From contig JAFWYB010000065.1 of NCBI GenBank assembly GCA_017517865.1, positions 40,061 through 104,060 of the forward strand: a stretch of DNA of 64,000 bases, given 5' to 3'. Shown in pieces: positions 1 through 64,000 of this stretch. Made by a program: the position numbers and the translations under genes. The notes below the pieces were generated by a model, which saw only the letters and a list, made by a program, of their open reading frames with translations, did no database searches and was not told the DNA's origin. The stretch comes from Clostridia bacterium (GTDB lineage: Bacteria > Bacillota > Clostridia > Oscillospirales > Acutalibacteraceae). Position 1 is the stretch's first letter. The number at the start of each line of letters is the position of its first letter.

Positions 1-32
1 CCTTTTCTGCCTTGCTTTTTACTGTTAAATTA

Positions 33-1472
33 TCAGTCCCATTCAGTACCGGTTACGGTATCAAGGTCGAGACCCTTGGTGTCGTGGGTTTTTCTTATGA
101 GTGCAATAAGGGTGATTACGAAGCTGGGAACAAGAAGACAAAGTGCAACAGTACCCATTATGCCGTCACCGTAGATGAATGCAAGAGCCATATTCAGAAG
201 GTAAGCTACGCCATAGCCTGCAAAGCCTACAACGGTTTGTGCGGCGGTGGCAGATGAGCGCAGATTTGTGGGCGCGGATTCACTTGCCATCATTATAAGC
301 ACGTCGTTTGTTGAATAGTAGCTGCCTACGAAGGTGCCGCAGAAGAAGCCGATTATTTCGGGGTTGAGGTAGTTTCCTCTTGCACCGAGGAAGAATACCA
401 GGAAGGAAACGATGCAGTTTGAGGCAACTGTTATTGCGGCGGTCTTTCTGCCGAATTTATCTGAGATAAAGCCCATTATTACCTGTGAAAGAGCCATACC
501 GATGGGATAAAGAACGATGGCTCTGTTAACCTCGTTAGTGCTTACAAGGTCAAGGAATTCCTTTGTGTTTGAGCCGTGAATGCTTATGGCATAGCTGTGG
601 GTGAGAATTGCCTGATAGTTCATAACTCCTATAACGCCGATGCCTGCAAGTGCAAAGCAGATGAACACCCAACGAAGCTGCTTGTGGCTGAAGCCGAATT
701 TAAGTGCGGCAACAAGACCGCCCTGAGCATCCTGAGCAGTTTTTTTCTGCTTTTCAGCCTCTAATTCTTCCTCTGTCATACTCAGATAACGGATACGTGA
801 TTCGATGAAGGCATCGGTTTCTCTTGAACAGAGAAGAGCAATCAGAGATACGATTATACCCACAACGGCGGGAATGAAGTAAACCTTGCGCCACTGGCCT
901 GCGGTTTCCATAAGCCACTGACGAAGAAGCGGTATAAGCATAACTGCCATATTTGCAAAGAACTTTACAACCGAATAGGTTATTGCACGGCTCTTTTTAG
1001 GTGCAACCTCCATAATATACACAACGTGCATATCGTGGGGAATGAAAAACATAATAAGGCAGGCACCGAAGAAATAAACCATCGCATTCGGTGTAAGGAA
1101 TATAATAAACAATGCAAGTGACATACCCAGTGTGTTGATAACGAGGAAGGTCTTTCTGCCGAAGCGGTCAGCAAGAGGCCTGTAAAAAATACCGATAACC
1201 TGGAAGGGGATTGCAATAACCTGAAGAAGATTGAGGATTGTAACTGCACTCGGGCTGTTAAAAAGGTCGTTGGCAATTTCGGTCTGCATAAGGTTGCCTA
1301 TCTGTGAGGCAATTTCGTCAACTGCATAAATGAGGGCGATAATAAGCACAAGATACCAGAAATAGCCCTTTCCCTTGGGACGGTCATATTGCTTTTTCCA
1401 ATAGGCGAGCTCTTTTTCTTTTTTTTGCTGAAGCTTTGCTGCCCTTTCGGCTGTTATGGTCTTTTTGGTCAT
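33..1472 (-). CDS. MFS transporter
   Basis: A 479-residue secondary transporter of the major facilitator superfamily in the cytoplasmic membrane. A charged cytoplasmic N-terminus of about 37 residues precedes alternating hydrophobic segments. The conserved loop signature of each half is visible: DRFGRK at residues 102-107 and DKFGRK near residue 336. A hydrophilic linker near residues 220-250 separates the halves. The ATG follows AAAGGAG and a strong promoter. The gene is divergent from a secreted sialidase-like gene, with back-to-back promoters 5 bp apart, so it may import a product released by that enzyme; this is inference. Substrate cannot be read from the sequence. Family confident, substrate unknown. 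Confidence 0.9.
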   Translation of the reverse strand: MTKKTITAERAAKLQQKKEKELAYWKKQYDRPKGKGYFWYLVLIIALIYAVDEIASQIGNLMQTEIANDLFNSPSAVTILNLLQVIAIPFQVIGIFYRPLADRFGRKTFLVINTLGMSLALFIIFLTPNAMVYFFGACLIMFFIPHDMHVVYIMEVAPKKSRAITYSVVKFFANMAVMLIPLLRQWLMETAGQWRKVYFIPAVVGIIVSLIALLCSRETDAFIESRIRYLSMTEEELEAEKQKKTAQDAQGGLVAALKFGFSHKQLRWVFICFALAGIGVIGVMNYQAILTHSYAISIHGSNTKEFLDLVSTNEVNRAIVLYPIGMALSQVIMGFISDKFGRKTAAITVASNCIVSFLVFFLGARGNYLNPEIIGFFCGTFVGSYYSTNDVLIMMASESAPTNLRSSATAAQTVVGFAGYGVAYLLNMALAFIYGDGIMGTVALCLLVPSFVITLIALIRKTHDTKGLDLDTVTGTEWD

Positions 1473-1505
1473 ATTCGTGTCTCCTTTTAGATTTTCTCCG
1501 GTTCA

Positions 1506-1534
1506 ATTATAGTATTACGGGCACAAGATGTCAA
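1506..1534 (-). promoter_or_regulatory. Sigma-A promoter of the MFS gene
   Basis: Read on the minus strand: TTGACA (1534-1529), 17-bp spacer, TATAAT (1511-1506). Both hexamers are perfect matches to consensus. Confidence 0.85.
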
Positions 1535-1539
1535 GAATG

Positions 1540-1569
1540 TTGACATGCTCACACAAAAAATGTTATAAT
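1540..1569 (+). promoter_or_regulatory. Sigma-A promoter of the sialidase-like gene
   Basis: TTGACA (1540-1545), 18-bp spacer, TATAAT (1564-1569). The two divergent -35 boxes form the palindrome TGTCAA-gaatg-TTGACA (1529-1545), a possible shared operator. Confidence 0.8.
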
Positions 1570-1601
1570 TCACACACAATTAAACGGAAGGAGAATACCC
1601 G

Positions 1602-3068
1602 ATGAAAACAATGAAGAGAATTATTTCCCTCTGCCTTGCGGCAGTAATACTTATGTCCTGCGGTGTAGTATGCTTTGCGGCAAACTCCGGTGCTGAGGCA
1701 TCAGTTGCAAACAATGACCGCTTTTTTGGGAAGGTGAGGGCATTTTTTAAAGAAATATGTGATTCAATAAAGAGCTTTTTCAACAAAGTTAAGGGCTTTC
1801 TGGGTATAGGCAGCAACTTTACCGGCAGTGACTACACTATCCCTGAAATCGACCTGAGTACTCTGCCCGAGGAGCTCAAGGGTACAGAATATGAATATCT
1901 TTATGACCTTTATGTTATCGACGACACAAAAGATTATATGGCTCATCCCGACAGTGTGCTTTTAAAGGACGGCAGTATTCTTACTGTTTATCCTGCAGGC
2001 CACGGCAAGGGAGCGGTTCTTAACAGGATCAGCACTGACGGCGGTATCACATGGTCCGGAACTGTAGAAAACACACCCAAGAGCTGGGAAAACTCTCAGG
2101 AAACACCCACAATCTACCGTCTCGAGTTCTCTGACGGCAGAGCCGATAAGCTCATACTTATTTCTGCTAACCCAAAGTGGCCGGGCAGCAGTACGGTAGG
2201 CGGCTTTGAATGCTCAATTTCTGACGACGAGGGCAAGACCTGGACTGAGTTCAAGCGCTTCTATTCCCTTGAAGATGAAAACAGTGTAGTACCTATTGTT
2301 GCTATGTCGAGCCTTACAAGACTTAAGGAAAACGGCGAGTTTGTTGATAAGTGGATGGGTCTGTTCCACGACGCTGATTTCTATAACTACAAGACAATTC
2401 TTACCTTTGACGAAAACGGAAATATGCAGTGGAGCGTGCCCGAAAAGTATTTCGCCGCTCACCGTGATGTTGAAAAGAAAACCAATATGTGCGAGGTAGA
2501 GGTAATCCGCTCCGATATGGGCAAGGGTGATGAGCTTTGTCTTATCACAAGAAGCAATGCCAAAAATGTAAACTCACTTATTTCCTTCTCTCAGGACGAG
2601 GGTAAGACCTGGAGCGAGCCCGTTGAGGTTCCTGCCGCACTCAACGGCGAAAGGCATAAGGCTGAGTACACTCCCGACGGCAGATTGGTTATTTCCTTCC
2701 GCTCTATTGAAAGAGGTGAAAAGGCTGAAGATAATGCCAAGAACCGCACTGACAAGAGCAGAGGCTGGATAAGTGAGGGTCTTGTTGCATGGGTCGGTAC
2801 CTATGAGGACCTTAAAAACGGCAATGAGGGTCAGTACAGAATAAAGCTTGCTCACACCTATGTCGAGGGACAGACAGCACCGGAATATTATGCAAACGCC
2901 GATACGGGCTACTGCGGTAACGTTGTTCTGCCCGACGGCACAGTGATGATATGCAGCTACGGCAAGTTCAGCCCCGATAAAAAGACAGAAAACGGTAAGG
3001 AGCTTAAGACGAGCATCTGTGCCAAGAGAATAAGGCTCGATGACCTTGATGAGCTTTTAAACAGATAA
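1602..3068 (+). CDS. Secreted sialidase-like protein (BNR/Asp-box repeats)
   Basis: A 488-residue exported protein with the look of an exo-alpha-sialidase beta-propeller (GH33-like). Residues 1-27 form a signal peptide (MKTMKR start, hydrophobic core, then CFAA). Three Asp boxes of the form S-x-D-x-G-x-T-W are visible: STDGGITW near residue 144, SDDEGKTW near 207 and SQDEGKTW near 329. A short basic linker (about residues 37-65) separates the signal peptide from the propeller. ATG chosen because GGAAGGAG lies 8-12 bases upstream. Likely role: releasing sialic acid or a similar sugar from host or microbial glycans outside the cell. The Asp box also occurs in non-sialidase propellers and I did not confirm the arginine triad, so substrate is uncertain. 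Confidence 0.8.
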   Translation: MKTMKRIISLCLAAVILMSCGVVCFAANSGAEASVANNDRFFGKVRAFFKEICDSIKSFFNKVKGFLGIGSNFTGSDYTIPEIDLSTLPEELKGTEYEYLYDLYVIDDTKDYMAHPDSVLLKDGSILTVYPAGHGKGAVLNRISTDGGITWSGTVENTPKSWENSQETPTIYRLEFSDGRADKLILISANPKWPGSSTVGGFECSISDDEGKTWTEFKRFYSLEDENSVVPIVAMSSLTRLKENGEFVDKWMGLFHDADFYNYKTILTFDENGNMQWSVPEKYFAAHRDVEKKTNMCEVEVIRSDMGKGDELCLITRSNAKNVNSLISFSQDEGKTWSEPVEVPAALNGERHKAEYTPDGRLVISFRSIERGEKAEDNAKNRTDKSRGWISEGLVAWVGTYEDLKNGNEGQYRIKLAHTYVEGQTAPEYYANADTGYCGNVVLPDGTVMICSYGKFSPDKKTENGKELKTSICAKRIRLDDLDELLNR

Positions 3069-3073
3069 ACATT

Positions 3074-3105
3074 TCACCGTGGGGATACTCCTCACGGTGA
3101 TTTTT
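3074..3105 (+). terminator. Rho-independent terminator after the sialidase-like gene
   Basis: Stem TCACCGTG/CACGGTGA (3074-3081 with 3093-3100) followed by five T. Confidence 0.8.
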
Positions 3106-3200
3106 ATGCTTTGATTCGGTTTGTGCCTGAGGCGATTTTCTTGCATCTTCTTTTGTAAGACGTGTCGTGAAGTGGCGGTGGCACGGGTGCTTTTTCATTT

Positions 3201-3348
3201 CTTTGTACAATATGAGATTAAAAAGTACGACCCCGCGGCTTGAACGGATGACGAGCCGATATTTCATACAGCATAAAGATGAAAAAGCACAGCCCACGGC
3301 TCGAGCGGATGACGAGCTGCTCCTTTGTACAATAAGGAGATTAAAAAG
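3201..3348. repeat. Degenerate intergenic direct repeat, two copies
   Basis: The gene-free stretch 3107-3394 holds two copies of a roughly 38-bp unit (3221-3258 and 3283-3319), both ending in GGATGACGAG followed by CCG or CTG. An interleaved copy pair starts CTTTGTACAATA (3201-3225 and 3323-3348). No open frame there is convincing. It may be a family of dispersed intergenic repeats. Confidence 0.55.
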
Positions 3349-3394
3349 AACCCGTCTAACCCTCTCCGTTACTTCATGTCAACAGCATATACAA

Positions 3395-3421
3395 GAAAAA
3401 AGCTCCCCGAAGGGAGCTTTT
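3395..3421 (-). terminator. Terminator of the hydrogenase operon
   Basis: Stem AGCTCCC/GGGAGCT (3401-3407 with 3412-3418), tetraloop CGAA, followed on the minus strand by a run of T (complement of 3395-3400). It lies just past the hndD stop. Confidence 0.85.
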
Positions 3422-3430
3422 GATGTATGC

Positions 3431-5182
3431 TTATTTGTCAAACATAGGTCTTGCAACATAAGATGTGTGGAGAAGCTCGTGAGCCTTGTGGCTGTTGGGT
3501 TCGCCGAGGTATTCAGCGTAAACAGCCTTGACATCTTCGTTTTCGTGGCTCTTTCTGTGAGGACGCTTTGCATCGTTCTCATAAAGTGCCTTTGCTCTGA
3601 GAGCCTTGAGATCAACAGTGTTACGTACTGATGCGGGCTGTACGGGCTGACCGCCGCCGTTGATACAACCGCCGGGGCATCCCATAATTTCGATGAAGGT
3701 ATAGTCAGCAGTGCCGTCCTTAACCTTATCCATAAGGATCTTAGCGTTCTTTGTACCTGATGCGATAGCAACCTTAATCTCTGTACCGTCGAGGTCGTAG
3801 GAAGCTTCCTTAACGCCTTCCATACCGCGTACGTCGTGGAATTCGGGGTTGTCAAGGCTCTTGCCTGTGATAACCTCAGCAGCAGTACGAAGAGCAGCTT
3901 CCATAACACCGCCGGTGGTGCCGAAGATAACAGCAGCACCTGTGCCCTGACCGAGAGGAGCATCGCAGTCCTCGTCGGGAAGAGCTGTAAACTTGATGCC
4001 TGCTGCATCAATCATTCTGCCAAGCTCTCTTGTTGTAAGAACGTAGTCGATATCGGGATAGCCTGCGCCTGCTTCGTCAGCTCTGCCACATTCAAACTTC
4101 TTAGCGGTACAAGGCATGATAGCAACTGAAACTATGTCCTTGGGATCAATGCCGTTCTTTTCAGCGTAGTAGCTCTTGATGATAGCGCCCTGCATCTGCA
4201 TAGGTGACTTGCAGGTTGAAAGGTGGTCGAGCTCTGTGGGATAGTAGTGTTCGCAATATTTGATCCAGCCGGGTGAGCAGGATGTGATCATGGGAAGAAC
4301 GCCACCGTTCTTAACTCTTGAGAGAAGCTCGGTTGCTTCTTCCATAATTGTAAGGTCAGCAGCAAAGTTGGTGTCGAATACCTTGTCGAAGCCGAGGCGA
4401 CGAAGAGCGGCAAACATCTTACCGGTTACATCTGTGCCGATAGGCATATCAAAGCATTCACCGAGAGTTGCGCGTACTGCGGGAGCAGCCTGAACAACAA
4501 CGTGCTTTGTGGGATCGCTGATAGCTGAGAATACTTTTTCGGTGTCATCCTTTTCATAGATAGCACCAACGGGGCAGTTAACTATACACTGACCGCAGGA
4601 GATACATGAGGTTGAACCGAGAGGAAGCTCGAAGGGTGAAGCGATGTGAGTGTCGATACCTCTTGCATTTGCACCGATAACGCTGATGCCCTGATTGTCG
4701 CAGGCAGCAACACAGCGGCGGCAGAGGATACACTTATTGTTGTCTCTTACCATATGAGCAGCGGAGTAATCAAGCTCGTATACGGGCTTATTGCCGTCGA
4801 ATCTGTCTTCCTCAGTAACATTGTATTCTTTACAGAGTCTCTGAAGCTCACAGTTACCGCTTCTTACACAAGAAAGGCACTTTCTGTTGTGTGTTGAAAG
4901 GATGAGCTCAAGAGTTGTTTTTCTTGCCTTACGAACCTTTTCGCTGTTTGTGAAGATTTCAGTTCCTTCTCTTTCAATAGGGAATACGCAAGCTGCAACA
5001 AGGCTTCTTGCGCCTACAACTTCAACAACGCAGAAACGGCAAGCGCCGATTTCGTTCATTTCCTTAAGATAGCAGAGAGTGGGGATTTCAATACCGACCA
5101 TTCTTGCTGCATCTATGATTTTTGTACCGTAAGGTACGCTGCAAGGAATATTATTGATTTTAATGTTAAGCATTTTTTCCAT
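3431..5182 (-). CDS. hndD: [FeFe]-hydrogenase catalytic subunit (HndD/HydA)
   Basis: A 583-residue catalytic subunit of a multimeric, pyridine-nucleotide-linked [FeFe]-hydrogenase that reduces protons to H2 in the cytoplasm. In order: an N-terminal [2Fe-2S] ferredoxin domain (CYLKEMNEIGACRFC), a His-ligated cluster (HNRKCLSCVRSGNC), two [4Fe-4S] sites (CILCRRCVAAC and CISCGQCIVNC), then the H-cluster domain with L1 TSCSPGW (residues 300-306), L2 MPCTAKKFE (about 354) and L3 EIMGCPGGCINGGGQP (about 495), and a C-terminal small-subunit-like tail. ATG at 5182 is chosen because AAGGAGGT precedes it; the open frame extends 25 codons further without a ribosome site. Last gene of the operon. L1 has Ser where the best-known enzymes have the second Cys. 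Confidence 0.95.
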   Translation of the reverse strand: MEKMLNIKINNIPCSVPYGTKIIDAARMVGIEIPTLCYLKEMNEIGACRFCVVEVVGARSLVAACVFPIEREGTEIFTNSEKVRKARKTTLELILSTHNRKCLSCVRSGNCELQRLCKEYNVTEEDRFDGNKPVYELDYSAAHMVRDNNKCILCRRCVAACDNQGISVIGANARGIDTHIASPFELPLGSTSCISCGQCIVNCPVGAIYEKDDTEKVFSAISDPTKHVVVQAAPAVRATLGECFDMPIGTDVTGKMFAALRRLGFDKVFDTNFAADLTIMEEATELLSRVKNGGVLPMITSCSPGWIKYCEHYYPTELDHLSTCKSPMQMQGAIIKSYYAEKNGIDPKDIVSVAIMPCTAKKFECGRADEAGAGYPDIDYVLTTRELGRMIDAAGIKFTALPDEDCDAPLGQGTGAAVIFGTTGGVMEAALRTAAEVITGKSLDNPEFHDVRGMEGVKEASYDLDGTEIKVAIASGTKNAKILMDKVKDGTADYTFIEIMGCPGGCINGGGQPVQPASVRNTVDLKALRAKALYENDAKRPHRKSHENEDVKAVYAEYLGEPNSHKAHELLHTSYVARPMFDK

Positions 5183-5196
5183 TTTTACGTACCTCC

Positions 5197-6984
5197 TTAT
5201 TTCTTGATAATCGCATTGAAGCGACATGAATCCATACATACGCCGCACTTGATACACTTTGTTGTATCAATGGTGTGTGCTTCCTTAACCTTGCCTGAGA
5301 TAGCACCGACGGGGCACTTCTTAGCGCAGAGGGTACAGCCCTTACACTTGTCAGCCTCAATAGAGAAGGAAAGAAGGCTCTTACATACACCTGCAGGACA
5401 CTTCTTATCAACAACATGAGCAACATATTCGTCACGGAAGAACTTGAGTGTTGCAAGTACGGGGTTGGGAGCTGTCTGACCGAGACCGCAGAGTGAATTA
5501 TCTTTGATATAGTGACAGAGCTCTTCAAGCTTGTCAAGGTCTTCAAGAGTTGCCTTGCCCTCTGTAATCTTGTCGAGCATTTCAAGAAGTCTCTTTGTAC
5601 CTACACGGCAGGGAGTACACTTACCGCAGGATTCGTCAACTGTGAAGTCAAGGAAGAACTTTGCAATGTCAACCATACAGTTGTCCTCGTCCATAACGAT
5701 GAGACCGCCTGAGCCCATCATACAGCCGATAGCTGTAAGGTTATCGTAGTCAATGGGAGTATCCATAAGTGAAGCGGGGATACAGCCGCCTGAGGGACCG
5801 CCTGTCTGAGCTGCCTTGAATGCCTTGCCGCCCGGGATGCCGCCGCCGATTTCATAAATAACGTCACGAAGAGTAGTACCCATAGGAACCTCAACGAGAC
5901 CTGTATTCTTGATTTTACCGCCGAGTGCGAATACCTTTGTACCCTTTGACTTTTCGGTACCCATTGAAGCAAACCAGTCAGCACCCTTGCGGATGATGGG
6001 AGGAATGTTAGCGAAGGTTTCAACGTTGTTTTCTGTTGTGGGCTTGCCGAAAAGACCCTTAACTGCGGGATAGGGAGGACGGGGTCTGGGCTCACCGCGG
6101 TTACCTTCGATTGATGTCATAAGAGCAGTTTCTTCACCGCAAACGAATGCGCCTGCACCAAGCTTGATGTGAAGGTCGAAATCAAAGCCTGAACCGAAGA
6201 TGTTCTTACCTAAGAGACCGAGCTCCTTAGCCTGATTGATAGCAATCTGAAGACGTGCAACAGCGATGGGGTACTCAGCACGGACATAAACATAACCCTC
6301 TGTTGCGCCTGTTGCATAGCCGCAGATAGCCATAGCTTCAATAATACAGTGGGGGTCACCTTCAAGAACTGAACGGTCCATGAATGCACCGGGGTCACCT
6401 TCGTCAGCATTACATACAACATATTTCTGGTCAGCCTTGTTAGCAGCTGTGAAGCTCCACTTAAGACCTGTGGGGAAACCGCCGCCGCCACGGCCGCGAA
6501 GACCTGAATCCTTGACTATCTGGATAACCTGCTCGGGAGTGAGCTCGGTAAGACACTTTGCGAGAGCCTGATAGCCGTCGTATGCGATATATTCGTTGAT
6601 ATCCTCGGGATTGATAACACCGCAGTTTTTAAGAGCAACTCTATGCTGAGTTTTATAGAAATTAGTGTCGTTAAGACCCTTGATTTCTGTGGGAGTAACT
6701 GTTTCGGTGTAAAGAAGACGCTTTACCATACGGCCCTTGAGAAGGTGCTCCTCAACTATTTCGGGAACGTCTTCAACCTTAACCTCTGAATAGAAGCAGC
6801 CTTCGGGATAAACGATCATAATGGGGCCGAGAGCGCAAAGGCCGAAGCAACCGGTACGGATTACCTGAACCTCGTTTTCAAGACCTTTAGCCTTGATTTC
6901 GGCTTCCATCGTTTCGATGATTTTCTGTGAGTTTGAGGAGGTACAGCCGGTACCGCCGCAAACAAGCACGTGTGAACGATACAT
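5197..6984 (-). CDS. hndC: Hydrogenase flavoprotein subunit (HndC/HydB, NuoF-like)
   Basis: A 595-residue FMN- and NAD(P)H-binding subunit that passes electrons between the nucleotide and the iron-sulfur clusters of the hydrogenase complex. An N-terminal thioredoxin-like [2Fe-2S] domain (about residues 1-90) is followed by the NuoF fold with GRGGGGFPTG near residue 161. The N3-type [4Fe-4S] motif CGKCTPCR lies near residue 448 with a later Cys in CGLGQ. Two C-terminal [4Fe-4S] ferredoxin motifs follow (CKGCTLCAKKC and CIKCGVCMDSC). Length and order match the HndC/HydB family. AAGGAGG precedes the ATG; it starts 13 bases after hndB stops and is followed 14 bases later by hndD. Confidence 0.95.
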   Translation of the reverse strand: MYRSHVLVCGGTGCTSSNSQKIIETMEAEIKAKGLENEVQVIRTGCFGLCALGPIMIVYPEGCFYSEVKVEDVPEIVEEHLLKGRMVKRLLYTETVTPTEIKGLNDTNFYKTQHRVALKNCGVINPEDINEYIAYDGYQALAKCLTELTPEQVIQIVKDSGLRGRGGGGFPTGLKWSFTAANKADQKYVVCNADEGDPGAFMDRSVLEGDPHCIIEAMAICGYATGATEGYVYVRAEYPIAVARLQIAINQAKELGLLGKNIFGSGFDFDLHIKLGAGAFVCGEETALMTSIEGNRGEPRPRPPYPAVKGLFGKPTTENNVETFANIPPIIRKGADWFASMGTEKSKGTKVFALGGKIKNTGLVEVPMGTTLRDVIYEIGGGIPGGKAFKAAQTGGPSGGCIPASLMDTPIDYDNLTAIGCMMGSGGLIVMDEDNCMVDIAKFFLDFTVDESCGKCTPCRVGTKRLLEMLDKITEGKATLEDLDKLEELCHYIKDNSLCGLGQTAPNPVLATLKFFRDEYVAHVVDKKCPAGVCKSLLSFSIEADKCKGCTLCAKKCPVGAISGKVKEAHTIDTTKCIKCGVCMDSCRFNAIIKK

Positions 6985-6997
6985 TTACACTTCCTCC

Positions 6998-7369
6998 TTA
7001 TTCTTTAATAGCGCCGATTGTGTATTCAGCAACGGGCTTGCCGTTAACAATGTGGTCAACGATAATCTTTGCAACCTTTTCTTCTGTGAGCTGAACATAG
7101 GTAACCTTATCCTTACCGGGAACCATTACCTCTGCAATGGGCTCATACTGGCACATACCGATGCAACCTGTCTGGGCAACGGTTACGTGCTGAATGTTGC
7201 GCTTTGTGATTTCTTCAACAAACTTGTTCATAACGGGTCTTGCACCTGCTGCGATACCGCAGGTAGCCATACCGACAACAATTCTTGTTGCTTCTGTTGA
7301 GCCGTCACGGGTTGTCATGTTGAGCTTAGCAGCATCTCTGAGGGCCATAAGTTCTTCAAGTGATTTCAT
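6998..7369 (-). CDS. hndB: Hydrogenase [2Fe-2S] subunit (HndB-like)
   Basis: A 123-residue thioredoxin-fold [2Fe-2S] protein matching the small HndB subunit. Cluster ligands are visible as ATCGIAAG near residue 37 and GCIGMCQ near residue 69. It sits between the ATPase-like gene and hndC, which is the family's usual position. The start has GAGGTG upstream. It is thought to be an electron-transfer subunit of the NAD(P)-dependent hydrogenase complex. Confidence 0.9.
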   Translation of the reverse strand: MKSLEELMALRDAAKLNMTTRDGSTEATRIVVGMATCGIAAGARPVMNKFVEEITKRNIQHVTVAQTGCIGMCQYEPIAEVMVPGKDKVTYVQLTEEKVAKIIVDHIVNGKPVAEYTIGAIKE

Positions 7370-7375
7370 TGTTAT

Positions 7376-7921
7376 TTACACCTCCGTAAGTTGATTGGTA
7401 TTTTCTTTGATATAATCCGTAAGCCAGCCTGTTACGCCCGGTTCGTTCAACGGAACGTCACCGAGAATTTCTTTAAGCTGTCTTGTGTCCACGGTGAATT
7501 CCTTACCGTCAAGACTTCTTCTGTAAAGAAAGTCGGTATGCAGGTTCATCGTGATTAGAATTACGACGGTTGAGGTAAGGTCGCCTATTGGAGTAAAATC
7601 CACATGGTCTGTTTTAAAGGTGGCACGTACCTTAGTGCCTACTCCGACCTCGCTTTCAATTTCAAGAGAGCCGCCTGTCATTTCTGCCGCCATCTTGAAA
7701 AGGGGAATGCCAAGACCTACCTTTCTTGTGGTACGGGTGGTGAAGAAGGGGTCGATAACCGACTGCACCTGCTCCTTCGTCATGCCCTTGCCGTTGTCGT
7801 AAATACCGATAAGAAGCTCCTTATTCACAGTGCTTTCGCTGACCTCGATTTCTATCAGCGATGCATTTGCCGAAATAGAATTCTGGGCTATGTCAAGCAC
7901 ATTGAGTGAAAGCTCTCTCAT
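7376..7921 (-). CDS. GHKL-type ATP-binding protein of the hydrogenase operon
   Basis: A 181-residue protein with a histidine-kinase-like ATPase fold (HATPase_c) and no sensor, phospho-acceptor or membrane domain. The N box appears as DIAQNSISA (residues 10-18), the G1 box as DNGKGM (about 42-47) and the G2 box as VGLGIPLF (about 68-75). The C-terminal 70 residues are not recognised. Its ATG shares one base with the hndA stop (TGATG), so translation is probably coupled. Such proteins are commonly found between hndA and hndB in Clostridia; a regulatory or maturation role is assumed, not shown. Confidence 0.85.
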   Translation of the reverse strand: MRELSLNVLDIAQNSISANASLIEIEVSESTVNKELLIGIYDNGKGMTKEQVQSVIDPFFTTRTTRKVGLGIPLFKMAAEMTGGSLEIESEVGVGTKVRATFKTDHVDFTPIGDLTSTVVILITMNLHTDFLYRRSLDGKEFTVDTRQLKEILGDVPLNEPGVTGWLTDYIKENTNQLTEV

Positions 7922-8418
7922 CAGTCCTGATATTTAGCAAGAATGCCTGCAATGTCAGCTGCGGTGATTTTGCCGTAAACGTCGTCGTTGACAGTGATAA
8001 CGGGAGCAAGACCGCAAGCACCGATGCAACGGCAGGCAGTAAGTGAAAACTTACCGTCAGCGGTGCATTCCTCTGCACCGATACCGAGCTGAGCTGAAAG
8101 CTCGTCAAGAAGCTCCTGAGCGCCCTTAACGTAGCAAGCGGTACCGAGACAAACGGAGATAGCATACTTACCCTTGGGTGAAAGAGCAAACTGAGCGTAG
8201 AATGTTGCAACGCCGTAAACCTTTTCAAGGGGTACCTTCATTCCGTCGGCAATTTTCTGCTGAACTTCAAAGGGAAGGTAGCCGTAGATGCCCTGAGCTT
8301 CCTGCATAACGTGCATAAGCTTGCTCACGTCGGGTGTGCATTCAGCGATAACTGCATCAAGCTTTGCTGCCTGTTCAGCGGTGTCTTTAAACGGGATTGT
8401 GCTGATTTTCTTAAGCAT
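7921..8418 (-). CDS. hndA: Hydrogenase NuoE-like [2Fe-2S] subunit (HndA/HydC)
   Basis: A 165-residue NuoE-family subunit and first gene of the hydrogenase operon. A helical N-terminus precedes a thioredoxin-like [2Fe-2S] domain with ligands in CLGTACYVKGA and ACRCIGACGLAP. It completes the HndABCD set, so the encoded enzyme is NAD(P)-linked and may bifurcate electrons with ferredoxin; that mechanism is inferred from the family. AAAGGAGG stands 8 bases before the ATG. The leader contains two inverted repeats that could serve regulation. Confidence 0.93.
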   Translation of the reverse strand: MLKKISTIPFKDTAEQAAKLDAVIAECTPDVSKLMHVMQEAQGIYGYLPFEVQQKIADGMKVPLEKVYGVATFYAQFALSPKGKYAISVCLGTACYVKGAQELLDELSAQLGIGAEECTADGKFSLTACRCIGACGLAPVITVNDDVYGKITAADIAGILAKYQD

Positions 8419-8464
8419 TGACTTTTATCCTCCTTTAACGGTTTTTTCCGTATAAGTTTGTAAG

Positions 8465-8514
8465 TTATGAGTTGATTTTTATACAACAACTCATAATAAT
8501 CCATACTGTTGTAT
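8465..8514. promoter_or_regulatory. Inverted repeats upstream of the hydrogenase operon
   Basis: TTATGAGTTG (8465-8474) pairs perfectly with CAACTCATAA (8487-8496). Overlapping it, ATACAACA (8481-8488) pairs with TGTTGTAT (8507-8514). The two are mutually exclusive as hairpins, which fits either protein operators or alternative RNA folds. I could not place a convincing -35/-10 pair here, and neither repeat matches the Rex consensus. Confidence 0.45.
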
Positions 8515-8788
8515 GATAGCATATAAACAAAAAAAAATCTACTGATTTTGAAATAAAAAAGCGGTTGAAGCAATAATTCAACATTATGACTAATTCTTTT
8601 GTTTATTTTGATGTATATAATAGTATATGAAAACGGTGTATTGAGATGTTTTTTTACCGAGTCTGCCTGAGAGAGAGTTCAGCTCTTTCAAAGTTGTTGC
8701 ATAAAGGTATGCTTTTACTTTTTCGTTCCAACCCCGAAAAAAAGAAGAGCCTTGCAGCTCAAGAGGAAAAGAGTAAGTTTTTACGAAC
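8515..8788. other. Gene-free stretch
   Basis: Between the hydrogenase leader and the phosphatase terminator I see no supported gene. A TATAAT-like box near 8613 has no matching -35. The short frames here lack ribosome sites and recognisable products. Confidence 0.4.
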
Positions 8789-8815
8789 AAAAAAGCACCC
8801 GCGCGGGTGCTTTTT
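8789..8815 (-). terminator. Terminator of the alkaline phosphatase gene
   Basis: Perfect 16-base palindrome GCACCCGCGCGGGTGC (8795-8810) flanked by A and T runs. It lies 2 bases past the phosphatase stop. Confidence 0.85.
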
Positions 8816-8816
8816 A

Positions 8817-9932
8817 TTATTTACTTATGGGGAATTGCTTTTCGTCAAAGCCGAGCACTCTTGCAATCTGAACGGGAATTTCACGGTTCTTTACAAGGGT
8901 ATCACTTGTAAAGCCCGCATCGGTTGCGCTTACAAAGAGAGGAACGTCCCATGTGTCGTGATCATCGCTTGTGAAGTAGTATTCACCGGTTTCTTCATTG
9001 AGTGTGATGCCGCCGGTGCCGTGGTCGGCAGTTACAACAACAAGAGTTTCTCCGTCTTTCTTTGCAAAATCGAGAGCGGCAGCAACAGCCTTATCAAATT
9101 CAACGGTGCATTCCGTAACGCCTTCCATAATGTTATTATGGGCATTCTTATCAATACATGCACCCTCAACCATAAGGAAGAAGCCGTCTTCGTCAGCTGA
9201 AAGAATGTCGATAGCCTTTTTTGTCATCTCCTCAACAGAGGGAGTGTTGTATTCGTCAGTGCAGTTGTAAAGGTCATCATAATTGAACTGAGCAATTGAG
9301 CGTGAGCCTGCCTTGAGTGCACGCATATCGTCTTCGTTATCAATATAGGTCCAGCCCTTTGCTTCTGCTTTTTTCTTTGTTATGCTGTCTGTGTCACCGC
9401 CCCAGATGAGGTCAAGGTCACTGTTGAGCTGATCCTTGCAGATCTGACCCTCGTTGGTTCTTGCGAAGGTGTGAGCTGAGAAGGAAGAGGGGGTTGCTCC
9501 GGAGGTCTGGTCGGTTGTTACAACGCCCGCCGCCTTGCCGTTAGCCTTTGCAAGCTCTGAAAGATTCATAGGTACGTTTATATCGGCAGGTGAAAGAAGA
9601 TCGAAGGGGTAAACACCTACTGTGCCGTTGATTACTCTTACGCCCGTTGCCAACGCGGTACCGCCTGCTGCGGAGTCGGTGTAGCTGTTCATAAAGGAAT
9701 CGATGTCGCTTGAAGCCTTGACGGGCATATCGTTCATAACGAGGTCGATACCGGTGATTTCTTCTGTTGCGGCAATTGTGTTGAAGCTCATACCGTCACC
9801 GATGAGAAGAATAACATTTTTGTATTTGCCCTCGGTGAAATCGTCGCTGACGTTGCCTACAAGGCCGAGTGAGCCGAACACGCCCATAAGGAAGGACATA
9901 AATATTGCCACGATACTTTTAATGACAGTCAT
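8817..9932 (-). CDS. Alkaline phosphatase, exported
   Basis: A 371-residue PhoA-family metal-dependent phosphomonoesterase. An N-terminal hydrophobic segment (about residues 3-25) serves as signal peptide or anchor. Family motifs in order: LIGDGMS (metal ligand Asp), DSAAGGTALATG holding the nucleophilic serine, VTTDQTSGATPSSFSAHT, MVEGACIDKNAHNN and VTADHGTGG (metal ligands). ATG at 9932 is chosen because GAAAGGAG lies about 8 bases upstream; the frame continues 23 codons further without a site. It has its own promoter and terminator, so it is monocistronic. No Pho box was recognised. Confidence 0.9.
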   Translation of the reverse strand: MTVIKSIVAIFMSFLMGVFGSLGLVGNVSDDFTEGKYKNVILLIGDGMSFNTIAATEEITGIDLVMNDMPVKASSDIDSFMNSYTDSAAGGTALATGVRVINGTVGVYPFDLLSPADINVPMNLSELAKANGKAAGVVTTDQTSGATPSSFSAHTFARTNEGQICKDQLNSDLDLIWGGDTDSITKKKAEAKGWTYIDNEDDMRALKAGSRSIAQFNYDDLYNCTDEYNTPSVEEMTKKAIDILSADEDGFFLMVEGACIDKNAHNNIMEGVTECTVEFDKAVAAALDFAKKDGETLVVVTADHGTGGITLNEETGEYYFTSDDHDTWDVPLFVSATDAGFTSDTLVKNREIPVQIARVLGFDEKQFPISK

Positions 9933-9972
9933 AATATTTTCTCCTTTCGCGTTAAAAAATATCTGCAATCCG

Positions 9973-10001
9973 ATTATACATAAAAGGACTGCAGATTTCA
10001 A
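9973..10001 (-). promoter_or_regulatory. Promoter of the alkaline phosphatase gene
   Basis: On the minus strand: TTGAAA (10001-9996), 17-bp spacer, TATAAT (9978-9973). Confidence 0.8.
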
Positions 10002-10006
10002 TAATT

Positions 10007-10471
10007 TTAATCAAATTTAAGTGTTTTCTTCTGCATTTTTTCAAAAAGAAGAAGAAGGAAATAGCCTGCAGAAGCACCGCAAAGGTTGAGAATGAGGTCA
10101 TCTATATCACATGAGCCCAACAGAGTGAAAAACTGCAGAACCTCGACGGCTGTGATTAGCAGGGCAACGGTAAGAATAAAGGGAAGATATTTTTTAAGCC
10201 GCGGAAAGATTTCTCTCAGAAGCCCGAGAGGCATAAAAAGCACGATGTTGCCTGCAAGGTTACGGAAGGCGAGCTCCACCGAGCGGGCATCAGTGCTGTA
10301 TTTTGCAAGCCTTGAAAAAAGCTTTACCGTTTCAAAGGGTACAAGATTTATGTTGTTTCTGAGGCTGTCGGTGTAATCCGTAAAATCCGTGTATCCGAGC
10401 CGTTGACCGAAAAGAAGCCAGAGCATAACGGCCGAATAAACAATAAACAGTGGCTTGATATACTTTTTCAT
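10007..10471 (-). CDS. VanZ-family membrane protein
   Basis: A 154-residue integral membrane protein of the VanZ-like family. Four hydrophobic helices are visible (about residues 7-23, 74-90, 97-114 and 130-146). The family pattern is present as GNIVLFMPLG, EVLQFF and DIDDLILNLCGASAG. It is last in a minus-strand cluster, 10 bases after the alaX-like stop. VanZ proteins are linked to low-level teicoplanin resistance in enterococci, but most chromosomal members are of unknown function; no van genes are nearby. Confidence 0.8.
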   Translation of the reverse strand: MKKYIKPLFIVYSAVMLWLLFGQRLGYTDFTDYTDSLRNNINLVPFETVKLFSRLAKYSTDARSVELAFRNLAGNIVLFMPLGLLREIFPRLKKYLPFILTVALLITAVEVLQFFTLLGSCDIDDLILNLCGASAGYFLLLLFEKMQKKTLKFD

Positions 10472-10481
10472 AAATAATCAC

Positions 10482-11657
10482 TCAGCATTCCGCATTAAGA
10501 AAGGCCCTTAAGCCTTCTTCGGTTGCGGCAGCAAGGCTGCCCTGCACTATTTCGGGTCTGCCGCCGCCGCGACCTGAGAATTTTGTGTTTAATTTTTTAG
10601 CAAGAGGGCGCAGGTCAGTGCTTTTACCTGCGATGCAATACCTGATAATTTCTCTGTCCTCACAGAAGCAGGCCGCGAAGCAGGTTGCCTTATCCATAAT
10701 TGAAAGGGTGAAATCACTTAACAGCTTATCCTTGAGTCTTGAGTCGAAGATGATGATTCTGTCGGAGGGTGAGATTCTCTCTGCCTCGTCTTTGATAAAG
10801 CGTCGGTTAAGACCGACTATTTCATACTTCAGCCTTTCGTTTTCCTCAAGTAGTCTTTCTACGGCAGCGGAGGTTTCCTCCTGCTTTGCTTTTGTAAGCA
10901 CGGAAACTTTTTTGTTTTCGTTAAGCTTGTGGCGTATATCTGTGAGTGCTCTTTCACCGCAAAGAATTGAAATACGGGTGCCGCCCTTGTATCGCTCATA
11001 GCCCACAACCATAACTGTGCCGATTTCTCCCGTTCTCCTTACATGGGGAGCACAGCAGGCGCACATATCCACACCGGGAATTTCAACAAGGCGGGTCTGA
11101 CCTTCAATTTCTATCTTGCTGCGGTAATCGATAGTCTTAAGTTCTTCATCTGTGGGAAATAAAATGCGGATTTCAAGGTTATCCCATACGGCTTTATTGA
11201 CAAGGCTTTCTACTTTACAGATATCCTCTTCACTGAACTCGCCGTCAAAATCCAAGGTGACAACCTCTGAACCAAGATGAAAGCCTACGTTATTGTATCC
11301 GTAAAGCTTATGAACAATTCCCGAGAAAATATGCTCACCGGAGTGCTGCTGCATATCGGAAAAACGCTTTTTAAAGTCAATTTTTCCTGCCAAATGGGCC
11401 CCGATTTCAAGTTTTTTCACATTTTCCTCAGAGTTTTCCACGAAATGTATTATCTTTCCGTCGATAATTTGTACATTTTCCACATTCATATTATTGAGCC
11501 ATCCGCGGTCTGAGGTCTGACCTCCACCCTCGGGAAAAAAGGCGGTACGGTCAAGTATGAGGCAGATATGATTGCCAGTGGTGTAAAGGTCAACAGCTTT
11601 ACACTCGAATTCGGTTATATAGCTGTCGCCGTCGTATAATTTTTCTGTCATTGTCAT
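10482..11657 (-). CDS. AlaX-like alanyl-tRNA editing protein with DHHA1 domain
   Basis: A 391-residue free-standing homologue of the alanyl-tRNA synthetase editing and C-terminal domains, expected to hydrolyse mischarged Ser- or Gly-tRNA(Ala). Zinc/catalytic motifs are HSGEH (about residues 103-107) and CACCAPH (about 196-202). A coiled segment rich in Glu and Lys (about 245-290) leads to a DHHA1 domain ending in GRGGGRPEIVQG. Length fits the long AlaX class. The start follows AAGGAT by 7 bases. It begins 12 bases after the DUF1015 stop and probably shares its promoter. Confidence 0.88.
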   Translation of the reverse strand: MTMTEKLYDGDSYITEFECKAVDLYTTGNHICLILDRTAFFPEGGGQTSDRGWLNNMNVENVQIIDGKIIHFVENSEENVKKLEIGAHLAGKIDFKKRFSDMQQHSGEHIFSGIVHKLYGYNNVGFHLGSEVVTLDFDGEFSEEDICKVESLVNKAVWDNLEIRILFPTDEELKTIDYRSKIEIEGQTRLVEIPGVDMCACCAPHVRRTGEIGTVMVVGYERYKGGTRISILCGERALTDIRHKLNENKKVSVLTKAKQEETSAAVERLLEENERLKYEIVGLNRRFIKDEAERISPSDRIIIFDSRLKDKLLSDFTLSIMDKATCFAACFCEDREIIRYCIAGKSTDLRPLAKKLNTKFSGRGGGRPEIVQGSLAAATEEGLRAFLNAEC

Positions 11658-11669
11658 AATTTATCCTTC

Positions 11670-12917
11670 TCAGCTTAGCTTGTGTATGAAAAGTCCGCTT
11701 AAAAGCTTGGGCTCAAACCACGTTGATTTCGGGGGCATAACCTTGCCTGCATCAGCAATTGCCATCAAGTCCTCCAGTGAGGTCGGGTACATTGAGAAGG
11801 CAATTCTCATATCGGTCCTGCAGCGCCTTTCAAGCTCTGCAAGCCCTCTTATGCCGCCTACAAAATCTATTCTCTTATCGGTTCTCGGGTCTGAAATACC
11901 GAAAACGGGAGTGATGCAGTTGTTCTGCAGAATTGAAACATCAAGTCTGTCAACGGGGTCATTTTCGTCAAAGGTACCCGTCCTTGCGGTGAGCTTATAC
12001 CATTTACTGTCGAGATACATACCGAAAGTGTGCTTTGCTTCGGGCTTGTATTGGCCCTCACCGGTATACTCTTCAAGTGTAAATTTTTCACCGAGCTTAG
12101 AGAAAAGCTCTGCCTCGGTGAGACCGTTCAAATCCTTGATTACACGGTTATAATCCATAATCTCCAGCTCGTTTTCAGGGAAGGCAACTGCGAGAAAGAA
12201 GTTGAATTCCTCACTGCCGTTATAGTCAGGGAGCTGCTCACGTCTCTTCTTTCCCACTCTTACGGCTGAGGCACAGCGGTGGTGACCGTCTGCAATATAG
12301 AGATAATCTATATCTGCAAAAAGCTGTGAAAGCTCTGCGTTTGTTTTATCGCAGTCTATAACCCACACTGTGTTAGCAATACCGTCATCGGTAACGAAAT
12401 CGTAAACAGGGTCGTGAGCTTTCTTCCATGAATTTATAATTTGTGAAAGAGCGTCGTTCTTTCTGTAGGTAAGGAAAATCGGGCCTGTGTTTGCATCGCA
12501 GTAATCCACGTGTCTGATGCGGTCAGCTTCCTTATCGGCTCTTGTGAATTCATGCTTTTTTATGATGTTGTTCATATAGTCGTCAATGGAAGCACAGCCT
12601 ACAAGACCTGTCTGACTTCTTCCGTTCATAATCTGGCGGTATATATAAAAACAGTTTTTCTCATCACTTTTGCAAATACCCTTGCTTTCGAGCTCGAAGA
12701 GATTTTCCTTTGCCTTAAGATAAACCTGCTCACTGTATAAATCGGTACCCTCGGGAAGGTCGATTTCTGCCTTGTCAACGTGAAGGAATGAATAGGGATT
12801 ATTCCTTGTCATTTCTTTTGCCTCTGCGCTGTTCATAACATCGTAGGGGAGAGCCCCCACTCTGTCTGCATACTCCGGTACGGGTCTTAAAGCCCGGAAG
12901 GCTCTGAATACTGCCAT
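11670..12917 (-). CDS. DUF1015 family protein
   Basis: A 415-residue cytoplasmic protein of the DUF1015 family. The N-terminal FRALRP and GALPYDVM segments and the later YIADGHHRCASA motif are typical. ATG at 12917 is preceded by AAAAGGAG, whereas the frame's 14 extra codons have no site. Members often neighbour serine biosynthesis genes, and an ATP-dependent serine kinase activity has been described for some; that activity here would be by analogy only. First gene of the operon with the alaX-like and vanZ-like genes. Confidence 0.85.
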   Translation of the reverse strand: MAVFRAFRALRPVPEYADRVGALPYDVMNSAEAKEMTRNNPYSFLHVDKAEIDLPEGTDLYSEQVYLKAKENLFELESKGICKSDEKNCFYIYRQIMNGRSQTGLVGCASIDDYMNNIIKKHEFTRADKEADRIRHVDYCDANTGPIFLTYRKNDALSQIINSWKKAHDPVYDFVTDDGIANTVWVIDCDKTNAELSQLFADIDYLYIADGHHRCASAVRVGKKRREQLPDYNGSEEFNFFLAVAFPENELEIMDYNRVIKDLNGLTEAELFSKLGEKFTLEEYTGEGQYKPEAKHTFGMYLDSKWYKLTARTGTFDENDPVDRLDVSILQNNCITPVFGISDPRTDKRIDFVGGIRGLAELERRCRTDMRIAFSMYPTSLEDLMAIADAGKVMPPKSTWFEPKLLSGLFIHKLS

Positions 12918-12967
12918 AAAATCAACTCCTTTTAATTGCTGAGCTCTGTGCTCGGACATACATTGCT

Positions 12968-12996
12968 ATTTTAAGGCTTTTCTTATTTTTTGTCAA
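12968..12996 (-). promoter_or_regulatory. Promoter of the DUF1015 operon
   Basis: On the minus strand: TTGACA (12996-12991), 17-bp spacer, TAAAAT (12973-12968). It lies in the 130-bp gap before spoVAC. I did not find a convincing sigma-G promoter for spoVAC in the same gap. Confidence 0.75.
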
Positions 12997-13047
12997 TGTA
13001 TATTTTGCCTTTGAGGGTAAATGATAAAGATGAAAGGAAGGTCTGTT

Positions 13048-13491
13048 ATGTCTGTTTCAAGAGAAGAATACGGAAAAATGGCGAAAAGAGCCTCGCCGCG
13101 GTCACCTGTACTCAAGAACTGTCTGCTTGCCTTTACTGCGGGCGGCTTTATATGCGCTCTTGCCGAAGGAATATATATCTGGATGCGCTTTTACGGTTTG
13201 GATGAAAAGCAAGGAAGATCCGTTGCGATGATATGTATTATCGCATTGACCGCTATTCTCACGGGTGCAGGTGTTTTTGACAATATCGCCAAGCTTGTGG
13301 GAGCGGGTACTATGGTGCCCATATCGGGCTTTGCAAATTCAGTGGTATCTCCTGCTCTTGAATTCAAAGCTGAGGGTAAAATTACGGGTACTGCAGCTCA
13401 GATGTTTTCCATAGCGGGACCGGTAATAGTGTTTGGCTGCTCCTGCGCGGCTGTTTACGGATTTATCATATACATTTTCGGTTTATATTAA
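13048..13491 (+). CDS. spoVAC: Stage V sporulation protein AC
   Basis: A 147-residue membrane protein of the SpoVA channel that moves calcium-dipicolinate across the inner spore membrane. Family features are REEYGKM near the N-terminus, SPVLKN, the glycine-rich GAGTMVPISGFANS and several membrane helices. Length agrees with the roughly 150 residues of Bacillus SpoVAC. ATG at 13048 is chosen because AGGAAGG stands 6 bases upstream and the protein then starts as in the family; the frame's earlier ATG at 13021 has no site. It is followed after 12 bases by spoVAD. Confidence 0.93.
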   Translation: MSVSREEYGKMAKRASPRSPVLKNCLLAFTAGGFICALAEGIYIWMRFYGLDEKQGRSVAMICIIALTAILTGAGVFDNIAKLVGAGTMVPISGFANSVVSPALEFKAEGKITGTAAQMFSIAGPVIVFGCSCAAVYGFIIYIFGLY

Positions 13492-13503
13492 GGAGGCCCC
13501 TCA

Positions 13504-14151
13504 ATGGCAAAACGCAAAGGTAAAACTATTATATTAGACAGTAAGCCGTCAATAAAGGCGAATGCCGCCGCGGCGGGCAAAAAAGAGAGTGAGGGCCCTC
13601 TCGGCAAGGAATTTGACAAGGTTTACAAAGATACAACATTAGGTGAGGATTGCTGGGAAAAAGCAGAAAGTGAGCTCCTTAAAACGGCGGTCTGTATTGC
13701 AATAGAAAAATCGGGCAAAGCTCTCGAAGAAATTGATGCTGTTTATTCCGGCGACCTTCTCAATCAGTGCATAGGTTCCACCTTTGGCCTCAGGGAGCTT
13801 AACCTGCCCTTTTGCGGTCTTTACGGCGCCTGCTCAACCATGGCTCTGAGTCTTATTCAGGCCTCGCTTGCTATAGAAAGCGGCGGCTTTGGCTGTACTG
13901 TAGCCGCAACAAGCTCACATTTCTGCTCAGCGGAAAAGCAGTTCAGATACCCTCTTGAATACGGCGGGCAGAGAACGCCCACATCACAGTGGACCGTTAC
14001 GGGTGCAGGCGCGGCGGTGCTTGAGTGCATCAGTGGTGCCTACCCTTACATCGACAGCGTTCACTTAGGCACAATTCAGGATTTAGGGGTCACTGATGCT
14101 AACAATATGGGCGCGGCAATGGCTCCTGTAGATGTTAAAATAGAACCATAA
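13504..14151 (+). pseudogene. spoVAD: spoVAD, 5' part, interrupted by the mobile element
   Basis: The first 208 codons of SpoVAD, a thiolase-fold protein that binds dipicolinic acid in the SpoVA complex. The N-terminus reads GKTIILDSKPSI, and the segment GLYGACSTMALSLIQA resembles the thiolase active-site region. The host protein stops at NNMGAAMAP (codon 14125-14127). The frame then reads seven foreign residues, VDVKIEP, and ends at TAA. Family members continue for about 130 more residues, and exactly that part is found at 48172-48576. TAAGGAGG precedes the ATG. As it stands the product lacks the C-terminal half and should be inactive unless the element excises. Confidence 0.95.
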
Positions 14152-14155
14152 ATTA
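14100..14155 (+). other. attL, left junction of the element
   Basis: CCTG at 14125-14128 is the only stretch identical to the right junction. Left of it is spoVAD coding sequence; right of it begins TAGATGTTAAAATAGAACC, one arm of the predicted attP. The crossover dinucleotide lies within CCTG, with CC at the symmetry centre of the arms. Confidence 0.85.
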
Positions 14156-14186
14156 AGCGAAAAGCAACACAAAATCTTACACAAAT

Positions 14187-14193
14187 TTCGACA
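14187..14193 (-). promoter_or_regulatory. Spo0A-box-like site near the left end
   Basis: TGTCGAA on the minus strand, continuing as TGTCGAAATTTG, which is identical over 12 bases to part of the repeat upstream of the KAP-NTPase operon. As a lone 7-mer it could be chance. Confidence 0.3.
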
Positions 14194-14212
14194 CGAAAGG
14201 TGGTGAAAACGC

Positions 14213-14226
14213 CCTATTTTACTGGG
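14213..14226 (+). repeat. Left copy of a 14-bp subterminal inverted repeat
   Basis: CCTATTTTACTGGG, 85 bp inside the left crossover, is the exact reverse complement of 48107-48120 near the right end. The unequal distances (85 and 49 bp) set it apart from the attP arms; it may be an accessory site for the recombinase or a directionality factor. Confidence 0.6.
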
Positions 14227-14366
14227 GTTATAGGCATTTTAGGGTTAACATTTTTGATGATGGTGAAAGTGTCTGAAAACACTCGTTTACAATTTATTTA
14301 CAAATAGTTTTTGACACAAAAATCAGCACTATTATTACAATAAAGAAAAATGAAAGGATGAATCAA

Positions 14367-14780
14367 ATGAAAATTACATACCGCGAAGTAAATGGTTATC
14401 TTATCCCAAATCTCAAACTGCCACCTGAAGAAGCCAATATCAGGCTTGGTAAATGGGGAATGGTGTATAAGGATTATCTTGAAAATAATAAGAAGGTGTT
14501 TTTCAATATGCTGCTTATGCAAGGCAAACTGTATCAGAACTGTGCCGAGGTTGAAAAGCAGGCTCGGTATATGTATGATATGCTCATTGAGCAGATGAAA
14601 ATGGCGGAGGGTGTTACCGAGCAACTGAAAGAAGATAATCAGATGGAGTGGATACAGAGAATGGGGAATATTGAAGCAAGGGCAAGGGAGATGATTCAAC
14701 TGAACTTGTTTATAATTAAAAACAGTTGTAATAAGTTGAAAGTTTTTTCTCAACTAAAAAACAATTGCAACTCATATTGA
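14367..14780 (+). CDS. tnpV: TnpV-like transposon protein
   Basis: A 137-residue protein like TnpV of Tn4451-type elements. The conserved N-terminus (MKITYREVNGYLIP) and the mid-region EDNQMEWIQRMGNIEARARE are visible. ATG at 14367 is preferred over 14358 because GAAAGG is then 9 bases upstream. The last roughly 20 residues (after IQLNLF) do not look like the family and run next to a transposase remnant, so the C-terminus has probably been replaced by an old insertion. Function in these elements is not established. In the circular form this would be the first gene behind the promoter formed at the joint. Confidence 0.8.
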   Translation: MKITYREVNGYLIPNLKLPPEEANIRLGKWGMVYKDYLENNKKVFFNMLLMQGKLYQNCAEVEKQARYMYDMLIEQMKMAEGVTEQLKEDNQMEWIQRMGNIEARAREMIQLNLFIIKNSCNKLKVFSQLKNNCNSY

Positions 14781-14907
14781 TAACTCAACAATAGAATCAT
14801 TGAACGGTTGGATTAAAGGAGAATATCGGAAAGGATTTAATTTACGTAATGTAGACAATGTTCCTTTGTTTATCGAAAACAATGTTCATTATTTTAACAA
14901 TGAATGA
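14758..14907 (+). pseudogene. Transposase C-terminal remnant
   Basis: An open stretch that begins right after an in-frame TAA and reads DNSTIESLNGWIKGEYRKGF, then ends VHYFNNE before TGA. The NSTIESLNGWIK and YFNNE segments resemble the DDE (integrase core) C-terminus of IS3-like transposases. There is no start, ribosome site or catalytic core, so it is a fossil, possibly the cause of the altered tnpV end. Confidence 0.6.
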
Positions 14908-14921
14908 TTGTCTTGCAAACT

Positions 14922-14970
14922 AAATATCAAACCCCTTGTTCAGTACGGTTGAACAAGGGATTTGATATTT
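14922..14970. terminator. Long bidirectional hairpin terminator
   Basis: A 20-bp stem with one mismatch (14922-14941 with 14951-14970; ends AAATATCAAA and TTTGATATTT), 9-base loop, followed by a T-rich stretch. It ends the tnpV side and the minus-strand four-gene operon. Confidence 0.75.
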
Positions 14971-15045
14971 GGTGCTTTTTATTGTCTACTTTTATTTAAC
15001 GGGTTCATTTACAACGGTGATTTTGATTATAGAATAGTTGCTTTG

Positions 15046-16068
15046 TTAGAAATCATATGGACAATAGATATTCGTTTCGATCTCTAATGATTTTACTTGA
15101 TCTTTAATTTTTACTTTTATTGATGATTTGATGTCAGAATGTGATATTGAGTTATAAAACAATCTGTAAATTTCTAAAATTGCTTCTTCATTAAAGATAT
15201 TATTTGTATAGTCTATTGAGTGTTTTAATTTTGTCATCTTACATAATCCATCCAAATAATATACATATGAAATATTGACAGAGTCCATTGATAATGGATT
15301 TCTCCGTAATTTTTCTATAATTGGTGCAGCTTTTTCATATTCACCCTCATCCATCATTAAATCTGCATATCTAAGCCAACATCGTGGACAAAATTTAAAC
15401 CTATTTATAGCTTCTTCCAAAACCAAAATGCTTTTTTGATAGTGATTGGTTTTGCTATAGATTTCTTGCTCTCTGCGCCACCCATCTTCATCATTAGGAA
15501 AATATGTTTGATACTCTTTGGTTAAAGCAATAATTGATTCGATATCTTTTCCTGAATATGATAAATATTGAGATAACAAAAATTCTATACTGAAAGAAAA
15601 GGCTCTCCATGTCCACTTTGTTCTGTCAATTTTGAGAAGCACAGATAACCATTCTTTGCATTTATTTGTTTTTCCACAACAACTTCCATAACGAATAGCA
15701 TCTGCCAACAAATCTGTATTTTCCTCATAATTTTTTAGTCCCAATTCAACTATCTGAAGTGCGGTTCTATAATTGTTATACTGTCTTAAAATAGAGACAG
15801 AAAAATTATGGAAATCGTCTGCTAATCCTTCTATTAGTTTATTCTCTTCGGAAAGACTTTTCATAATTTTATCCAATACTTCTTCAGCAGCCTCTTTGCC
15901 GTCCGAGTCAACTGATAAACAAAACAGTTCATCCGCATCCGCAACACTAATTATATCAAACGTATTATCAGGTTTTTCGAGTTGCTGAGTGTTCGATAAA
16001 ATCATTTTTTCAGAATTCGTTTCCATAGAAGTTTGTTGTTCAAGTTTTAGTTTGCTCATATCATCCAT
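15046..16068 (-). CDS. TPR-like protein, last gene of the KAP/VirD4-like operon
   Basis: A 340-residue soluble protein with no assigned function. The first 70 residues are polar and low in complexity. From about residue 95 it is helical with tetratricopeptide-like pairs, for example YRTALQIVELGLKNYEEN, YQKSILVLEEAINRFKFC and YEKAAPIIEKLRR. ATG at 16068 has GAAAGGAAA upstream; the 16 earlier codons in frame have no site. It lies 55 bases after the VirD4-like gene and just before a strong terminator. A scaffold or adaptor role in a complex with the three upstream products is inference. Confidence 0.7.
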   Translation of the reverse strand: MDDMSKLKLEQQTSMETNSEKMILSNTQQLEKPDNTFDIISVADADELFCLSVDSDGKEAAEEVLDKIMKSLSEENKLIEGLADDFHNFSVSILRQYNNYRTALQIVELGLKNYEENTDLLADAIRYGSCCGKTNKCKEWLSVLLKIDRTKWTWRAFSFSIEFLLSQYLSYSGKDIESIIALTKEYQTYFPNDEDGWRREQEIYSKTNHYQKSILVLEEAINRFKFCPRCWLRYADLMMDEGEYEKAAPIIEKLRRNPLSMDSVNISYVYYLDGLCKMTKLKHSIDYTNNIFNEEAILEIYRLFYNSISHSDIKSSIKVKIKDQVKSLEIETNIYCPYDF

Positions 16069-16123
16069 AGTACATTTCCTTTCAAAATATAATAATTTTA
16101 TATCATATAATATCAATTTGACA

Positions 16124-17665
16124 TTATATGTTTTGTAGATTTATAGAATCATCCTCGGAATTTAAATAATCATGGAACGACCATTCTTTAAGGATAATTC
16201 TTTTTCTAGTTTCAACTATCAATTCTTCATATTTGTTATTATCGTATTTTTCTATATCTGCCAATGTTGAAAAGTATGGATATAATCTTCCAGAAAAAAT
16301 CAAACATTCTCCTTTATCTTTATTTAAATGTTGCAATTTTGATACAGATATTAGCGGTTCTTTGTTTTTATCTCCTGCTAAAGCGCTGATTTCACGCAAT
16401 AACTCAACTTCTCGTGAAGTTAAGAATAACCAATTTGTGCAATTTGATTGGATTGTCTCTGCTTCTTCACCATATCTTTCTTTTAATTGATGCTTACTTT
16501 GAGCTACTAAAATAAAACGAATGTTTCTACTTCTTGATGCAGTTATCATCTGTGGAAAATCACTTATTGTGGGTAACGATGAAAACTCATCTAAAATAAA
16601 ATTTATTCTTATTGGGAATTTTCCGTCTTTGCATGTTTTGTAGGATATATCTATGAATAATTCATAGATTTGTTTTACAAAAACTGTTATTAGTTTGTGA
16701 AATGTGGATTTTTCATCTGGCATAATCAAAAAAATCGCTCTTTTATTAAAACCTATATTATCAACATCAATACTGGTTGAAGAAAGCAAGTCGATTATTT
16801 GTGGTTGCATTAAAAAACAAGACATATGTTGATCAAAAGTGCTTAAAATGCAAGCCATAGTATTGCTCGGACAAATTACAATTCCAATTAGTCTTGATGT
16901 TACCAAATTGAATTTTTCCGCATATATCCAAATCTTGTTAGTCTTTATCCTCTCTGTTAGTGTAGAAGAAAATAGTTCCTTTCGTAGTTTGAGAACAGTG
17001 CTAATATTTACTGAATCCTCTGAAATATCATGGTCTTTACAAAACTCAAAAACCAATAATATCAAACCAAACAGAAGATCCCTCGCTGAATAGTCCCAGT
17101 AAGGATCCTTTGAATTTAAGGGTATTAGATTTACCGTTGCATCATTAATAAAAGCACAAGCTTTATCTATTTCTCCATCTTTGAAAAGCTTATATGGGAT
17201 TGAGAGTAGATTCCAACTATCACCTTTTTCTGGTTCTCTTAAATTTACTACATTTACTTCATAACCATTGCTTTTTAAAACCCCTGAGGTTCTTTTATAA
17301 ATTTCAGCCTTTGGGTCACATATAATCATACTTTCTCCGGCGGCTGATAAAACATGAACTGTGGGCATAACAACTAACCTGCTCTTTTTAGAGCCAGTTG
17401 AACCTATGAGCATAGAGTGAGCATCTGAACCATCACAGTAAACAATTTGTTTTGATTCATCGAAATCCAATGGTATTCCTGCACAATTGTTTCTATCCCA
17501 TTTGCAGTTTTGACCGGGCAAAATTGTGTGTTTATTAATATCATATTTAGAAAATTCTTTTCTAAAGGTTGTTGAATTTTCAATTCTCCCTTGACTTTGG
17601 TTTCCACACAAATTGTTATATATCGATGTTGTACTATAATAATTGTTTCTAACTTTTTCGTCCAT
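16124..17665 (-). CDS. VirD4/TraG-like ATPase without membrane domain
   Basis: A 513-residue P-loop ATPase related to type IV coupling proteins (VirD4/TraG/TraD), which pump DNA-protein complexes as membrane hexamers. The nucleotide site reads GSTGSKKS at residues 88-95, where the family has GSTGSGKS, so a Gly is replaced by Lys. Walker B is FILDEFSSLP, and the later SRNIRFILVAQSKHQL matches the family. No N-terminal transmembrane helices are present. It is far from the relaxase, on the other strand, and cotranscribed with a KAP-type NTPase, so I read it as part of a conflict system rather than as the element's own coupling protein. Confidence 0.8.
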   Translation of the reverse strand: MDEKVRNNYYSTTSIYNNLCGNQSQGRIENSTTFRKEFSKYDINKHTILPGQNCKWDRNNCAGIPLDFDESKQIVYCDGSDAHSMLIGSTGSKKSRLVVMPTVHVLSAAGESMIICDPKAEIYKRTSGVLKSNGYEVNVVNLREPEKGDSWNLLSIPYKLFKDGEIDKACAFINDATVNLIPLNSKDPYWDYSARDLLFGLILLVFEFCKDHDISEDSVNISTVLKLRKELFSSTLTERIKTNKIWIYAEKFNLVTSRLIGIVICPSNTMACILSTFDQHMSCFLMQPQIIDLLSSTSIDVDNIGFNKRAIFLIMPDEKSTFHKLITVFVKQIYELFIDISYKTCKDGKFPIRINFILDEFSSLPTISDFPQMITASRSRNIRFILVAQSKHQLKERYGEEAETIQSNCTNWLFLTSREVELLREISALAGDKNKEPLISVSKLQHLNKDKGECLIFSGRLYPYFSTLADIEKYDNNKYEELIVETRKRIILKEWSFHDYLNSEDDSINLQNI

Positions 17666-17682
17666 ATGATCATCCTTCTTTT

Positions 17683-18681
17683 TTAAAACGGATCTTTGTA
17701 TTGGTCTTTTCTCATGCTTCGAACCGAATTAGACTCAGAATATAAATCTTCTTGAATACAATCCACAACCTTTTTGTCATTTTCCTGGTCGTTTTTTTCT
17801 ATATCAATAAATTCTGTAGTTTCGTTTTCTTCTTCATTATTGTATAGTGTATTTTCTTTTTTGCTGATATCTTTATTTATATTTTTTTCGTAAGGCAAAG
17901 TCTCACATTTTATTGCCAATTTTGCAAACCCTGGAAACAAAACCGATTCATTTGTTATGCTTTCATATTCATCTATGGGAAGAAATACTAGAAAAAATAT
18001 TACACTGGGTTTTCCATAAATTGATATGAATTTTTCAATAATATTAAACACCGTTTTTTCCATTTCGCAAAGTGGAGTTTTGATTTTAGAAATGTCTGCT
18101 TTTTCTGTTGTTTCGTTTTGTGTCTCCGTGTCTTGTTCATTTGCTAAAGATATGTATTTAAACAATAAATCTCTGTGGCTTAATTTTTCTAGTATATCAT
18201 CTTTAAAAGAATTAAATTGCTTACAAAAGTTATTTTCTGCTTCGGCAAGTGTTTTGTTATACGGTTTTGATTTTATTTTATATTTAGGATATCTGTGAGT
18301 AAGCAATTTACTAAATATTTTATATATTTCATCATATATATCGGTTGATTTTTTTACGCTTAATGGAATAAAAAGGCAAGAATTTGAAAAATAACTCTCT
18401 ATTTCTTGAAATTCCTCTTTATAGGTGCTATGTCCACCAAAATGTCTGAAACAGTCATCAATAAAAGTTCTACATGCAAATCCAAGTATTTCACAATCTT
18501 GTTGTTCTGCACACACAAAAGCAACTCTCATTCCATCTTCTGTGTTTAGAACACATGAAAAAATATCTTTGACTACTGTTTCCCAACTTCTAAAGTCTTC
18601 ATGGTTAGATTCAGCTCCTAAAAATGGAGTGGTGTTTTCATCAGTATTTTTTACCCAATCGGCAGATATTTCATAAGCCAT
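17683..18681 (-). CDS. Unknown protein of the KAP/VirD4-like operon
   Basis: A 332-residue protein I do not recognise. It starts MAYEISADWVKNT; ATG at 18681 follows GGAGGTATAT. The N-terminal 130 residues look globular and include several Cys and His. Residues about 200-240 contain a hydrophobic stretch (PSVIFFLVFLPI). The last 70 residues are strongly acidic and low-complexity (Glu, Asn, Asp, Lys), likely disordered. It ends 17 bases before the VirD4-like gene and follows the KAP NTPase by 47 bases, so the operon fixes its context but not its activity. Confidence 0.65.
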   Translation of the reverse strand: MAYEISADWVKNTDENTTPFLGAESNHEDFRSWETVVKDIFSCVLNTEDGMRVAFVCAEQQDCEILGFACRTFIDDCFRHFGGHSTYKEEFQEIESYFSNSCLFIPLSVKKSTDIYDEIYKIFSKLLTHRYPKYKIKSKPYNKTLAEAENNFCKQFNSFKDDILEKLSHRDLLFKYISLANEQDTETQNETTEKADISKIKTPLCEMEKTVFNIIEKFISIYGKPSVIFFLVFLPIDEYESITNESVLFPGFAKLAIKCETLPYEKNINKDISKKENTLYNNEEENETTEFIDIEKNDQENDKKVVDCIQEDLYSESNSVRSMRKDQYKDPF

Positions 18682-18728
18682 ATATACCTCCAAAACTGCT
18701 TGCAGAAATGTTCTATACAAGCAGTTTA

Positions 18729-20645
18729 TTAATTACTAAGTTCTTCATTAATTGTTTTTTTTATTCCATCCACTATTATCGGATGATTTGCTACAGCCAT
18801 CTCTAAATTTGGATTATCACCTAAGAACAATGATATTTTTTTCCACAATATACCTGTAGTTGGCATATTATCTGTTTCGTGAGAGACTATCATTTTTAAA
18901 CAATTTTTTACGAGGATTTTTATTTCATGACCTTGCAATGCTATTAATTCATATAAATAAGCATTGGGAACATTCAAAAGTATGCTAAACGCTTTTTTGT
19001 ACTTATCATAATTTGAAGATTTAGATGTTTCAAAAAACCAAGCACAAGAGTCAATTTTATATATAACTAAATAACACAATATCAATGCTTGATATTCCAA
19101 GTTGTTTTGATTCCAAAAATAATTTTGATTAAACAGTTTTTTTAGCTCTTTAGACACAATTTCTTCTTTTAGTAAATACATTATTGCACTTATTTTTTCA
19201 GAATCAATTTTGCATTTGAGTTTTTTCATATAACATTTTTTGATGTAATCATCAGAATTTCCCAATAATTCAAGAGCACGCTTAGTTATAAATCCACTTT
19301 GAACTAAGTCTTTTATCAAATACAAATATTTCTCTTTCTTGATATCACAGGAATTGCTAATAAGAGAATTTAACAATTCACTTTCGCCACTTCTAAGATT
19401 AAAATAGTCTTGAGGGCAAAGTGTTTTATAAATAACAAAAGCAAGAATTTCGCAATCATCTATATCCATATAATAGTTGTTTGAAAAATTTTTGTTGAAT
19501 TTAATATCTCTAAACAACTGATATTCGTTAATAACAGAGTTGATTTTACGGTAATCGTACAGTACCTCTGATACTTTAGTAATAAACTCGTGATTTATAT
19601 TGTAAATACCTACGCCTTCTAAACTTAACCTTAAAATTTTCTCAGAATTAAACTTGTTAACAGACGGAAGTATCGGTAAAATATAATCAAAAAACTTTGT
19701 GCTGTTTTCTATATCAAACAACCTATCATTAATGACATAAACAAATCTTACAGATTTTCTTCTATTGTTTAATCGTATATTTACCAAAAAGTTAATTTCT
19801 CTTAGCTTTGAAAATATCTCTAGACACATTTTGTTATCAAGTCTATCCATATCTTCAAAAACTACTGTATAGTTTATTTTTTTTGCGATTTGAGATAAAA
19901 CATATACTATCTCAACTTTATTGCAATCAATATATGTATCATATTTATTTAAGCCAACATCAACATCTGCATGACTTGTTTTGATATTTATACTACGCAA
20001 TTCTAATTTGTGAATTACTTTATTTGATACTAAAAAAGTAAGAATGACAACCAGTAATCCAAAAATCAAATACAAATAAGCATAAATACTAGTAATTTTT
20101 CCTTCAACGATACTAAAAATTTCAGTTAAAACTGTTTGAAATTCTTTCTTAAAAATTAAAGATAACAAAATTGCTATAATTGATCCAATTATAAACGAAT
20201 AAAACTTTGAAAAATGCTTTTTTTCTTTGTATTTTTTACAACTGCTTTCTGGTATATCCTTTTCCTTGCAACGAGCCAAAATCTGATTTATTAAATTGAT
20301 TTCTAAAGAATTAATTTCATTAAGTTTATTCTTGACTCTTTTATTGTTCCTGTTTGGGACTGCTTCTGTCTTGGCAAAATCAGAAAGAGAAATATATAGA
20401 AATTTGCTTCTTTTTTTTAACTTGTAAAACCTTGAACTACAAATAATATCATAAGAATAAAGAATACTACTTTTTCCAACTCCGAAATTTCCAGTTAAAG
20501 CTAAATTTTTTATATTTGAATCCTTAAACGCTTCGTTTAAGTACGATTGATAAACTCTAAAGTTGGCATCCTTTTGTAAATCTCTTTTGGGATAAAAAGG
20601 GTGAATTATAGGTTTGTTTGCTCTGATTTTAAGAATATTTAACAA
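18729..20645 (-). CDS. KAP/YobI-like P-loop NTPase with two membrane helices
   Basis: A 638-residue NTPase. Walker A is GNFGVGKS (residues 52-59). Two transmembrane segments follow at about 148-168 and 190-213. Then come Walker B as VVFEDMDRLD (about 276-285) and a sensor-like VYVINDRLFD. Membrane helices inserted between Walker A and B are the hallmark of KAP-type NTPases, and the N-terminus resembles YobI. The C-terminal half is helical and unrecognised. The start is TTG at 20645 with AAGGTGA 6 bases upstream. First gene of a four-gene operon; its upstream region carries the Spo0A-box-like repeat. Relatives act in phage exclusion and membrane complexes; the role here is inferred. Confidence 0.8.
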   Translation of the reverse strand: MLNILKIRANKPIIHPFYPKRDLQKDANFRVYQSYLNEAFKDSNIKNLALTGNFGVGKSSILYSYDIICSSRFYKLKKRSKFLYISLSDFAKTEAVPNRNNKRVKNKLNEINSLEINLINQILARCKEKDIPESSCKKYKEKKHFSKFYSFIIGSIIAILLSLIFKKEFQTVLTEIFSIVEGKITSIYAYLYLIFGLLVVILTFLVSNKVIHKLELRSINIKTSHADVDVGLNKYDTYIDCNKVEIVYVLSQIAKKINYTVVFEDMDRLDNKMCLEIFSKLREINFLVNIRLNNRRKSVRFVYVINDRLFDIENSTKFFDYILPILPSVNKFNSEKILRLSLEGVGIYNINHEFITKVSEVLYDYRKINSVINEYQLFRDIKFNKNFSNNYYMDIDDCEILAFVIYKTLCPQDYFNLRSGESELLNSLISNSCDIKKEKYLYLIKDLVQSGFITKRALELLGNSDDYIKKCYMKKLKCKIDSEKISAIMYLLKEEIVSKELKKLFNQNYFWNQNNLEYQALILCYLVIYKIDSCAWFFETSKSSNYDKYKKAFSILLNVPNAYLYELIALQGHEIKILVKNCLKMIVSHETDNMPTTGILWKKISLFLGDNPNLEMAVANHPIIVDGIKKTINEELSN

Positions 20646-20960
20646 TTATATCACCTTATCTTTATGTTATAATGAATTTGTGTTTTAGTAAAACTATAGA
20701 ACATTTTTCTTACACTAAAATTATTGTTAATCATATACTGTTTTCGATATTTATAAATTGAATTAACGGAGTTGATTAGTAAAAAAACTAATTTATGTGT
20801 ATGCGTATTTAGTTTTGATGTTATTCATAGAAGAACTAAACCATTTATGGAAAATTAAAATTTTAAATTTGGAAGGGCGAACAATCTATAAGGCTGAGAG
20901 CAATATGTATAACTATATATATATTATAAATAGAATAACTTCAACTCATCTAACAAAAGT

Positions 20961-20995
20961 GCTTCAAATTTCGACAAAAATGCTTGATTTTCGAC
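20961..20995 (-). promoter_or_regulatory. Tandem Spo0A-box-like repeat upstream of the KAP operon
   Basis: On the minus strand this 35-mer has GTCGA twice, 20 bases apart, the second as TTTTTGTCGAAA. It is 28/35 identical and in the same gene-relative orientation to 32201-32235. The 0A-box consensus is TTTGTCGAA. It lies about 320 bp before the KAP start. The rest of 20646-21090 holds only an unsupported 71-codon frame and AT-rich sequence. Confidence 0.5.
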
Positions 20996-21118
20996 TTACC
21001 TATCTGTTTTAATACTCCGTTTATATTGACGAGAAAAAGGCAAATAAAAAACTATAATTAAACAGTAAAACGTATGGAAAAATCGAAATCTCTGCCGTCA
21101 ATTCATTTTGAGTTTGGA

Positions 21119-21147
21119 TTGATTTTTCATATTCAAAAGAGTATAAT
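21119..21147 (+). promoter_or_regulatory. Promoter of the hydrolase gene (cassette copy 1)
   Basis: TTGATT (21119-21124), 17-bp spacer, TATAAT (21142-21147). The surrounding 55 bp are nearly the same as at 24983-25011. Confidence 0.75.
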
Positions 21148-21177
21148 TGTTGGGCAATGTGTTTGTGAGGTGATTTT

Positions 21178-22224
21178 GTGAACGATTTAAGATTTCGCTG
21201 TCTTATTGACAGTTATTTGTGCGATATTGCCTCTTTTGAATCATATATAGAAAAAGGCACTATTGATTCAGGATTAATACTTATATCCTTTGATGAAACC
21301 GAAGTTGATATAATCCGTAAGCTTTTCGAGGATAATGTTCATAAAGGACAAGAAGCATACCTTGATAAAATTCAGCTTGTAGGTACTGATAATTATCTTT
21401 ACATAATGTCACAAATATCTCTCGAAAAGAAAGAAAAGATGCCTCATTCAATAATGAAGGCGTACAGATATTATAAAAGCTACAAGAAAAAGCAGTTAAG
21501 AGCCGATGAATACATCAACAATGAAATCAAAAATAATAATGCAGGCATAAGAAGAATCCACGGCGGAAAATTCAGTTCTTATAAATATACCGATAAAACT
21601 AACCATATGAGTTTTCCGTTCCGACTGTTTGAAGCAAAAGAACAGAATAGACCGTTATTTGTTCTTTTTCACGGTGCGGGTGCATTGGGTAATGATAATA
21701 TAAAACAGCATTTTGAAAACACTCGGTTATATAAACATATTCTGAAGGAGAATTGCAACATCCTTTCCCCTCAAGCCCCCTACGGTTCCAACAGAGGTTA
21801 TGATTTAATTCAGAGCTATATAAAATCGGTGAAAAAACTTATTGATGAGTTACCGATTGATTTTGATAGAAAGCGTATTTATATTGTAGGCACTTCTTTT
21901 GGCGGGTGCTGTGTATGGCATATTTCATATCTGTTCCCCGGCTATTTTGCAGCAGGAATTCCTGTTATGGGTAAATTGTTTTTTGACAACAATTTCAGCT
22001 GTTATGATATTGAGAAATTAGCAACAACTCCGTTATGGATTGCACACTCATCAGACGATACAAATGTTACAATAGACAGTGATGACTATTGTTTTGATAG
22101 TCTTCAAAAACTCGGAGCAGACATAAAATACACTCGTTGGAATAAATATGGACACTCAATGTCAGGCAAATTTTATAAAACTGAAAAGTGGACAGAGTGG
22201 TGCCTGAGAAAAGAACTGAAATAA
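21178..22224 (+). CDS. Alpha/beta-hydrolase (esterase/peptidase-like)
   Basis: A 348-residue cytoplasmic protein whose C-terminal 220 residues form an alpha/beta-hydrolase. VLFHGAGALG marks the oxyanion region, GTSFGG the nucleophilic serine (about residue 243), SSDD the acid and GHSM the histidine. The first 120 residues are an unrelated, partly charged N-terminal domain I do not recognise. Start is GTG, with GAGGTGA just upstream and its own promoter. A bidirectional hairpin separates it from the convergent MetRS gene. Substrate unknown. Confidence 0.75.
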   Translation: MNDLRFRCLIDSYLCDIASFESYIEKGTIDSGLILISFDETEVDIIRKLFEDNVHKGQEAYLDKIQLVGTDNYLYIMSQISLEKKEKMPHSIMKAYRYYKSYKKKQLRADEYINNEIKNNNAGIRRIHGGKFSSYKYTDKTNHMSFPFRLFEAKEQNRPLFVLFHGAGALGNDNIKQHFENTRLYKHILKENCNILSPQAPYGSNRGYDLIQSYIKSVKKLIDELPIDFDRKRIYIVGTSFGGCCVWHISYLFPGYFAAGIPVMGKLFFDNNFSCYDIEKLATTPLWIAHSSDDTNVTIDSDDYCFDSLQKLGADIKYTRWNKYGHSMSGKFYKTEKWTEWCLRKELK

Positions 22225-22241
22225 TTACTTTACACATAGTT

Positions 22242-22274
22242 ACAGCGGTAAGAGTTTTTTGCTCTTACCGCTGT
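22242..22274. terminator. Bidirectional terminator
   Basis: Perfect 13-bp stem ACAGCGGTAAGAG (22242-22254) with 22262-22274, followed by T residues. It serves the hydrolase gene and the convergent metG-like gene. Confidence 0.85.
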
Positions 22275-22279
22275 TTTTC

Positions 22280-23863
22280 TTATTCTATTCTTTGGAACAG
22301 GATGGATATTTCTTTGGAAATTTGCTTTAGTGTTACGCTTTTCTCCTGCCAAGTTAAATCAATTTGGAGCCAATCGGCTATTTTCTCTGATGAAAAAGGT
22401 AAAATCGGATAGAGCAGCACTGCGATATTTGCAATCAGATAAACGCAGTCAGAAATGGTTTTTCTGCAATCTGCAATATCCTCTGTCCTTGTTTTCCAAG
22501 GCTGCTTTGAATCATAGTAAGCATTACCGAAGCGGATAAGCTCAAATATTTCTTCTGTTGCATCACGGAAACAGCCTTTTTCTATTTTTTCACCTACCGA
22601 ATCAAAAGCATTTTTCACCCTCAGTCTGATTTCTTCATTGACTGACGTTTCCGCAATTTCGGAGTTCAGATATTTAACGGAAAATGCCAGTGTTCTGTTC
22701 ACAAAATTACCCCAAGCACCCAAAAGCTCTGAATTGTTTTGTGTTTTGAACTCCCTGAAAGAAAAATCAGCATCCCTTTTTTCGGGACCATTTGCAATAA
22801 AGAAATATCTTATAGCATCAGGATTGTACTCATCCGCTATATCTTTTACCCATACTGCATAGTTCTGACTTGTTGATATTTTTTTGCCTTCAAGAGTAAC
22901 GTATTCACTTGATATAATTTCATCGGGCAAATGCAGATTTTCTCCGTGTGCAAGCAAAAGTGACGGCAGAATAATAGTGTGAAACGGGATATTATCTTTT
23001 CCGTGTACATAATAGTGCCGGCTGTTTTTCCCGTAAATATCTTTGAAGTTAAGATTGTTTTCTTCGCACAATACAGATGTTGCAGAAAGATAACCAAGGA
23101 CATTTTCTGCCCATATATAAATTTTCTTGTCCTGATAACCTTCTTTGGGAACATCAATACCCCAATTCAAATCTCTTGTGATAGCTCTGTCACGAAGTCC
23201 TTCGTCAATATATCTTTTTGTAAATGCAACAGCATTTTTACGCCAATACGGATGTGAGTTCAGAAACTCAGTAAGTTCATCTTTGAGTGCTGATATAAGA
23301 AGAAAAATCTGTATTGTTTCATTAAAAACAACAGGAGTATCACACTCAGAGCATTTTGCATTTATTAGCGAATCTGCATCAAAGATTTCACCGCAGGTAT
23401 CACATTGGTCACCCCTTGCAGATTTACCGCAAACGGGACAAATGCCGACAACCAATCTGTCTGTAAGCACCTGCTGACAAATCGGGCAATATGCCTGTTT
23501 TACGGTTCTTTCTTCAATATATTTACTCTCATAAAGTTTTTTATGAAAGTCTGTAACGAATGCCTTGTGCCTTTCATCTGTTGTTTTGGTGTATAAATCA
23601 TAAGAAAAGCCGAGCTTTCCGAACACATCACAAAATTCGTTATGATAGAATTCGCTGATTTCTTGAGGTGTTTTGTTTTCCTGTTTTGCTCTTATGGTTA
23701 TAGGTGTACCGTGACAGTCGCTGCCTGACACATAGAAAACTCTGTCACCTTTAAGTCTGAAATAACGGGCAAGCACATCACCGGGAAGTAGTGCCGCAAT
23801 ATGCCCGATATGGAGCGAGCCGTTGGCATACGGCCAGGCTCCGCCGATAATAATGTTGTTCAT
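22280..23863 (-). CDS. Methionyl-tRNA synthetase, archaeal-type
   Basis: A 527-residue class I aminoacyl-tRNA synthetase charging tRNA with methionine. It has HIGH at residues 18-21 and the signature loop as KKISTS (about 323-328) instead of KMSKS. A connective peptide holds four CxxC-type knuckles (CPIC, CPVC, CDTC, CSEC), the arrangement of the archaeal-type enzyme. YVSGSDCHGTPI is typical of MetRS. The C-terminal tRNA-binding extension is absent. A T-box with an AUG specifier precedes it. A second MetRS on a mobile element could confer resistance to MetRS inhibitors or replace a poisoned host enzyme; this is inference. It is a complete frame with no sign of decay. Confidence 0.9.
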   Translation of the reverse strand: MNNIIIGGAWPYANGSLHIGHIAALLPGDVLARYFRLKGDRVFYVSGSDCHGTPITIRAKQENKTPQEISEFYHNEFCDVFGKLGFSYDLYTKTTDERHKAFVTDFHKKLYESKYIEERTVKQAYCPICQQVLTDRLVVGICPVCGKSARGDQCDTCGEIFDADSLINAKCSECDTPVVFNETIQIFLLISALKDELTEFLNSHPYWRKNAVAFTKRYIDEGLRDRAITRDLNWGIDVPKEGYQDKKIYIWAENVLGYLSATSVLCEENNLNFKDIYGKNSRHYYVHGKDNIPFHTIILPSLLLAHGENLHLPDEIISSEYVTLEGKKISTSQNYAVWVKDIADEYNPDAIRYFFIANGPEKRDADFSFREFKTQNNSELLGAWGNFVNRTLAFSVKYLNSEIAETSVNEEIRLRVKNAFDSVGEKIEKGCFRDATEEIFELIRFGNAYYDSKQPWKTRTEDIADCRKTISDCVYLIANIAVLLYPILPFSSEKIADWLQIDLTWQEKSVTLKQISKEISILFQRIE

Positions 23864-23926
23864 GTTTAATTCCTCATTTCTTTAGTTCAGTAACAATCGT
23901 GTAAAAATTTTTTACAAATAAAAAAC

Positions 23927-24211
23927 GCTCTCACCCCCATACAAAGTACAAGGGACGAGAGCATTACTCACGTGTTACCACCCTAATTCACTTGTTTCTC
24001 ACGACAACAAGCCTTATCAAGTTCGGATAGGAAATGATCTATCGAAACTCTATCGCTGTTACGGGCGATCCCGGCGTAGCCTAACTTAAAGCTCGGTACG
24101 CAGCTCGGAGACCATATTCGGCAGAATTCACTTTACCCATTCACAGCACATCAAAAGATGATGGGATTCTCTGAAAAGCTTCAGATGCTTACTCTTTCTC
24201 GTCATTGCTAT
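23927..24211 (-). promoter_or_regulatory. T-box riboswitch (AUG specifier) controlling MetRS
   Basis: The leader carries the T-box sequence AGGGTGGTAACACG (complement of 23971-23984), pairing partner for uncharged tRNA ends. A terminator stem GCTCTC/GAGAGC (23927-23932 with 23957-23962) is followed on the minus strand by T6. In the upstream stem the motif GAATATGGTC places AUG (24113-24115) as specifier codon. It should allow read-through when uncharged tRNA-Met accumulates. Its specifier agrees with the gene it controls. Confidence 0.9.
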
Positions 24212-24218
24212 TGTATGT

Positions 24219-24247
24219 AATATATCACACTTAAAATAAAAAATCAA
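24219..24247 (-). promoter_or_regulatory. Promoter of the T-box/metG unit
   Basis: On the minus strand: TTGATT (24247-24242), 17-bp spacer, TATATT (24224-24219). The start would fall near 24212, at the 5' end of the T-box leader. Confidence 0.7.
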
Positions 24248-24418
24248 CTCAAGTTGCCATTAATGTTTATATTATTAGAACTTTTTAACAACTAATTCCT
24301 TTAACAATTATGCAATTCTACAAATTTCGAGTAATTATTCATTTTATATGTTACTTTTTCCTGTTAACTGCACTTTATAGATATAAGAAAATTTTTATAA
24401 AATCAAGGAAAAGTAATT

Positions 24419-24898
24419 ATGGGTGTAAAAGAAATCGAACAAACAAAAACAAAAGTAGAAATAATTGAGATATTAGATGCTAATGGTATAAATTACAAAA
24501 CAACAGTATGCGGCGGTTGTGAAAAAATATGCATTTCATTTGATGATATGCCGAACTGTTGTAATTCTGCGATAATTGTTCAGACTTGCAACAAAGATGT
24601 ACTTTGCAGAGCATATCTCAATGAGATTATGTTCATTGCAATCGAAAACAGAAAATCCGTGCTGTATCTGACAGATAAAAAAATTGAAACACACTATTCA
24701 ATAGACTATTGGAAAGAGAAACTCAACGGAGATATTTTCGGTCAGCCGCATTACAGCTACATAGTAAATCTGAATTATGTTGATGAAGTGACAAAAGATT
24801 TCGTTAAAATCAAGTATTGCGACAAAGAGTATTCTGTCTATACTTCATCAAGAAAAATCGGTGCATTCAGGAAAGCATTTCTGAATTTTAAAAGATAA
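24419..24898 (+). CDS. LytTR-domain DNA-binding protein
   Basis: A 159-residue protein with a C-terminal LytTR DNA-binding domain (about residues 65-159): the pattern ENRKSVLYL, FGQPHYSYIVNLNYV and SSRKIGAF is typical. The N-terminal 60 residues are Cys-rich (CGGC, CC) and lack a receiver domain, so it is not a standard response regulator. It may regulate neighbouring cassette genes. AAGGAAAAG lies upstream of the ATG, and a hairpin follows the stop. Targets unknown. Confidence 0.75.
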   Translation: MGVKEIEQTKTKVEIIEILDANGINYKTTVCGGCEKICISFDDMPNCCNSAIIVQTCNKDVLCRAYLNEIMFIAIENRKSVLYLTDKKIETHYSIDYWKEKLNGDIFGQPHYSYIVNLNYVDEVTKDFVKIKYCDKEYSVYTSSRKIGAFRKAFLNFKR

Positions 24899-24935
24899 TC
24901 TGTGTATCAGGGGTATCAAAAATCAATACAGTGAA

Positions 24936-24969
24936 AATGACGACAGGATCTAAAGTCCTTGTCGTCATT
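24936..24969 (+). terminator. Hairpin terminator after the LytTR gene
   Basis: AATGACGACAGGA (24936-24948) pairs with 24956-24969 with one bulged T. The downstream sequence is T-rich and runs into promoter copy 2. Confidence 0.6.
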
Positions 24970-24982
24970 CATTTTGTTTGGA

Positions 24983-25011
24983 TTGATTTTTTGTATGTCA
25001 AAGAGTATAAT
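24983..25011 (+). promoter_or_regulatory. Promoter of the 25041-27380 gene cluster (cassette copy 2)
   Basis: TTGATT (24983-24988), 17-bp spacer, TATAAT (25006-25011), a near-duplicate of 21119-21147 including the upstream bases. Confidence 0.75.
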
Positions 25012-25040
25012 TATTATGAAATAATTTCAGAGGTGTTTAT

Positions 25041-25625
25041 ATGGCAGTTCAGGTATATACTTTTAAAATTACATATAAGGAATGCAACAATAAAATCTGG
25101 CGCACATTTGAAGTATCTTCAAATTATAACCTTGCAAGGCTTGGATATATGGTGCTCTCAAGTTTTGATACAAAGGCATATCATCTTTTCTGCATAAAAC
25201 ATAAAGAAATTACTTATGAAACTGCTATTGAATATTACGGTCAGTCTCCTTTGCTTCAGGATGTAAAACTCTCAAGTCTGAATCTTCAAATCGGAGAGCA
25301 TCTGCATATGATATATGATTTTGGTACAGAACAGCACTTTGACATTGAATTAATTAATATATCAGGTATGCCGAAAGGCACGGGCAGAGCATATCCGAGG
25401 GTTGTTGATGGTGCCGGCAGAGGCATTATTGACGATATGCCTGCGTATGAGCTTATGGAAATTATCGAAGCAACAGACAAAAACGGAAAGTCTGATTTTA
25501 TCATAACCACAGAATTTGGCAATGAAATGGTCTGGGATTACCGAAATTATAATATGGACTATGATAATTGTTTATTAAAAGGGGAAATAGAAATGATTCA
25601 AGACGGATATGAGGGAGATTTATGA
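25041..25625 (+). CDS. Plasmid pRiA4b ORF-3-like protein
   Basis: A 194-residue protein of the pRiA4b ORF-3-like family. The characteristic motif appears as IYDFGTEQHFDIEL (about residues 92-105), followed by the acidic/glycine segment DGAGRGIIDD. The N-terminal 60 residues carry the family's WRTFEVSSNYNLARL pattern. No enzymatic activity is known for the family, which is common on plasmids and islands. It overlaps the next gene by 4 bases and is first in a cluster with its own promoter. Confidence 0.75.
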   Translation: MAVQVYTFKITYKECNNKIWRTFEVSSNYNLARLGYMVLSSFDTKAYHLFCIKHKEITYETAIEYYGQSPLLQDVKLSSLNLQIGEHLHMIYDFGTEQHFDIELINISGMPKGTGRAYPRVVDGAGRGIIDDMPAYELMEIIEATDKNGKSDFIITTEFGNEMVWDYRNYNMDYDNCLLKGEIEMIQDGYEGDL

Positions 25626-26101
25626 TAAAACAGGTTAAAAACAAAGACCAATTAAATATTTGTCTTGAAATAATCCGTAGCAGTTTTATAACGGTTGCGG
25701 AGGAGTTTGGTTTGACCGAAAATAACTGTCCTTCGCATACAGCATTTATGACTATAGATAAGCTTCAAAAACAGTTTGACGATGGCAGACCTATGTTTCT
25801 GTTTTATCAAGATGCCGTTTCTGTCGGTTACTTTTCTCTTGTGAAATGCGGTGATGAAGAGTGGGAGCTTAATAATCTTGCGGTGTTACCTGAATATCGT
25901 CATTTGGGGATTGGTAAATCACTGGTTGATTATGCTGTTACAACGGTTAAAAATTATGGTGGTAACAAAATATCAATCGGAATAATTGAAGAAAACATAA
26001 CACTGAAAAATTGGTATTTGAAACTCGGTTTCACACATATTTCAACACGCCAATTTGAGCATTTACCATTTACTGTTGGGCTTATGGAAGTGAATTTGTA
26101 A
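25622..26101 (+). CDS. GNAT-family N-acetyltransferase
   Basis: A 159-residue GNAT acetyltransferase. The acetyl-CoA loop appears as HLGIGKSLVDYAV (about residue 97 onward), preceded by the beta-strand NNLAVLPEYR and followed by NWYLKLGF. It overlaps the upstream gene by four bases (ATGA), which points to coupled translation. Acceptor substrate unknown; the next gene encodes an antibiotic-kinase-like fold, so a modifying-enzyme pair is possible. Confidence 0.8.
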   Translation: MIKQVKNKDQLNICLEIIRSSFITVAEEFGLTENNCPSHTAFMTIDKLQKQFDDGRPMFLFYQDAVSVGYFSLVKCGDEEWELNNLAVLPEYRHLGIGKSLVDYAVTTVKNYGGNKISIGIIEENITLKNWYLKLGFTHISTRQFEHLPFTVGLMEVNL

Positions 26102-26102
26102 A

Positions 26103-26972
26103 ATGAAATTATTTATAATAGTAAAAATAAAACAAGAACTCAAAAAACTGAACACCCCATACAGTACAATTAATTTAGTTCAGAATAAAGATGGGGTTAT
26201 CGTTGCAAGGGTTCAAAGTGATGCAAAATCATACATAATTAAATACTTTCAGAATGAAGATTATAAGCGTGAAATCAAGAATTATCAACTTTTGAAAACT
26301 TTAAACATTCCGACAGTTAATATCTTTGGCTTCACTGATTCAGCTATTCTTATGGAAGATGTTACCGAAAGCGATTTTTTCAGGCTTGCGACAAAAGAGG
26401 ATTTGGATGATGTTGTGATTGCTTCGAAAATTGCTGAATGGTATAAGCTTTTACATACATGCAGTAAAGATTTTTCTGAAGGAAATATCACGAAGCTTTA
26501 TGATGAAACAGATTTTATAACAAGAGATAATATCGAATTTATCAAAGAAAAAACAGGCACACAAAACCTGCCTGTTTGGAAACTTATTAATGATAACTTT
26601 GATGTTATAGTTTCAAAAATCAGGTGTTTGCCAAGAGTTTTGACTTATAACGATTTTTATTACACTAATCTCATTGTAGCCAAGGATAAAACATCTGCAT
26701 TTATGTTTGACTACAATTTGCTCGGTAAGGGATATGTGTATTCAGATATCCGAAATGTGTGTTACTCCCTCGGCGAAAATGCTAAAAAAGCCTTTCTTGA
26801 AGCCTATGGAGAATTTGACAAGAAGGAAATTATAGTTGATGATGTTGCATCTGTCTTTGTTACTCTTTATCATGCTTGCAAAAGAAAGAATTTCCCCTCT
26901 TGGGCAAACTCTACACTAAATGAACTTAAAACAGATTATGAGAATAAGGTACAAACATTACTTAATAGTTGA
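26103..26972 (+). CDS. Aminoglycoside-phosphotransferase-like kinase
   Basis: A 289-residue protein with the APH/choline-kinase fold. The catalytic loop reads VLTYNDFYYTN (about residues 179-189), where the Asp and Asn of the Brenner motif (HxDxxxxN) are kept but the His is Tyr. The metal-binding loop reads FMFDYNLLGKG. A Lys in YIIKYF may be the ATP-contacting lysine. It starts one base after the GNAT stop without an obvious ribosome site. It could phosphorylate an antibiotic or a small alcohol; resistance is not demonstrated. Confidence 0.7.
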   Translation: MKLFIIVKIKQELKKLNTPYSTINLVQNKDGVIVARVQSDAKSYIIKYFQNEDYKREIKNYQLLKTLNIPTVNIFGFTDSAILMEDVTESDFFRLATKEDLDDVVIASKIAEWYKLLHTCSKDFSEGNITKLYDETDFITRDNIEFIKEKTGTQNLPVWKLINDNFDVIVSKIRCLPRVLTYNDFYYTNLIVAKDKTSAFMFDYNLLGKGYVYSDIRNVCYSLGENAKKAFLEAYGEFDKKEIIVDDVASVFVTLYHACKRKNFPSWANSTLNELKTDYENKVQTLLNS

Positions 26973-26988
26973 ACTATGAGGTAGATAA

Positions 26989-27380
26989 ATGATTTTGGAA
27001 GAATTTATCAAACAGAGGGATATAAAAGTCAGAAATGATGAACATTTGAGGGTTGTCAAGTGTTTTTATCCGTATCTTCGCAGTGTTTCCGGTGATGAAC
27101 ATTTATTGCCTTCAGTTCTTGAAAAAAACTTGGTATTGATTTGACAGATGTTTCAGTTATCACCGCATGTTTTAATGGTGTCAATGACGGTAGTAAACCG
27201 CCTTATGACAATGTTGATCTTTATATTAAATTGAGTAACGATATAAAAGTTTTTGTTTACGGCAGAAAACAAGAGAATCTTACTGACCTGAAAGAAAATG
27301 AGTATGTGTTATATTTGCTTGCAAGTGACCTGACAGGTAATATTACACAAACTAAAAATCATCATTTTTTTATCGGATAA
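26989..27380 (+). pseudogene. Unknown protein gene with a one-base frameshift
   Basis: Two frames that together make one protein of about 129 residues. The first (ATG 26989) reads MILEEFIKQRDIKVRNDEH and stops at TGA 27142-27144. The second continues from LGIDLTDVSV to TAA at 27378-27380. The shift sits at a run of seven A (27122-27128); one more A would join the frames. This is either a true null mutation, a phase-variable tract or a sequencing error. No family recognised. It is the fourth gene of the 25041 cluster. Confidence 0.6.
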
Positions 27381-27530
27381 ATATTTTGCGTGATATCCAA
27401 TGCGGATATATGCTGCATCTTACCGGATGTCGTCCCTACAACCATGGAAGCGGTGATAAGCGAAATGGTAAAAGAGAGACCAATCAAAAAGATTGGGGAA
27501 TCCGGAATGACCCGATATGTTAAAGCATAG
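27381..27530 (+). pseudogene. Fic-family C-terminal remnant
   Basis: An open stretch without a start codon, reading ILPDVVPTTMEAVISEMV and ending IKKIGESGMTRYVKA. This resembles the winged-helix tail of Fic/DOC-type AMP-transferases (LPDVSPTT... KIG.GR.TRY). The Fic core (HPFxxGNGR) is absent from the window, so only a tail survives, directly before the helicase-nuclease gene. Confidence 0.45.
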
Positions 27531-27545
27531 AAAGAGGCGTAATAT

Positions 27546-29144
27546 ATGAAAGCAAATCAATTAAGACCATATCAACTTCAAGCAATGAAAGCCATTCAAG
27601 GTGCTTTGGAGAATGGTCAAAAACATATTGTTGTTGAAATGGCGACAGGGACAGGCAAAGGATTAGTTCTCGCAAAGACAGTAGAATTACTACACAAGCA
27701 ATCGATGTCAAATGTTCTTGTTGTTACAAAAAAGACAGAATTAAAAAAACAGGTTGAACATAACCTCTTTAGCATACATCAAGATTATCTGTTGGTTGAT
27801 CAAGACAGAATTACAGTGGCAACAGAACAAGGACTACTGCGACATTCATACGAAGAATCAAATGAATATCAGTTTGTGATTTTTGATGAAATTGATGTAT
27901 CAGAATCAATTTACAAAAAACTTAATTGTATAGAAAAAACCGTTATTGTCTTTTCTGCAAAATATACAAATAAACCACACAGACTTTTTACACCTAAAGA
28001 AGTGGTATTTTCATACACTTACCAACAGGCGGTTGATGAAGGTTATATTACTCCTGCTATGGATGTACGAGCATTCGGTCCTGCAGTTGAAGTGTTTAGT
28101 AAACAATTATTAGAGAAATTTGGATATGTACAAATCAATGCTCCATCAAAAACACAAGATCATGGCTGGGATTTGGTTGTAGAAAAAGACAAGCAAAAAA
28201 TTTGGGTTGAGTGTAAATCTTATAAAAGTCAAGTGGTTTCCCCTTCGGCAGCAAGTTCTTTGTTAAATTCTATCGTATGGAAGAGAATGCAACAAAAAAT
28301 CCCGAAGGAAGAGTTAATTTTACTAATCGTATTTAGCAAAATACCGAGTTTTCAAAAAGATGTAATATATGATAGAAACAGAGTTATTGTTTGGGATATT
28401 GAAAATTTGGTATTTTACAGTAAAGATAATCCAACTCTATTAAAATTGCTTTCTCAAATTACATATTTCCCAATTGATCATATAGAGGGAAAGCGTTTTG
28501 ATATATTAGAACCGACTGAGTTGTCATTATCTTCCACAAAGGAAGATAATATCCCAAAAGAAGAAATCGTTGAAGAAGCAAAAAAAGAACAGAGCGAAAC
28601 AGAATCACTCATACAAAGCCTAAAAGATTGTGTTGCAGGTCAGCAAACTTACGGAGAATACGAAGAAATTTGTGAGAAAATAATACGAACACTTTTTGAA
28701 GCAAATTACTTTAATAGATTGACCAGTCAGCATAAGACTAATGATAAACACTTCCGAATGGATTTAATTGGTTCATTAAAAATCAATCAGAACAATGAAG
28801 AATGTATGCATCCATTGTGGCAAATGTTAGTGCAACATTATAATTCTCACTTTGTGGTCTTTGAATTTAAAAATTATGCAGTAGAAATTGATCAAAATCT
28901 AATTTATATCACTGAAAAGTATTTGTTCGATGCCGCTTTAAGAAATGTTGCTATCATCATATCCCACAAAGGATTCTCTAAGTCGGCGAAATTTGCAGCT
29001 GAGGGTTGCTTAAAAGAACACGGCAAACTGATTCTCGATATTACGGACAAAGACTTAATCAAAATGCTAAAACTGAAAAGCGATAAAGCCGCAGATCACA
29101 TTTTAGAGAAGTTAGAAGAGTTCTTAATGGGGATAAGCAAATGA
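27546..29144 (+). CDS. Half-helicase fused to two nuclease-like domains
   Basis: A 532-residue protein. Residues 1-190 match the first RecA lobe of superfamily 2 helicases: Q-motif-like LRPYQLQAMKAI, Walker A ATGTGKG (about 35-41), motif II DEID (about 115) and motif III-like FSAKYT. The second lobe with motifs V and VI is missing. Residues about 195-290 look like a PD-(D/E)xK nuclease (GWDLVV ... IWVECKSYKS). A second such domain lies at about 380-480 (RMDLIG ... FVVFEFKNYA). Probably a DNA-targeting defence protein; this is inference. AAAGAGGCG precedes the ATG. The next gene starts 16 bases on. Confidence 0.75.
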   Translation: MKANQLRPYQLQAMKAIQGALENGQKHIVVEMATGTGKGLVLAKTVELLHKQSMSNVLVVTKKTELKKQVEHNLFSIHQDYLLVDQDRITVATEQGLLRHSYEESNEYQFVIFDEIDVSESIYKKLNCIEKTVIVFSAKYTNKPHRLFTPKEVVFSYTYQQAVDEGYITPAMDVRAFGPAVEVFSKQLLEKFGYVQINAPSKTQDHGWDLVVEKDKQKIWVECKSYKSQVVSPSAASSLLNSIVWKRMQQKIPKEELILLIVFSKIPSFQKDVIYDRNRVIVWDIENLVFYSKDNPTLLKLLSQITYFPIDHIEGKRFDILEPTELSLSSTKEDNIPKEEIVEEAKKEQSETESLIQSLKDCVAGQQTYGEYEEICEKIIRTLFEANYFNRLTSQHKTNDKHFRMDLIGSLKINQNNEECMHPLWQMLVQHYNSHFVVFEFKNYAVEIDQNLIYITEKYLFDAALRNVAIIISHKGFSKSAKFAAEGCLKEHGKLILDITDKDLIKMLKLKSDKAADHILEKLEEFLMGISK

Positions 29145-29160
29145 GAGGAATGAATAATAA

Positions 29161-29754
29161 ATGACACCTTCAGATTGGATAGCGGGAATTTCCTTGGTGG
29201 TTGCGATTGCAGCATTAATTTATACAATTATTAGCAACACCAAGAAATACGAGCTTACATATCAGTATTACCAGGATGTAGTTGCGTGGCACAGTGAAGT
29301 TGTCAAGGTAATTACCCAGTTAAAATCCACAAGCGAGGAAAACTCCAAAAATGTATATCTTGCTGAGCTTTCTGCTTTAATCGAAACCGGCAGATTCTAT
29401 TTCCCTAATATTGACCTACACGACGGTTTTGGAGCCAATAAACCGCTGGCATACAGAGGTTATAGGAATGTTGTTTTGGATTTCCTTGTATATGAATATC
29501 AATTGTTCGAGCGTGAAGACAGTAACAAATATGTCGAACATGCAGAAAGCCTGCAACGCCTGTTTACTTCGTATGTGTTTCAATATCTTAACCCTAAGAA
29601 ATTGCAAAAGAAAATCAAGCACAATACTAGTATTCAAATGAAAAACTCGATTACAATTAACGAGTTTCTAAAACAATCTCCAGAATCGATTTATACATTG
29701 TATCCTATCGATTCCAATGAGGAACACTGGAAGACCATCCCTTCTAAGCGTTAA
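29161..29754 (+). CDS. Membrane-anchored partner protein of the half-helicase
   Basis: A 197-residue protein with one N-terminal transmembrane helix (about residues 8-25, GISLVVAIAALIYTI) and a cytoplasmic helical domain. I do not recognise the family, but its layout resembles small membrane effectors found beside nucleases in defence islands. It starts 16 bases after the upstream stop, so cotranscription is likely. A bidirectional hairpin lies downstream. Function unknown. Confidence 0.6.
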   Translation: MTPSDWIAGISLVVAIAALIYTIISNTKKYELTYQYYQDVVAWHSEVVKVITQLKSTSEENSKNVYLAELSALIETGRFYFPNIDLHDGFGANKPLAYRGYRNVVLDFLVYEYQLFEREDSNKYVEHAESLQRLFTSYVFQYLNPKKLQKKIKHNTSIQMKNSITINEFLKQSPESIYTLYPIDSNEEHWKTIPSKR

Positions 29755-29870
29755 TAAATGAATTATAATAGGCAATGCATTATTTACTCTTGTGAAAAAA
29801 TACTCCAATTTGCTGATGGCAAAGAGTGGGATACACAGTTATAAACAGAAGATTTGATATAGTATAAAAC

Positions 29871-29900
29871 AAGGATAGCTCTTCAATCGGAGCTATCCTT
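29871..29900. terminator. Bidirectional terminator
   Basis: Perfect 11-bp stem AAGGATAGCTC (29871-29881) with 29890-29900. It separates the plus-strand nuclease operon from the minus-strand AraC operon. Confidence 0.8.
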
Positions 29901-29906
29901 TACTTT

Positions 29907-30791
29907 TCATATTTTTATTACGGGCACGGCGATTCTTGCACCGACATCGGTTTGGGCTCCGAAGTTGAAAGTCGGAGCAATATTATCTGCAGGTTTATAA
30001 CCATATCGTTCAAAGTTGTAGTTTTCCAATGCTTTGTAAACCTGACCGATATAAGCACCGAAATCATCGGGATTTTCATAAGGCTCACTCTGAAAATAAA
30101 GTAAAGTGCATTCAGGAAGTTCTGCTATTTTATAGCCATCAGGCAAAGGCTTGCTATAATCCAAAGGAACTTCAACACCTGAAGCGATATTGCTGTAACC
30201 AACCTCTTGTAAAAATTCAGGCAATTCAAGGATTGCTGCGGTATCAAACTTTTCCGGAATACTGTTCTGAAGTCCTTCCCAATCACAACCTGCTTCTTCA
30301 CAATAAGATAAATAACCTGTTGCCGATTTTGACGGCAGATAAATCAATTTTCTTTTAGGTCTGTCCATAGGTATTACAGTACAGATTGATGTGCTTTCCA
30401 TCTCTCGTCCTTCTTTCAAGATATGATAGTGATTTGCAGGGTGACCGATATACAAAGGTATCGCAATCGGACTTTTACGGTACTCATCAGGAGTAACAGA
30501 AAATCTTTTTGCAAAAGACCTTGTATAGCCTTCGTGAGAAGTGAAATGGCTGTCTAAAGCTACATCAAGCACATTATCATCTGTGCTAATCAGCTTTTCT
30601 GCACTTTTGCTTAACACAACAGCATTCACATACTCATAAAGAGTTATCTGCAAGAATTTATGAAACAATCTGTCAAGCTGACGGCGGGAATATCCGATAG
30701 CATTACAAATAGTTTCAATGCTGAAATAAGCATCGGTATGATGTTGTTTTATGTATTCTTGAGTAGCAACAACTATTTCCAAATCGTTCAT
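29907..30791 (-). CDS. AraC-family regulator with GyrI-like effector domain
   Basis: A 294-residue transcription regulator. Residues 1-105 hold two helix-turn-helix motifs of the AraC/XylS type (SIETICNAIGYSRRQLDRLF and the family end RFSVTPDEYRKS). The C-terminal 150 residues resemble GyrI-like small-molecule-binding domains. It is the last of three minus-strand genes, about 60 bases after the methyltransferase. Likely ligand-responsive control of its own operon; ligand unknown. Confidence 0.8.
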   Translation of the reverse strand: MNDLEIVVATQEYIKQHHTDAYFSIETICNAIGYSRRQLDRLFHKFLQITLYEYVNAVVLSKSAEKLISTDDNVLDVALDSHFTSHEGYTRSFAKRFSVTPDEYRKSPIAIPLYIGHPANHYHILKEGREMESTSICTVIPMDRPKRKLIYLPSKSATGYLSYCEEAGCDWEGLQNSIPEKFDTAAILELPEFLQEVGYSNIASGVEVPLDYSKPLPDGYKIAELPECTLLYFQSEPYENPDDFGAYIGQVYKALENYNFERYGYKPADNIAPTFNFGAQTDVGARIAVPVIKI

Positions 30792-30852
30792 AAGGCACCC
30801 TTGAAATATGATAACAACAAATCAATCTGTTTTCTTGATTTATATGGACAAG

Positions 30853-31629
30853 TTATTTTTTCTTTGCTATGTAAAGCACACATAAGTATGGGCGTTCTAT
30901 GATACCGTCGTTCTTTTCCGCTAAAGCAACAAAGGCATTATATGCTTTTTGCTTGTCTTCGTCCGGGTTTTGCATAAATCTGTTACCCGTTAATGCAAAA
31001 CCGTAAAATTCATCAGCCGTATAGTTCTGCTCCCACAGTTTTCTGATTACAGTCGGATTTTCAAAAAGGTTGGAATCTACTATCTGTGATACAATAGAAT
31101 CAATTCTACTCTCACATTCTGTTTCCGTAACAAAATCAGCTATACCGCCATATCGCTTTGATATTTCAAACAGTTCTTTGTCCAAAGCTTTATCATAAAG
31201 GATATACATATTCCAAAACAAAGCTATGTAACCGTTTTCTTTCAGAACATCAGCACACTTCTGATATCCGATAGGCTGAGGCACCCAATGGAATGACTGA
31301 GCAGCATATATAACGTCAAACTTTTTCTGACCAAAGTTATGTTCTTCAAATCTGCATTTTATAAAGTTTATATTTTCGTTTTCAAATCGCTCGTTGCCGA
31401 TACGAACCAAATCTTCACCGGGGTCTATACCTAAGATGTTAAAACCGTTCCCGATAAGTTGTCCTGTTGCTTTACCGCTTCCGCAACCAATTTCCAATAA
31501 ATCGGAGCCCTCAGTTATACCCGTTACAGATATCAAAGATTCTATAATTTCTTGCGGATAACCGGGGCGGTATTTATCGTAATATTCAGCCGCTTGGTTA
31601 AACATTTCGCTTTCTTTATGGAAGTTCAT
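30853..31629 (-). CDS. Class I SAM-dependent methyltransferase
   Basis: A 258-residue soluble methyltransferase. Motif I is LLEIGCGSGKATGQL (about residues 38-52), with an acidic loop GIDPGEDLV and post-motif IYAAQSFHWVP, typical of the methyltransferase type-11 group. ATG at 31629 is chosen for GGAGAG 8 bases upstream; the frame extends eight codons further. It begins 13 bases after the PNPOx-like stop. Substrate unknown, probably a small molecule. Confidence 0.82.
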   Translation of the reverse strand: MNFHKESEMFNQAAEYYDKYRPGYPQEIIESLISVTGITEGSDLLEIGCGSGKATGQLIGNGFNILGIDPGEDLVRIGNERFENENINFIKCRFEEHNFGQKKFDVIYAAQSFHWVPQPIGYQKCADVLKENGYIALFWNMYILYDKALDKELFEISKRYGGIADFVTETECESRIDSIVSQIVDSNLFENPTVIRKLWEQNYTADEFYGFALTGNRFMQNPDEDKQKAYNAFVALAEKNDGIIERPYLCVLYIAKKK

Positions 31630-31642
31630 ACGCAACTCTCCG

Positions 31643-32053
31643 TTAAAATTCATATCTTTTTCCGTCTTTATAAATGATGCCGTCTGTAACGGTGATTTTT
31701 AATATTACGGTATTTACATCATTTTCATTTGTGTGACCGTTATCATACCACGATGCAAAGGCTGTTCTTAACTTATCTGCCAAATCTTTGTTTTCTTCAT
31801 TACGGATATAACCTAAACTTTCAGCCTTACCGTGCCCTGAAAACCATTCACCACATATTGCAACAATAGGATTATCGCTGATGTGTTTCATTTTGTTGGT
31901 TGAATTATGAGTTATGGTATAAAATGCACCGTCTATATAAATCGCATCAACAGTTCTCACCCACGGAGAACCGCTGTTGTCAACAGTTGCAATTGAGATA
32001 AGAGAGTCCTTGCTGAAACGCTCTTTTAATATATTATCAAAATCCTTGTTCAT
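31643..32053 (-). CDS. Pyridoxamine 5'-phosphate oxidase-like flavoprotein
   Basis: A 136-residue split-barrel protein of the PNPOx-like family. The pattern SIATVDNSGSPWVRTVDAIY followed by FYTITHNSTNKMKHISDNP is typical of FMN-binding members. First gene of the three-gene minus-strand operon. Such proteins reduce or detoxify small molecules, including some antibiotics; the specific role is not visible. Confidence 0.75.
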   Translation of the reverse strand: MNKDFDNILKERFSKDSLISIATVDNSGSPWVRTVDAIYIDGAFYTITHNSTNKMKHISDNPIVAICGEWFSGHGKAESLGYIRNEENKDLADKLRTAFASWYDNGHTNENDVNTVILKITVTDGIIYKDGKRYEF

Positions 32054-32200
32054 TTTTTACCTCATACTAATCACTTTTTATAAATTAATAATATCACATA
32101 GCAACAACTTTTTCAATATTTCGCTATATATCAACATAACCTGCACATTGACAATATTGCTTTAGTGCAGGTTTATTCTTTGTTGATCTTAAATTACAGT

Positions 32201-32235
32201 GTCGAGAAATAAGCGTTTTTGTCGAAAATTGCAAC
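32201..32235 (+). promoter_or_regulatory. Tandem Spo0A-box-like repeat upstream of the AAA-MTase/HD operon
   Basis: GTCGA at 32201 and again at 32221, the second within TTTTTGTCGAAA, a full match to the 0A-box consensus. It is 28/35 identical to 20961-20995 and sits about 250 bp before the gene in the same relative orientation. TTGACA (32268-32273) and TATAAT (32288-32293) follow, but with only 14 bases between, too short for a standard promoter. The rest of 32054-32481 has no supported gene. Confidence 0.5.
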
Positions 32236-32481
32236 GTTTTTGCAAAGCGGATTGTGAAACAAGGATATTGACATTATTATTCAAATGTATAATTGTAACT
32301 TTTTGCACTATTAATATCTAAATCAACTTAAAATATGGTGAAAGTTTTGCACATTACTAATTCACAAAAAACACATGTGTTTTCAATAGATTTTCCACTG
32401 CATTTTTTGCCGATTAATGTCATTTGTTTTTAGGGTAAAAAGATATATTCAAATTTTATAATATTTCATAAGGAGATAAAA

Positions 32482-34236
32482 ATGATAATCTCATCATTAA
32501 AACTGAGCAACTCAGCAAACGCAGAGGGAATCACATTAAATTCAAAATTCAAAAACGAATTAGATAATTTGAGCAACACAGTTGTAATAACTGGTGGAAA
32601 TGGTTCTGGCAAAAGCAGATTTTTAAAATTCTTGCAAAAGAATTTTAAACTGTATATTAATGGTTCAATTTCTGACGACGTAAGTTTTAAAGTAACAGAT
32701 AACACTAACGGAGTTGAAAATTTTTTAACTTTAGAACTTGCAAAATCGTTTAGTATTATTAATTATTCACATTTTGATGCAAAACTTCAAACAGCTGATA
32801 AATTTTCTCCCTATGTAATTCATCAAGCTAAAAGTAAATTGTTACATTGTAATTATGAAGAAACCGCATTGAATTCGTTATTGTATTTAAAGGATTTATA
32901 TGAAGGTTATTCTGAGGAGTCTAATGAGTCAAATAATTATAGAGCACTCCATGAGTTTATTGACTTTGCCAAAGAGTTTGAACTTGAGTTTAGTTGGGAT
33001 GCAAAAGAAAAAGCTTTGAAGATTTTTAATCGAAATTTAAATGATGCCAAATTATCACCAGGCCAGCTGTATGCTTTGCGTATTGCTGTTGCCTGTAAAG
33101 CCCATGAACCAGGCGAAAACTGTATATTTCTTTTGGATGAACCTGAAACTCATTTGCATCCAAGCCTACTGATAAAAGTAATAAATAAATTACTTGAACA
33201 TTTTGAAGGCTCACAATTTTGGATTGCCACCCATTCTTTGTCACTTATTTCATATCTTTCTGTAACAAGGAATGATACTTCTGTTCTTTATATGGAAAAT
33301 GGGTGTATCAGTGGACGGCTTCAAAGCAATTCGGAACCCATATTAAATAATCTTGTTGGAACGGAAGATAATCAATTTGCAATAAAACAATTATTTGTAT
33401 CACCCGTGGAAATGGCTTGCAATAAATTTTGCGCAGAATGTTTGTTGAAACCTGAAGTTTTAAATACTGTTAAATCAAATGACCCTTCTTCCTCAATGGT
33501 AGGAAATGACATAAAATCTTCAGTCAACAGAGAACAATTAAATATTTTAGATTTCGGAGCAGGTGAAGCCAGACTTCTACTTTGTTTGCATGAAGACAAC
33601 TTGAAAAGTGGATATAAATATAATGCATACAACATTGAAGAAAAATATGCAAAAATCTGTAAAAATATTTTAGAAATTTTAAAAAATGATGGTAAATCAT
33701 ATCTGAATAAAGATTCTCTCTTTGAACTTTATGGTCAAATTGATCGTGTTTATATGGTTAACGTTTTACATGAAATAGATCCAAAATATTGGAAAGATGA
33801 GTTTGGCATAATAGCAAATTTATTAAAGGATGATGGTAAATTGTTGATTGTCGAAAGGGAAACATTAACAATTGGAGAATCTCCTTGTACTAATGGTTAC
33901 TTGATGTTAACTGGAACTGAAGATCACTCTTCAGCAGCCGAATTATTGTTTGGCTCTCAAAACACAAAGTTAATAAGACATAATAAAAAAAATTATGTAA
34001 TTGCTCATGAAGTAACAAAAAAAGGAGTGGAACACGTACAAGAATCTAACTTAATGGAAGTTTTTTCTGTGTTGGAAAAAGATGCACTATCGAGGATAAA
34101 AAAAATAAAAGAAATTGTGGCAGAAAACAGTCCAATAGAAAAATACAAGCTCGGTCTAGAATTGTCATTTTGGTTAAATCAAATGTCTTGTTCTATTTTG
34201 TGCCGCGAAGAAAATAAACAAGAAGAAAACAATTAA
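32482..34236 (+). CDS. ABC-type ATPase fused to a methyltransferase domain
   Basis: A 584-residue fusion. Residues 1-300 form an AAA_21/OLD-like ABC ATPase: Walker A GGNGSGKS (38-45), signature-like LSPGQ (about 191), Walker B LLDEPETHLHP (about 214-224) and H-switch ATHS. A Cys-containing linker (CNKFCAEC) follows. Residues about 350-480 look like a class I methyltransferase: motif I ILDFGAGEARL (about 353) and VYMVNVLHEIDP. I do not know this fusion as a named family. AAGGAGAT precedes the ATG, and the HD-domain gene starts 22 bases after the stop. Likely a sensor/effector ATPase of a two-gene defence module; inferred. Confidence 0.78.
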   Translation: MIISSLKLSNSANAEGITLNSKFKNELDNLSNTVVITGGNGSGKSRFLKFLQKNFKLYINGSISDDVSFKVTDNTNGVENFLTLELAKSFSIINYSHFDAKLQTADKFSPYVIHQAKSKLLHCNYEETALNSLLYLKDLYEGYSEESNESNNYRALHEFIDFAKEFELEFSWDAKEKALKIFNRNLNDAKLSPGQLYALRIAVACKAHEPGENCIFLLDEPETHLHPSLLIKVINKLLEHFEGSQFWIATHSLSLISYLSVTRNDTSVLYMENGCISGRLQSNSEPILNNLVGTEDNQFAIKQLFVSPVEMACNKFCAECLLKPEVLNTVKSNDPSSSMVGNDIKSSVNREQLNILDFGAGEARLLLCLHEDNLKSGYKYNAYNIEEKYAKICKNILEILKNDGKSYLNKDSLFELYGQIDRVYMVNVLHEIDPKYWKDEFGIIANLLKDDGKLLIVERETLTIGESPCTNGYLMLTGTEDHSSAAELLFGSQNTKLIRHNKKNYVIAHEVTKKGVEHVQESNLMEVFSVLEKDALSRIKKIKEIVAENSPIEKYKLGLELSFWLNQMSCSILCREENKQEENN

Positions 34237-34258
34237 TAAATAAGGAGGATATGTTAAC

Positions 34259-36718
34259 ATGTTTACAATCAATAATACAAAAACTTTTAAAGATTCTGTT
34301 CACGGATATATTAGTATACCAAAATGTTTTGTTGAGTCATTAATAGATAATGAATATTTTCAAAGATTAAGAAATATAGAGCAAACTGGTATGCGTATAT
34401 TATATCCTAATGCTAAACATGACAGATTTACTCATTCTTTGGGTGTTTTCCATCTTGGGCAAAGAGCTGTTGACGATCTTTTAGAAAATTTTTCAAAAGA
34501 TCAATATTGGAACATTGACTCCGATAACCAATCCATTATTTTTTGGGCAAAGAACAAAATACTTTTTTTAATTGCATGTTTACTTCATGATATTGGACAT
34601 GCACCTTTCTCACATGCTTTAGAATCCGAAGTGTTACATAACAGTAAGAGACCACAGGAGAAATATAATAAAAAGAAAAAACAAGATTCTCGACCAGAAG
34701 AAAGTGGTGACTACATTACAAATAAACTTCAAGAAATTATTTATAATAATGAGAAATCATATATGGAACATAAATACAACCAGATTTGTAATGATGATAA
34801 TTTGAATATATCTAAAGTAGCCGCGCATGAGCAAATAGGAGCACTGTTAGTTTTACAGGATACATTCAAGGAAAAAATTGCTCAAATTTTCAACACTTTA
34901 CATAGCGATGGATTTCCACGCCCAGATAGCGAAGGTGTTCTTTACTCTGAGTACTATGAAGATAAAATAATCATTGATAAAGTAGATTTTAGCAACAATG
35001 AAAGTAAAATAATTTTTGAAGATGATATTTGTTTTATTGCACGTATGATTATGGGGCTCAAATATAATGACTGGCATCCTGAACGTCAAATTCGAAATTG
35101 CTTTATTGAACTTTTAAATGGCGAGAACTTTGATGTTGATAAATTAGATTATATTGTTAGAGATACACAAATGTCTGGAATTAACAACATTTCTGTTGAT
35201 GTTGATAGGTTGTTAAACTCATTGTGCATAATTACAAAAACAAAACATTTCAACAAATCAGATATCGAATATAAGAAACTTCCCCAAATGACTGTTGTGC
35301 ACATAAAAAACAATGACAAAAATGATTATCTTCATATTGATGGTGAATTTCAAGGAGAAGTTATAATCAAAAAAGGGGCAACTGTTACAATAAAAAACGG
35401 AAGCAAAATTGAGTTACTAAATGGTGTTTCTGAAATTATGGCTAAAATATGTTATCCGAATTCTACCGTTGCGCGGTTCACAGCCAATTCGAGAGTATAT
35501 CAAGATTCTGAAATTGTTCCTCCTGATGTGGATGGAGATAGCAAGGTGATTCAATTGAGAGGAAAAAGTGGGAAAAAAACCTTTGGAACATCTATAAAGA
35601 ATGCAACGCTATTGAGTGATTTTTATTTTTTGGCAAAAGAAAATATAAAATTAAGAGTTAGGGAAAAATGCGACATGGAAATTAGAGGTGAATTCTACTC
35701 TAATAGTTCTATTAGGTTATTTGAAGCCGAAAACCTAAAAGGAAACATATCTGAAATTGAAGTTTTGTCGGATAGTTTTAAATTCGATTTCACTAAAGAA
35801 AAAGTTCCTAACGAAAACAGTTACAACACTTTTTCTATTGGTTTTAAAAAGAATGCAATAAATGTAATCGCTAATGTTATGGATGCAAGAAATTATCTTT
35901 ATCTTTGGATTTATGCGCATCATAAAGTAATATATTATGCCAATTTTCTTATTCCAATTTTAGCTAGAGAACTTTTTCCTAAAGAACCTGCAAACGAATT
36001 TCCAAGTTGGAGTTTGGATTTTGAGAATATTCAGCATTTGGATGATGCATATCTTTGGACAGTAATTAAGTACCAGAATTGCAAAAAAAAATGGGGCAAA
36101 AGTGCTCGCGATAAAGAATTAAAAGTACCGTTAACCGAGCTATTTACAAGAAATTACAAAATTAGCTTATATAAATCGCTTGCAGAATATGATTTGTTTT
36201 TTGAAAAATACGATCAGACAACAAAAAACAAATTAAAAGAATATGTGAGTTCACAATTAATAGATTCAAATAAGCCGACAATAAAAGTTAACCAAAAAAA
36301 TGGAAAGTTCTCACACAACGTTGGTTATTTTAAAAATAATGAGTTGTCAAAAATAAACGAAAAACTTAAAAATATTATAGAAGCAAATTGTCTTAATGAA
36401 GCAGGACAGAAGGAATACTATAATCTAAAAGTAAAAGAATTGGTTTATGTTTCTGCAGGATATAAAATGAAACAATTGGAAACATTAAAAACATTTATTG
36501 ATATGAAAGATGACATCGTTCCTATTAGTCAAATACCATTATTAGAGGCACAAACAAAAAAACATGAGCAAAACACATCAAATCCATATTTTTATTTATA
36601 CTATCAGGTAGATGAGAGCAATAATCTGAACAGAGAAAATGCATTCATCAAAGAAGCAATCAAAATATGTTTTGAAGAAATTGTAATAAATAAAATCCAA
36701 AAAGATTCCCAAAAATAA
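34259..36718 (+). CDS. Large HD-domain phosphohydrolase (SAMHD1/dGTPase-like)
   Basis: An 819-residue protein. The N-terminal third is an HD-superfamily hydrolase of the SAMHD1/dNTPase kind: DSVHG (start), DRFTHSLGVFHLG (about residues 55-67), the HD pair in LLHDIGHAPFSH (about 109-120) and NFDVDKLDYIVRD (about 291-303). Residues about 355-500 are a beta-rich insert with short repeats like EVIIKKGATVTIKNGSKI, reminiscent of bactofilin-like strands. The C-terminal 300 residues are helical and unassigned. AAGGAGGAT precedes the ATG. dNTP hydrolysis to starve phage is a plausible role, unproved. Unusually long for the family. Confidence 0.8.
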   Translation: MFTINNTKTFKDSVHGYISIPKCFVESLIDNEYFQRLRNIEQTGMRILYPNAKHDRFTHSLGVFHLGQRAVDDLLENFSKDQYWNIDSDNQSIIFWAKNKILFLIACLLHDIGHAPFSHALESEVLHNSKRPQEKYNKKKKQDSRPEESGDYITNKLQEIIYNNEKSYMEHKYNQICNDDNLNISKVAAHEQIGALLVLQDTFKEKIAQIFNTLHSDGFPRPDSEGVLYSEYYEDKIIIDKVDFSNNESKIIFEDDICFIARMIMGLKYNDWHPERQIRNCFIELLNGENFDVDKLDYIVRDTQMSGINNISVDVDRLLNSLCIITKTKHFNKSDIEYKKLPQMTVVHIKNNDKNDYLHIDGEFQGEVIIKKGATVTIKNGSKIELLNGVSEIMAKICYPNSTVARFTANSRVYQDSEIVPPDVDGDSKVIQLRGKSGKKTFGTSIKNATLLSDFYFLAKENIKLRVREKCDMEIRGEFYSNSSIRLFEAENLKGNISEIEVLSDSFKFDFTKEKVPNENSYNTFSIGFKKNAINVIANVMDARNYLYLWIYAHHKVIYYANFLIPILARELFPKEPANEFPSWSLDFENIQHLDDAYLWTVIKYQNCKKKWGKSARDKELKVPLTELFTRNYKISLYKSLAEYDLFFEKYDQTTKNKLKEYVSSQLIDSNKPTIKVNQKNGKFSHNVGYFKNNELSKINEKLKNIIEANCLNEAGQKEYYNLKVKELVYVSAGYKMKQLETLKTFIDMKDDIVPISQIPLLEAQTKKHEQNTSNPYFYLYYQVDESNNLNRENAFIKEAIKICFEEIVINKIQKDSQK

Positions 36719-36860
36719 AGCTGTAATATAATGATTGCAAATATATACAAAAAGATATTAATAAAAAAGTGGAAAAAAGGTGTTTTTGATAGTTTTATGA
36801 AAGAAATAAAATCGTTATATCGGTTTAGCAGTTTTACTGCCTCAACGGGGATTTTTCACT

Positions 36861-37094
36861 TTATTCACCCTTAAAATACTCTGTATCTTTCAACCACTCC
36901 CGCATCTTTGCATAAGCTCGGTTGACAGTCTGATACGCTGTATCGGGAGAGGATTTTTCAAAGGTATTTGCACGGTCGAGGTAGGTCATTTTCTTGGTTT
37001 TCACCTTTTTGGGATTTTCCGTATTTGTCGGTGACAATTTTATCAATATAGTAATCAGAAAAGTAATCCATAAAAAAGCTAAGATGAGCTGCAA
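36861..37094 (-). CDS. Small hypothetical protein or remnant
   Basis: A 77-codon frame. The last 43 residues (MTYLDRANTFEKSSPDTAYQ to EYFKGE) look protein-like and charged; the first 30 are hydrophobic and of different character. No ribosome site or neighbour supports it. It may be the tail of a lost gene. The surrounding 36719-37200 contains nothing else I can name. Confidence 0.3.
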   Translation of the reverse strand: MQLILAFLWITFLITILIKLSPTNTENPKKVKTKKMTYLDRANTFEKSSPDTAYQTVNRAYAKMREWLKDTEYFKGE

Positions 37095-37211
37095 CTATTG
37101 CTTTTCCTCTGTAGTCAGTCAGATGTTCAAACTAAATTATATCATCCCCTTGCGAATTATAAAAAATCTCTCTAAACAGTCCCATAAAACGGACTCTAAG
37201 CATTCGAGGGG

Positions 37212-37241
37212 TTGAACAGCGTACATTTGTTCTGATATAAT
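37212..37241 (+). promoter_or_regulatory. Promoter of the sigma-region-4-like gene
   Basis: TTGAAC (37212-37217), 18-bp spacer, TATAAT (37236-37241). Confidence 0.7.
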
Positions 37242-37274
37242 AGCCTTGAAATTAAAGTGAAAGAAGGTAATTAT

Positions 37275-38207
37275 ATGGAACCTCGTAAAAGAAAAACATT
37301 ACTCGACCTTGATAGACTGCCTACACAGAAGGAATTGCGTGAGTTCTTTCTTGCAAATGATTGGAGTAGCCGCAAGCCCTATGATTTTGACGAATGGAGT
37401 CAGGAGAAAATTGAGGACAAGAGCTACTCAGAGAGTATCTTTAATAAAATCTGGCATAAAATCAGCAGAAAGCACGGACAAAAGGCTTCTCCAAGATGCT
37501 ACACTAAGGATTATCCGCCTGAGGTTATTAGGAGCAATGTGAGTGATATTGTCAATGGCTCTGTTGCCGAGATGGTGAATGCGCATCCTGATGTCGTGCA
37601 AAGTATCTTTGATAGCCTGTCTGATAATTTTATGTCGGGTGGTCTTGAAACAGTTAAAGCTATTATGACCGGACAAGAAATAGAGAATCCGCAGGCTCTT
37701 ACGGAAGAGGATATTGCAAAGGTTGACCGCTTTGTTGATAATGCAATGGATACTCTTATGACCACGGTTGATTATGATACTCTTGTTCAGGTATGCAGAG
37801 AGTTCGGAACTCCTGAAGATTTTTCTGACATCAAAACAAATTATCCCCGTAATGAATTTGAAGAAAAATATAATCACACCAAAGCAAAAACAAAGGTCAC
37901 TTTTTCAACTCTTGCTGCTGACTATGCTATGGATTTTGAGCGTATCAATGGTTACTCTCCTGAGGATCTGGCAGTAAGCAGTGCTTTGGTTGCAGACTTC
38001 TATGAGGAATTGGATGAAATCGATTTAGCAATTCTTAAGCTGAAGATTGAAGGAAAAAACCTTGAAGAAATTGCTGATATTCTCGGCTTCAGAACTCATT
38101 CAGCCATTCACAAGAGAATAAAGCGTATCCAACAGCAGTATCTTGATTTCGATCCTGATTTCAGGAAGGAATACAACAAAAAATATAAAAATAAAAAAGT
38201 TTCATAA
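37275..38207 (+). CDS. Sigma-70 region 4-like regulatory protein
   Basis: A 310-residue protein. The C-terminal 60 residues (LDEIDLAILKLKIEGKNLEE, then IADILGFRTHSAIHKRIKRI) form a helix-turn-helix like sigma-70 region 4. The N-terminal 230 residues are helical and unrecognised, without sigma region 2. ATG at 37275 is preferred because AAGAAGG stands 7 bases upstream; a GTG 18 bases earlier has no site. A strong terminator follows. Such proteins are common in clostridial conjugative elements, where they are assumed to regulate element genes. Confidence 0.65.
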   Translation: MEPRKRKTLLDLDRLPTQKELREFFLANDWSSRKPYDFDEWSQEKIEDKSYSESIFNKIWHKISRKHGQKASPRCYTKDYPPEVIRSNVSDIVNGSVAEMVNAHPDVVQSIFDSLSDNFMSGGLETVKAIMTGQEIENPQALTEEDIAKVDRFVDNAMDTLMTTVDYDTLVQVCREFGTPEDFSDIKTNYPRNEFEEKYNHTKAKTKVTFSTLAADYAMDFERINGYSPEDLAVSSALVADFYEELDEIDLAILKLKIEGKNLEEIADILGFRTHSAIHKRIKRIQQQYLDFDPDFRKEYNKKYKNKKVS

Positions 38208-38274
38208 ATCAGGAACATTTTTGATACTCGTATTCCCATTACTATATAGGGAGAGAAAATGATTGCATTAATTT

Positions 38275-38301
38275 GGTAGGTTCTCATTTTGAGAACCTAC
38301 C
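38275..38301 (+). terminator. Terminator after the sigma-region-4-like gene
   Basis: Perfect 12-bp stem GGTAGGTTCTCA with TGAGAACCTACC (38275-38286, 38290-38301), then a T-rich tail. Confidence 0.8.
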
Positions 38302-38411
38302 ACTTTTATTCTCTAAGTCCTCATTTTGGGAACTTGGAAACTTTAATATTTAATAACTGCCCCCACCAATTAGTTTTAGATAAAATGAAAGCATAGTAGA
38401 AAGCGGCAAAC

Positions 38412-38439
38412 AAAAACTGCTCTCACGGGGAGAGCAGTT
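38412..38439 (-). terminator. Terminator of the GNAT/NUDIX/GNAT group
   Basis: Stem AACTGCTCTC (38415-38424) with GAGAGCAGTT (38430-38439), followed on the minus strand by T5. Confidence 0.75.
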
Positions 38440-38456
38440 GGTTTGTGAAACATATT

Positions 38457-38999
38457 TTAAAGCGTAATCCAAAATCTTTTTAGATTTCGTTTTCTGTCAG
38501 GCTCATTTACAGTGGATTCATAGACACCACCATTGTTCAGTATGGTCTTTTCGCTTCCGACATTGCTATCAATACAAGATATAAGTATTTTATCAAGACC
38601 GATTTCTTTGCAATAAGGAAGAACAGCTTTCAACATTGATGTTGCATAACCTTTTCTTCTTTCGTCAGGTTTTATTGAATACCCGATATGACCACCAAAC
38701 TCTGAAAGCCAATCATTGAAATAATGACGCACCTGTATCATTCCCACAAGACGATTATCAGCCTTGCGGATGTAGAAAAATTGCGTTGACAAAACCCACC
38801 CGTCAGGAAGTGTTTCGGGCGATGTGTATTTTCTGCATTCTGCAATATATGTAAGTGAATCCTCGCATCTGCGAAGAGGACCGCAACCGTCCATTGAAGA
38901 ATCTGCATCCAGACAAGCCTGTTTATATTCAGCAATCTGCTCTGCATATTCTTCACTTGGCTCAACTAAAAAGAAATCGCCGGCATCTATTTTAATCAT
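38457..38999 (-). CDS. GNAT-family N-acetyltransferase
   Basis: A 180-residue acetyltransferase with the GNAT core near residues 90-150: RLVGMIQVRHYFN, HIGYSIKPDERRKGYATSML holding the acetyl-CoA loop, and SNVGSEKTILNNGG. It starts 6 bases after the NUDIX gene stops, so the two are cotranscribed. Substrate unknown; relatives acetylate small molecules or proteins. Confidence 0.82.
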   Translation of the reverse strand: MIKIDAGDFFLVEPSEEYAEQIAEYKQACLDADSSMDGCGPLRRCEDSLTYIAECRKYTSPETLPDGWVLSTQFFYIRKADNRLVGMIQVRHYFNDWLSEFGGHIGYSIKPDERRKGYATSMLKAVLPYCKEIGLDKILISCIDSNVGSEKTILNNGGVYESTVNEPDRKRNLKRFWITL

Positions 39000-39005
39000 A
39001 AATTA

Positions 39006-39464
39006 TCACCTTGTTCTATGTTTTGAAATATATTCTTCAACAGCCGGTATATTGGGTTTAAAAATATTATCAGGCAAATCAAAGATATCAAAAAACTTTA
39101 AATTTTCCACTTCGCCATACTGACATTTTAACTCACCGTCGTAGTTTTGGCAGATAAAAACAATATCAATATTAGATACTTCATCACCATTGGGATAAAT
39201 GTTGTGCAAATCTTTCCCTGAAAAAACACCTAAAAGGTTCAGCTCTTTAGCAATTAAGCCTGTTTCTTCATACAATTCTCTTTTGGCAGTATCTTCAACA
39301 TTTTCGTCTATTTCTACCGAACCGCCTGCATAACCCCAAGTGTTATTATCGCTACGTAATTGAAGCAAAATACGACCGCATTCATCAACAACTATAACAC
39401 TTGCTCCAACTTGTAGTAATGGTCTGTGACCAACTACTTTTCTCAAATCCATTATGTAGCCCAT
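39006..39464 (-). CDS. NUDIX hydrolase
   Basis: A 152-residue Nudix pyrophosphatase. The Nudix box is visible from GGSVEIDENVED to KRELYEETGL (about residues 48-70), with the catalytic REXXEE present. AGAGGA stands 8 bases before the ATG at 39464. Substrate is probably a nucleoside diphosphate derivative. It lies between two GNAT genes on the same strand. Confidence 0.85.
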   Translation of the reverse strand: MGYIMDLRKVVGHRPLLQVGASVIVVDECGRILLQLRSDNNTWGYAGGSVEIDENVEDTAKRELYEETGLIAKELNLLGVFSGKDLHNIYPNGDEVSNIDIVFICQNYDGELKCQYGEVENLKFFDIFDLPDNIFKPNIPAVEEYISKHRTR

Positions 39465-39543
39465 TTTGTTTATCCTCTATTATCTAAATACATTATCCCA
39501 TATAGATTTCTTTTTTAAAGCATTTGTCCTAAAAACCGATTTT

Positions 39544-40080
39544 TCATTTTGATTTACTATAATAAACGACGCCGGAATACTTCCCATCTTTATTTAATCG
39601 TCTGTTAGAAATATATCCATCTTTTATAAATCCCGCTTTTTCCATTACTCTAAATGATTGTACATTAAGTTCATTACACGAACATTCAACCAAATAATAA
39701 CCACGGTTATTCAACAAATGGTCTGTAACTGCTTTCAATGCTTCGGCAGCGTAACCATTGCCCCAAAATTTATACCTTACCGTATATCCAACGTTACAAT
39801 AATTATGCTTTTTTACAACAGTATTCACATCGATATTACCGACAACTTCGCCCGTGGATTTCAATTCCATAACCCACTTTTCATATTTGTTTTCGTCAGC
39901 CTCGCTTATCCATTTTTTAATACATTCCAATTCTTCGTCTTTTGTCAAATAGGGATATTTAATATATTTGGCCAATCTTTCATCTGTGATGATTTCATAA
40001 ATGGCGTCAATATCACTTTCTTTATATCGTCTTAAAATAAGTCTATCTGTTTCTATTCTTGGACTTAACCTTTTAATTGC
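39544..40080 (-). pseudogene. RimJ/RimL-like GNAT with damaged start
   Basis: The coding frame reads RLSPRIETDRLILRRYKESD upstream, then KYIKYPYLTKDEELE and the acetyl-CoA loop FWGNGYAAEALKAV, a standard RimJ/RimL acetyltransferase. The homologous N-terminus (around 40056-40080) has no ATG, GTG or TTG in frame. An ATG GTG GTG at about 40090 is one base out of frame. Either a one-base indel has split the gene, or translation starts at the internal TTG 39975 and yields a truncated 143-residue protein. Confidence 0.6.
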
Positions 40081-40313
40081 ACCACCATAATTTTGATAAA
40101 CACATTATAACACACCGCGACCACAACTTTCAATCAGTTTACATATACCTGTTACCTCAAAAGTATCAGGTGTTTTTTTATACCCAAAATTCTAAATTCC
40201 AGTATATGAATACTGCGTTAGATTTTTCAGTTTCAATATTTTTTACACAGCATTCGTCAGAATTGACGGGTGTATTTTTATATCAAAGATTCAAAAGAAA
40301 GGAGGCAAGCCTC

Positions 40314-40535
40314 ATGCAAAAATTAAAACTTACTCCGCAGTTATTTGAGAAAGTATCAACACTTATTAAAACGGGGTGCTGTAACTGTTATGAAGAAAAC
40401 TGTCTGTTGCTTGATGACGGAAAAGCTCACATCTGTCCTCAGCTGATAACACCGAGTCACATTATATGCAGATATTTTCTTGAGTGTGTGCTGCCGAGTG
40501 ACAAAGCGTTGCAGAAAAGAATAATCGAACTTTAA
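40314..40535 (+). CDS. Cysteine-rich VLP-type small protein
   Basis: A 73-residue Cys-rich protein (CCNCYEENCLLLDDGKAHIC, then ICRYFLEC) of the kind found in the mobilisation region of clostridial elements. AAAGGAGG stands 7 bases before the ATG. Cys spacing suggests metal binding. First gene of the mobilisation module; function unknown. Confidence 0.75.
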   Translation: MQKLKLTPQLFEKVSTLIKTGCCNCYEENCLLLDDGKAHICPQLITPSHIICRYFLECVLPSDKALQKRIIEL

Positions 40536-40565
40536 GACTAACTGTTTTTCAGTTGGTCTTTTTTT
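40534..40565 (+). terminator. Terminator after the Cys-rich gene
   Basis: Stem AAGACTAACTG (40534-40544) with 40550-40560 (one G-T pair), then seven T. Confidence 0.75.
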
Positions 40566-40720
40566 ATCGGGATTTCCGTTCAGCCAATAAAAATTTTTCT
40601 TTGAAGAAATCACCGTTCAAGAGATTTCTATTCGATAAACGCTCAAAAAACACGGAAGGTATTCCGATGAAAAATGCTGGAAAAGTATACCTTAAAATTT
40701 TTTGAAAGGAGGGAAGCGAA

Positions 40721-41008
40721 ATGTCAAAGGCTAAAGAAACTCATTTGTGGTTTGAAAAAGGCGACGATGAAATTCAGATTGAAAGCTACAGTAAGAAGCT
40801 TAACGAAGCAATTCTTGAGTTGAACAAAAATGTACCGGGTGCAGTATATATCATTGATGATGAAGAACGAGGCTTTCTTCGTGCGGCAGTGAATCTTAAA
40901 AACATCACCTTTATGATACTGCCACCGCAATCCGAGGAAACCAAGAAAGCTAAGTCCGAAAACGGAAAGCGAAACAGTAAGAATCTTAAAAATCAGAAAC
41001 GCACCTGA
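40721..41008 (+). CDS. Small conserved mobilisation-region protein
   Basis: A 95-residue acidic-then-basic protein starting MSKAKETHLWFEKGDDEIQI. The C-terminal 25 residues are Lys/Asn-rich. GAAAGGAGGG stands 7 bases before the ATG. I do not assign a family. Its place between the Cys-rich protein and the oriT/mobC region suggests a role in element maintenance or transfer. Confidence 0.6.
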   Translation: MSKAKETHLWFEKGDDEIQIESYSKKLNEAILELNKNVPGAVYIIDDEERGFLRAAVNLKNITFMILPPQSEETKKAKSENGKRNSKNLKNQKRT

Positions 41009-41046
41009 TAAGAAGCAAATCTTATTTCCGGTCGATATTAAAACGA

Positions 41047-41146
41047 GGACAAACCAACGCTTGCGTTGCTGGTTAAGTTCTGTTGTCCGAAGTTTAGCAA
41101 GCATTGGATTTGTATCCTCAAATCCGTAAAAACAGATCGTTTTTAC
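41047..41146 (+). other. Likely origin of transfer (oriT)
   Basis: A cluster of inverted repeats just before mobC: GGACAA (41047-41052) with TTGTCC (41083-41088), enclosing CAACGC-TT-GCGTTG (41055-41068); GGATTTG with CAAATCC (41106-41125); GTAAAAAC with GTTTTTAC (41126-41146). Position and structure fit an oriT recognised by the adjacent MobC and relaxase. The nic site cannot be named. Confidence 0.55.
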
Positions 41147-41186
41147 AACCACACCAAATACCAAAATTAAAGAAAGGAGAATTCCT

Positions 41187-41534
41187 ATGAGCAAAAGAAC
41201 AAGAGGTATAGACTTTCATGTGTATCTCAATGAAGAAGAAAATAAGATATTAGAAAACCTTTGTAAGAGATTAAAAGTAAACAGAAGCGTGCTTATCCGT
41301 GCGTTAATTCTCGGCAAAAGGTTGGTTGAGGCTCCGCCTGTTGATTACAAACAGTTTATTATTGAGCTTCGCAGAGTCGGTACTAACCTTAATCAGCTTA
41401 CAGCTAAAGCAAATTCAATCGGATATATTGATGCTGATGAATGCAAAAATGTTCTGAATGAAGTCAGAAAGCTTGAAAGTGACATTGCAAAATATTTCAA
41501 GTCAGGTAAGGAAGCGGATCGAGAATGGCTGTAA
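41187..41534 (+). CDS. mobC: MobC relaxosome accessory protein
   Basis: A 115-residue DNA-binding accessory protein of the MobC family. An N-terminal ribbon-helix-helix-like segment (IDFHVYLNEEENKILENLCK) is followed by the family signature ELRRVGTNLNQLTAKAN (about residues 60-76). It melts or bends oriT for the relaxase. GAAAGGAGAA precedes the ATG. Its end overlaps the relaxase start by 10 bases. Confidence 0.88.
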   Translation: MSKRTRGIDFHVYLNEEENKILENLCKRLKVNRSVLIRALILGKRLVEAPPVDYKQFIIELRRVGTNLNQLTAKANSIGYIDADECKNVLNEVRKLESDIAKYFKSGKEADREWL

Positions 41535-42988
41535 CAAGAATTTGGGCGGTAAGAAATAATCTTTCTCAGGTTGTATCTTACGCTGCTAATAAAAATAAAA
41601 CCGACTTGTCAAAATATTCTGACCTTGTTTCTTCATTGCACTATGCCGCTGATAAAGATAAAACAAATCTTGAAAACGAACAGAAATTGCTCGTTGAAGG
41701 TATCAACTGCGACCCCGATATTGCCGCAAGACAGATGATTGATACCAAAGAGATTTACGGACAGACCGACGGTGTTGTTGCCTATCACGCATATATTTCT
41801 TTCAAGCCCGGTGAAGTTTCACCCGAAGAAGCACAGCAAGTTGCAATGGAAGTTGCAAATAAAATGTGGGGCAAGGATTATGAAATGATTGTTGCAACTC
41901 ATCTTAATGCTAACTGTGTTCACTGTCATATAGTAATTAATTCTGTTTCAATGACTGACGGAAAAAAGATGAATGAAAACAAAGCTATGTATCAGCTTTT
42001 CAGAAAAACAAGTGATGAGGTTTGTCTTGAACACGGCTTGTCTGTAATTGAAAAGCCGAAAGGCAGACGCATACCATATAACATTTATAAAGCAATTCAG
42101 AAAGGCATCAAAACAAAATACGATTATATGCGTGACGATATTGATTATGCAATTATAAGAAGTGCAAATGAAAAACAATTTTTCAGAATTATGACACAGA
42201 AAGGTTATTGGTTTGATAACGGAAAGATAGCTTACCGCAATGATGATCACGCAGTGAAGCTCACAACCCTCGGTGAAATTTATACCTATGAAAAAATCAG
42301 AGAGCGAATTTACTCGCAGGATAAATTTGCGGCAAACAACAATTTCAGAAATTATTTATATGCTAATGATTTTTTGAAGAGGCAGATATTCTTTTTCGAT
42401 TACAAAGGCTATGAGTTCAAAGAATCAAGGGAGTGTTACAGATATCCCGAATATTTTAACAGAACGGTTTCTGATTTTACAAAGCTGATTGTGGGCGGTG
42501 CCGTAATTGGTGCACCTGTTATTTCGCTTTTGTTTCTTGCTTTACTTTTTGCAGGAGCAATAGCAGAGAAGAACAACTGCAACCCGCATCCGTTTACACC
42601 AAAAATGAAGTACTCATCACCAAGGATTGAGTTTATGCAGGACCAGATTGACCTTGCAATAAACGAAAAGCTTTATGATTTTGCAGAGGTTGATAAGTTC
42701 ATTTCAAAGACAGAGCTTCGTATTGAAGAACTGAAAAGTCAGCGTAATAAAATCTACAATCAGATAAGACGATGCAAAGACCCGACGGACAAGGAAAACC
42801 TTGTTGCCCGTCGGGATTCTTTTACGGCTGAAATCGGTGAGCTTCGTGAAAAGCTGAAGCTCGCCAAAAGAATCATAAAAGACAGTCCTGCACTTGAGGA
42901 GAAGCTTGAAACGGAAAAGCAACTTATCCGTGAGTGGTACTTCCCTGAGAGACAAAGGGACAAAGAAAAAGATTATGAAGGGAGGTGA
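41525..42988 (+). CDS. Relaxase / mobilisation nuclease (MobA/VirD2-like)
   Basis: A 487-residue MOB-P-type relaxase that nicks oriT and leads the transferred strand. The N-terminal catalytic Tyr is likely in VVSYAANKNK (about residue 19). The metal-binding triad appears as HLNANCVHCH (about residues 126-135). The C-terminal half has a hydrophobic segment (about 325-345) and a long coiled coil (about 390-475). Start chosen by overlap with mobC. It makes the element mobilisable; no mating-pair apparatus is encoded nearby, so a helper element is required. Confidence 0.9.
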   Translation: MAVTRIWAVRNNLSQVVSYAANKNKTDLSKYSDLVSSLHYAADKDKTNLENEQKLLVEGINCDPDIAARQMIDTKEIYGQTDGVVAYHAYISFKPGEVSPEEAQQVAMEVANKMWGKDYEMIVATHLNANCVHCHIVINSVSMTDGKKMNENKAMYQLFRKTSDEVCLEHGLSVIEKPKGRRIPYNIYKAIQKGIKTKYDYMRDDIDYAIIRSANEKQFFRIMTQKGYWFDNGKIAYRNDDHAVKLTTLGEIYTYEKIRERIYSQDKFAANNNFRNYLYANDFLKRQIFFFDYKGYEFKESRECYRYPEYFNRTVSDFTKLIVGGAVIGAPVISLLFLALLFAGAIAEKNNCNPHPFTPKMKYSSPRIEFMQDQIDLAINEKLYDFAEVDKFISKTELRIEELKSQRNKIYNQIRRCKDPTDKENLVARRDSFTAEIGELREKLKLAKRIIKDSPALEEKLETEKQLIREWYFPERQRDKEKDYEGR

Positions 42989-42993
42989 TATGT

Positions 42994-43179
42994 ATGCATC
43001 CGGAAGAGCTTTGCAAGAAAATGCAGGAAGAGAAAAAGACTGACAGTGAAAATTATCATGAGGAAGAAATGTCTTCCCAGGAGTATGCTCACAAGTATAT
43101 GGGCAGACCCGGTTATTCTGTAAGAAAACACTTACAGATTATACGAGCTGAACAACAGAAATATAGAAGAAATTATTAA
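42994..43179 (+). CDS. Small protein downstream of the relaxase
   Basis: A 61-residue hydrophilic protein (MHPEELCKKMQEEKKTD ...), rich in Glu, Lys and Gln. GGGAGGTGAT precedes the ATG at 42994; a GTG 9 bases earlier is possible but worse placed. No family recognised. It is cotranscribed with the relaxase. Confidence 0.55.
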   Translation: MHPEELCKKMQEEKKTDSENYHEEEMSSQEYAHKYMGRPGYSVRKHLQIIRAEQQKYRRNY

Positions 43180-43253
43180 TCAGGTTAAGGGAAATCTTGG
43201 ATTAAATTCAATAAAATTGACAATAATTATTAACGAGAGGAAGTGATAACTTA

Positions 43254-43502
43254 ATGCTCACAAAATCCCAGCTTGACCTCTGCAAGGCTGCAGAGATAGC
43301 TCTTTGCGATAAAAACGCTCTGACTGATTTAAGAGATATTACTGTAGATAAAAGCAAAAGTGTTATGGAGAGAATAGAGAACTTTACCGGTCAGGTAAAA
43401 AATCCTTATCTCTTTAAGGTCGGAGATGTTATCGTAAAAGTAGCATATAGCGGCGGCAAAGATTTTTCAGGTGCTCTGAGCAACGCTCTTTGTTCCTGTT
43501 GA
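43254..43502 (+). CDS. Small DUF6870-like protein
   Basis: An 82-residue protein with IENFTGQVKNPYLFKVGDVI VKVAY-type sequence (spaces mark a line break), the NPYxFKxGD core of small proteins found before recombinases in Firmicutes elements (DUF6870-like, from memory). AGGAAGTGAT stands about 8 bases before the ATG. It is the last gene before the recombinase promoter and could be a recombination accessory protein; that is a guess from position. Confidence 0.55.
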   Translation: MLTKSQLDLCKAAEIALCDKNALTDLRDITVDKSKSVMERIENFTGQVKNPYLFKVGDVIVKVAYSGGKDFSGALSNALCSC

Positions 43503-43534
43503 AATATTTACCATAAGCTAAATTAAAATTTTTA

Positions 43535-43563
43535 TTGAAATACGAGCGGAAGTATGCTACAAT
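43535..43563 (+). promoter_or_regulatory. Promoter and leader hairpin of the recombinase gene
   Basis: TTGAAA (43535-43540), 17-bp spacer, TACAAT (43558-43563). AGCGGAAG (spacer, about 43545-43552) and CTTCCGCT (43586-43593) are complementary across the start region. No sigma-E, -F, -G or -K consensus is visible, so expression is not obviously sporulation-specific. Confidence 0.65.
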
Positions 43564-43627
43564 TCATTTGTAAGATTTGTGGTGCTTCCGCTTTGTTTAT
43601 ATAGATAAACAAACGGAGGTTATACTA

Positions 43628-45322
43628 ATGTATTCAAAATATAAGGATTATTTAGAGCAGCCTCAAAGGGAATTGAAAACCTGGAAGGCTGCTCTTTATA
43701 TTCGTCTGTCCCGTGAGGACGGAGATAAATCAGAAAGCTATTCCATCACATCACAGCGTGAAATTTTAAAGGAATATCTCAAGCTCCATCCCGATATTGA
43801 GGCTCACGATTTTTACGTGGATGACGGTTGGAGCGGTACTAACTTTGACCGTCCCGGCTTTGTCCGTATGATGGAAGATATTTATGCGGGTACGGTTAAC
43901 TGTGTTGTTGTAAAGGACTTGTCCCGTTTCGGACGAAACTATACCGATGCAGGTAATTATCTTGATAATGTTTTCGTAAGATTAAAGGTGCGTTTTATCG
44001 CTCTTAACAACGGAATTGATACTGCTTCAAACAGTATGAATGCGGCAACGCAGTGTATTTCCGTAGGTGTTACCAATGTTATAAACGAAAGTCTTGCGGC
44101 GACTACTTCTGTCAATGTTCGAGGCACTCTTAATGTGAACAGAGCACAGGGGAAATTTATCGGCTCTTTCCCGACCTACGGATATTTAAAAGACCCGAAT
44201 GACCATCATCAGCTTATTATCGACGAAGAAACTGCACCCGTTATACGAATGATTTTTGAAAGGTTTATAGCAGGGCAAAGCATTATCGGTATTGCAAAAG
44301 CCTTGAATGACGAAGGCATACCTAATCCGTCAATGCACAAAAAGCTGAAAGGTCTTAATTACCGTCACCCTATGGGTAAGAGTAATGATGGTTTGTGGCA
44401 CGACAGTTCTGTACGCAGAATCCTGCAGAATGAAATGTATATCGGTAATATGGTGCAGGGCAAGAACACGACTATCAGCTATAAAATAAAGCAGTGCAGA
44501 GCCATACCAAAGGGCGAGTGGATTATCGTAGAAAACACTCACGAAGCGATTATTGATAAAGATACTTTCAATAAGGCACAGTCACTTTTCAGAAAGAATA
44601 TCCGCTCTTCGCCTGTAAAAAAAGAGGTTGATTTGTTTTCGGGACTTGTTCGCTGTGCTGATTGTCACCGTATTATGAACAAGAAAACCAACAACCATTC
44701 CTACGGCACTTACCGATATTACAGGTGTATGACATCAAGAAAAATGAGTAAAGATGCCTGCACCAATCACACAATCCGTATTGATAAGCTTGAAACAGCA
44801 GTGCTTGTCACCTTGCAGAAAATGATTGATACCGCTATTGAGTTTGATGAAATTCTTGAAATTATCAATCAGAGCAGTAAGCGTAAAAAGGAGTCAACCC
44901 ATCTGAAAAAGATGATTAAAACTCAATCTGCCGAGCGTGAGAAGTGCATAAAAATGTCCCTTGATTTGTATCCTGACTGGAAGCAAGGTGTTATCACAAG
45001 AGAGGAATATATGCAGTTAAAAGCTAATCTAACGGAGAAAATTGAGTCGATAGACAGCACAATCAAGAGTCTTACAAAGACAGCAGAAGAGTACGCTCAA
45101 GGTCTGAACAGTGAGAATGAGTTTATCTCACACTTTAAACAATACGGCAATATTGAGTCACTTAACAGACCTATGGTGGTTGAACTGATTGACGAGATTC
45201 TTGTTCACGAGGGTGGGAATATTACCATTAAATTTAAGTTCAACGATGCTTATGAAAATGTGGTTAACTATATTGAAATGAATAAGGAAATCGTTGAAGA
45301 GGCAGATAAGAAGTCTGCGTAA
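43628..45322 (+). CDS. Large serine recombinase (site-specific integrase/excisionase)
   Basis: A 564-residue TnpX/TndX-type large serine recombinase, the enzyme expected to insert and excise this element. The resolvase domain starts with AALYIRLSRED, with Ser28 as nucleophile, and contains DLSRFGRNY. A recombinase domain follows (AQGKFIGSFPTYGY ... LNDEGIPNP). A zinc ribbon lies near residues 343-380 (CADC ... RCMTSRKMSKDAC). A coiled-coil segment is at about 410-480. ATG at 43628 has GGAGG 7 bases upstream; the frame's 17 earlier codons have none. The fused att sites at the element ends match what this class uses. Confidence 0.93.
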   Translation: MYSKYKDYLEQPQRELKTWKAALYIRLSREDGDKSESYSITSQREILKEYLKLHPDIEAHDFYVDDGWSGTNFDRPGFVRMMEDIYAGTVNCVVVKDLSRFGRNYTDAGNYLDNVFVRLKVRFIALNNGIDTASNSMNAATQCISVGVTNVINESLAATTSVNVRGTLNVNRAQGKFIGSFPTYGYLKDPNDHHQLIIDEETAPVIRMIFERFIAGQSIIGIAKALNDEGIPNPSMHKKLKGLNYRHPMGKSNDGLWHDSSVRRILQNEMYIGNMVQGKNTTISYKIKQCRAIPKGEWIIVENTHEAIIDKDTFNKAQSLFRKNIRSSPVKKEVDLFSGLVRCADCHRIMNKKTNNHSYGTYRYYRCMTSRKMSKDACTNHTIRIDKLETAVLVTLQKMIDTAIEFDEILEIINQSSKRKKESTHLKKMIKTQSAEREKCIKMSLDLYPDWKQGVITREEYMQLKANLTEKIESIDSTIKSLTKTAEEYAQGLNSENEFISHFKQYGNIESLNRPMVVELIDEILVHEGGNITIKFKFNDAYENVVNYIEMNKEIVEEADKKSA

Positions 45323-45387
45323 AATTATCAATAGGGTATATAGCTGTATTTTGAGAAAAATATTTTTTGTGCATTTATAAAAGAAAA

Positions 45388-45454
45388 ATAACAAGTCAAA
45401 CTTGACTTATTAAAGCAGATTTGATATTATAATAGTACAAATTTGACTTGTTAT
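45388..45454 (+). promoter_or_regulatory. Promoter with flanking operators for the HTH gene
   Basis: TTGACT (45402-45407), 17-bp spacer, TATTAT (45425-45430). A 13-bp perfect inverted repeat flanks it: ATAACAAGTCAAA (45388-45400) with 45442-45454. The left arm is also part of a 16-bp palindrome AAGTCAA-ac-TTGACTT (45393-45408) over the -35. This arrangement suggests repression with looping by the HTH protein just downstream. Confidence 0.75.
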
Positions 45455-45466
45455 TATGGAGGCACT

Positions 45467-45817
45467 ATGAAGATTTCAAATTATAATGATGAAAAATCAA
45501 TATTAGTGGAATTGGGAAACCGTATTCAGCAGTATAGGATTTCCTTGAATATCACACAATCGGAGCTTGCACAAAGATGCGGACTTTCTCTTAAGACCAT
45601 TGCCCGTACAGAAGTGGGATATGATACGAAGCTTTCAAATCTGATTAAGATTTTGAATGAAATCGGACTTTCAGAAAATTTAGATATTTTAATACCTGAA
45701 CCTCAACCCGATTACAAAGCATTATTTGAAGAAAAAACAATAAGAAAACGTGCAAGACCCGATAAAAAGAAAACAGATAGTGCTTGGGTTTGGGGAGAAG
45801 ATAAGATAGATAAATAA
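45467..45817 (+). CDS. XRE-family HTH regulator
   Basis: A 116-residue Cro/C1-type protein. The helix-turn-helix lies at about residues 18-70 (LGNRIQQYRISLNITQSELA ... LSLKTIARTEVG). The C-terminal 45 residues are basic. ATG at 45467 follows GGAGG. It probably represses its own promoter through the inverted repeats at 45388-45454, and may control the AAA/TOPRIM pair that begins 165 bases downstream. A HipB-like antitoxin role is possible but no toxin kinase is present. Confidence 0.8.
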   Translation: MKISNYNDEKSILVELGNRIQQYRISLNITQSELAQRCGLSLKTIARTEVGYDTKLSNLIKILNEIGLSENLDILIPEPQPDYKALFEEKTIRKRARPDKKKTDSAWVWGEDKIDK

Positions 45818-45981
45818 TAATTTATTTACGTAAAACATGTGTTTATGCAAGATAAATATATGATATCAATACTGTAGCCCAACTTAAAAACGTATTTTTC
45901 GTTTTTAAGTTGACAAAGCGCAACAAAGTGAATATAATATAGATAACAAAAGAACTTTTTATTGCAGAAAAAGGTGAAGTT

Positions 45982-47172
45982 ATGAAGTTATTAAAAATTG
46001 AAGTTAGAGGGCTTCCGTTATTTAAAGAAAAATGCGAAATTGATTTTATGTCATTACAACGTGTAAATGCGGAAAATGCAGATAAAATGAGCATAGCATT
46101 TAACAATGGCATGAAAGATTTTTATCAGAATAATGTTTTGTCTTTTATAGGAATAAATGCATCAGGCAAAACAACTATTTTAAAGTTAATTACGTTCGTT
46201 TGCCGAATGTTAAACAATGAACCTATTAACAATATTGAATCTTCAGAAATGCTGGACGATTTGGCAGAAAATCAATATGTTACTTTTAAAACCTATTTTT
46301 CCGCTAAGAATAAGGAAACATTTCCTTTTACCGATGGTCTGGCAATCAACTTACTCGAAACTACTATAATTAAAACTAAAGAAAAACTTGTAATTGCAAA
46401 AGAAACACTAAAATCAAAGTCTATAACCAAAACAATTAATAAGAAAAATGTTTTTGATTTTACAGGAGTGGAAATTAACAGTTCAAGACAGTTTAATGAG
46501 TATTTGTTAGACGATGTAAGTATAATGGTAGCTTTCAATAAGCGAAATAATGAGCAGGTTATACTTTCGGATATGTTGAAATTTACAAACATCAATCAAC
46601 TCAGTTTGTCTGAGGATTGTCCTCTTGAATTGATTGCTTTCTTTGATCCGAGTGTAGAATATTTGAAGGTAAACAAAAACAGTAAAGATACTGATATTTG
46701 TTTAAAGTTTAAGAATAAACCTGAAATTGTTTTAAATCAATTATCGGAGCTTAACAGGTATTTATCTTCCGGTACTATTAAAGGTATTAACACTTTCTTG
46801 AATGCTATTAAAACATTTGAAACCGGAGGATATCTGATTATTGATGAGTTGGAAAATCATTTTAATCAAGAGATCGTTTCAACTTTAATTCGCTTTTATA
46901 TGGATAAGAAAGTGAATCCTAAAGGAGCAATGCTTATTTTCTCAACTCATTATTCTGAATTGCTGGACGAGTTTGAACGCAATGATAATATATATATTGT
47001 ACGGAACAGAAACGGAATATCTGCAGAAAACCTTTCTAATATCCTTAATCGAAATGACATAAAGAAAAGTGAGGCATATCAGAGCGGCTTCCTTGAAGGT
47101 ACAGTTCCAATGTATGATGCTTATATTGAATTAAAAGAAAGCCTTATTGGTTCTCATAAGGAGGAGCAATGA
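45982..47172 (+). CDS. AAA-family ATPase (AbiL/RloA/AriA-like)
   Basis: A 396-residue ABC/SMC-type ATPase: Walker A GINASGKT (about residues 57-64), Walker B YLIIDELENHFN (about 283-293) and H-switch STHYSELL. The insert between them holds a low-complexity stretch. It overlaps the next gene by four bases (ATGA). ATPases of this form paired with a small TOPRIM-like protein make up abortive-infection systems such as AbiL/RloAB and PARIS, so a phage-defence role is likely; which named type cannot be settled here. Confidence 0.8.
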   Translation: MKLLKIEVRGLPLFKEKCEIDFMSLQRVNAENADKMSIAFNNGMKDFYQNNVLSFIGINASGKTTILKLITFVCRMLNNEPINNIESSEMLDDLAENQYVTFKTYFSAKNKETFPFTDGLAINLLETTIIKTKEKLVIAKETLKSKSITKTINKKNVFDFTGVEINSSRQFNEYLLDDVSIMVAFNKRNNEQVILSDMLKFTNINQLSLSEDCPLELIAFFDPSVEYLKVNKNSKDTDICLKFKNKPEIVLNQLSELNRYLSSGTIKGINTFLNAIKTFETGGYLIIDELENHFNQEIVSTLIRFYMDKKVNPKGAMLIFSTHYSELLDEFERNDNIYIVRNRNGISAENLSNILNRNDIKKSEAYQSGFLEGTVPMYDAYIELKESLIGSHKEEQ

Positions 47173-47690
47173 TGGAGCTTTCAAAATATAATGCCTGTAT
47201 ATGTGAGGGTACAGCGGAACAAGTAATTATTGATTTATTACTTGATAATAGCAAACTGATTTTCTCACGAAACGATTTGCTTGAACATGAAATTCTGAGA
47301 TGCAGGACGGGAAAGAATTTTGAAGAGCAGTACTTAAGAAAAGGTTTTACAGAACAAATCACAGTTTTCAGAATTCTTGATTCAAGAAGGGAAAACTTCA
47401 AATTAAGCAAGGCATATCAAAGTAAAGTGAAGGTTGTAAATATAATTACTGCACCTGAAATAGAAATGTTAGTCATTCTTAATGAAGGAAAATATAGCGA
47501 TTATAAAAAATCTGGAATGAAGCCAAGTGTATATTGCAAAAGCATTTTAAAACATCGTGATGTAAAGAGTGCAGCTTTTGTGAAAAGCTATTTCAAAGAT
47601 ATTGATGTTTTGATAAAAGCTATTATCGAATATAAAAGGGTTTCGAATGTTAAACGAAATGAATTTACTTTGGCAGATATTCTCAAATAA
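47169..47690 (+). CDS. TOPRIM-like/RloB-like partner of the AAA ATPase
   Basis: A 173-residue protein starting MMELSKYNACICEGTAEQVI. The EGTAEQ near the N-terminus fits the EGxxE-type motif of TOPRIM/OLD nucleases. RILDSRRE and APEIEMLVILNEGKY supply further acidic residues. AAGGAGGAG precedes the ATG inside the ATPase stop. It is likely the nuclease or effector of the pair; shorter than typical RloB (about 200), so the assignment to a family is tentative. Confidence 0.65.
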   Translation: MMELSKYNACICEGTAEQVIIDLLLDNSKLIFSRNDLLEHEILRCRTGKNFEEQYLRKGFTEQITVFRILDSRRENFKLSKAYQSKVKVVNIITAPEIEMLVILNEGKYSDYKKSGMKPSVYCKSILKHRDVKSAAFVKSYFKDIDVLIKAIIEYKRVSNVKRNEFTLADILK

Positions 47691-47710
47691 CTCAAATTTA
47701 TTTTATCTTT

Positions 47711-47742
47711 AACAGCGTGCGGAGTAAAATCTGCACGCTGTT
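47711..47742 (+). terminator. Hairpin after the TOPRIM-like gene (copy 1)
   Basis: AACAGCGTGC (47711-47720) with GCACGCTGTT (47733-47742). Without a strong T run. Its sequence is repeated in related form at 47900-47934. Confidence 0.55.
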
Positions 47743-47757
47743 CTCTATGCAAAGTCG

Positions 47758-47827
47758 AAAAACTATGTAAAAAATCATAGTTTTATCGGTATAGAGGTAA
47801 AAACTTCTTGTTTTTTACATAGTTTTT
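47758..47827. repeat. 17-bp perfect inverted repeat near the right end
   Basis: AAAAACTATGTAAAAAA (47758-47774) and its exact complement (47811-47827), 36 bases apart. It is in the gene-free right end of the element (47691-48156) and could be a recombinase or accessory protein site, or a remnant of an insertion sequence. Confidence 0.6.
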
Positions 47828-47899
47828 ATGGTTATAGAAGAAAAAGTAATACACAAATAGAAAATAAGAATGATTAAGATAAAAACAGGGATGTAATTA

Positions 47900-47934
47900 C
47901 AGTGTGCAAAATGAAATTTGCACGCTGATTTTTT
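47900..47934 (+). terminator. Terminator hairpin (copy 2)
   Basis: CAGTGTGCAAA (47900-47910) with TTTGCACGCTG (47917-47927, one G-T pair), then six T after one A. Related in sequence to the hairpin at 47711. Confidence 0.7.
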
Positions 47935-48106
47935 GCGTTAAATGGCAGTTAAGGGGGTGTAATTTATAAAATTTCAAATTTATCCCCGTTAACTCAGTCT
48001 TGCCAAAATCCAACACTCTTGTTAAAAATGTCTATAAAATACCCATCATAGTCTTCCCTTCATTGCAACCACCCCATAGCTGCACCCATAAACAAAGTAC
48101 CGAAAA

Positions 48107-48120
48107 CCCAGTAAAATAGG
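48107..48120 (-). repeat. Right copy of the 14-bp subterminal inverted repeat
   Basis: CCTATTTTACTGGG on the minus strand, exact partner of 14213-14226, 49 bp inside the right crossover. Confidence 0.6.
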
Positions 48121-48139
48121 CACTTTTGAGGTTTCAAAA

Positions 48140-48200
48140 AATTTTATGGTTTTCTCTTGACATTTACCCCTGCTGCCTGTAAAACCATATCCGATTTTCT
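48140..48200 (+). other. attR, right junction of the element
   Basis: CCTG at 48169-48172. Left of it, the element's end reads on the minus strand GTAAATGTCAAGAGAAAACC, matching the left arm GTAGATGTTAAAATAGAACC. Right of it, spoVAD resumes with GCTGCCTGTAAAACC. TTGACA (48157-48162) lies in the element arm and, with TAAAAC 17 bp on in spoVAD, forms a weak outward promoter. Confidence 0.85.
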
Positions 48201-48576
48201 CCGGGATACCGACACCTCGCCCGAGGATTACGACCTTATCCTTACGGGTGACCTGGGCTATGTGGGCAGCGAGCTTTTATATGAGCTTCTTATGAAAGAG
48301 GATAACATTGACATAAGCTCAGTACACCGCGACTGCGGACTGTTGATTTATGACAGAGAAGCTCAGGATGTTCATTCGGGCGGCTCAGGCTGCGGCTGCA
48401 GTGCGTCGGTGCTCTGTTCGTATATATTGAACGCGATGAAAAAGGGGGAGTACAGCAATATTCTCTTTGTTGCAACGGGAGCGCTTATGTCGCCCGTTTC
48501 CTCAAGAGAGGGTGAGAGTATTCCGGGAATAGCACACCTTGTCAATATAAAAATGAAAGTGAAAGAGGAGAGCTGA
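48169..48576 (+). pseudogene. spoVAD: spoVAD, 3' part, beyond the mobile element
   Basis: The C-terminal 134 codons of SpoVAD from AACKTISDFL onward. It includes ILTGDLGYVGSELL, DCGLLIYD, the glycine-rich HSGGSGCGCSASV and FVATGALMSPVSSREGES, all characteristic of the family. There is no proper start: an in-element TTG at 48157 opens the frame but lacks a ribosome site. In phase with the 5' part once CCTG is shared, giving a 342-residue protein against 338 in Bacillus subtilis. The codons show no decay (no stops or shifts), so the split is recent or the gene is still under selection. Confidence 0.95.
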
Positions 48577-48750
48577 ATGGATATAATCAAAAACTTAAGG
48601 TGCATTATGTATCTTGTAAAGTGCAGTAAGTATCTTTATTTTGCCAAAAAGCTTGTCTGCTTTATGACAATTCTTATTTCTGCTGCGGTGCTTCTGAGCC
48701 TTGCGGGTGACGGTAGGGAAACTATCGGAAGACTGAAGGGTATATTGTGA
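48577..48750 (+). CDS. 57-residue membrane protein between spoVAD and spoVAE
   Basis: Starts directly after the spoVAD stop (TGA at 48574-48576, ATG at 48577) with GAGGAG just upstream, and ends one base before the spoVAE ATG. MDIIKNLRCIMYLVKC is followed by one hydrophobic helix (FMTILISAAVLLSLAG) and a basic tail. I do not recognise it. Its tight placement inside the operon suggests a real spore-membrane component. Confidence 0.7.
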   Translation: MDIIKNLRCIMYLVKCSKYLYFAKKLVCFMTILISAAVLLSLAGDGRETIGRLKGIL

Positions 48751-48751
48751 T

Positions 48752-49120
48752 ATGGAAGAGTTAATGAATCTTTTAAAAGCGTTTCTTGTGGGTGGTCTCA
48801 TCTGTGTTATAGGTCAGTTGCTTATAGATTTTACCAGACTTACTCCTGCAAAGATTCTCGTGAGCTTCGTTATTGCAGGCGTTATTTTAGGCGGTACGGG
48901 TATTTACGGTAAGCTTGTTGAGTTTGCAGGTGCAGGTGCTACCTTGCCGCTGACGGGCTTCGGCTATAACCTTGCAAAGGGTACTAAGGAAGCGGTACAG
49001 CAGGAGGGATTGCTGGGCGCTCTGAGCGGTCCTCTGTCTTCAGCCTCGGTGGGCATAATGACTGCGGTAATCTGCGGGCTTGTCTGCTCGCTGTTTACAA
49101 GAAGCAAGGATAAAGAGTAA
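48752..49120 (+). CDS. spoVAE: Stage V sporulation protein AE
   Basis: A 122-residue membrane protein of the SpoVA channel (SpoVAEb type). It shares with SpoVAC the AFLVGGLICVIGQLL start and the GAGATLPLTGFG segment. About four membrane helices; basic tail. It starts one base after the 57-codon gene and is followed by a terminator. With spoVAD split, its transcription from the spoVAC promoter would be cut off by at least the element's terminators. Confidence 0.92.
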   Translation: MEELMNLLKAFLVGGLICVIGQLLIDFTRLTPAKILVSFVIAGVILGGTGIYGKLVEFAGAGATLPLTGFGYNLAKGTKEAVQQEGLLGALSGPLSSASVGIMTAVICGLVCSLFTRSKDKE

Positions 49121-49122
49121 AG

Positions 49123-49153
49123 AAAAGAGGCATTCTGTGCGAATGCCTCTTTT
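49123..49153. terminator. Bidirectional terminator after spoVAE
   Basis: Perfect 13-bp stem AAAAGAGGCATTC (49123-49135) with GAATGCCTCTTTT (49141-49153). It also serves the convergent secreted-protein gene. Confidence 0.88.
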
Positions 49154-49156
49154 GTG

Positions 49157-52100
49157 TTATTTGATTGTAAGCTTAACGGTGATTTCCTGAGCTTTATTTA
49201 ACTTATGAAGATAAATATGTGTTTCAATAAAATCTTTTGCCGATTGCAGATTTATGGGCGATTCTACGCTCATCTTGTAGGTTCTGTAAGCGGTTGAAGT
49301 TTTGCTGTCTACATAAGTAAGACTGTTTTTACCGTCAGATGAATAGCTTGTGGATTTTGTTGCGCTGGTTGCTTCGGTAGCAAATTTCCATGTTCCCTTA
49401 AGAGCCTTGAGGGCATTGTCCGGGGTGGGAGAGAGGATAAATTTACCTACTGAAGCCGTTCCCTTGACTGCACATGAGAACAAATCAACATAATCTTCTA
49501 TTGCAAATTTCTTTGATTTGAAGCCCTTGCCGAGCATTGAAAAGTCTGTGAACCAACCGACTGCTTCGCCGTTTTCTGCATAAGGTGTTGCGGAAAGTGT
49601 GAATTCAGGATAAACGGTTGATGTGTGCGCCCATACATGATCGAAGTGCTTTGCATAGGTGCAGTATTCTACGGTAAGGGTTTTTGCATCGTTCTGACAG
49701 CGTACATAAATACCGTCCGAGCCGCTGATGCCGGCCTTTGCGGTAAGAGCGCTGATTTCCCATATAATATGGTTGTGAGTTTCTGAGTTGTTGAAACCGC
49801 AACCGTAGGATACAGCCTTGATTTTTTTAGTGGTCTTTTCGTTATATACGAAATTCTCGGTTGCCGAGCTTCGGATGTTTACGGCATTGGAAAGATTTTT
49901 GTTTACTGTTGAAAGCTGAGAATTTCTGCTTGTTCCTTCAAAGGCACTTACCTTGAGGAAGAAGGTGCTTTTGCCGTCGAAATATTTTACATATTTCACT
50001 CCCTGCACTGTTTCGGTGCGGTAAATACCGCCGTCAGCAGTGTCGCCTATCATAAGCAGAGCATATTTATAAGGAACACTGTCAATAGAGTTATATGTTG
50101 CAATTTTCTTTGCTTCGCTCTTCTTTATCCAGTTGCCGTCCTTGAGCTTGTACCATACCTCACCATTGGCATTTGTTGCATAGCCTGTAACGAGAATGTA
50201 ATTTCCGTTTTTCAGGGTTTTAACCTTTTCTGAGGCTTTTGAGTAAGGTCTCTTATAGGTTGCAGTACCGTTTTTATTGTTTACAGAAAAAACAATTTCA
50301 CTTGTGGATGTAACATTCAAAGGAAATTCGCTCTTACAGGTTTTACAGATTCCGTAATTGTTTTTATAGTCGTGAGTACAGTTTTTCCATACCGCATAAA
50401 GAGTTATGTTCTTTTTAACGCTGTATGTGTCACCTGTTTTATATGAAGCGGTTGCTGCGCCTGAAGATGTTGCCCAGCCCATAAATACATAGCCTGTTCT
50501 CTTAGGTACGGTTGACGAAACGGTGAGCTTGCCCGAAACAAAGCCTGTTGCTGCGGGAGCACCTGTACCGCCGTTTGCCTTATAGGTGACCTTATAACCG
50601 GAGGCTACTCGTTCTGAGAATACCCAGTTGCCGTCGGAAAGCTTATACCAGAGGTTTTTATGAGCGTTCTGAGCTTTACCGGTTACTTTGAGTACCTCAT
50701 TCTTTTTAGCTGTTCTTACCTTTGAGCCGCTGATGCTGTAAGGGGTATTTCTGATAGGTGCACCGTTGGCTTCGGTTACAACATAAGAGCCTGTGAAAGA
50801 GGTGTCAACGGTAATCTTATATTTATATTTGCAGGTGGTACAGACACCGCTGTCGTCATAGCTGTGATTGCATTTTGACCATACGGCGTAGAGAGTTATG
50901 CTCTTGTCCTTTGCATACTTGTCACCGGCTTTGTATGATACTCTTGATGAGCCCGATGATGTCGCCCAGCCCTTGAAGATATATTCCTCTCTGGTTGGCT
51001 TTGACTTGGTGACGGTAACAGATTTACCTGAAAGAAAGGTCTGAGCAGAGGGGGCGTTTTTGCCGCCGTTTGCACTGTATTTGACAGTGAAACGCTCTGT
51101 TACATTGCCGCTATATACCCAATTGCCGTCGGAAAGCTGATACCATCTGTTGCCCTCCTGGTTTGTGGCATATGCCTTTACAGTAAGAGCCTTCTTATAC
51201 TTTTCTGTTCTTACGGTGGTTGCATTCTTTGAGTAGGGTCGGTTGCGTACGGGCGCACCGTTGTCGTTTGTTACAACATAGGTTCCGCTGCATGCAATCT
51301 TGTTTAAGGGATATTCATAGCTGCATACTGAGCAGATACCGCCCGTATATGTATGCTTGCAGGCTTTCCACACGGCATAAAGAGTGGTGCTCTTTTTGAA
51401 GGTGTAGCTGCTGCCCGGCTTGTGTGTTACCGATTTTGCGTCTGATGAGCTTGACCAGCCGCTGAAGGTGTAGCCCTTACGTACGGGCTTTGAAGAGGAG
51501 AGCTTGAGTGTTGCACCTTCAAGAACATACTGTGTGCCGGGGGCTGAGGAGCCGCCGTTTGCATTGAATTTTACAGAATAACGCTTGCCGGTATTTTCTG
51601 AAAAGACCCAGCTGCCGTCAGAAAGCTTATACCAGAGATTACCATCCTTATTGGTGGTTTTGGCAGTTATTGTAAGAGCCTTGCCGTAGGCTTCGGTACG
51701 CTTGTGGGTTGAGTTGCTTGAATAGGGTCTTGACCATATTTTCGCACCGTCTTTGTTTATGACATAGCGTGTTTCCGAATGAGATGTAACGGTGTAGGGG
51801 TATTCGTATTTGCAGGTTGTGTTGGTGCACATACCGCCCTTATATGTGTGGGAGTGTGATTTTACGTTTTCTGAAAATACCCAGCGTCCGTCGGAAAGCT
51901 TATACCACAGCTTGCCCTCCTGATTGGTGGTTTTGCCTGTTACCTTCAGAACCTTGCCCAAAGCGTCGGTGCGCAGATGTGATGAATTGTGGGAATAAGG
52001 TCTTGACCAGATTTTTGCACCGCTTTTATTTGATACCTCAACCGTTGCACTGTATGAGGAAACTGTATAGGGATATTCGTATTTACAGGTGGAGTTTGTG

Positions 52101-53224
52101 CATATACCGCCCTTGTATGAGTGGGAGTGTTTTTTTACGTTTTCGGAAAATACCCAGCTGCCGTCGGAAAGCTTATACCATACACTGCCTTCCTGATTGG
52201 TGGTTTTTGAGGTTACCTTGAAAACCTTGCCGAGAGCCTCGGTGCGCTTGTGGGTTGAATTGTTTGAATAGGGTCTTGACCATATTTTTGCACCGCTTTT
52301 GTTTACTACCTCGACGGTTGCACTGTATGACGAAACGGAGAGGGGATATTCATATCTGCAGTAGCCGTTTGAGCATATACCGCCCTTATATGAGTGGGAG
52401 TGAGTCTTTACGTTATCGGAATATACCCAGCTGCCGTCAGAGAGCTTATACCATACGTGTTTTTCCTGGTTGGTGGTTTTGGCAACAACATATAAAATTT
52501 TCTGGTAAGCTTCTGTGCGGTAATGGGTTGAGTTGCTTGAATAGGGTCTTGACCATATTTTTGCACCGCTTGTGTTTTTAACCTCAACCGTTGCACTGTA
52601 TGAAGAAACTGAATAGGGATATTCGTATCTGCAGTAGCCGTTTGTGCAGATACCGCCCGAATAGGAGTGAGTGTGGACCTTTACGTTATCTGAATATACC
52701 CAGGAGCCGTCGGAAAGCTTATACCACAGGTGATTTTCCTGGTTGGTGGTTTTTCCAACAACGCTTAAGAGTTTCTGATATGCCTCGGTGCGGTAGTGGG
52801 TTGAGTTGTTTGAATAGGGCCTTGACCATATTTTTGCACCGCTTGTGTTTTTAACCTCAACGGTTGCGTAGTATGACGAAACGGAGTAAGGGTACTGATA
52901 ACGGCAGGTGCTGTTTGTACATATACCGCCCGAATAGGAGTGGTAATGCTTTGTTACGTTGCCCGAGAAAACCCAGGTGCCGTCGGAAAGCTGATACCAG
53001 AGGTTGCCCGAGGAATTTTTTGTTGAGCCGATAATGCTCAGCACAGTGTTTGCCGAAGCGATTGTTCTTTTCTTGGTCGAGCTTGAGCTTGCCTGACTCC
53101 ATATTGGTACGTTTGCCTTGTTTGTCTGATAATAGTCTGCCGCCGAAACGTGGGAGACACCGGCAAAAAGACATATTATGACAAAGGACATAAGGGCGGT
53201 GAGCAGGATATTTTTCTTTTTCAT
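49157..53224 (-). CDS. Giant secreted SH3-like / InlB-repeat protein
   Basis: A 1355-residue exported protein. Signal peptide at residues 1-28 (MKKKNILLTALMSFVIICLF). Nine SH3-like units of about 85 residues follow, each ending WYKLSDGSWVFSENV or similar. Between most stands a Cys/His motif such as HSYKGGICTNSTCKYEYP, which may bind metal. Three InlB/Listeria-Bacteroides repeats (FNANGG ... GYTFSGWSSS ... TLYAVWK) are inserted after units 6, 7 and 8. The C-terminal 330 residues are a separate unrecognised domain with CQNDAKTL and KHFDHVW. No sortase signal is seen. Likely a cell-surface adhesin or glycan-interacting protein. Units 2-6 are similar at the DNA level. Confidence 0.8.
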   Translation of the reverse strand: MKKKNILLTALMSFVIICLFAGVSHVSAADYYQTNKANVPIWSQASSSSTKKRTIASANTVLSIIGSTKNSSGNLWYQLSDGTWVFSGNVTKHYHSYSGGICTNSTCRYQYPYSVSSYYATVEVKNTSGAKIWSRPYSNNSTHYRTEAYQKLLSVVGKTTNQENHLWYKLSDGSWVYSDNVKVHTHSYSGGICTNGYCRYEYPYSVSSYSATVEVKNTSGAKIWSRPYSSNSTHYRTEAYQKILYVVAKTTNQEKHVWYKLSDGSWVYSDNVKTHSHSYKGGICSNGYCRYEYPLSVSSYSATVEVVNKSGAKIWSRPYSNNSTHKRTEALGKVFKVTSKTTNQEGSVWYKLSDGSWVFSENVKKHSHSYKGGICTNSTCKYEYPYTVSSYSATVEVSNKSGAKIWSRPYSHNSSHLRTDALGKVLKVTGKTTNQEGKLWYKLSDGRWVFSENVKSHSHTYKGGMCTNTTCKYEYPYTVTSHSETRYVINKDGAKIWSRPYSSNSTHKRTEAYGKALTITAKTTNKDGNLWYKLSDGSWVFSENTGKRYSVKFNANGGSSAPGTQYVLEGATLKLSSSKPVRKGYTFSGWSSSSDAKSVTHKPGSSYTFKKSTTLYAVWKACKHTYTGGICSVCSYEYPLNKIACSGTYVVTNDNGAPVRNRPYSKNATTVRTEKYKKALTVKAYATNQEGNRWYQLSDGNWVYSGNVTERFTVKYSANGGKNAPSAQTFLSGKSVTVTKSKPTREEYIFKGWATSSGSSRVSYKAGDKYAKDKSITLYAVWSKCNHSYDDSGVCTTCKYKYKITVDTSFTGSYVVTEANGAPIRNTPYSISGSKVRTAKKNEVLKVTGKAQNAHKNLWYKLSDGNWVFSERVASGYKVTYKANGGTGAPAATGFVSGKLTVSSTVPKRTGYVFMGWATSSGAATASYKTGDTYSVKKNITLYAVWKNCTHDYKNNYGICKTCKSEFPLNVTSTSEIVFSVNNKNGTATYKRPYSKASEKVKTLKNGNYILVTGYATNANGEVWYKLKDGNWIKKSEAKKIATYNSIDSVPYKYALLMIGDTADGGIYRTETVQGVKYVKYFDGKSTFFLKVSAFEGTSRNSQLSTVNKNLSNAVNIRSSATENFVYNEKTTKKIKAVSYGCGFNNSETHNHIIWEISALTAKAGISGSDGIYVRCQNDAKTLTVEYCTYAKHFDHVWAHTSTVYPEFTLSATPYAENGEAVGWFTDFSMLGKGFKSKKFAIEDYVDLFSCAVKGTASVGKFILSPTPDNALKALKGTWKFATEATSATKSTSYSSDGKNSLTYVDSKTSTAYRTYKMSVESPINLQSAKDFIETHIYLHKLNKAQEITVKLTIK

Positions 53225-53400
53225 AATTTTTCCTCCCGGGTATAATCTTTTTTCATTATATATATATTCCTTTATAAAATCAAGTATAATTTATTTATAC
53301 GGAGGCATAAATTATACGTCTTTACATTTTGTTTTTTATGTGCTAATATATAGAAAATGCAGAAGAGGAGTGATAGGTTATAGCAAGGAGCAGAACGGTT

Positions 53401-54204
53401 GTGCCTGTGTGTGTTTTTGCATTTGTTTCTAATCTTGCTCTTTTTCTTGTAAAGCTGTATGTGGGTCTTTCATCAAACAGCATCAGTATTTATTCCGACG
53501 GTGTGAATAATATGTTCGACGGCCTCGGCGCTCTTCTGACCGCCGTTACACTGGGCATCCTTGGCAGAAGTCTGCTCGTAGGTGCTGTTGCGGTAAAAAG
53601 AAAAACTGAGGAGCTTCTGAGCCTCGTGCTCAGTGCACTCGTTCTTTGCGGAGGTGCATATTTTGCTTATACCTCACTTGAAAGGCTGATTTATCCCACT
53701 CCCGTATGGTTCAGTATGAAATATCTTTATATACTTGCAGCCACGGCAACTTTCAAGCTGGTGATGTTTTTCGTTTACCGCTTTATGAACAGAAAAATCG
53801 GCTCGTCAACGGTTAAGGTTATGACCTACGACTGCCTGCTGGATTTCTGCATTACTGCGGTGACGGTTGTATCTCTTGCGGTTTCGGCGGCGGGCAGCTT
53901 TTCGGTTGATGCCGTTTGCGGACTCGGAATAAGCGCAGTAATAATAACGGGTGCGGTTAAAATGCTTACGGATAAGCTCAGGAGGGTTTCCGGATATGTG
54001 CCCGCGGAAAAAAGAGAGCTTATTGAAGATTTGCTGAAAAAGCACGGCTTTGAAAAAGAAAAGACAGAAATCAGCTTTTTTTACGAAGAGAGCATAACGG
54101 GTTATATAAGCTTTGCCGATTTTCCCGATCGGGAAAGGGTTGAGCTCTTATATAAAGAAATAAAGCAGGAAACAGACATAACTATGAAAACGGTAATAAA
54201 TTAG
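53401..54204 (+). CDS. Cation diffusion facilitator family transporter
   Basis: A 267-residue membrane protein of the CDF family, which exports divalent metals such as Zn, Mn or Fe. The first metal site is visible in SISIYSDGVNNMFDGLGALL (Asp residues about 33 and 39). The second lies in MTYDCLLDFCITAV (Asp residues in helix 5). Six helices and a short cytoplasmic domain follow. The start is GTG at 53401 with AAGGAG 10 bases upstream, so it is less certain. It is followed 15 bases later by the phosphoesterase gene. Confidence 0.8.
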   Translation: MPVCVFAFVSNLALFLVKLYVGLSSNSISIYSDGVNNMFDGLGALLTAVTLGILGRSLLVGAVAVKRKTEELLSLVLSALVLCGGAYFAYTSLERLIYPTPVWFSMKYLYILAATATFKLVMFFVYRFMNRKIGSSTVKVMTYDCLLDFCITAVTVVSLAVSAAGSFSVDAVCGLGISAVIITGAVKMLTDKLRRVSGYVPAEKRELIEDLLKKHGFEKEKTEISFFYEESITGYISFADFPDRERVELLYKEIKQETDITMKTVIN

Positions 54205-54219
54205 AAAAGGAGAATAAAT

Positions 54220-55545
54220 ATGGAAGAAAAAACAGTAGTGCAGGAAATCAAAAAAGAAAAGCCGGCAAAGGCTAAAAAGGCAAAGTCAAAAAAGCGTAAG
54301 ATAGTGAAGGGCATTTTTCTGGGGCTTCTTGCCGTGATAGTTGTCTTTTTTGCCGTTACCACGGTTATCACCGTTGTCAGCCAGAAGGCAAACATAGAAA
54401 AGGCACATTCCTTTGCGGCGGTTGAGTATGAAAATCAGCTTCAGCCCGAAAAGGATGCAAACGGCTACTGGACCTTTACCGTTGACCGTGATTTCAAGGT
54501 GCTTCAGCTTACGGACGTACATATAGGCGGCGGCTGGATGTCTGCAAAGAAGGACGGTATGGCAATGAACGCCGTTGCGGCTATGGTAACCGCCGAAAAG
54601 CCCGACCTTGTTATTGTAACCGGTGACGTGGGCTATCCCGTACCTTTCCAGGCAGGCACTCTTAACAACAAGCTTTCGGCAGAGGTCTTTGCAGAGCTTA
54701 TGGAAAGCCTCGGCGTTTACTGGACACTCGGCTTCGGCAACCACGACACAGAGGCATACAGCTATTTCAGCAGAGAAAAGATAGCAGACTTCTACTTGCA
54801 GGATAAATATGCACACTGTCTGTTTGAATTCGGCCCGGAAGAGGTTGACGGCTGCGGCAATCAGGTTATCAATGTCAAAAACAGCGAAGGTATAGTTACT
54901 CAGTCCCTCTTTGTTTTCGACAGCCATTCATACGTTGACGGCGACTTCCTCGGCATAATGTGGAAGTACGACAACATTCACGAAAATCAGGTGCAGTGGT
55001 ATAAGGATACCCTTGCACAGATAAACAGTGAGAATAATGAAATTTTAAAGGAAAAGGGACTTGAGGAAAACTCAGCAGTCAAGTCAGCCGCATTCTTCCA
55101 CATTCCTCTTACAGAGCAGAAGGACGCCTGGTACGAGTATGTTGAAAACGGCTTCAAGGATACCGAAGAGGTGAAGTATCACTACGGTGTTGCAGGTGAA
55201 AGCGGCAAGATTGTTTACAGCGGTATCCACGAGGATAATCTTTTTGAAACGATGGTAGAGCTTGGCTCTACTCAGGCTGTTTTCTGCGGCCACGACCATT
55301 ACAACAACTTTTCAATTGAGTATAAGGGCATCAGACTTACCTACGGTATGAGTGTTGACTATCTTGCATACCCGGGCATTTATAAGGAGGGCTCACAGAG
55401 AGGCTGTACCGTTATTGAATTCAGCCCCGACGGCAGCTTCGACTGTCACCCCGAAAGCTACTACCAGGAAAAGTACACTGCGCTTTACGAGAAGGAGCCT
55501 GTTCAGATGCAGGAAATCACTCAGCAGCAGTTTGTTGAAAAATAA
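54220..55545 (+). CDS. Membrane-anchored metallophosphoesterase
   Basis: A 441-residue calcineurin-like phosphoesterase. A Lys-rich cytoplasmic N-terminus (residues 8-30) leads to one transmembrane helix (about 31-53), so the enzyme faces outside. Metal motifs in order: LTDVHIGG (about 92-99), VTGDVGY, GFGNHDTE, FHIPL and FCGHDHYNN. It forms an operon with the CDF transporter (15 bases between). Resembles purple-acid-type or cyclic-nucleotide-type secreted phosphodiesterases; substrate unknown. AAAAGGAG precedes the ATG. Confidence 0.85.
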   Translation: MEEKTVVQEIKKEKPAKAKKAKSKKRKIVKGIFLGLLAVIVVFFAVTTVITVVSQKANIEKAHSFAAVEYENQLQPEKDANGYWTFTVDRDFKVLQLTDVHIGGGWMSAKKDGMAMNAVAAMVTAEKPDLVIVTGDVGYPVPFQAGTLNNKLSAEVFAELMESLGVYWTLGFGNHDTEAYSYFSREKIADFYLQDKYAHCLFEFGPEEVDGCGNQVINVKNSEGIVTQSLFVFDSHSYVDGDFLGIMWKYDNIHENQVQWYKDTLAQINSENNEILKEKGLEENSAVKSAAFFHIPLTEQKDAWYEYVENGFKDTEEVKYHYGVAGESGKIVYSGIHEDNLFETMVELGSTQAVFCGHDHYNNFSIEYKGIRLTYGMSVDYLAYPGIYKEGSQRGCTVIEFSPDGSFDCHPESYYQEKYTALYEKEPVQMQEITQQQFVEK

Positions 55546-55553
55546 AAAAGCTT

Positions 55554-55588
55554 CAGCCGTGTGTTCATCGAAGCACACGGCTGTTTTT
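55554..55588 (+). terminator. Terminator after the phosphoesterase gene
   Basis: Perfect 10-bp stem CAGCCGTGTG (55554-55563) with 55574-55583, then five T. Confidence 0.85.
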
Positions 55589-55602
55589 ATGCACTGTTTT
55601 AA

Positions 55603-56898
55603 TCAGCTCAGTTTTTTGTTGGCGGGTCCGTCGAGAACCTCACCCTTTTCTCCGAACCGTGACCCGTGGCAGGAGCAGTCCCAGCTGTGCTCGGCCTTGT
55701 TGTATTTCAGTGCACAGCCAAGATGGGTACAACGCTTGGGCAAGGGTGTAAGCAGACCTACGGCGGAATCGAAAGCATTGAGAATAAGCTGAGGGTGAAG
55801 CATACTGCGTGAGGGGCAGAAAAGCTCCTCGGCAGGGTGGTGCCTTTCAGTTACCAGAGCGTATAGCAGCTCAGCGGCAACCATAGATGAGGTTACACCC
55901 CATTTGTTGAAGCCCGTGGCAACATAAAGCTCAGGAGTGCTTTTCGAATATCTGCCTATATACGGCATTGAGTCGAGGGTAATGCAGTCCTGAGCCGCCC
56001 ATGCATATTTTTCGTTGCTTTCGGGAAAATACGTTTTTCTGACATCACGAAGAGCCTCAAAGCAGCCGCCTTTTTTACCGGTACGGCGGTCGCCGCCGCC
56101 GATAAGCAGAAGCTCACCGCTTGTACGTAAGGAAATGCCGTCTTGCTTGTCGTCGAGAAACATACCGTCGAAAAGGGGCGCACCGCTCAGCGCCAGCATA
56201 TAGGAGCGGTGCTGATACATTTTCATAAAGAAAAGGCCGTGTCTGTCTATGAAAGGGAAATGACTGCAAATAATTATCCTTTCGGCTTTTACGGTGCCTT
56301 TGTCAGTCAGCACAAGGTTTCCGCGTACATCTTTTACAAGGGTGTTTTCATAAACGGTCAGCCCGTCAGCCAGTGCGCGCACAAGCTTAAGGGGATTAAA
56401 CTGCGCCTGATTGGGAAAGCAGACTGCGCCGGAAATGTCAAAGGGCAGAGGAAGGCTGTCAAAAAGCTCGGCATCGGCACCGATTTCGTTAAGCGCTTCC
56501 ATCTCTGCGTATATTTTGTTACGGCCGTCGGAGGTGTATATGAAGTTGTCTTTTACCTCAAGCTCGCAGGGAAATTTTTCTGCAAGCCTTCGGTATTTTT
56601 CTACTGCCTCGCTGTTGAGTCTGTAATAAAGTGCGGTTTTTTCTTTGCCGAATTTTTTAAGCAGCTTGTGATAAATCAGTCCGTGTTGAGCTGTAATTTT
56701 TGCCGAGGAGCCTGCGGTGGTACCGCTGCCGACGGTATTTTTTTCAAGCACAACACAGTTAACACCGTGAGTTTTAAGCATATAGGCTGTCAGCACACCT
56801 GCCAAACCTCCGCCGACGATTGCCACATCGGTACTGATATCACCCGTAAGAGTCGGGAAGGAGTTTTTTTCGGTTTTCGCCTGCCAGATAGAGCTCAT
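55603..56898 (-). CDS. FAD-dependent oxidoreductase with C-terminal Rieske domain
   Basis: A 431-residue DAO-type flavoprotein fused to a Rieske [2Fe-2S] domain. FAD binding: DVAIVGGGLAGVLTAYML (about residues 24-41) with ELLLIGGGDRRTG and a C-terminal FNKWGVTSSM. The Rieske ligands lie at the end: CTHLGC (about 388) and CSCHGSRF (about 406). Such proteins are common in Clostridia and resemble a glycine-oxidase-like family of unknown electron donor. The domain order is the family's normal one and no truncation is evident. Confidence 0.85.
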   Translation of the reverse strand: MSSIWQAKTEKNSFPTLTGDISTDVAIVGGGLAGVLTAYMLKTHGVNCVVLEKNTVGSGTTAGSSAKITAQHGLIYHKLLKKFGKEKTALYYRLNSEAVEKYRRLAEKFPCELEVKDNFIYTSDGRNKIYAEMEALNEIGADAELFDSLPLPFDISGAVCFPNQAQFNPLKLVRALADGLTVYENTLVKDVRGNLVLTDKGTVKAERIIICSHFPFIDRHGLFFMKMYQHRSYMLALSGAPLFDGMFLDDKQDGISLRTSGELLLIGGGDRRTGKKGGCFEALRDVRKTYFPESNEKYAWAAQDCITLDSMPYIGRYSKSTPELYVATGFNKWGVTSSMVAAELLYALVTERHHPAEELFCPSRSMLHPQLILNAFDSAVGLLTPLPKRCTHLGCALKYNKAEHSWDCSCHGSRFGEKGEVLDGPANKKLS

Positions 56899-57016
56899 AA
56901 AATCATCCTCATATAAACGATATAATATGATTATGGGTTACGGACGGTGAAATATGCATTGGCAGAATGCACAAACAAAGCGGCTGAATTTTGTGTCAGA
57001 TAAGAATAAAAAATTG

Positions 57017-57045
57017 TTGACGATTTGTGAACACGGTGGTAAAAT
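57017..57045 (+). promoter_or_regulatory. Promoter of the giant repeat-protein gene
   Basis: TTGACG (57017-57022), 17-bp spacer, TAAAAT (57040-57045). The predicted transcript has a leader of about 160 bases. Confidence 0.75.
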
Positions 57046-57060
57046 TACTATGTATAATTG

Positions 57061-57190
57061 CCGATATTATAGTATATCGGTTTAAACTGTCAAAGCTCAG
57101 CCGTACCGACAAAGGCAGGAGGTCAGACCTGTACGGTAGGCTGAGCAGAGGCGGTGCATACGGAGAATGTTGCACTAAGCAACAAACATC
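57061..57190 (+). promoter_or_regulatory. Structured 5' leader of unknown type
   Basis: Stem-loops: CCGATAT with ATATCGG (57061-57080); GCTCAGCC (57095-57102) with GGCTGAGC (57139-57146), with CCGTAC/GTACGG nested inside; and a smaller ATGTTGC/GCAACA pair near 57168-57183. It is not a riboswitch I can name. It may be a regulatory RNA or an mRNA-stabilising leader. Confidence 0.45.
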
Positions 57191-57212
57191 TTAAAAGGAG
57201 ATGATTTTTTCA

Positions 57213-60200
57213 ATGAAAAACAAATTATTCAAAAAATCAATGTCAGTATTTTTATCGGTACTGATGATTTTGTCTTGCTGGGTGTGGGTACCCGGTGAGC
57301 ATAATCATGCAAGTGCGGCTGACGGTACGGTGAATCCTACTGCATTGACAGCTATTTATAGCGGTAGCGGAGAAAGAGGCGACAGCGGTAAGATTGTTAT
57401 CTGTAGTGACGGTGAAGCAGGTAATACTACGGTAGGTCATATTCGTTTCAATATTTCCGGCGCTACTGGTGTTTTGGAAAATGCAACACTTACGTTGAAT
57501 ACGGGTAACCATGGTGGTACACTTGTAAGTAACTGCCGTGTAGATATATACCCCCTTTCTGTCAGCCAATGCCAGGCAACATCCGGTACATACGTAGTAA
57601 ACAGTATAGCAACTGTTTATGGTGGCACATATAACGCTGCAACAGGTGTAACCAACGCTCTTAATTACTATGGTCTTACAACTGCAGACAAACTTGGTAC
57701 TGTTTATCAGAATGCACCCGGCACTCATACTATTGATGTTACATCAGCTGTTAATAAAGCAAAAGCTGCAGGACAGAATGAAGTCTGCTTCCTTTTTATA
57801 ATGCCCGAAATTTTTAATGACGGCAACGGCAACTCATGGTCTGATACACACATCAATGTTTCAGGAACATCACTTTCTTATAAAACATACGACTTTACAC
57901 CTTCAAACACAGGTGTTCCTATAATCGATATTAACACAGATGCTGCAAATACTGTTATTGGCCTTAGCACTGACGTTACAACAATTCACGGTTCATTTGA
58001 GAGTGACGCTGACTACACATCAACGGCTAATTATGATGCTGTTTATCATAATGTTCTTTATACAGACGGACCTACGACTATTGCTGCATCAGCAACATCG
58101 GCAAAAACAGAGTACGGCAACTCGTGGACAGGCTCTAACGGTGTAACCATTTATTGGTATCATCCTACGGCAACCCTACTTTATGACGGTGACACAACAG
58201 ATCTCCCCCGTCTTGGTGTTGCTGTCAATATTGTTATGTACTATACTGGAACATGGTCAAGAAAATCTGTAAACAGGCTTTCTTATGTTTCTTCCGGCGG
58301 TAACGGCTTTAACTTTACCCAGAACTGGCATGGTTCTGACGGCCGTCTTAATTTCCAGTGGATGTGGCACGGTCAGGGCGAGTATATGGGTTATACCTCA
58401 ACTGTTGTGAATGATGCTATGCGTCAGACACTCAGCGGTAACTCTGACAACCATTTTTATGCAAACCTGCTTAAGTTTACCGATACAATGGGCTCTAATG
58501 AATATTACCGTTCCGCAACACCTACCTTTGCATTTTACGGAGATAACGGAGACAGTGCTAAAACAATTACGGCAACCTCAACGGATACTATTTATATCAT
58601 CAACTATGTTCCGTTAAGAACTGCGATTCAGGATGCAATGTTAAAGCTTCAGGAAATCAAAGATTATCCTGCAAAGTATTCAACTGAATCTGTTGCAGAG
58701 TTTGTTGCTGCTGCTAAGGCTCTTGTTTCTGCAAAACCTAACAACTACATCAATTCATCAAAAAATGATGTAACAGGTTGGGTAAGTGCAGCTGAAACTG
58801 CTGTTAACAACTACTATAAGGTTAATCTTGAACTTGCAACTTATGACGTAACATATGAAAATATGTTCTCCTTCTCATCATGGGCAAACTCTGCTTCAAG
58901 TGTTATCGGCACACCCAATAAGGGTACAATGACCTATGATGTGGATGCAGGCACAATTACCGTAAACAACAACGGTGCTAATACACAGGCTTATCCTAAT
59001 GACCACTATACAAGTCACGGCTTCGGTAACGGTCACTACAACATGACTCTCGTTCCCGGTGAAACCTATACTTTTGAATACACAACATCAGGTGGTACAG
59101 GTGACCAGGTGCATATATTCTTCTATGATGACAACGGCAATGCTGTTGCAAACCCTGCAAATAGAGGAAATCCTTTTGCTCATGCATACGGCACCGGCCG
59201 CGGAACATCAACAATTACCTTTACTGCACCTGAAAATGCAACAAAGGCGGCTTTCCGCTTTGGTTCAACCGTGCTTGGTGACAGCATAACCTTCTCCAAC
59301 ATCTTCATGTATTCACACACAAGAGGAGACTATGCAGATATTGCTAACTGGACAAACAGACCGAACAGAACCGTATTTGACTATGCTCAGGCTCTCGGTA
59401 CTACTCTTGAGGTTCCCGAAAGACCCGGCTATACCTTCGACGGCTGGTGGGTTGACTCAATTAATCCCAACGGTCAGAAGGATGCTGGCGAACAGGTAAC
59501 AGACGGTAACGGAACAGTTGTTGCTAATCTTCAGACCGATGGTATTGATCAGGACTGGGTGCTTTATTCAGAGTGGACAGAGAATAAGTATAACATCGCC
59601 TTCAATGCTAACGGCGGCTCAGGCTCAACTGCAGGTATAAATAATGTTCTTTACTCAGCAGATACAAAATTAACTGCAAACGGTTTCTCAAGAACAGGCT
59701 ATACCTTCACAGGCTGGAACACTAAGGCTGACGGTACAGGCACAGCCTATGCTGACGGTGCAACTGTTTCAAAGCTCACTGCAACAAACGGTGCAACAGT
59801 GACACTTTATGCTCAGTGGAGCATAAATAAATACACCGTAACCTTCAAAAAGACTGACGGCACAACAACCTCAGCTCAATACGATTACAACACACCTGCT
59901 GCAAGCATCACAAAGCCTGCAAATACACAGGCAAATTATGACAGCACAAACCACTATACATATTCATGGCCCACAATCAATGCCGTTACAGGTGATGTAA
60001 CCTATACAGAAGTGAAGACACCTACACAGCATAGTATGTCTTCAAGTGTAACAACAAATGCTACCTGTACAACAGACGGCGTAAGAACATATAAATGCTC
60101 AGGCTGTGCTTACTCATACACTGAAGCAATTCCTTCAACAGGTCACACAGAAGCAACAAAGGAAGAAAACCGCACAGAAGCAACCTGCGGTGCTGACGGA

Positions 60201-63200
60201 TCTTATGTTCTTGTAACTTATTGTTCAAAATGTAATGAAGAGCTTAAGCGTGAAAATAAAACAATCCCCGCAACAGGTGTGCACACCCCCGGTGCTGCAG
60301 CAACCTGTGAAGCTCCTCAGACATGTACAGTCTGCGGTACAGAGCTTGCGGCTCAGCTCGGTCACACCGAAGAAACAATCCCTGCTGTTCCTGCAACCTG
60401 TACAGCTACAGGTCTTACAGAAGGTAAGAAGTGTTCAGTCTGCGGTGTTGTTACAGTTGCACAGACAGTAACAGAAAAGATTGCCCACACAGAGGAAGTT
60501 ATCCCCGCTGTTGAAGCAACCTGCACATCAACAGGTCTTACAGAAGGTAAGAAGTGTTCAGTCTGCGGAACTGTTACAGTTGCTCAAACGGAAGTAGCAA
60601 AGAAAGACCACTCCCTCGGCGAGTGGATTACCGATAAAGAGCCCACCTGCGTAACTCCCGGCTCAAAGCATAAGGAATGTGAAGGCTGCGATTACGAAGA
60701 AACCGAAGTAATCCCTGCAACAGGCGTTCACGAATACGGAGAATGGTCACAGTTCAATAACGGCACAACTCACAGACGTACCTGTAAGCTGGATGCAGAC
60801 TGTACTGCATACGAAGAGGGCACACACGTCTTTAACGGCACTCTCCGTCAGCTTGACGACGGCAAATATCACCAGTACAAGTGTAAAGAATGTGAAGCAT
60901 ACGGTGTAGGAACAAATCTGAATCTGAGAGAAGAATGCTTCGGTGACGGTACAACATTTGCACAGCTTGACGGTAACGATACACAGCATAAGGAAACCTG
61001 TAAATGCGGCAGAGAAAAGAACGACGGCCACACTTACGGCGACTGGATATATGCCGACAGAAAAGGAACCCGTGAGTGTTCAGAATGTAATTATGTTGAC
61101 TCAACGGATGTTTACACCGTTACATGGGTAAACTATGACGGCACAGTTCTTGAAACTGACGAAAATGTACATTACGGTGCAACGCCTTCTTATGACGGTG
61201 AAGAGCCTGAAAGAGAAGCAACCGACGAATACACCTATACATTTGCAGGTTGGACTCCTGCAATCGCAAAGGTTACAGATGATGCAACCTACACAGCACA
61301 GTTTGATTCAACTGTAAATGAATACACAATTACATTCGTAAACGAAGACGGCACAGAGCTTCAGTCAGGTGAGGTTGCCTACGGTGAAACACCTTCCTAC
61401 ACAGGTGAAACACCCACTAAGGCCGCAACCGCACAGTACACCTACACCTTCAAGGGTTGGACTCCTGCTATCAAAGAGGTTACAGGTGATGCAACCTACA
61501 CAGCACAGTTCGATTCAACTGTAAACGAATACACAATTACTTGGGTTGACGGTAACGGCGATACACTCAAGACAGAGCAGGTTGCCTACGGTGAAACTCC
61601 TGCTTACACAGGCGAAACACCTACCAAGACCGCAACCGCACAGTACACCTACACCTTCGACAATACATGGTCACCGGCTATTGTAGCAGTTGATAAGGAT
61701 GCAACCTACACAGCACAGTTCAACTCAACTGTAAATGAATACACAATTACATTCGTAAACGAAGACGGCACAGAGCTTCAGTCAGGTAAGGTTGCCTACG
61801 GTGAAACACCTTCCTACACAGGTGAAACACCCACTAAGGCCGCAACCGCAGAATACACCTATACATTTGCAGGATGGTCACCCGAAATTGCAACAGTAAC
61901 GGGTGATGCAGAATACACTGCAACATTCACTGCTGAAAAGAACAGCTATACAATCACCTGGAAGAACGATGACGGCTCAGTTATCGACACAACCACAGTA
62001 GAATACGGTGTAGTTCCCACACATGCAGATGCAACAAAGGAAAACACTGCAGAATACACCTACACATTTGCAGGTTGGACTCCTGAGGTAGTGGCAGTAA
62101 CAGGTGATGCAGAATACACTGCAACATTCACTGCAATAAAGAACAGCTATACAATCACCTGGAAGAATGATGACGGTTCAGTTATCGACACAACCACAGT
62201 AGAATACGGTGTAGTTCCCACTCACGCAGATGCAACAAAGGCAAACACTGCAGAATACACCTACACATTTGCAGGCTGGGATCCTGAGGTCGTAGCAGTA
62301 ACGGGTGATGCAGAATACACTGCAACATTCACTGCAATAAAGAACAGCTACACAATCACATGGAAGAACGATGACGGTTCAGTTCTTCAGTCTGCAACGC
62401 TTGAGTTTGGCAGCAAGGTTGTTTATCCGTCAATTCCCGCAAAGGATTATGATGAAGATAATCATTATGTATTCAACGGCTGGAAGGATGCTGACGGTAA
62501 CATAATAAATCCTGATACAACGGATATTTTTGTGGCAGGCGATGCAACGTTCACTGCAACATTTACCGGAGTACAGCATAGCTATGAATATGCTCAGAAA
62601 GCAGACAAATTAACACATACGGGAAGCTGTGAATGCGGCAAGACCGTAACAGAAAACTGCTCCGGCGGTGAAAGTGACTGTGAAAATGCGGCAGTATGTT
62701 CGTTTTGCGGTGAGCCTTACGGCGAAGCACGCGGTCATAGTTACGAATCAGAAGTGACAGAACCCACATGTACAGACAAGGGTTACACAACCCACATATG
62801 TTCAATATGTGATGACAGCTATGTTGACAGCTATGTTGACGAAAAGGGTCACGATTATGAAGGTGTAGTGACAACTGAACCCGGCTGTGAAACAGAAGGT
62901 GTTATGACTTACACTTGTAAGAATGACAACAGTCATACATATACAGATAAAATCGATCCTCTTGACCACATCGATGAAAACCCTGTTGACGGTAAGTGCG
63001 ACAGAGCAGAATGCGGTAAGGATATCTGCAAACACTCCACAACGACAGAAACAGCCCGCGTGGAAGCAACATGTATCGCAACGGGTAATATTCAGTATTG
63101 GACGTGCGATGTCTGTGGTAAACACTTCAGTGATGCGGACTGTAAGAATCTTGTTGCTGATGTTATAATTGCAATTGACGCTGATGCACATAAGGCAGAA

Positions 63201-64000
63201 GCAGACTACATCCAGACAGTTGCACCCACATGCTCGGCAGTCGGTGAAGAAAAGCTCTACTGCGAATACTGTGATGCAGTTCTTGGTACAAGAGAAGTAG
63301 CAATCGATGCAAATGCTCATAAGGCAGAAGCAGACTACATCCAGACAGTTGCACCCACATGCTCGGCAGTCGGTGAAGAAAAGCTCTACTGTGAATACTG
63401 TGATGCAGTTCTTGATACAAGAGAAGTAGCAATTGATGCAGATGCTCATAAGGCAGAAGCAGAATACATTCAGACAGTAGCACCCACCTGCTCGGCAGTC
63501 GGTGAAGAAAAGCTCTACTGTGAATACTGTGATGCAGTTCTCGATACAAGAGAAGTAGCAATTGACGCTGATGCTCATAAGGCAGAAGCAGAATACATCC
63601 AGACAGTAGCACCCACCTGCTCGGCAGCCGGCGAAGAAAAGCTCTACTGTGAATACTGTGACGCAGTTCTTGATACAAGAGAAGTAGCAATCGATGCAAA
63701 TGCTCATAAGGCAGAAGCAGAATACATTCAGACAGTAGCACCCACATGTTCAGCAGTCGGTGAAGAAAAACTTTACTGCGAATACTGTGATGCAGTTCTC
63801 GATACAAGAGACGTAGCAATCGATGCAGATGCTCATAAGGCAGAAGCAGAATACGTTCAGACAGTAGCACCCACATGTTCAGCAGTCGGTGAAGAAAAGC
63901 TCTACTGTGAATACTGTGATGCAGTTCTCGATACAAGAGAAGTAGCAATTGACGCTGATGCTCATAAGGCAGAAGCAGAATACATTCAGACAGTAGCACC
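57213..64000 (+). CDS. Giant secreted repeat protein, 3' end outside the window
   Basis: At least 2262 codons from ATG 57213 (AAAAGGAG upstream) with no stop to the window end. Signal peptide at about residues 1-36 (MKNKLFKKSMSVFLSVLMIL ...). The N-terminal 600 residues look like a beta-rich carbohydrate-binding region. InlB-type repeats (FNANGG ... GYTFTGWNTK) and zinc-knuckle-like Cys units (CTVCG, CSVCG, CKCG) follow. Next are about seven 60-residue units starting NEYTITFVNEDGT or NSYTITWKNDDGS (about 61310-62560), and then identical 43-residue units from 63189. A cell-surface protein of adhesin type is likely. It shares its InlB and Cys units with the protein at 49157-53224. Confidence 0.85.
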   Translation, partial: MKNKLFKKSMSVFLSVLMILSCWVWVPGEHNHASAADGTVNPTALTAIYSGSGERGDSGKIVICSDGEAGNTTVGHIRFNISGATGVLENATLTLNTGNHGGTLVSNCRVDIYPLSVSQCQATSGTYVVNSIATVYGGTYNAATGVTNALNYYGLTTADKLGTVYQNAPGTHTIDVTSAVNKAKAAGQNEVCFLFIMPEIFNDGNGNSWSDTHINVSGTSLSYKTYDFTPSNTGVPIIDINTDAANTVIGLSTDVTTIHGSFESDADYTSTANYDAVYHNVLYTDGPTTIAASATSAKTEYGNSWTGSNGVTIYWYHPTATLLYDGDTTDLPRLGVAVNIVMYYTGTWSRKSVNRLSYVSSGGNGFNFTQNWHGSDGRLNFQWMWHGQGEYMGYTSTVVNDAMRQTLSGNSDNHFYANLLKFTDTMGSNEYYRSATPTFAFYGDNGDSAKTITATSTDTIYIINYVPLRTAIQDAMLKLQEIKDYPAKYSTESVAEFVAAAKALVSAKPNNYINSSKNDVTGWVSAAETAVNNYYKVNLELATYDVTYENMFSFSSWANSASSVIGTPNKGTMTYDVDAGTITVNNNGANTQAYPNDHYTSHGFGNGHYNMTLVPGETYTFEYTTSGGTGDQVHIFFYDDNGNAVANPANRGNPFAHAYGTGRGTSTITFTAPENATKAAFRFGSTVLGDSITFSNIFMYSHTRGDYADIANWTNRPNRTVFDYAQALGTTLEVPERPGYTFDGWWVDSINPNGQKDAGEQVTDGNGTVVANLQTDGIDQDWVLYSEWTENKYNIAFNANGGSGSTAGINNVLYSADTKLTANGFSRTGYTFTGWNTKADGTGTAYADGATVSKLTATNGATVTLYAQWSINKYTVTFKKTDGTTTSAQYDYNTPAASITKPANTQANYDSTNHYTYSWPTINAVTGDVTYTEVKTPTQHSMSSSVTTNATCTTDGVRTYKCSGCAYSYTEAIPSTGHTEATKEENRTEATCGADGSYVLVTYCSKCNEELKRENKTIPATGVHTPGAAATCEAPQTCTVCGTELAAQLGHTEETIPAVPATCTATGLTEGKKCSVCGVVTVAQTVTEKIAHTEEVIPAVEATCTSTGLTEGKKCSVCGTVTVAQTEVAKKDHSLGEWITDKEPTCVTPGSKHKECEGCDYEETEVIPATGVHEYGEWSQFNNGTTHRRTCKLDADCTAYEEGTHVFNGTLRQLDDGKYHQYKCKECEAYGVGTNLNLREECFGDGTTFAQLDGNDTQHKETCKCGREKNDGHTYGDWIYADRKGTRECSECNYVDSTDVYTVTWVNYDGTVLETDENVHYGATPSYDGEEPEREATDEYTYTFAGWTPAIAKVTDDATYTAQFDSTVNEYTITFVNEDGTELQSGEVAYGETPSYTGETPTKAATAQYTYTFKGWTPAIKEVTGDATYTAQFDSTVNEYTITWVDGNGDTLKTEQVAYGETPAYTGETPTKTATAQYTYTFDNTWSPAIVAVDKDATYTAQFNSTVNEYTITFVNEDGTELQSGKVAYGETPSYTGETPTKAATAEYTYTFAGWSPEIATVTGDAEYTATFTAEKNSYTITWKNDDGSVIDTTTVEYGVVPTHADATKENTAEYTYTFAGWTPEVVAVTGDAEYTATFTAIKNSYTITWKNDDGSVIDTTTVEYGVVPTHADATKANTAEYTYTFAGWDPEVVAVTGDAEYTATFTAIKNSYTITWKNDDGSVLQSATLEFGSKVVYPSIPAKDYDEDNHYVFNGWKDADGNIINPDTTDIFVAGDATFTATFTGVQHSYEYAQKADKLTHTGSCECGKTVTENCSGGESDCENAAVCSFCGEPYGEARGHSYESEVTEPTCTDKGYTTHICSICDDSYVDSYVDEKGHDYEGVVTTEPGCETEGVMTYTCKNDNSHTYTDKIDPLDHIDENPVDGKCDRAECGKDICKHSTTTETARVEATCIATGNIQYWTCDVCGKHFSDADCKNLVADVIIAIDADAHKAEADYIQTVAPTCSAVGEEKLYCEYCDAVLGTREVAIDANAHKAEADYIQTVAPTCSAVGEEKLYCEYCDAVLDTREVAIDADAHKAEAEYIQTVAPTCSAVGEEKLYCEYCDAVLDTREVAIDADAHKAEAEYIQTVAPTCSAAGEEKLYCEYCDAVLDTREVAIDANAHKAEAEYIQTVAPTCSAVGEEKLYCEYCDAVLDTRDVAIDADAHKAEAEYVQTVAPTCSAVGEEKLYCEYCDAVLDTREVAIDADAHKAEAEYIQTVA
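61310..62560 (+). repeat. Tandem InlB/Flg_new-like coding repeats
   Basis: About seven in-frame units of 180-195 bp encoding EYTITFVNEDGTELQSGEVA-type and TYTFAGWTPE-type segments. Adjacent units are near-identical in DNA, which points to recent duplication. Confidence 0.7.
63189..64000 (+). repeat. 129-bp tandem coding repeats
   Basis: Units begin CATAAGGCAGAAGCAG at 63189, 63318, 63447, 63576, 63705, 63834 and 63963 (last one cut by the window end). Spacing is exactly 129 bp. Each codes for 43 residues with two CxxC pairs' worth of Cys (TCSAVGEEKLYCEYCDAVL). Units are nearly identical, so copy number may vary between strains. Confidence 0.9.

What the first reader, a model, noticed from the sequence alone, without database searches (positions are those of the whole stretch)
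13504..48576. A 34-kb mobile element splits the sporulation gene spoVAD and can be removed in frame
Seen: codons 1-208 of SpoVAD end at CCTG (14125-14128) and codons 209-342 resume at CCTG (48169-48172); joining there gives ATG-GCT-CCT-GCT-GCC-TGT with no stop or shift. The 3' part has not decayed. Known: skin in sigK and SPbeta in spsM interrupt sporulation genes and are excised by serine recombinases during development. Inference: this is a comparable, apparently undescribed, spoVAD-intervening element.
Basis: partly seen in the sequence, partly recalled or inferred. Interest (0 to 1): 0.95.

Follow-up and report, generated by a model that had tools for sequence, protein, structure and literature searches.

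The report
Mobile element repeatedly splits spore gene spoVAD
In gut spore-forming bacteria, a family of mobile DNA elements has its own enzyme for inserting at one exact proline codon of a gene needed to make spores, leaving both halves intact so that precise removal would restore the gene, which raises the untested question of how carriers still form spores.

Summary
A 34,044-bp element interrupts the genome's only detected spoVAD; the crossover is the CC of the Pro208 codon (14125-14126 and 48169-48170). It carries a relaxase, MobC, TnpV and a large serine recombinase; no phage structural gene was found. In an even sample of the taxonomic family, at least 35 of 347 genomes with a SpoVAD match are occupied, in 21 genera. 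The recombinases form one clade (26 of 80, support 1.0) linked to this site. All 42 retrieved 3' halves and 32 retrieved 5' halves are open, without relaxed selection; two damaged right-hand copies also exist. Elements move between species. One MAG holds empty and occupied alleles (98.1% identical).

Not shown: excision during sporulation. No assembled circle was found (0 of 398 genomes, 0 viral contigs), and the recombinase has a sigma-A-like promoter. The skin/SPbeta analogy strains: almost all known intervened genes are mother-cell genes, whereas spoVAD is forespore-expressed in C. difficile, so excision there would reach the spore's own chromosome. Best reading: reversible site-specific insertion; spores come from excised cells. 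New variant of a known kind.

The parts
13048..13491 (+). spoVAC, first gene of the spoVA operon
   Evidence: TIGR02838 3e-46, 156.7 bits (just under its cut-off of 164)
13504..14126 (+). 5' part of spoVAD: codons 1-207 and the CC of codon 208; reading runs on into the element and stops at 14151 (tail VDVKIEP)
   Evidence: NF006160 positions 5-210, 3.8e-78
14125..14126 (+). left crossover core CC (attL)
   Evidence: comparison of attL, attR and attB in relatives
14127..14149 (+). right arm of attP, carried at the element's left end
   Evidence: inverted-repeat test, 17 of 23
14127..48170 (.). the spoVAD-intervening integrative mobilizable element, 34,044 bp counting one core copy
14358..14780 (+). 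TnpV-like gene at the left end
   Evidence: PF14198 4.9e-37
15046..20645 (-). four-gene block with a VirD4-like coupling protein (16124-17665) and a YobI-like P-loop NTPase (18729-20645)
   Evidence: PF02534 2.6e-38, PF20693 2.4e-67; CD1115-family VirD4 1e-72, just under cut-off; Tmn-like 3.5e-25
21178..39975 (.). cargo: MetRS-like protein, LytTR regulator, acetyltransferases, helicase with Mrr domain, AAA and HD proteins, NUDIX, AraC regulator, methyltransferase
   Evidence: Pfam
41187..41534 (+). MobC/NikA-like mobilisation protein
   Evidence: PF21983 4.2e-12, PF05713 9.6e-9
41525..42988 (+). MobA/VirD2-type relaxase
   Evidence: PF03432 2.5e-38
43254..43502 (+). DUF6870 protein, 82 aa, directly upstream of the recombinase; candidate directionality factor (inference)
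   Evidence: PF21757 7.3e-19; found upstream of the recombinase in 24 of 25 spoVAD-clade loci tested, the miss being cut by a contig end, and weakly in 3 of 9 less related loci
43535..43591 (+). recombinase promoter region: TTGAAA-17-TACAAT (43535-43563) inside an inverted repeat GCGGAAG/CTTCCGC (43546-43552, 43585-43591; repeat seen by eye)
43628..45322 (+). large serine recombinase (Resolvase, Recombinase, Zn ribbon, DUF4368); likely ATG at 43628, the ORF list starts at TTG 43577
   Evidence: for the start; 94-98% identical copies in split relatives
45443..45817 (+). XRE-type HTH regulator
   Evidence: PF01381 5.7e-9
48146..48168 (+). left arm of attP, carried at the element's right end
48169..48170 (+). 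right crossover core CC (attR)
48171..48576 (+). 3' part of spoVAD: last base of codon 208, codons 209-342 and the stop
   Evidence: NF006160 positions 206-335, 8.3e-54
48752..49120 (+). spoVAE/spoVAEB-type gene, cut off from the operon's upstream part by the element
   Evidence: TIGR02839 3e-41, over cut-off; PF03862

Best explanation
This is one member of a family of integrative mobilizable elements whose large serine recombinase is dedicated to one attB, the AMAP|AA codons of spoVAD. Shown by sequence: attP and attB recombine at a CC dinucleotide, the gene is split without loss of bases, and precise attL x attR recombination would restore it. Inferred: the recombinase keeps the element integrated in growing cells, and the element is excised in some cells or under some condition, perhaps with the DUF6870 protein as directionality factor, so that spores come from cells or forespores whose spoVAD has been restored. 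Because SpoVAD is needed in the forespore, the excised circle must be lost, carried along in the spore, or re-acquired; vegetative re-integration into the same attB would complete the cycle. Whether excision is timed by sporulation or merely sporadic is open.
For: Only one, split, spoVAD in the genome. The same codon is split with related attP arms in 37 genomes and 10 further named loci. One recombinase clade, 26 of 80, support 1.0 in a midpoint-rooted tree: 20 labelled as beside a spoVAD 3' half (window included) plus 6 unlabelled. attP inverted repeat centred on CC. All 42 C-halves and 32 N-halves retrieved are open at full length. No relaxation of selection on split terminal branches: C-half omega 0.111 against 0.116, 2dlnL 0.28; N-half 0.097 against 0.134. 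Recombinase itself under strong constraint, dN 0.007 against dS 0.525 for G000/G002. spoIVA present in 33 of 37 split genomes; the 4 misses are 69-86% complete. Population polymorphism: G319 holds empty and filled alleles 98.1% identical over 264 bp; G217's 5' contig ends where attB and attL would part, with an exact 141-bp overlap to the uninterrupted continuation.
Against: No excision was observed. No attP (circle) sequence in 398 family genomes or in viral contigs; the exact pattern used covers the commonest arms only, not for example those of g73, G180 or G371. Most elements compared are younger than their hosts' divergence (recombinase dS far below spoVAD dS), so intact halves may partly reflect recent insertion. 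The recombinase promoter is sigma-A-like; upstream of it no sporulation consensus matched in 24 genes, and upstream of DUF6870 one sigma-F-like match in 24, though the same strict sigma-G scan also found nothing upstream of spoVAC in 29 of 29 regions. Tn4451's own recombinase excises without any RDF (PMC5704250, passages), so DUF6870 may be irrelevant. G217 and G313 showed no attL arm in their bins. One copy sits at another site (L078); one right end has lost the spoVAD remainder (L075); one 3' match has a stop (G430).
Confidence: 0.6

Rival explanations
1. Ordinary mobilizable element using spoVAD as a harmless docking site in growing cells. Excision serves only transfer and is not linked to sporulation; carriers simply make defective or no spores until the element is lost or the lineage dies out. 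The halves are intact because insertions are recent.
For: Recombinase dS is far below host dS in several pairs (0.02 against 1.7 in G384/G206) and G105/G215, close relatives, carry diverged elements. Constitutive-looking promoter. No assembled circle. Damaged ends exist (L075, G430).
Against: High prevalence, at least 35 of 347 matched genomes in 21 genera, in genomes that mostly keep spoIVA. No trace of relaxed selection. In G371/G180 the recombinase has diverged as much as the host gene (dS 1.73 against 1.79), yet both halves are constrained, although cargo differs between them.
Confidence: 0.3
2. Skin-like element excised only in the mother cell.
For: In C. difficile the skin recombinase CD1231 also has a sigma-A promoter and a separate RDF confines excision to the mother cell (PMC5025042, passages).
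Against: spoVAD is sigma-G dependent in C. difficile (PMC3738446, passages); restoring it only in the mother cell would not supply the forespore.
Confidence: 0.04
3. The two halves are made as separate polypeptides that assemble in trans; no excision is needed.
For: Every element-bearing right junction listed supplies an in-frame TTG (CTTGACA or CTTGACT) and some also an ATG before the 3' half.
Against: None of five promoter patterns matched at the element's right end, 47691-48175 (the sigma-G pattern is insensitive); the TTG belongs to the symmetric attP arm; no Shine-Dalgarno-like sequence was noticed there by eye.
Confidence: 0.04
4. Assembly or binning artefact.
For: Most genomes whose titles are shown are MAGs and many junctions lie near contig ends.
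Against: Identical junction position with related arms in dozens of independent assemblies, one of them titled as a strain (Oscillibacter valericigenes An890, 3' side only seen).
Confidence: 0.02

Closest known systems
gin element in gerE of Bacillus cereus ATCC10987 (PMC5595907, abstract and passages)
   Same: Non-prophage element with serine recombinase(s) splitting a sporulation gene; 28.6 kb; gene restorable in frame
   Different: gerE is a mother-cell gene and excision was shown; gin has three recombinases and a 9-bp consensus at the crossover; here one recombinase was found in the element, a CC core, a relaxase, and excision untested
skin in sigK of B. subtilis and C. difficile (PMC5025042, passages)
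   Same: Large serine recombinase; sigma-A-type promoter for the C. difficile recombinase; single host gene split
   Different: Prophage-like; mother-cell gene; dedicated RDF known; excision proven
SPbeta in spsM (PMC4191935, passages)
   Same: Serine recombinase; restoration of a sporulation gene by precise excision
   Different: Prophage; excision during sporulation confined to the mother cell so the spore keeps it
yin in yabG of C. botulinum (PMC10747680, passages)
   Same: Element within a sporulation gene; heterogeneous population of integrated and excised forms
   Different: Prophage-like and reported as unique to one strain; here a mobilizable-element family across many genera
Tn4451/Tn4453 integrative mobilizable elements (PMC5704250, passages)
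   Same: TnpV-like protein (tnpV as a Tn4451 gene is recalled), mobilisation genes, serine recombinase, 2-bp crossover, Firmicutes
   Different: Tn4451 uses numerous GA sites and a MobV relaxase; here one specific gene, a CC core and a MobA/VirD2-type relaxase

Membership tests
Sporulation gene-intervening element (skin, SPbeta, gin, vfbin, yin) | Element splits a sporulation gene whose parts join in frame | tested here: met
Sporulation gene-intervening element (skin, SPbeta, gin, vfbin, yin) | Carries its own serine recombinase and att sites | tested here: met
Sporulation gene-intervening element (skin, SPbeta, gin, vfbin, yin) | Excision during sporulation restores the gene | not testable with these tools
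   no reads or cultures; no attP in 398 genomes or viral contigs
Sporulation gene-intervening element (skin, SPbeta, gin, vfbin, yin) | Split gene is mother-cell specific ('almost all', PMC6957869) | tested here: not met
   by literature only: spoVAD is sigma-G/forespore dependent in C. difficile (PMC3738446, passages); PMC6957869 passages. Compartment not measured in this organism
Sporulation gene-intervening element (skin, SPbeta, gin, vfbin, yin) | Recombination directionality factor | tested here: inconclusive
   DUF6870 upstream of the recombinase in 24 of 25 spoVAD-clade loci tested; function unknown
Integrative and mobilizable element | Recombinase plus own relaxase/mobilisation genes | tested here: met
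Integrative and mobilizable element | Excision and mobilisation by a helper | not testable with these tools
   horizontal movement inferred from dS contrasts
Tn4451/TnpX family | Recombination at a 2-bp identity | tested here: met
   CC core
Tn4451/TnpX family | Low target specificity (GA sites) | tested here: not met
   of the window plus the 25 loci at >=57% identity, the right end could be placed in 23: 21 in spoVAD (L074 through its contig-length match to G105), L078 elsewhere, L075 a spoVAD-like remnant; L061, L066, L083 unplaced
Tn4451/TnpX family | MobV relaxase | tested here: not met
   PF03432 MobA/VirD2-type; weak TraI/MobP match
Prophage | Phage structural genes | tested here: not met
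   none among the 29 element proteins scanned with Pfam at E <= 0.001; one had sub-threshold terminase and holin matches (0.0048, 0.044). Not every small ORF was scanned; PHROGs was not run

The most novel reading that the evidence does not exclude
A reversible germ-line rearrangement: the element is excised in the forespore (or in the cell about to sporulate), restores the DPA-uptake gene spoVAD there, travels in the spore as a circle and re-integrates into the same codon at outgrowth. This would be an intervening-element cycle in the cell that survives, unlike skin and SPbeta, whose excision is confined to a cell that dies.
Probability: 0.3. Interest if true: 0.95.

Novelty: new variant of a known kind. 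Interest (0 to 1): 0.78.

Why it matters
Known sporulation-gene elements can excise safely because the mother cell dies. A family using a gene that is forespore-expressed elsewhere breaks that rule, so either it has a germ-line excision and re-integration cycle, or spore formation in many gut Clostridia is gated by a mobile element. Both can be tested with a junction PCR. It also offers a large set of related serine recombinases with mapped att sites.

Tried and rejected
Assembled circle: pattern for attP, 0 hits in viral contigs and 0 of 398 family genomes; the pattern covers the commonest arms only. Decay of the 3' half: not seen in the 42 retrieved C-halves, but retrieval favours recognisable halves; outside it are L075 (remnant) and G430 (one stop, with a right arm visible on another contig). 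Vertical inheritance of old insertions: not supported in most pairs; G371/G180 is compatible, with different cargo. Sporulation promoters: no match upstream of the recombinase, one sigma-F-like match of 24 upstream of DUF6870, but the control, spoVAC, also failed the strict sigma-G scan (0 of 29; 29 of 58 loci had usable upstream DNA), so this is uninformative; only the sigma-A-like result (21 and 22 of 24, against 5.0 and 6.1 expected; several of the 24 are near-identical, so not independent) is used. sigG family search: no genome passed the curated cut-off and 10 of 14 control genomes rang, so its tally is not used.

Rows dropped: of the 40 suspects, 31 have element arms; 9 do not (G045, G046, G061, G152, G217, G232, G241, G275, G313), G275 being a plain assembly break. 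Nine further genomes below the cut-off were not re-examined (G145, G172, G181, G198, G240, G335, G358, G381, G422), so 35 of 347 is a lower bound. G319, G343, G407 (intact gene plus element-flanked halves) and G430 are not in the 37; G343 and G407 look like mixed bins, their copies being only 70-79% identical.

Codon model: 102 taxa, FastTree branch lengths scaled, not re-optimised; 2 of the 55 intact rows are partial (L024, L189). N-half has lower, not higher, omega on split branches (2dlnL 20.9), which I do not interpret. Foreground branches include time before insertion.
Full report
WHAT IS THERE. SpoVAD is encoded in two pieces only in this 2.69-Mb, 70-contig genome. The left piece covers family positions 4-212, the right piece 206-335; both are open, and neighbouring spoVAC and a spoVAE-type gene flank them. 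Between the pieces lie 34,044 bp counting one crossover copy. Comparison with relatives narrows the crossover to CC: all five left ends in the genus read GCN-CC-TGTAGATGTTAAAATAGAACCAT, and all six right ends read ATGGTTTTCTCTTGACATTTACC-CC followed by the host's own third base of the proline codon. The two element arms are an inverted repeat around that CC, 17 of 23 positions (1 of 20,000 shuffles reached this), as expected for a serine-integrase attP.

WHAT THE ELEMENT IS. Pfam finds a TnpV-like protein at the left end, a VirD4-like coupling protein, MobC, a MobA/VirD2-type relaxase, and a large serine recombinase with Resolvase, Recombinase, Zn-ribbon and DUF4368 domains. No phage structural protein was found among the 29 element proteins scanned at E <= 0.001. 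Cargo includes defence-like genes: an AbiLi-like ATPase and a Tmn-like NTPase, and a helicase with an Mrr domain. This is the anatomy of an integrative mobilizable element. A relative in G002 is only about 11.8 kb with other cargo but a 98% identical recombinase.

HOW WIDESPREAD. Genus: 31 of 34 genomes have a SpoVAD match, 23 over the cut-off, and 6 are split at this codon (G000, G002, G005, G006, G013, G023; G005 shows only the right side). Taxonomic family, even sample of 398: 347 have a match, 294 over the cut-off. I re-examined 40 genomes with broken matches; 31 show the element's arms and 9 do not. With the four genus members in the sample this makes 35 of 347, in 21 genera; nine more below the cut-off were not re-examined, so this is a lower bound. 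Counting the genus search too, 37 genomes: 26 with both sides, 6 with only the right side examined or seen, 5 with only the left. A scan of 84,980 species with the recombinase alignment found 97 relatives, kept the best 80 and gave 79 loci. Of the 25 loci at 57% identity or more (L057-L080 and the fragment L083), 19 have a spoVAD 3' half, starting at its first residue, within the fetched flank; of the other 54, none has. In a midpoint-rooted tree of 80 recombinases the spoVAD-linked ones fall in one clade of 26, support 1.0. Ten of the named loci could not be identified, by the contig lengths shown, with any of the 37 genomes. One carrier record is titled as a strain: Oscillibacter valericigenes An890.

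MOBILITY. Recombinase dS is much smaller than spoVAD dS in several pairs (0.02 against 1.7 in G384/G206; 0.53 against 1.7 in G000/G002), so elements have moved between species; G371/G180 (1.73 against 1.79) is compatible with common descent. In genus g73 close hosts carry diverged elements and more distant hosts carry similar ones. Both states coexist in at least one population: G319 has an uninterrupted gene and an attR-flanked 3' half 98.1% identical over 264 bp, i.e. two strains rather than one clone. In G217 the 5' contig ends at GCACCTG with an exact 141-bp overlap to the contig that continues uninterrupted, which is what an assembly-graph fork at the insertion point gives; but no attL arm was found in that bin, so this stays suggestive.

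STATE OF THE HALVES. All 42 retrieved C-halves run 127-137 codons to a stop and all 32 N-halves are open to NMGAAMAP. In a codon model with 102 taxa, omega on terminal split branches equals the background for the C-half (0.111 against 0.116, 2dlnL 0.28) and is lower for the N-half (0.097 against 0.134). Because many insertions are recent, this excludes old dead genes but does not prove function in the split state. Damaged copies outside this set: L075 and G430. Carriers keep the sporulation gene spoIVA: 33 of 37 split genomes (and G313) and 38 of 38 intact ones given to the search; the four misses are 69-86% complete.

CONTROL OF EXCISION. In 21 of 24 recombinase genes a TTG...TA...T promoter and in 22 of 24 an extended -10 lie upstream, against 5.0 and 6.1 expected in shuffles (several of the 24 are near-identical); in the sequences I read an inverted repeat brackets the -10. 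That suggests expression in growing cells. The same holds for C. difficile skin, whose recombinase CD1231 is constitutive and whose RDF gives the timing (PMC5025042, passages). A DUF6870 gene stands directly upstream of the recombinase in 24 of 25 spoVAD-clade loci tested, the miss being a contig that begins inside the recombinase; it is also weakly found in 3 of 9 less related loci. It is my candidate RDF (inference; no paper in the library names DUF6870). Against it, Tn4451's recombinase needs no RDF (PMC5704250, passages). Whether either gene is switched on in sporulation cannot be said: the strict consensus scan failed on the positive control too.

WHY SKIN IS NOT QUITE THE MODEL. [quoted passage not shown] spoVAD is sigma-G dependent in C. 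difficile (PMC3738446, passages) and SpoVA proteins act in DPA movement (a reference title seen there; function otherwise recalled). Restoring spoVAD where it is needed therefore changes the chromosome that goes into the spore. Either the element is lost at each sporulation and regained by transfer, or it rides along as a circle and re-integrates, or carriers do not make normal spores. The first two fit its mobilizable nature and shared attB.

PRIOR DESCRIPTION. Nine full-text searches bearing on known or related elements and one on DUF6870, with passages of eight papers (PMC6907783 mentions spoVAD as cargo, not as a site), gave no spoVAD-intervening element. Six listed papers that contain the word spoVAD were not opened (PMC6250715, PMC4383383, PMC3416734, PMC12285255, PMC3789822, PMC5864091). 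Most subscription journals and all bioRxiv preprints are missing from the library, so this is not proof of absence.

VERDICT. Observation confirmed and greatly widened; the element's nature is clear; developmental excision remains an inference. The most interesting point is the forespore gene.

Noticed in passing
L260 (G126:C24) reverse strand, about 1823-2251 of the reverse complement; G158 contigs C19 and C18 (L262, L261): The sigG-like open frame of G126 leaves SigG homology after FSTYAVPMVIE, and in G158 the sigG contigs break with an exact 127-bp overlap at TATGCCGTTCC: possibly a second forespore gene used as an insertion site.
   Followed up: partly
G170:C11 (L271), G102:C28 (L272), G149:C28 (L273): Uninterrupted spoVAD plus an orphan piece of its 3' end (family positions 271-334, 286-335, 306-333) on the same contig, as if another element had replaced the 3' end.
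   Followed up: no
L078, about 13283-13320: An element with a 99% identical recombinase has the usual right arm but sits outside spoVAD: a secondary site with the same CC core.
   Followed up: partly
L075, about 3677-3740: Right attachment end followed by about ten spoVAD-like codons and then unrelated sequence: a probable remnant.
   Followed up: partly
window 45982-47690, 18729-20645, 27546-29144: Cargo resembling anti-phage defence genes: AbiLi-like ATPase with a neighbour, Tmn-like NTPase, helicase with Mrr domain.
   Followed up: partly
window 22280-23863: The element carries a methionyl-tRNA-synthetase-like protein; a similar one lies in L078 upstream of its recombinase.
   Followed up: no
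L051, L052 (G013), L229/L230 (G213): G013 carries two close copies of the recombinase on different contigs; G213 has two different spoVAD 3' halves, both behind element arms.
   Followed up: no
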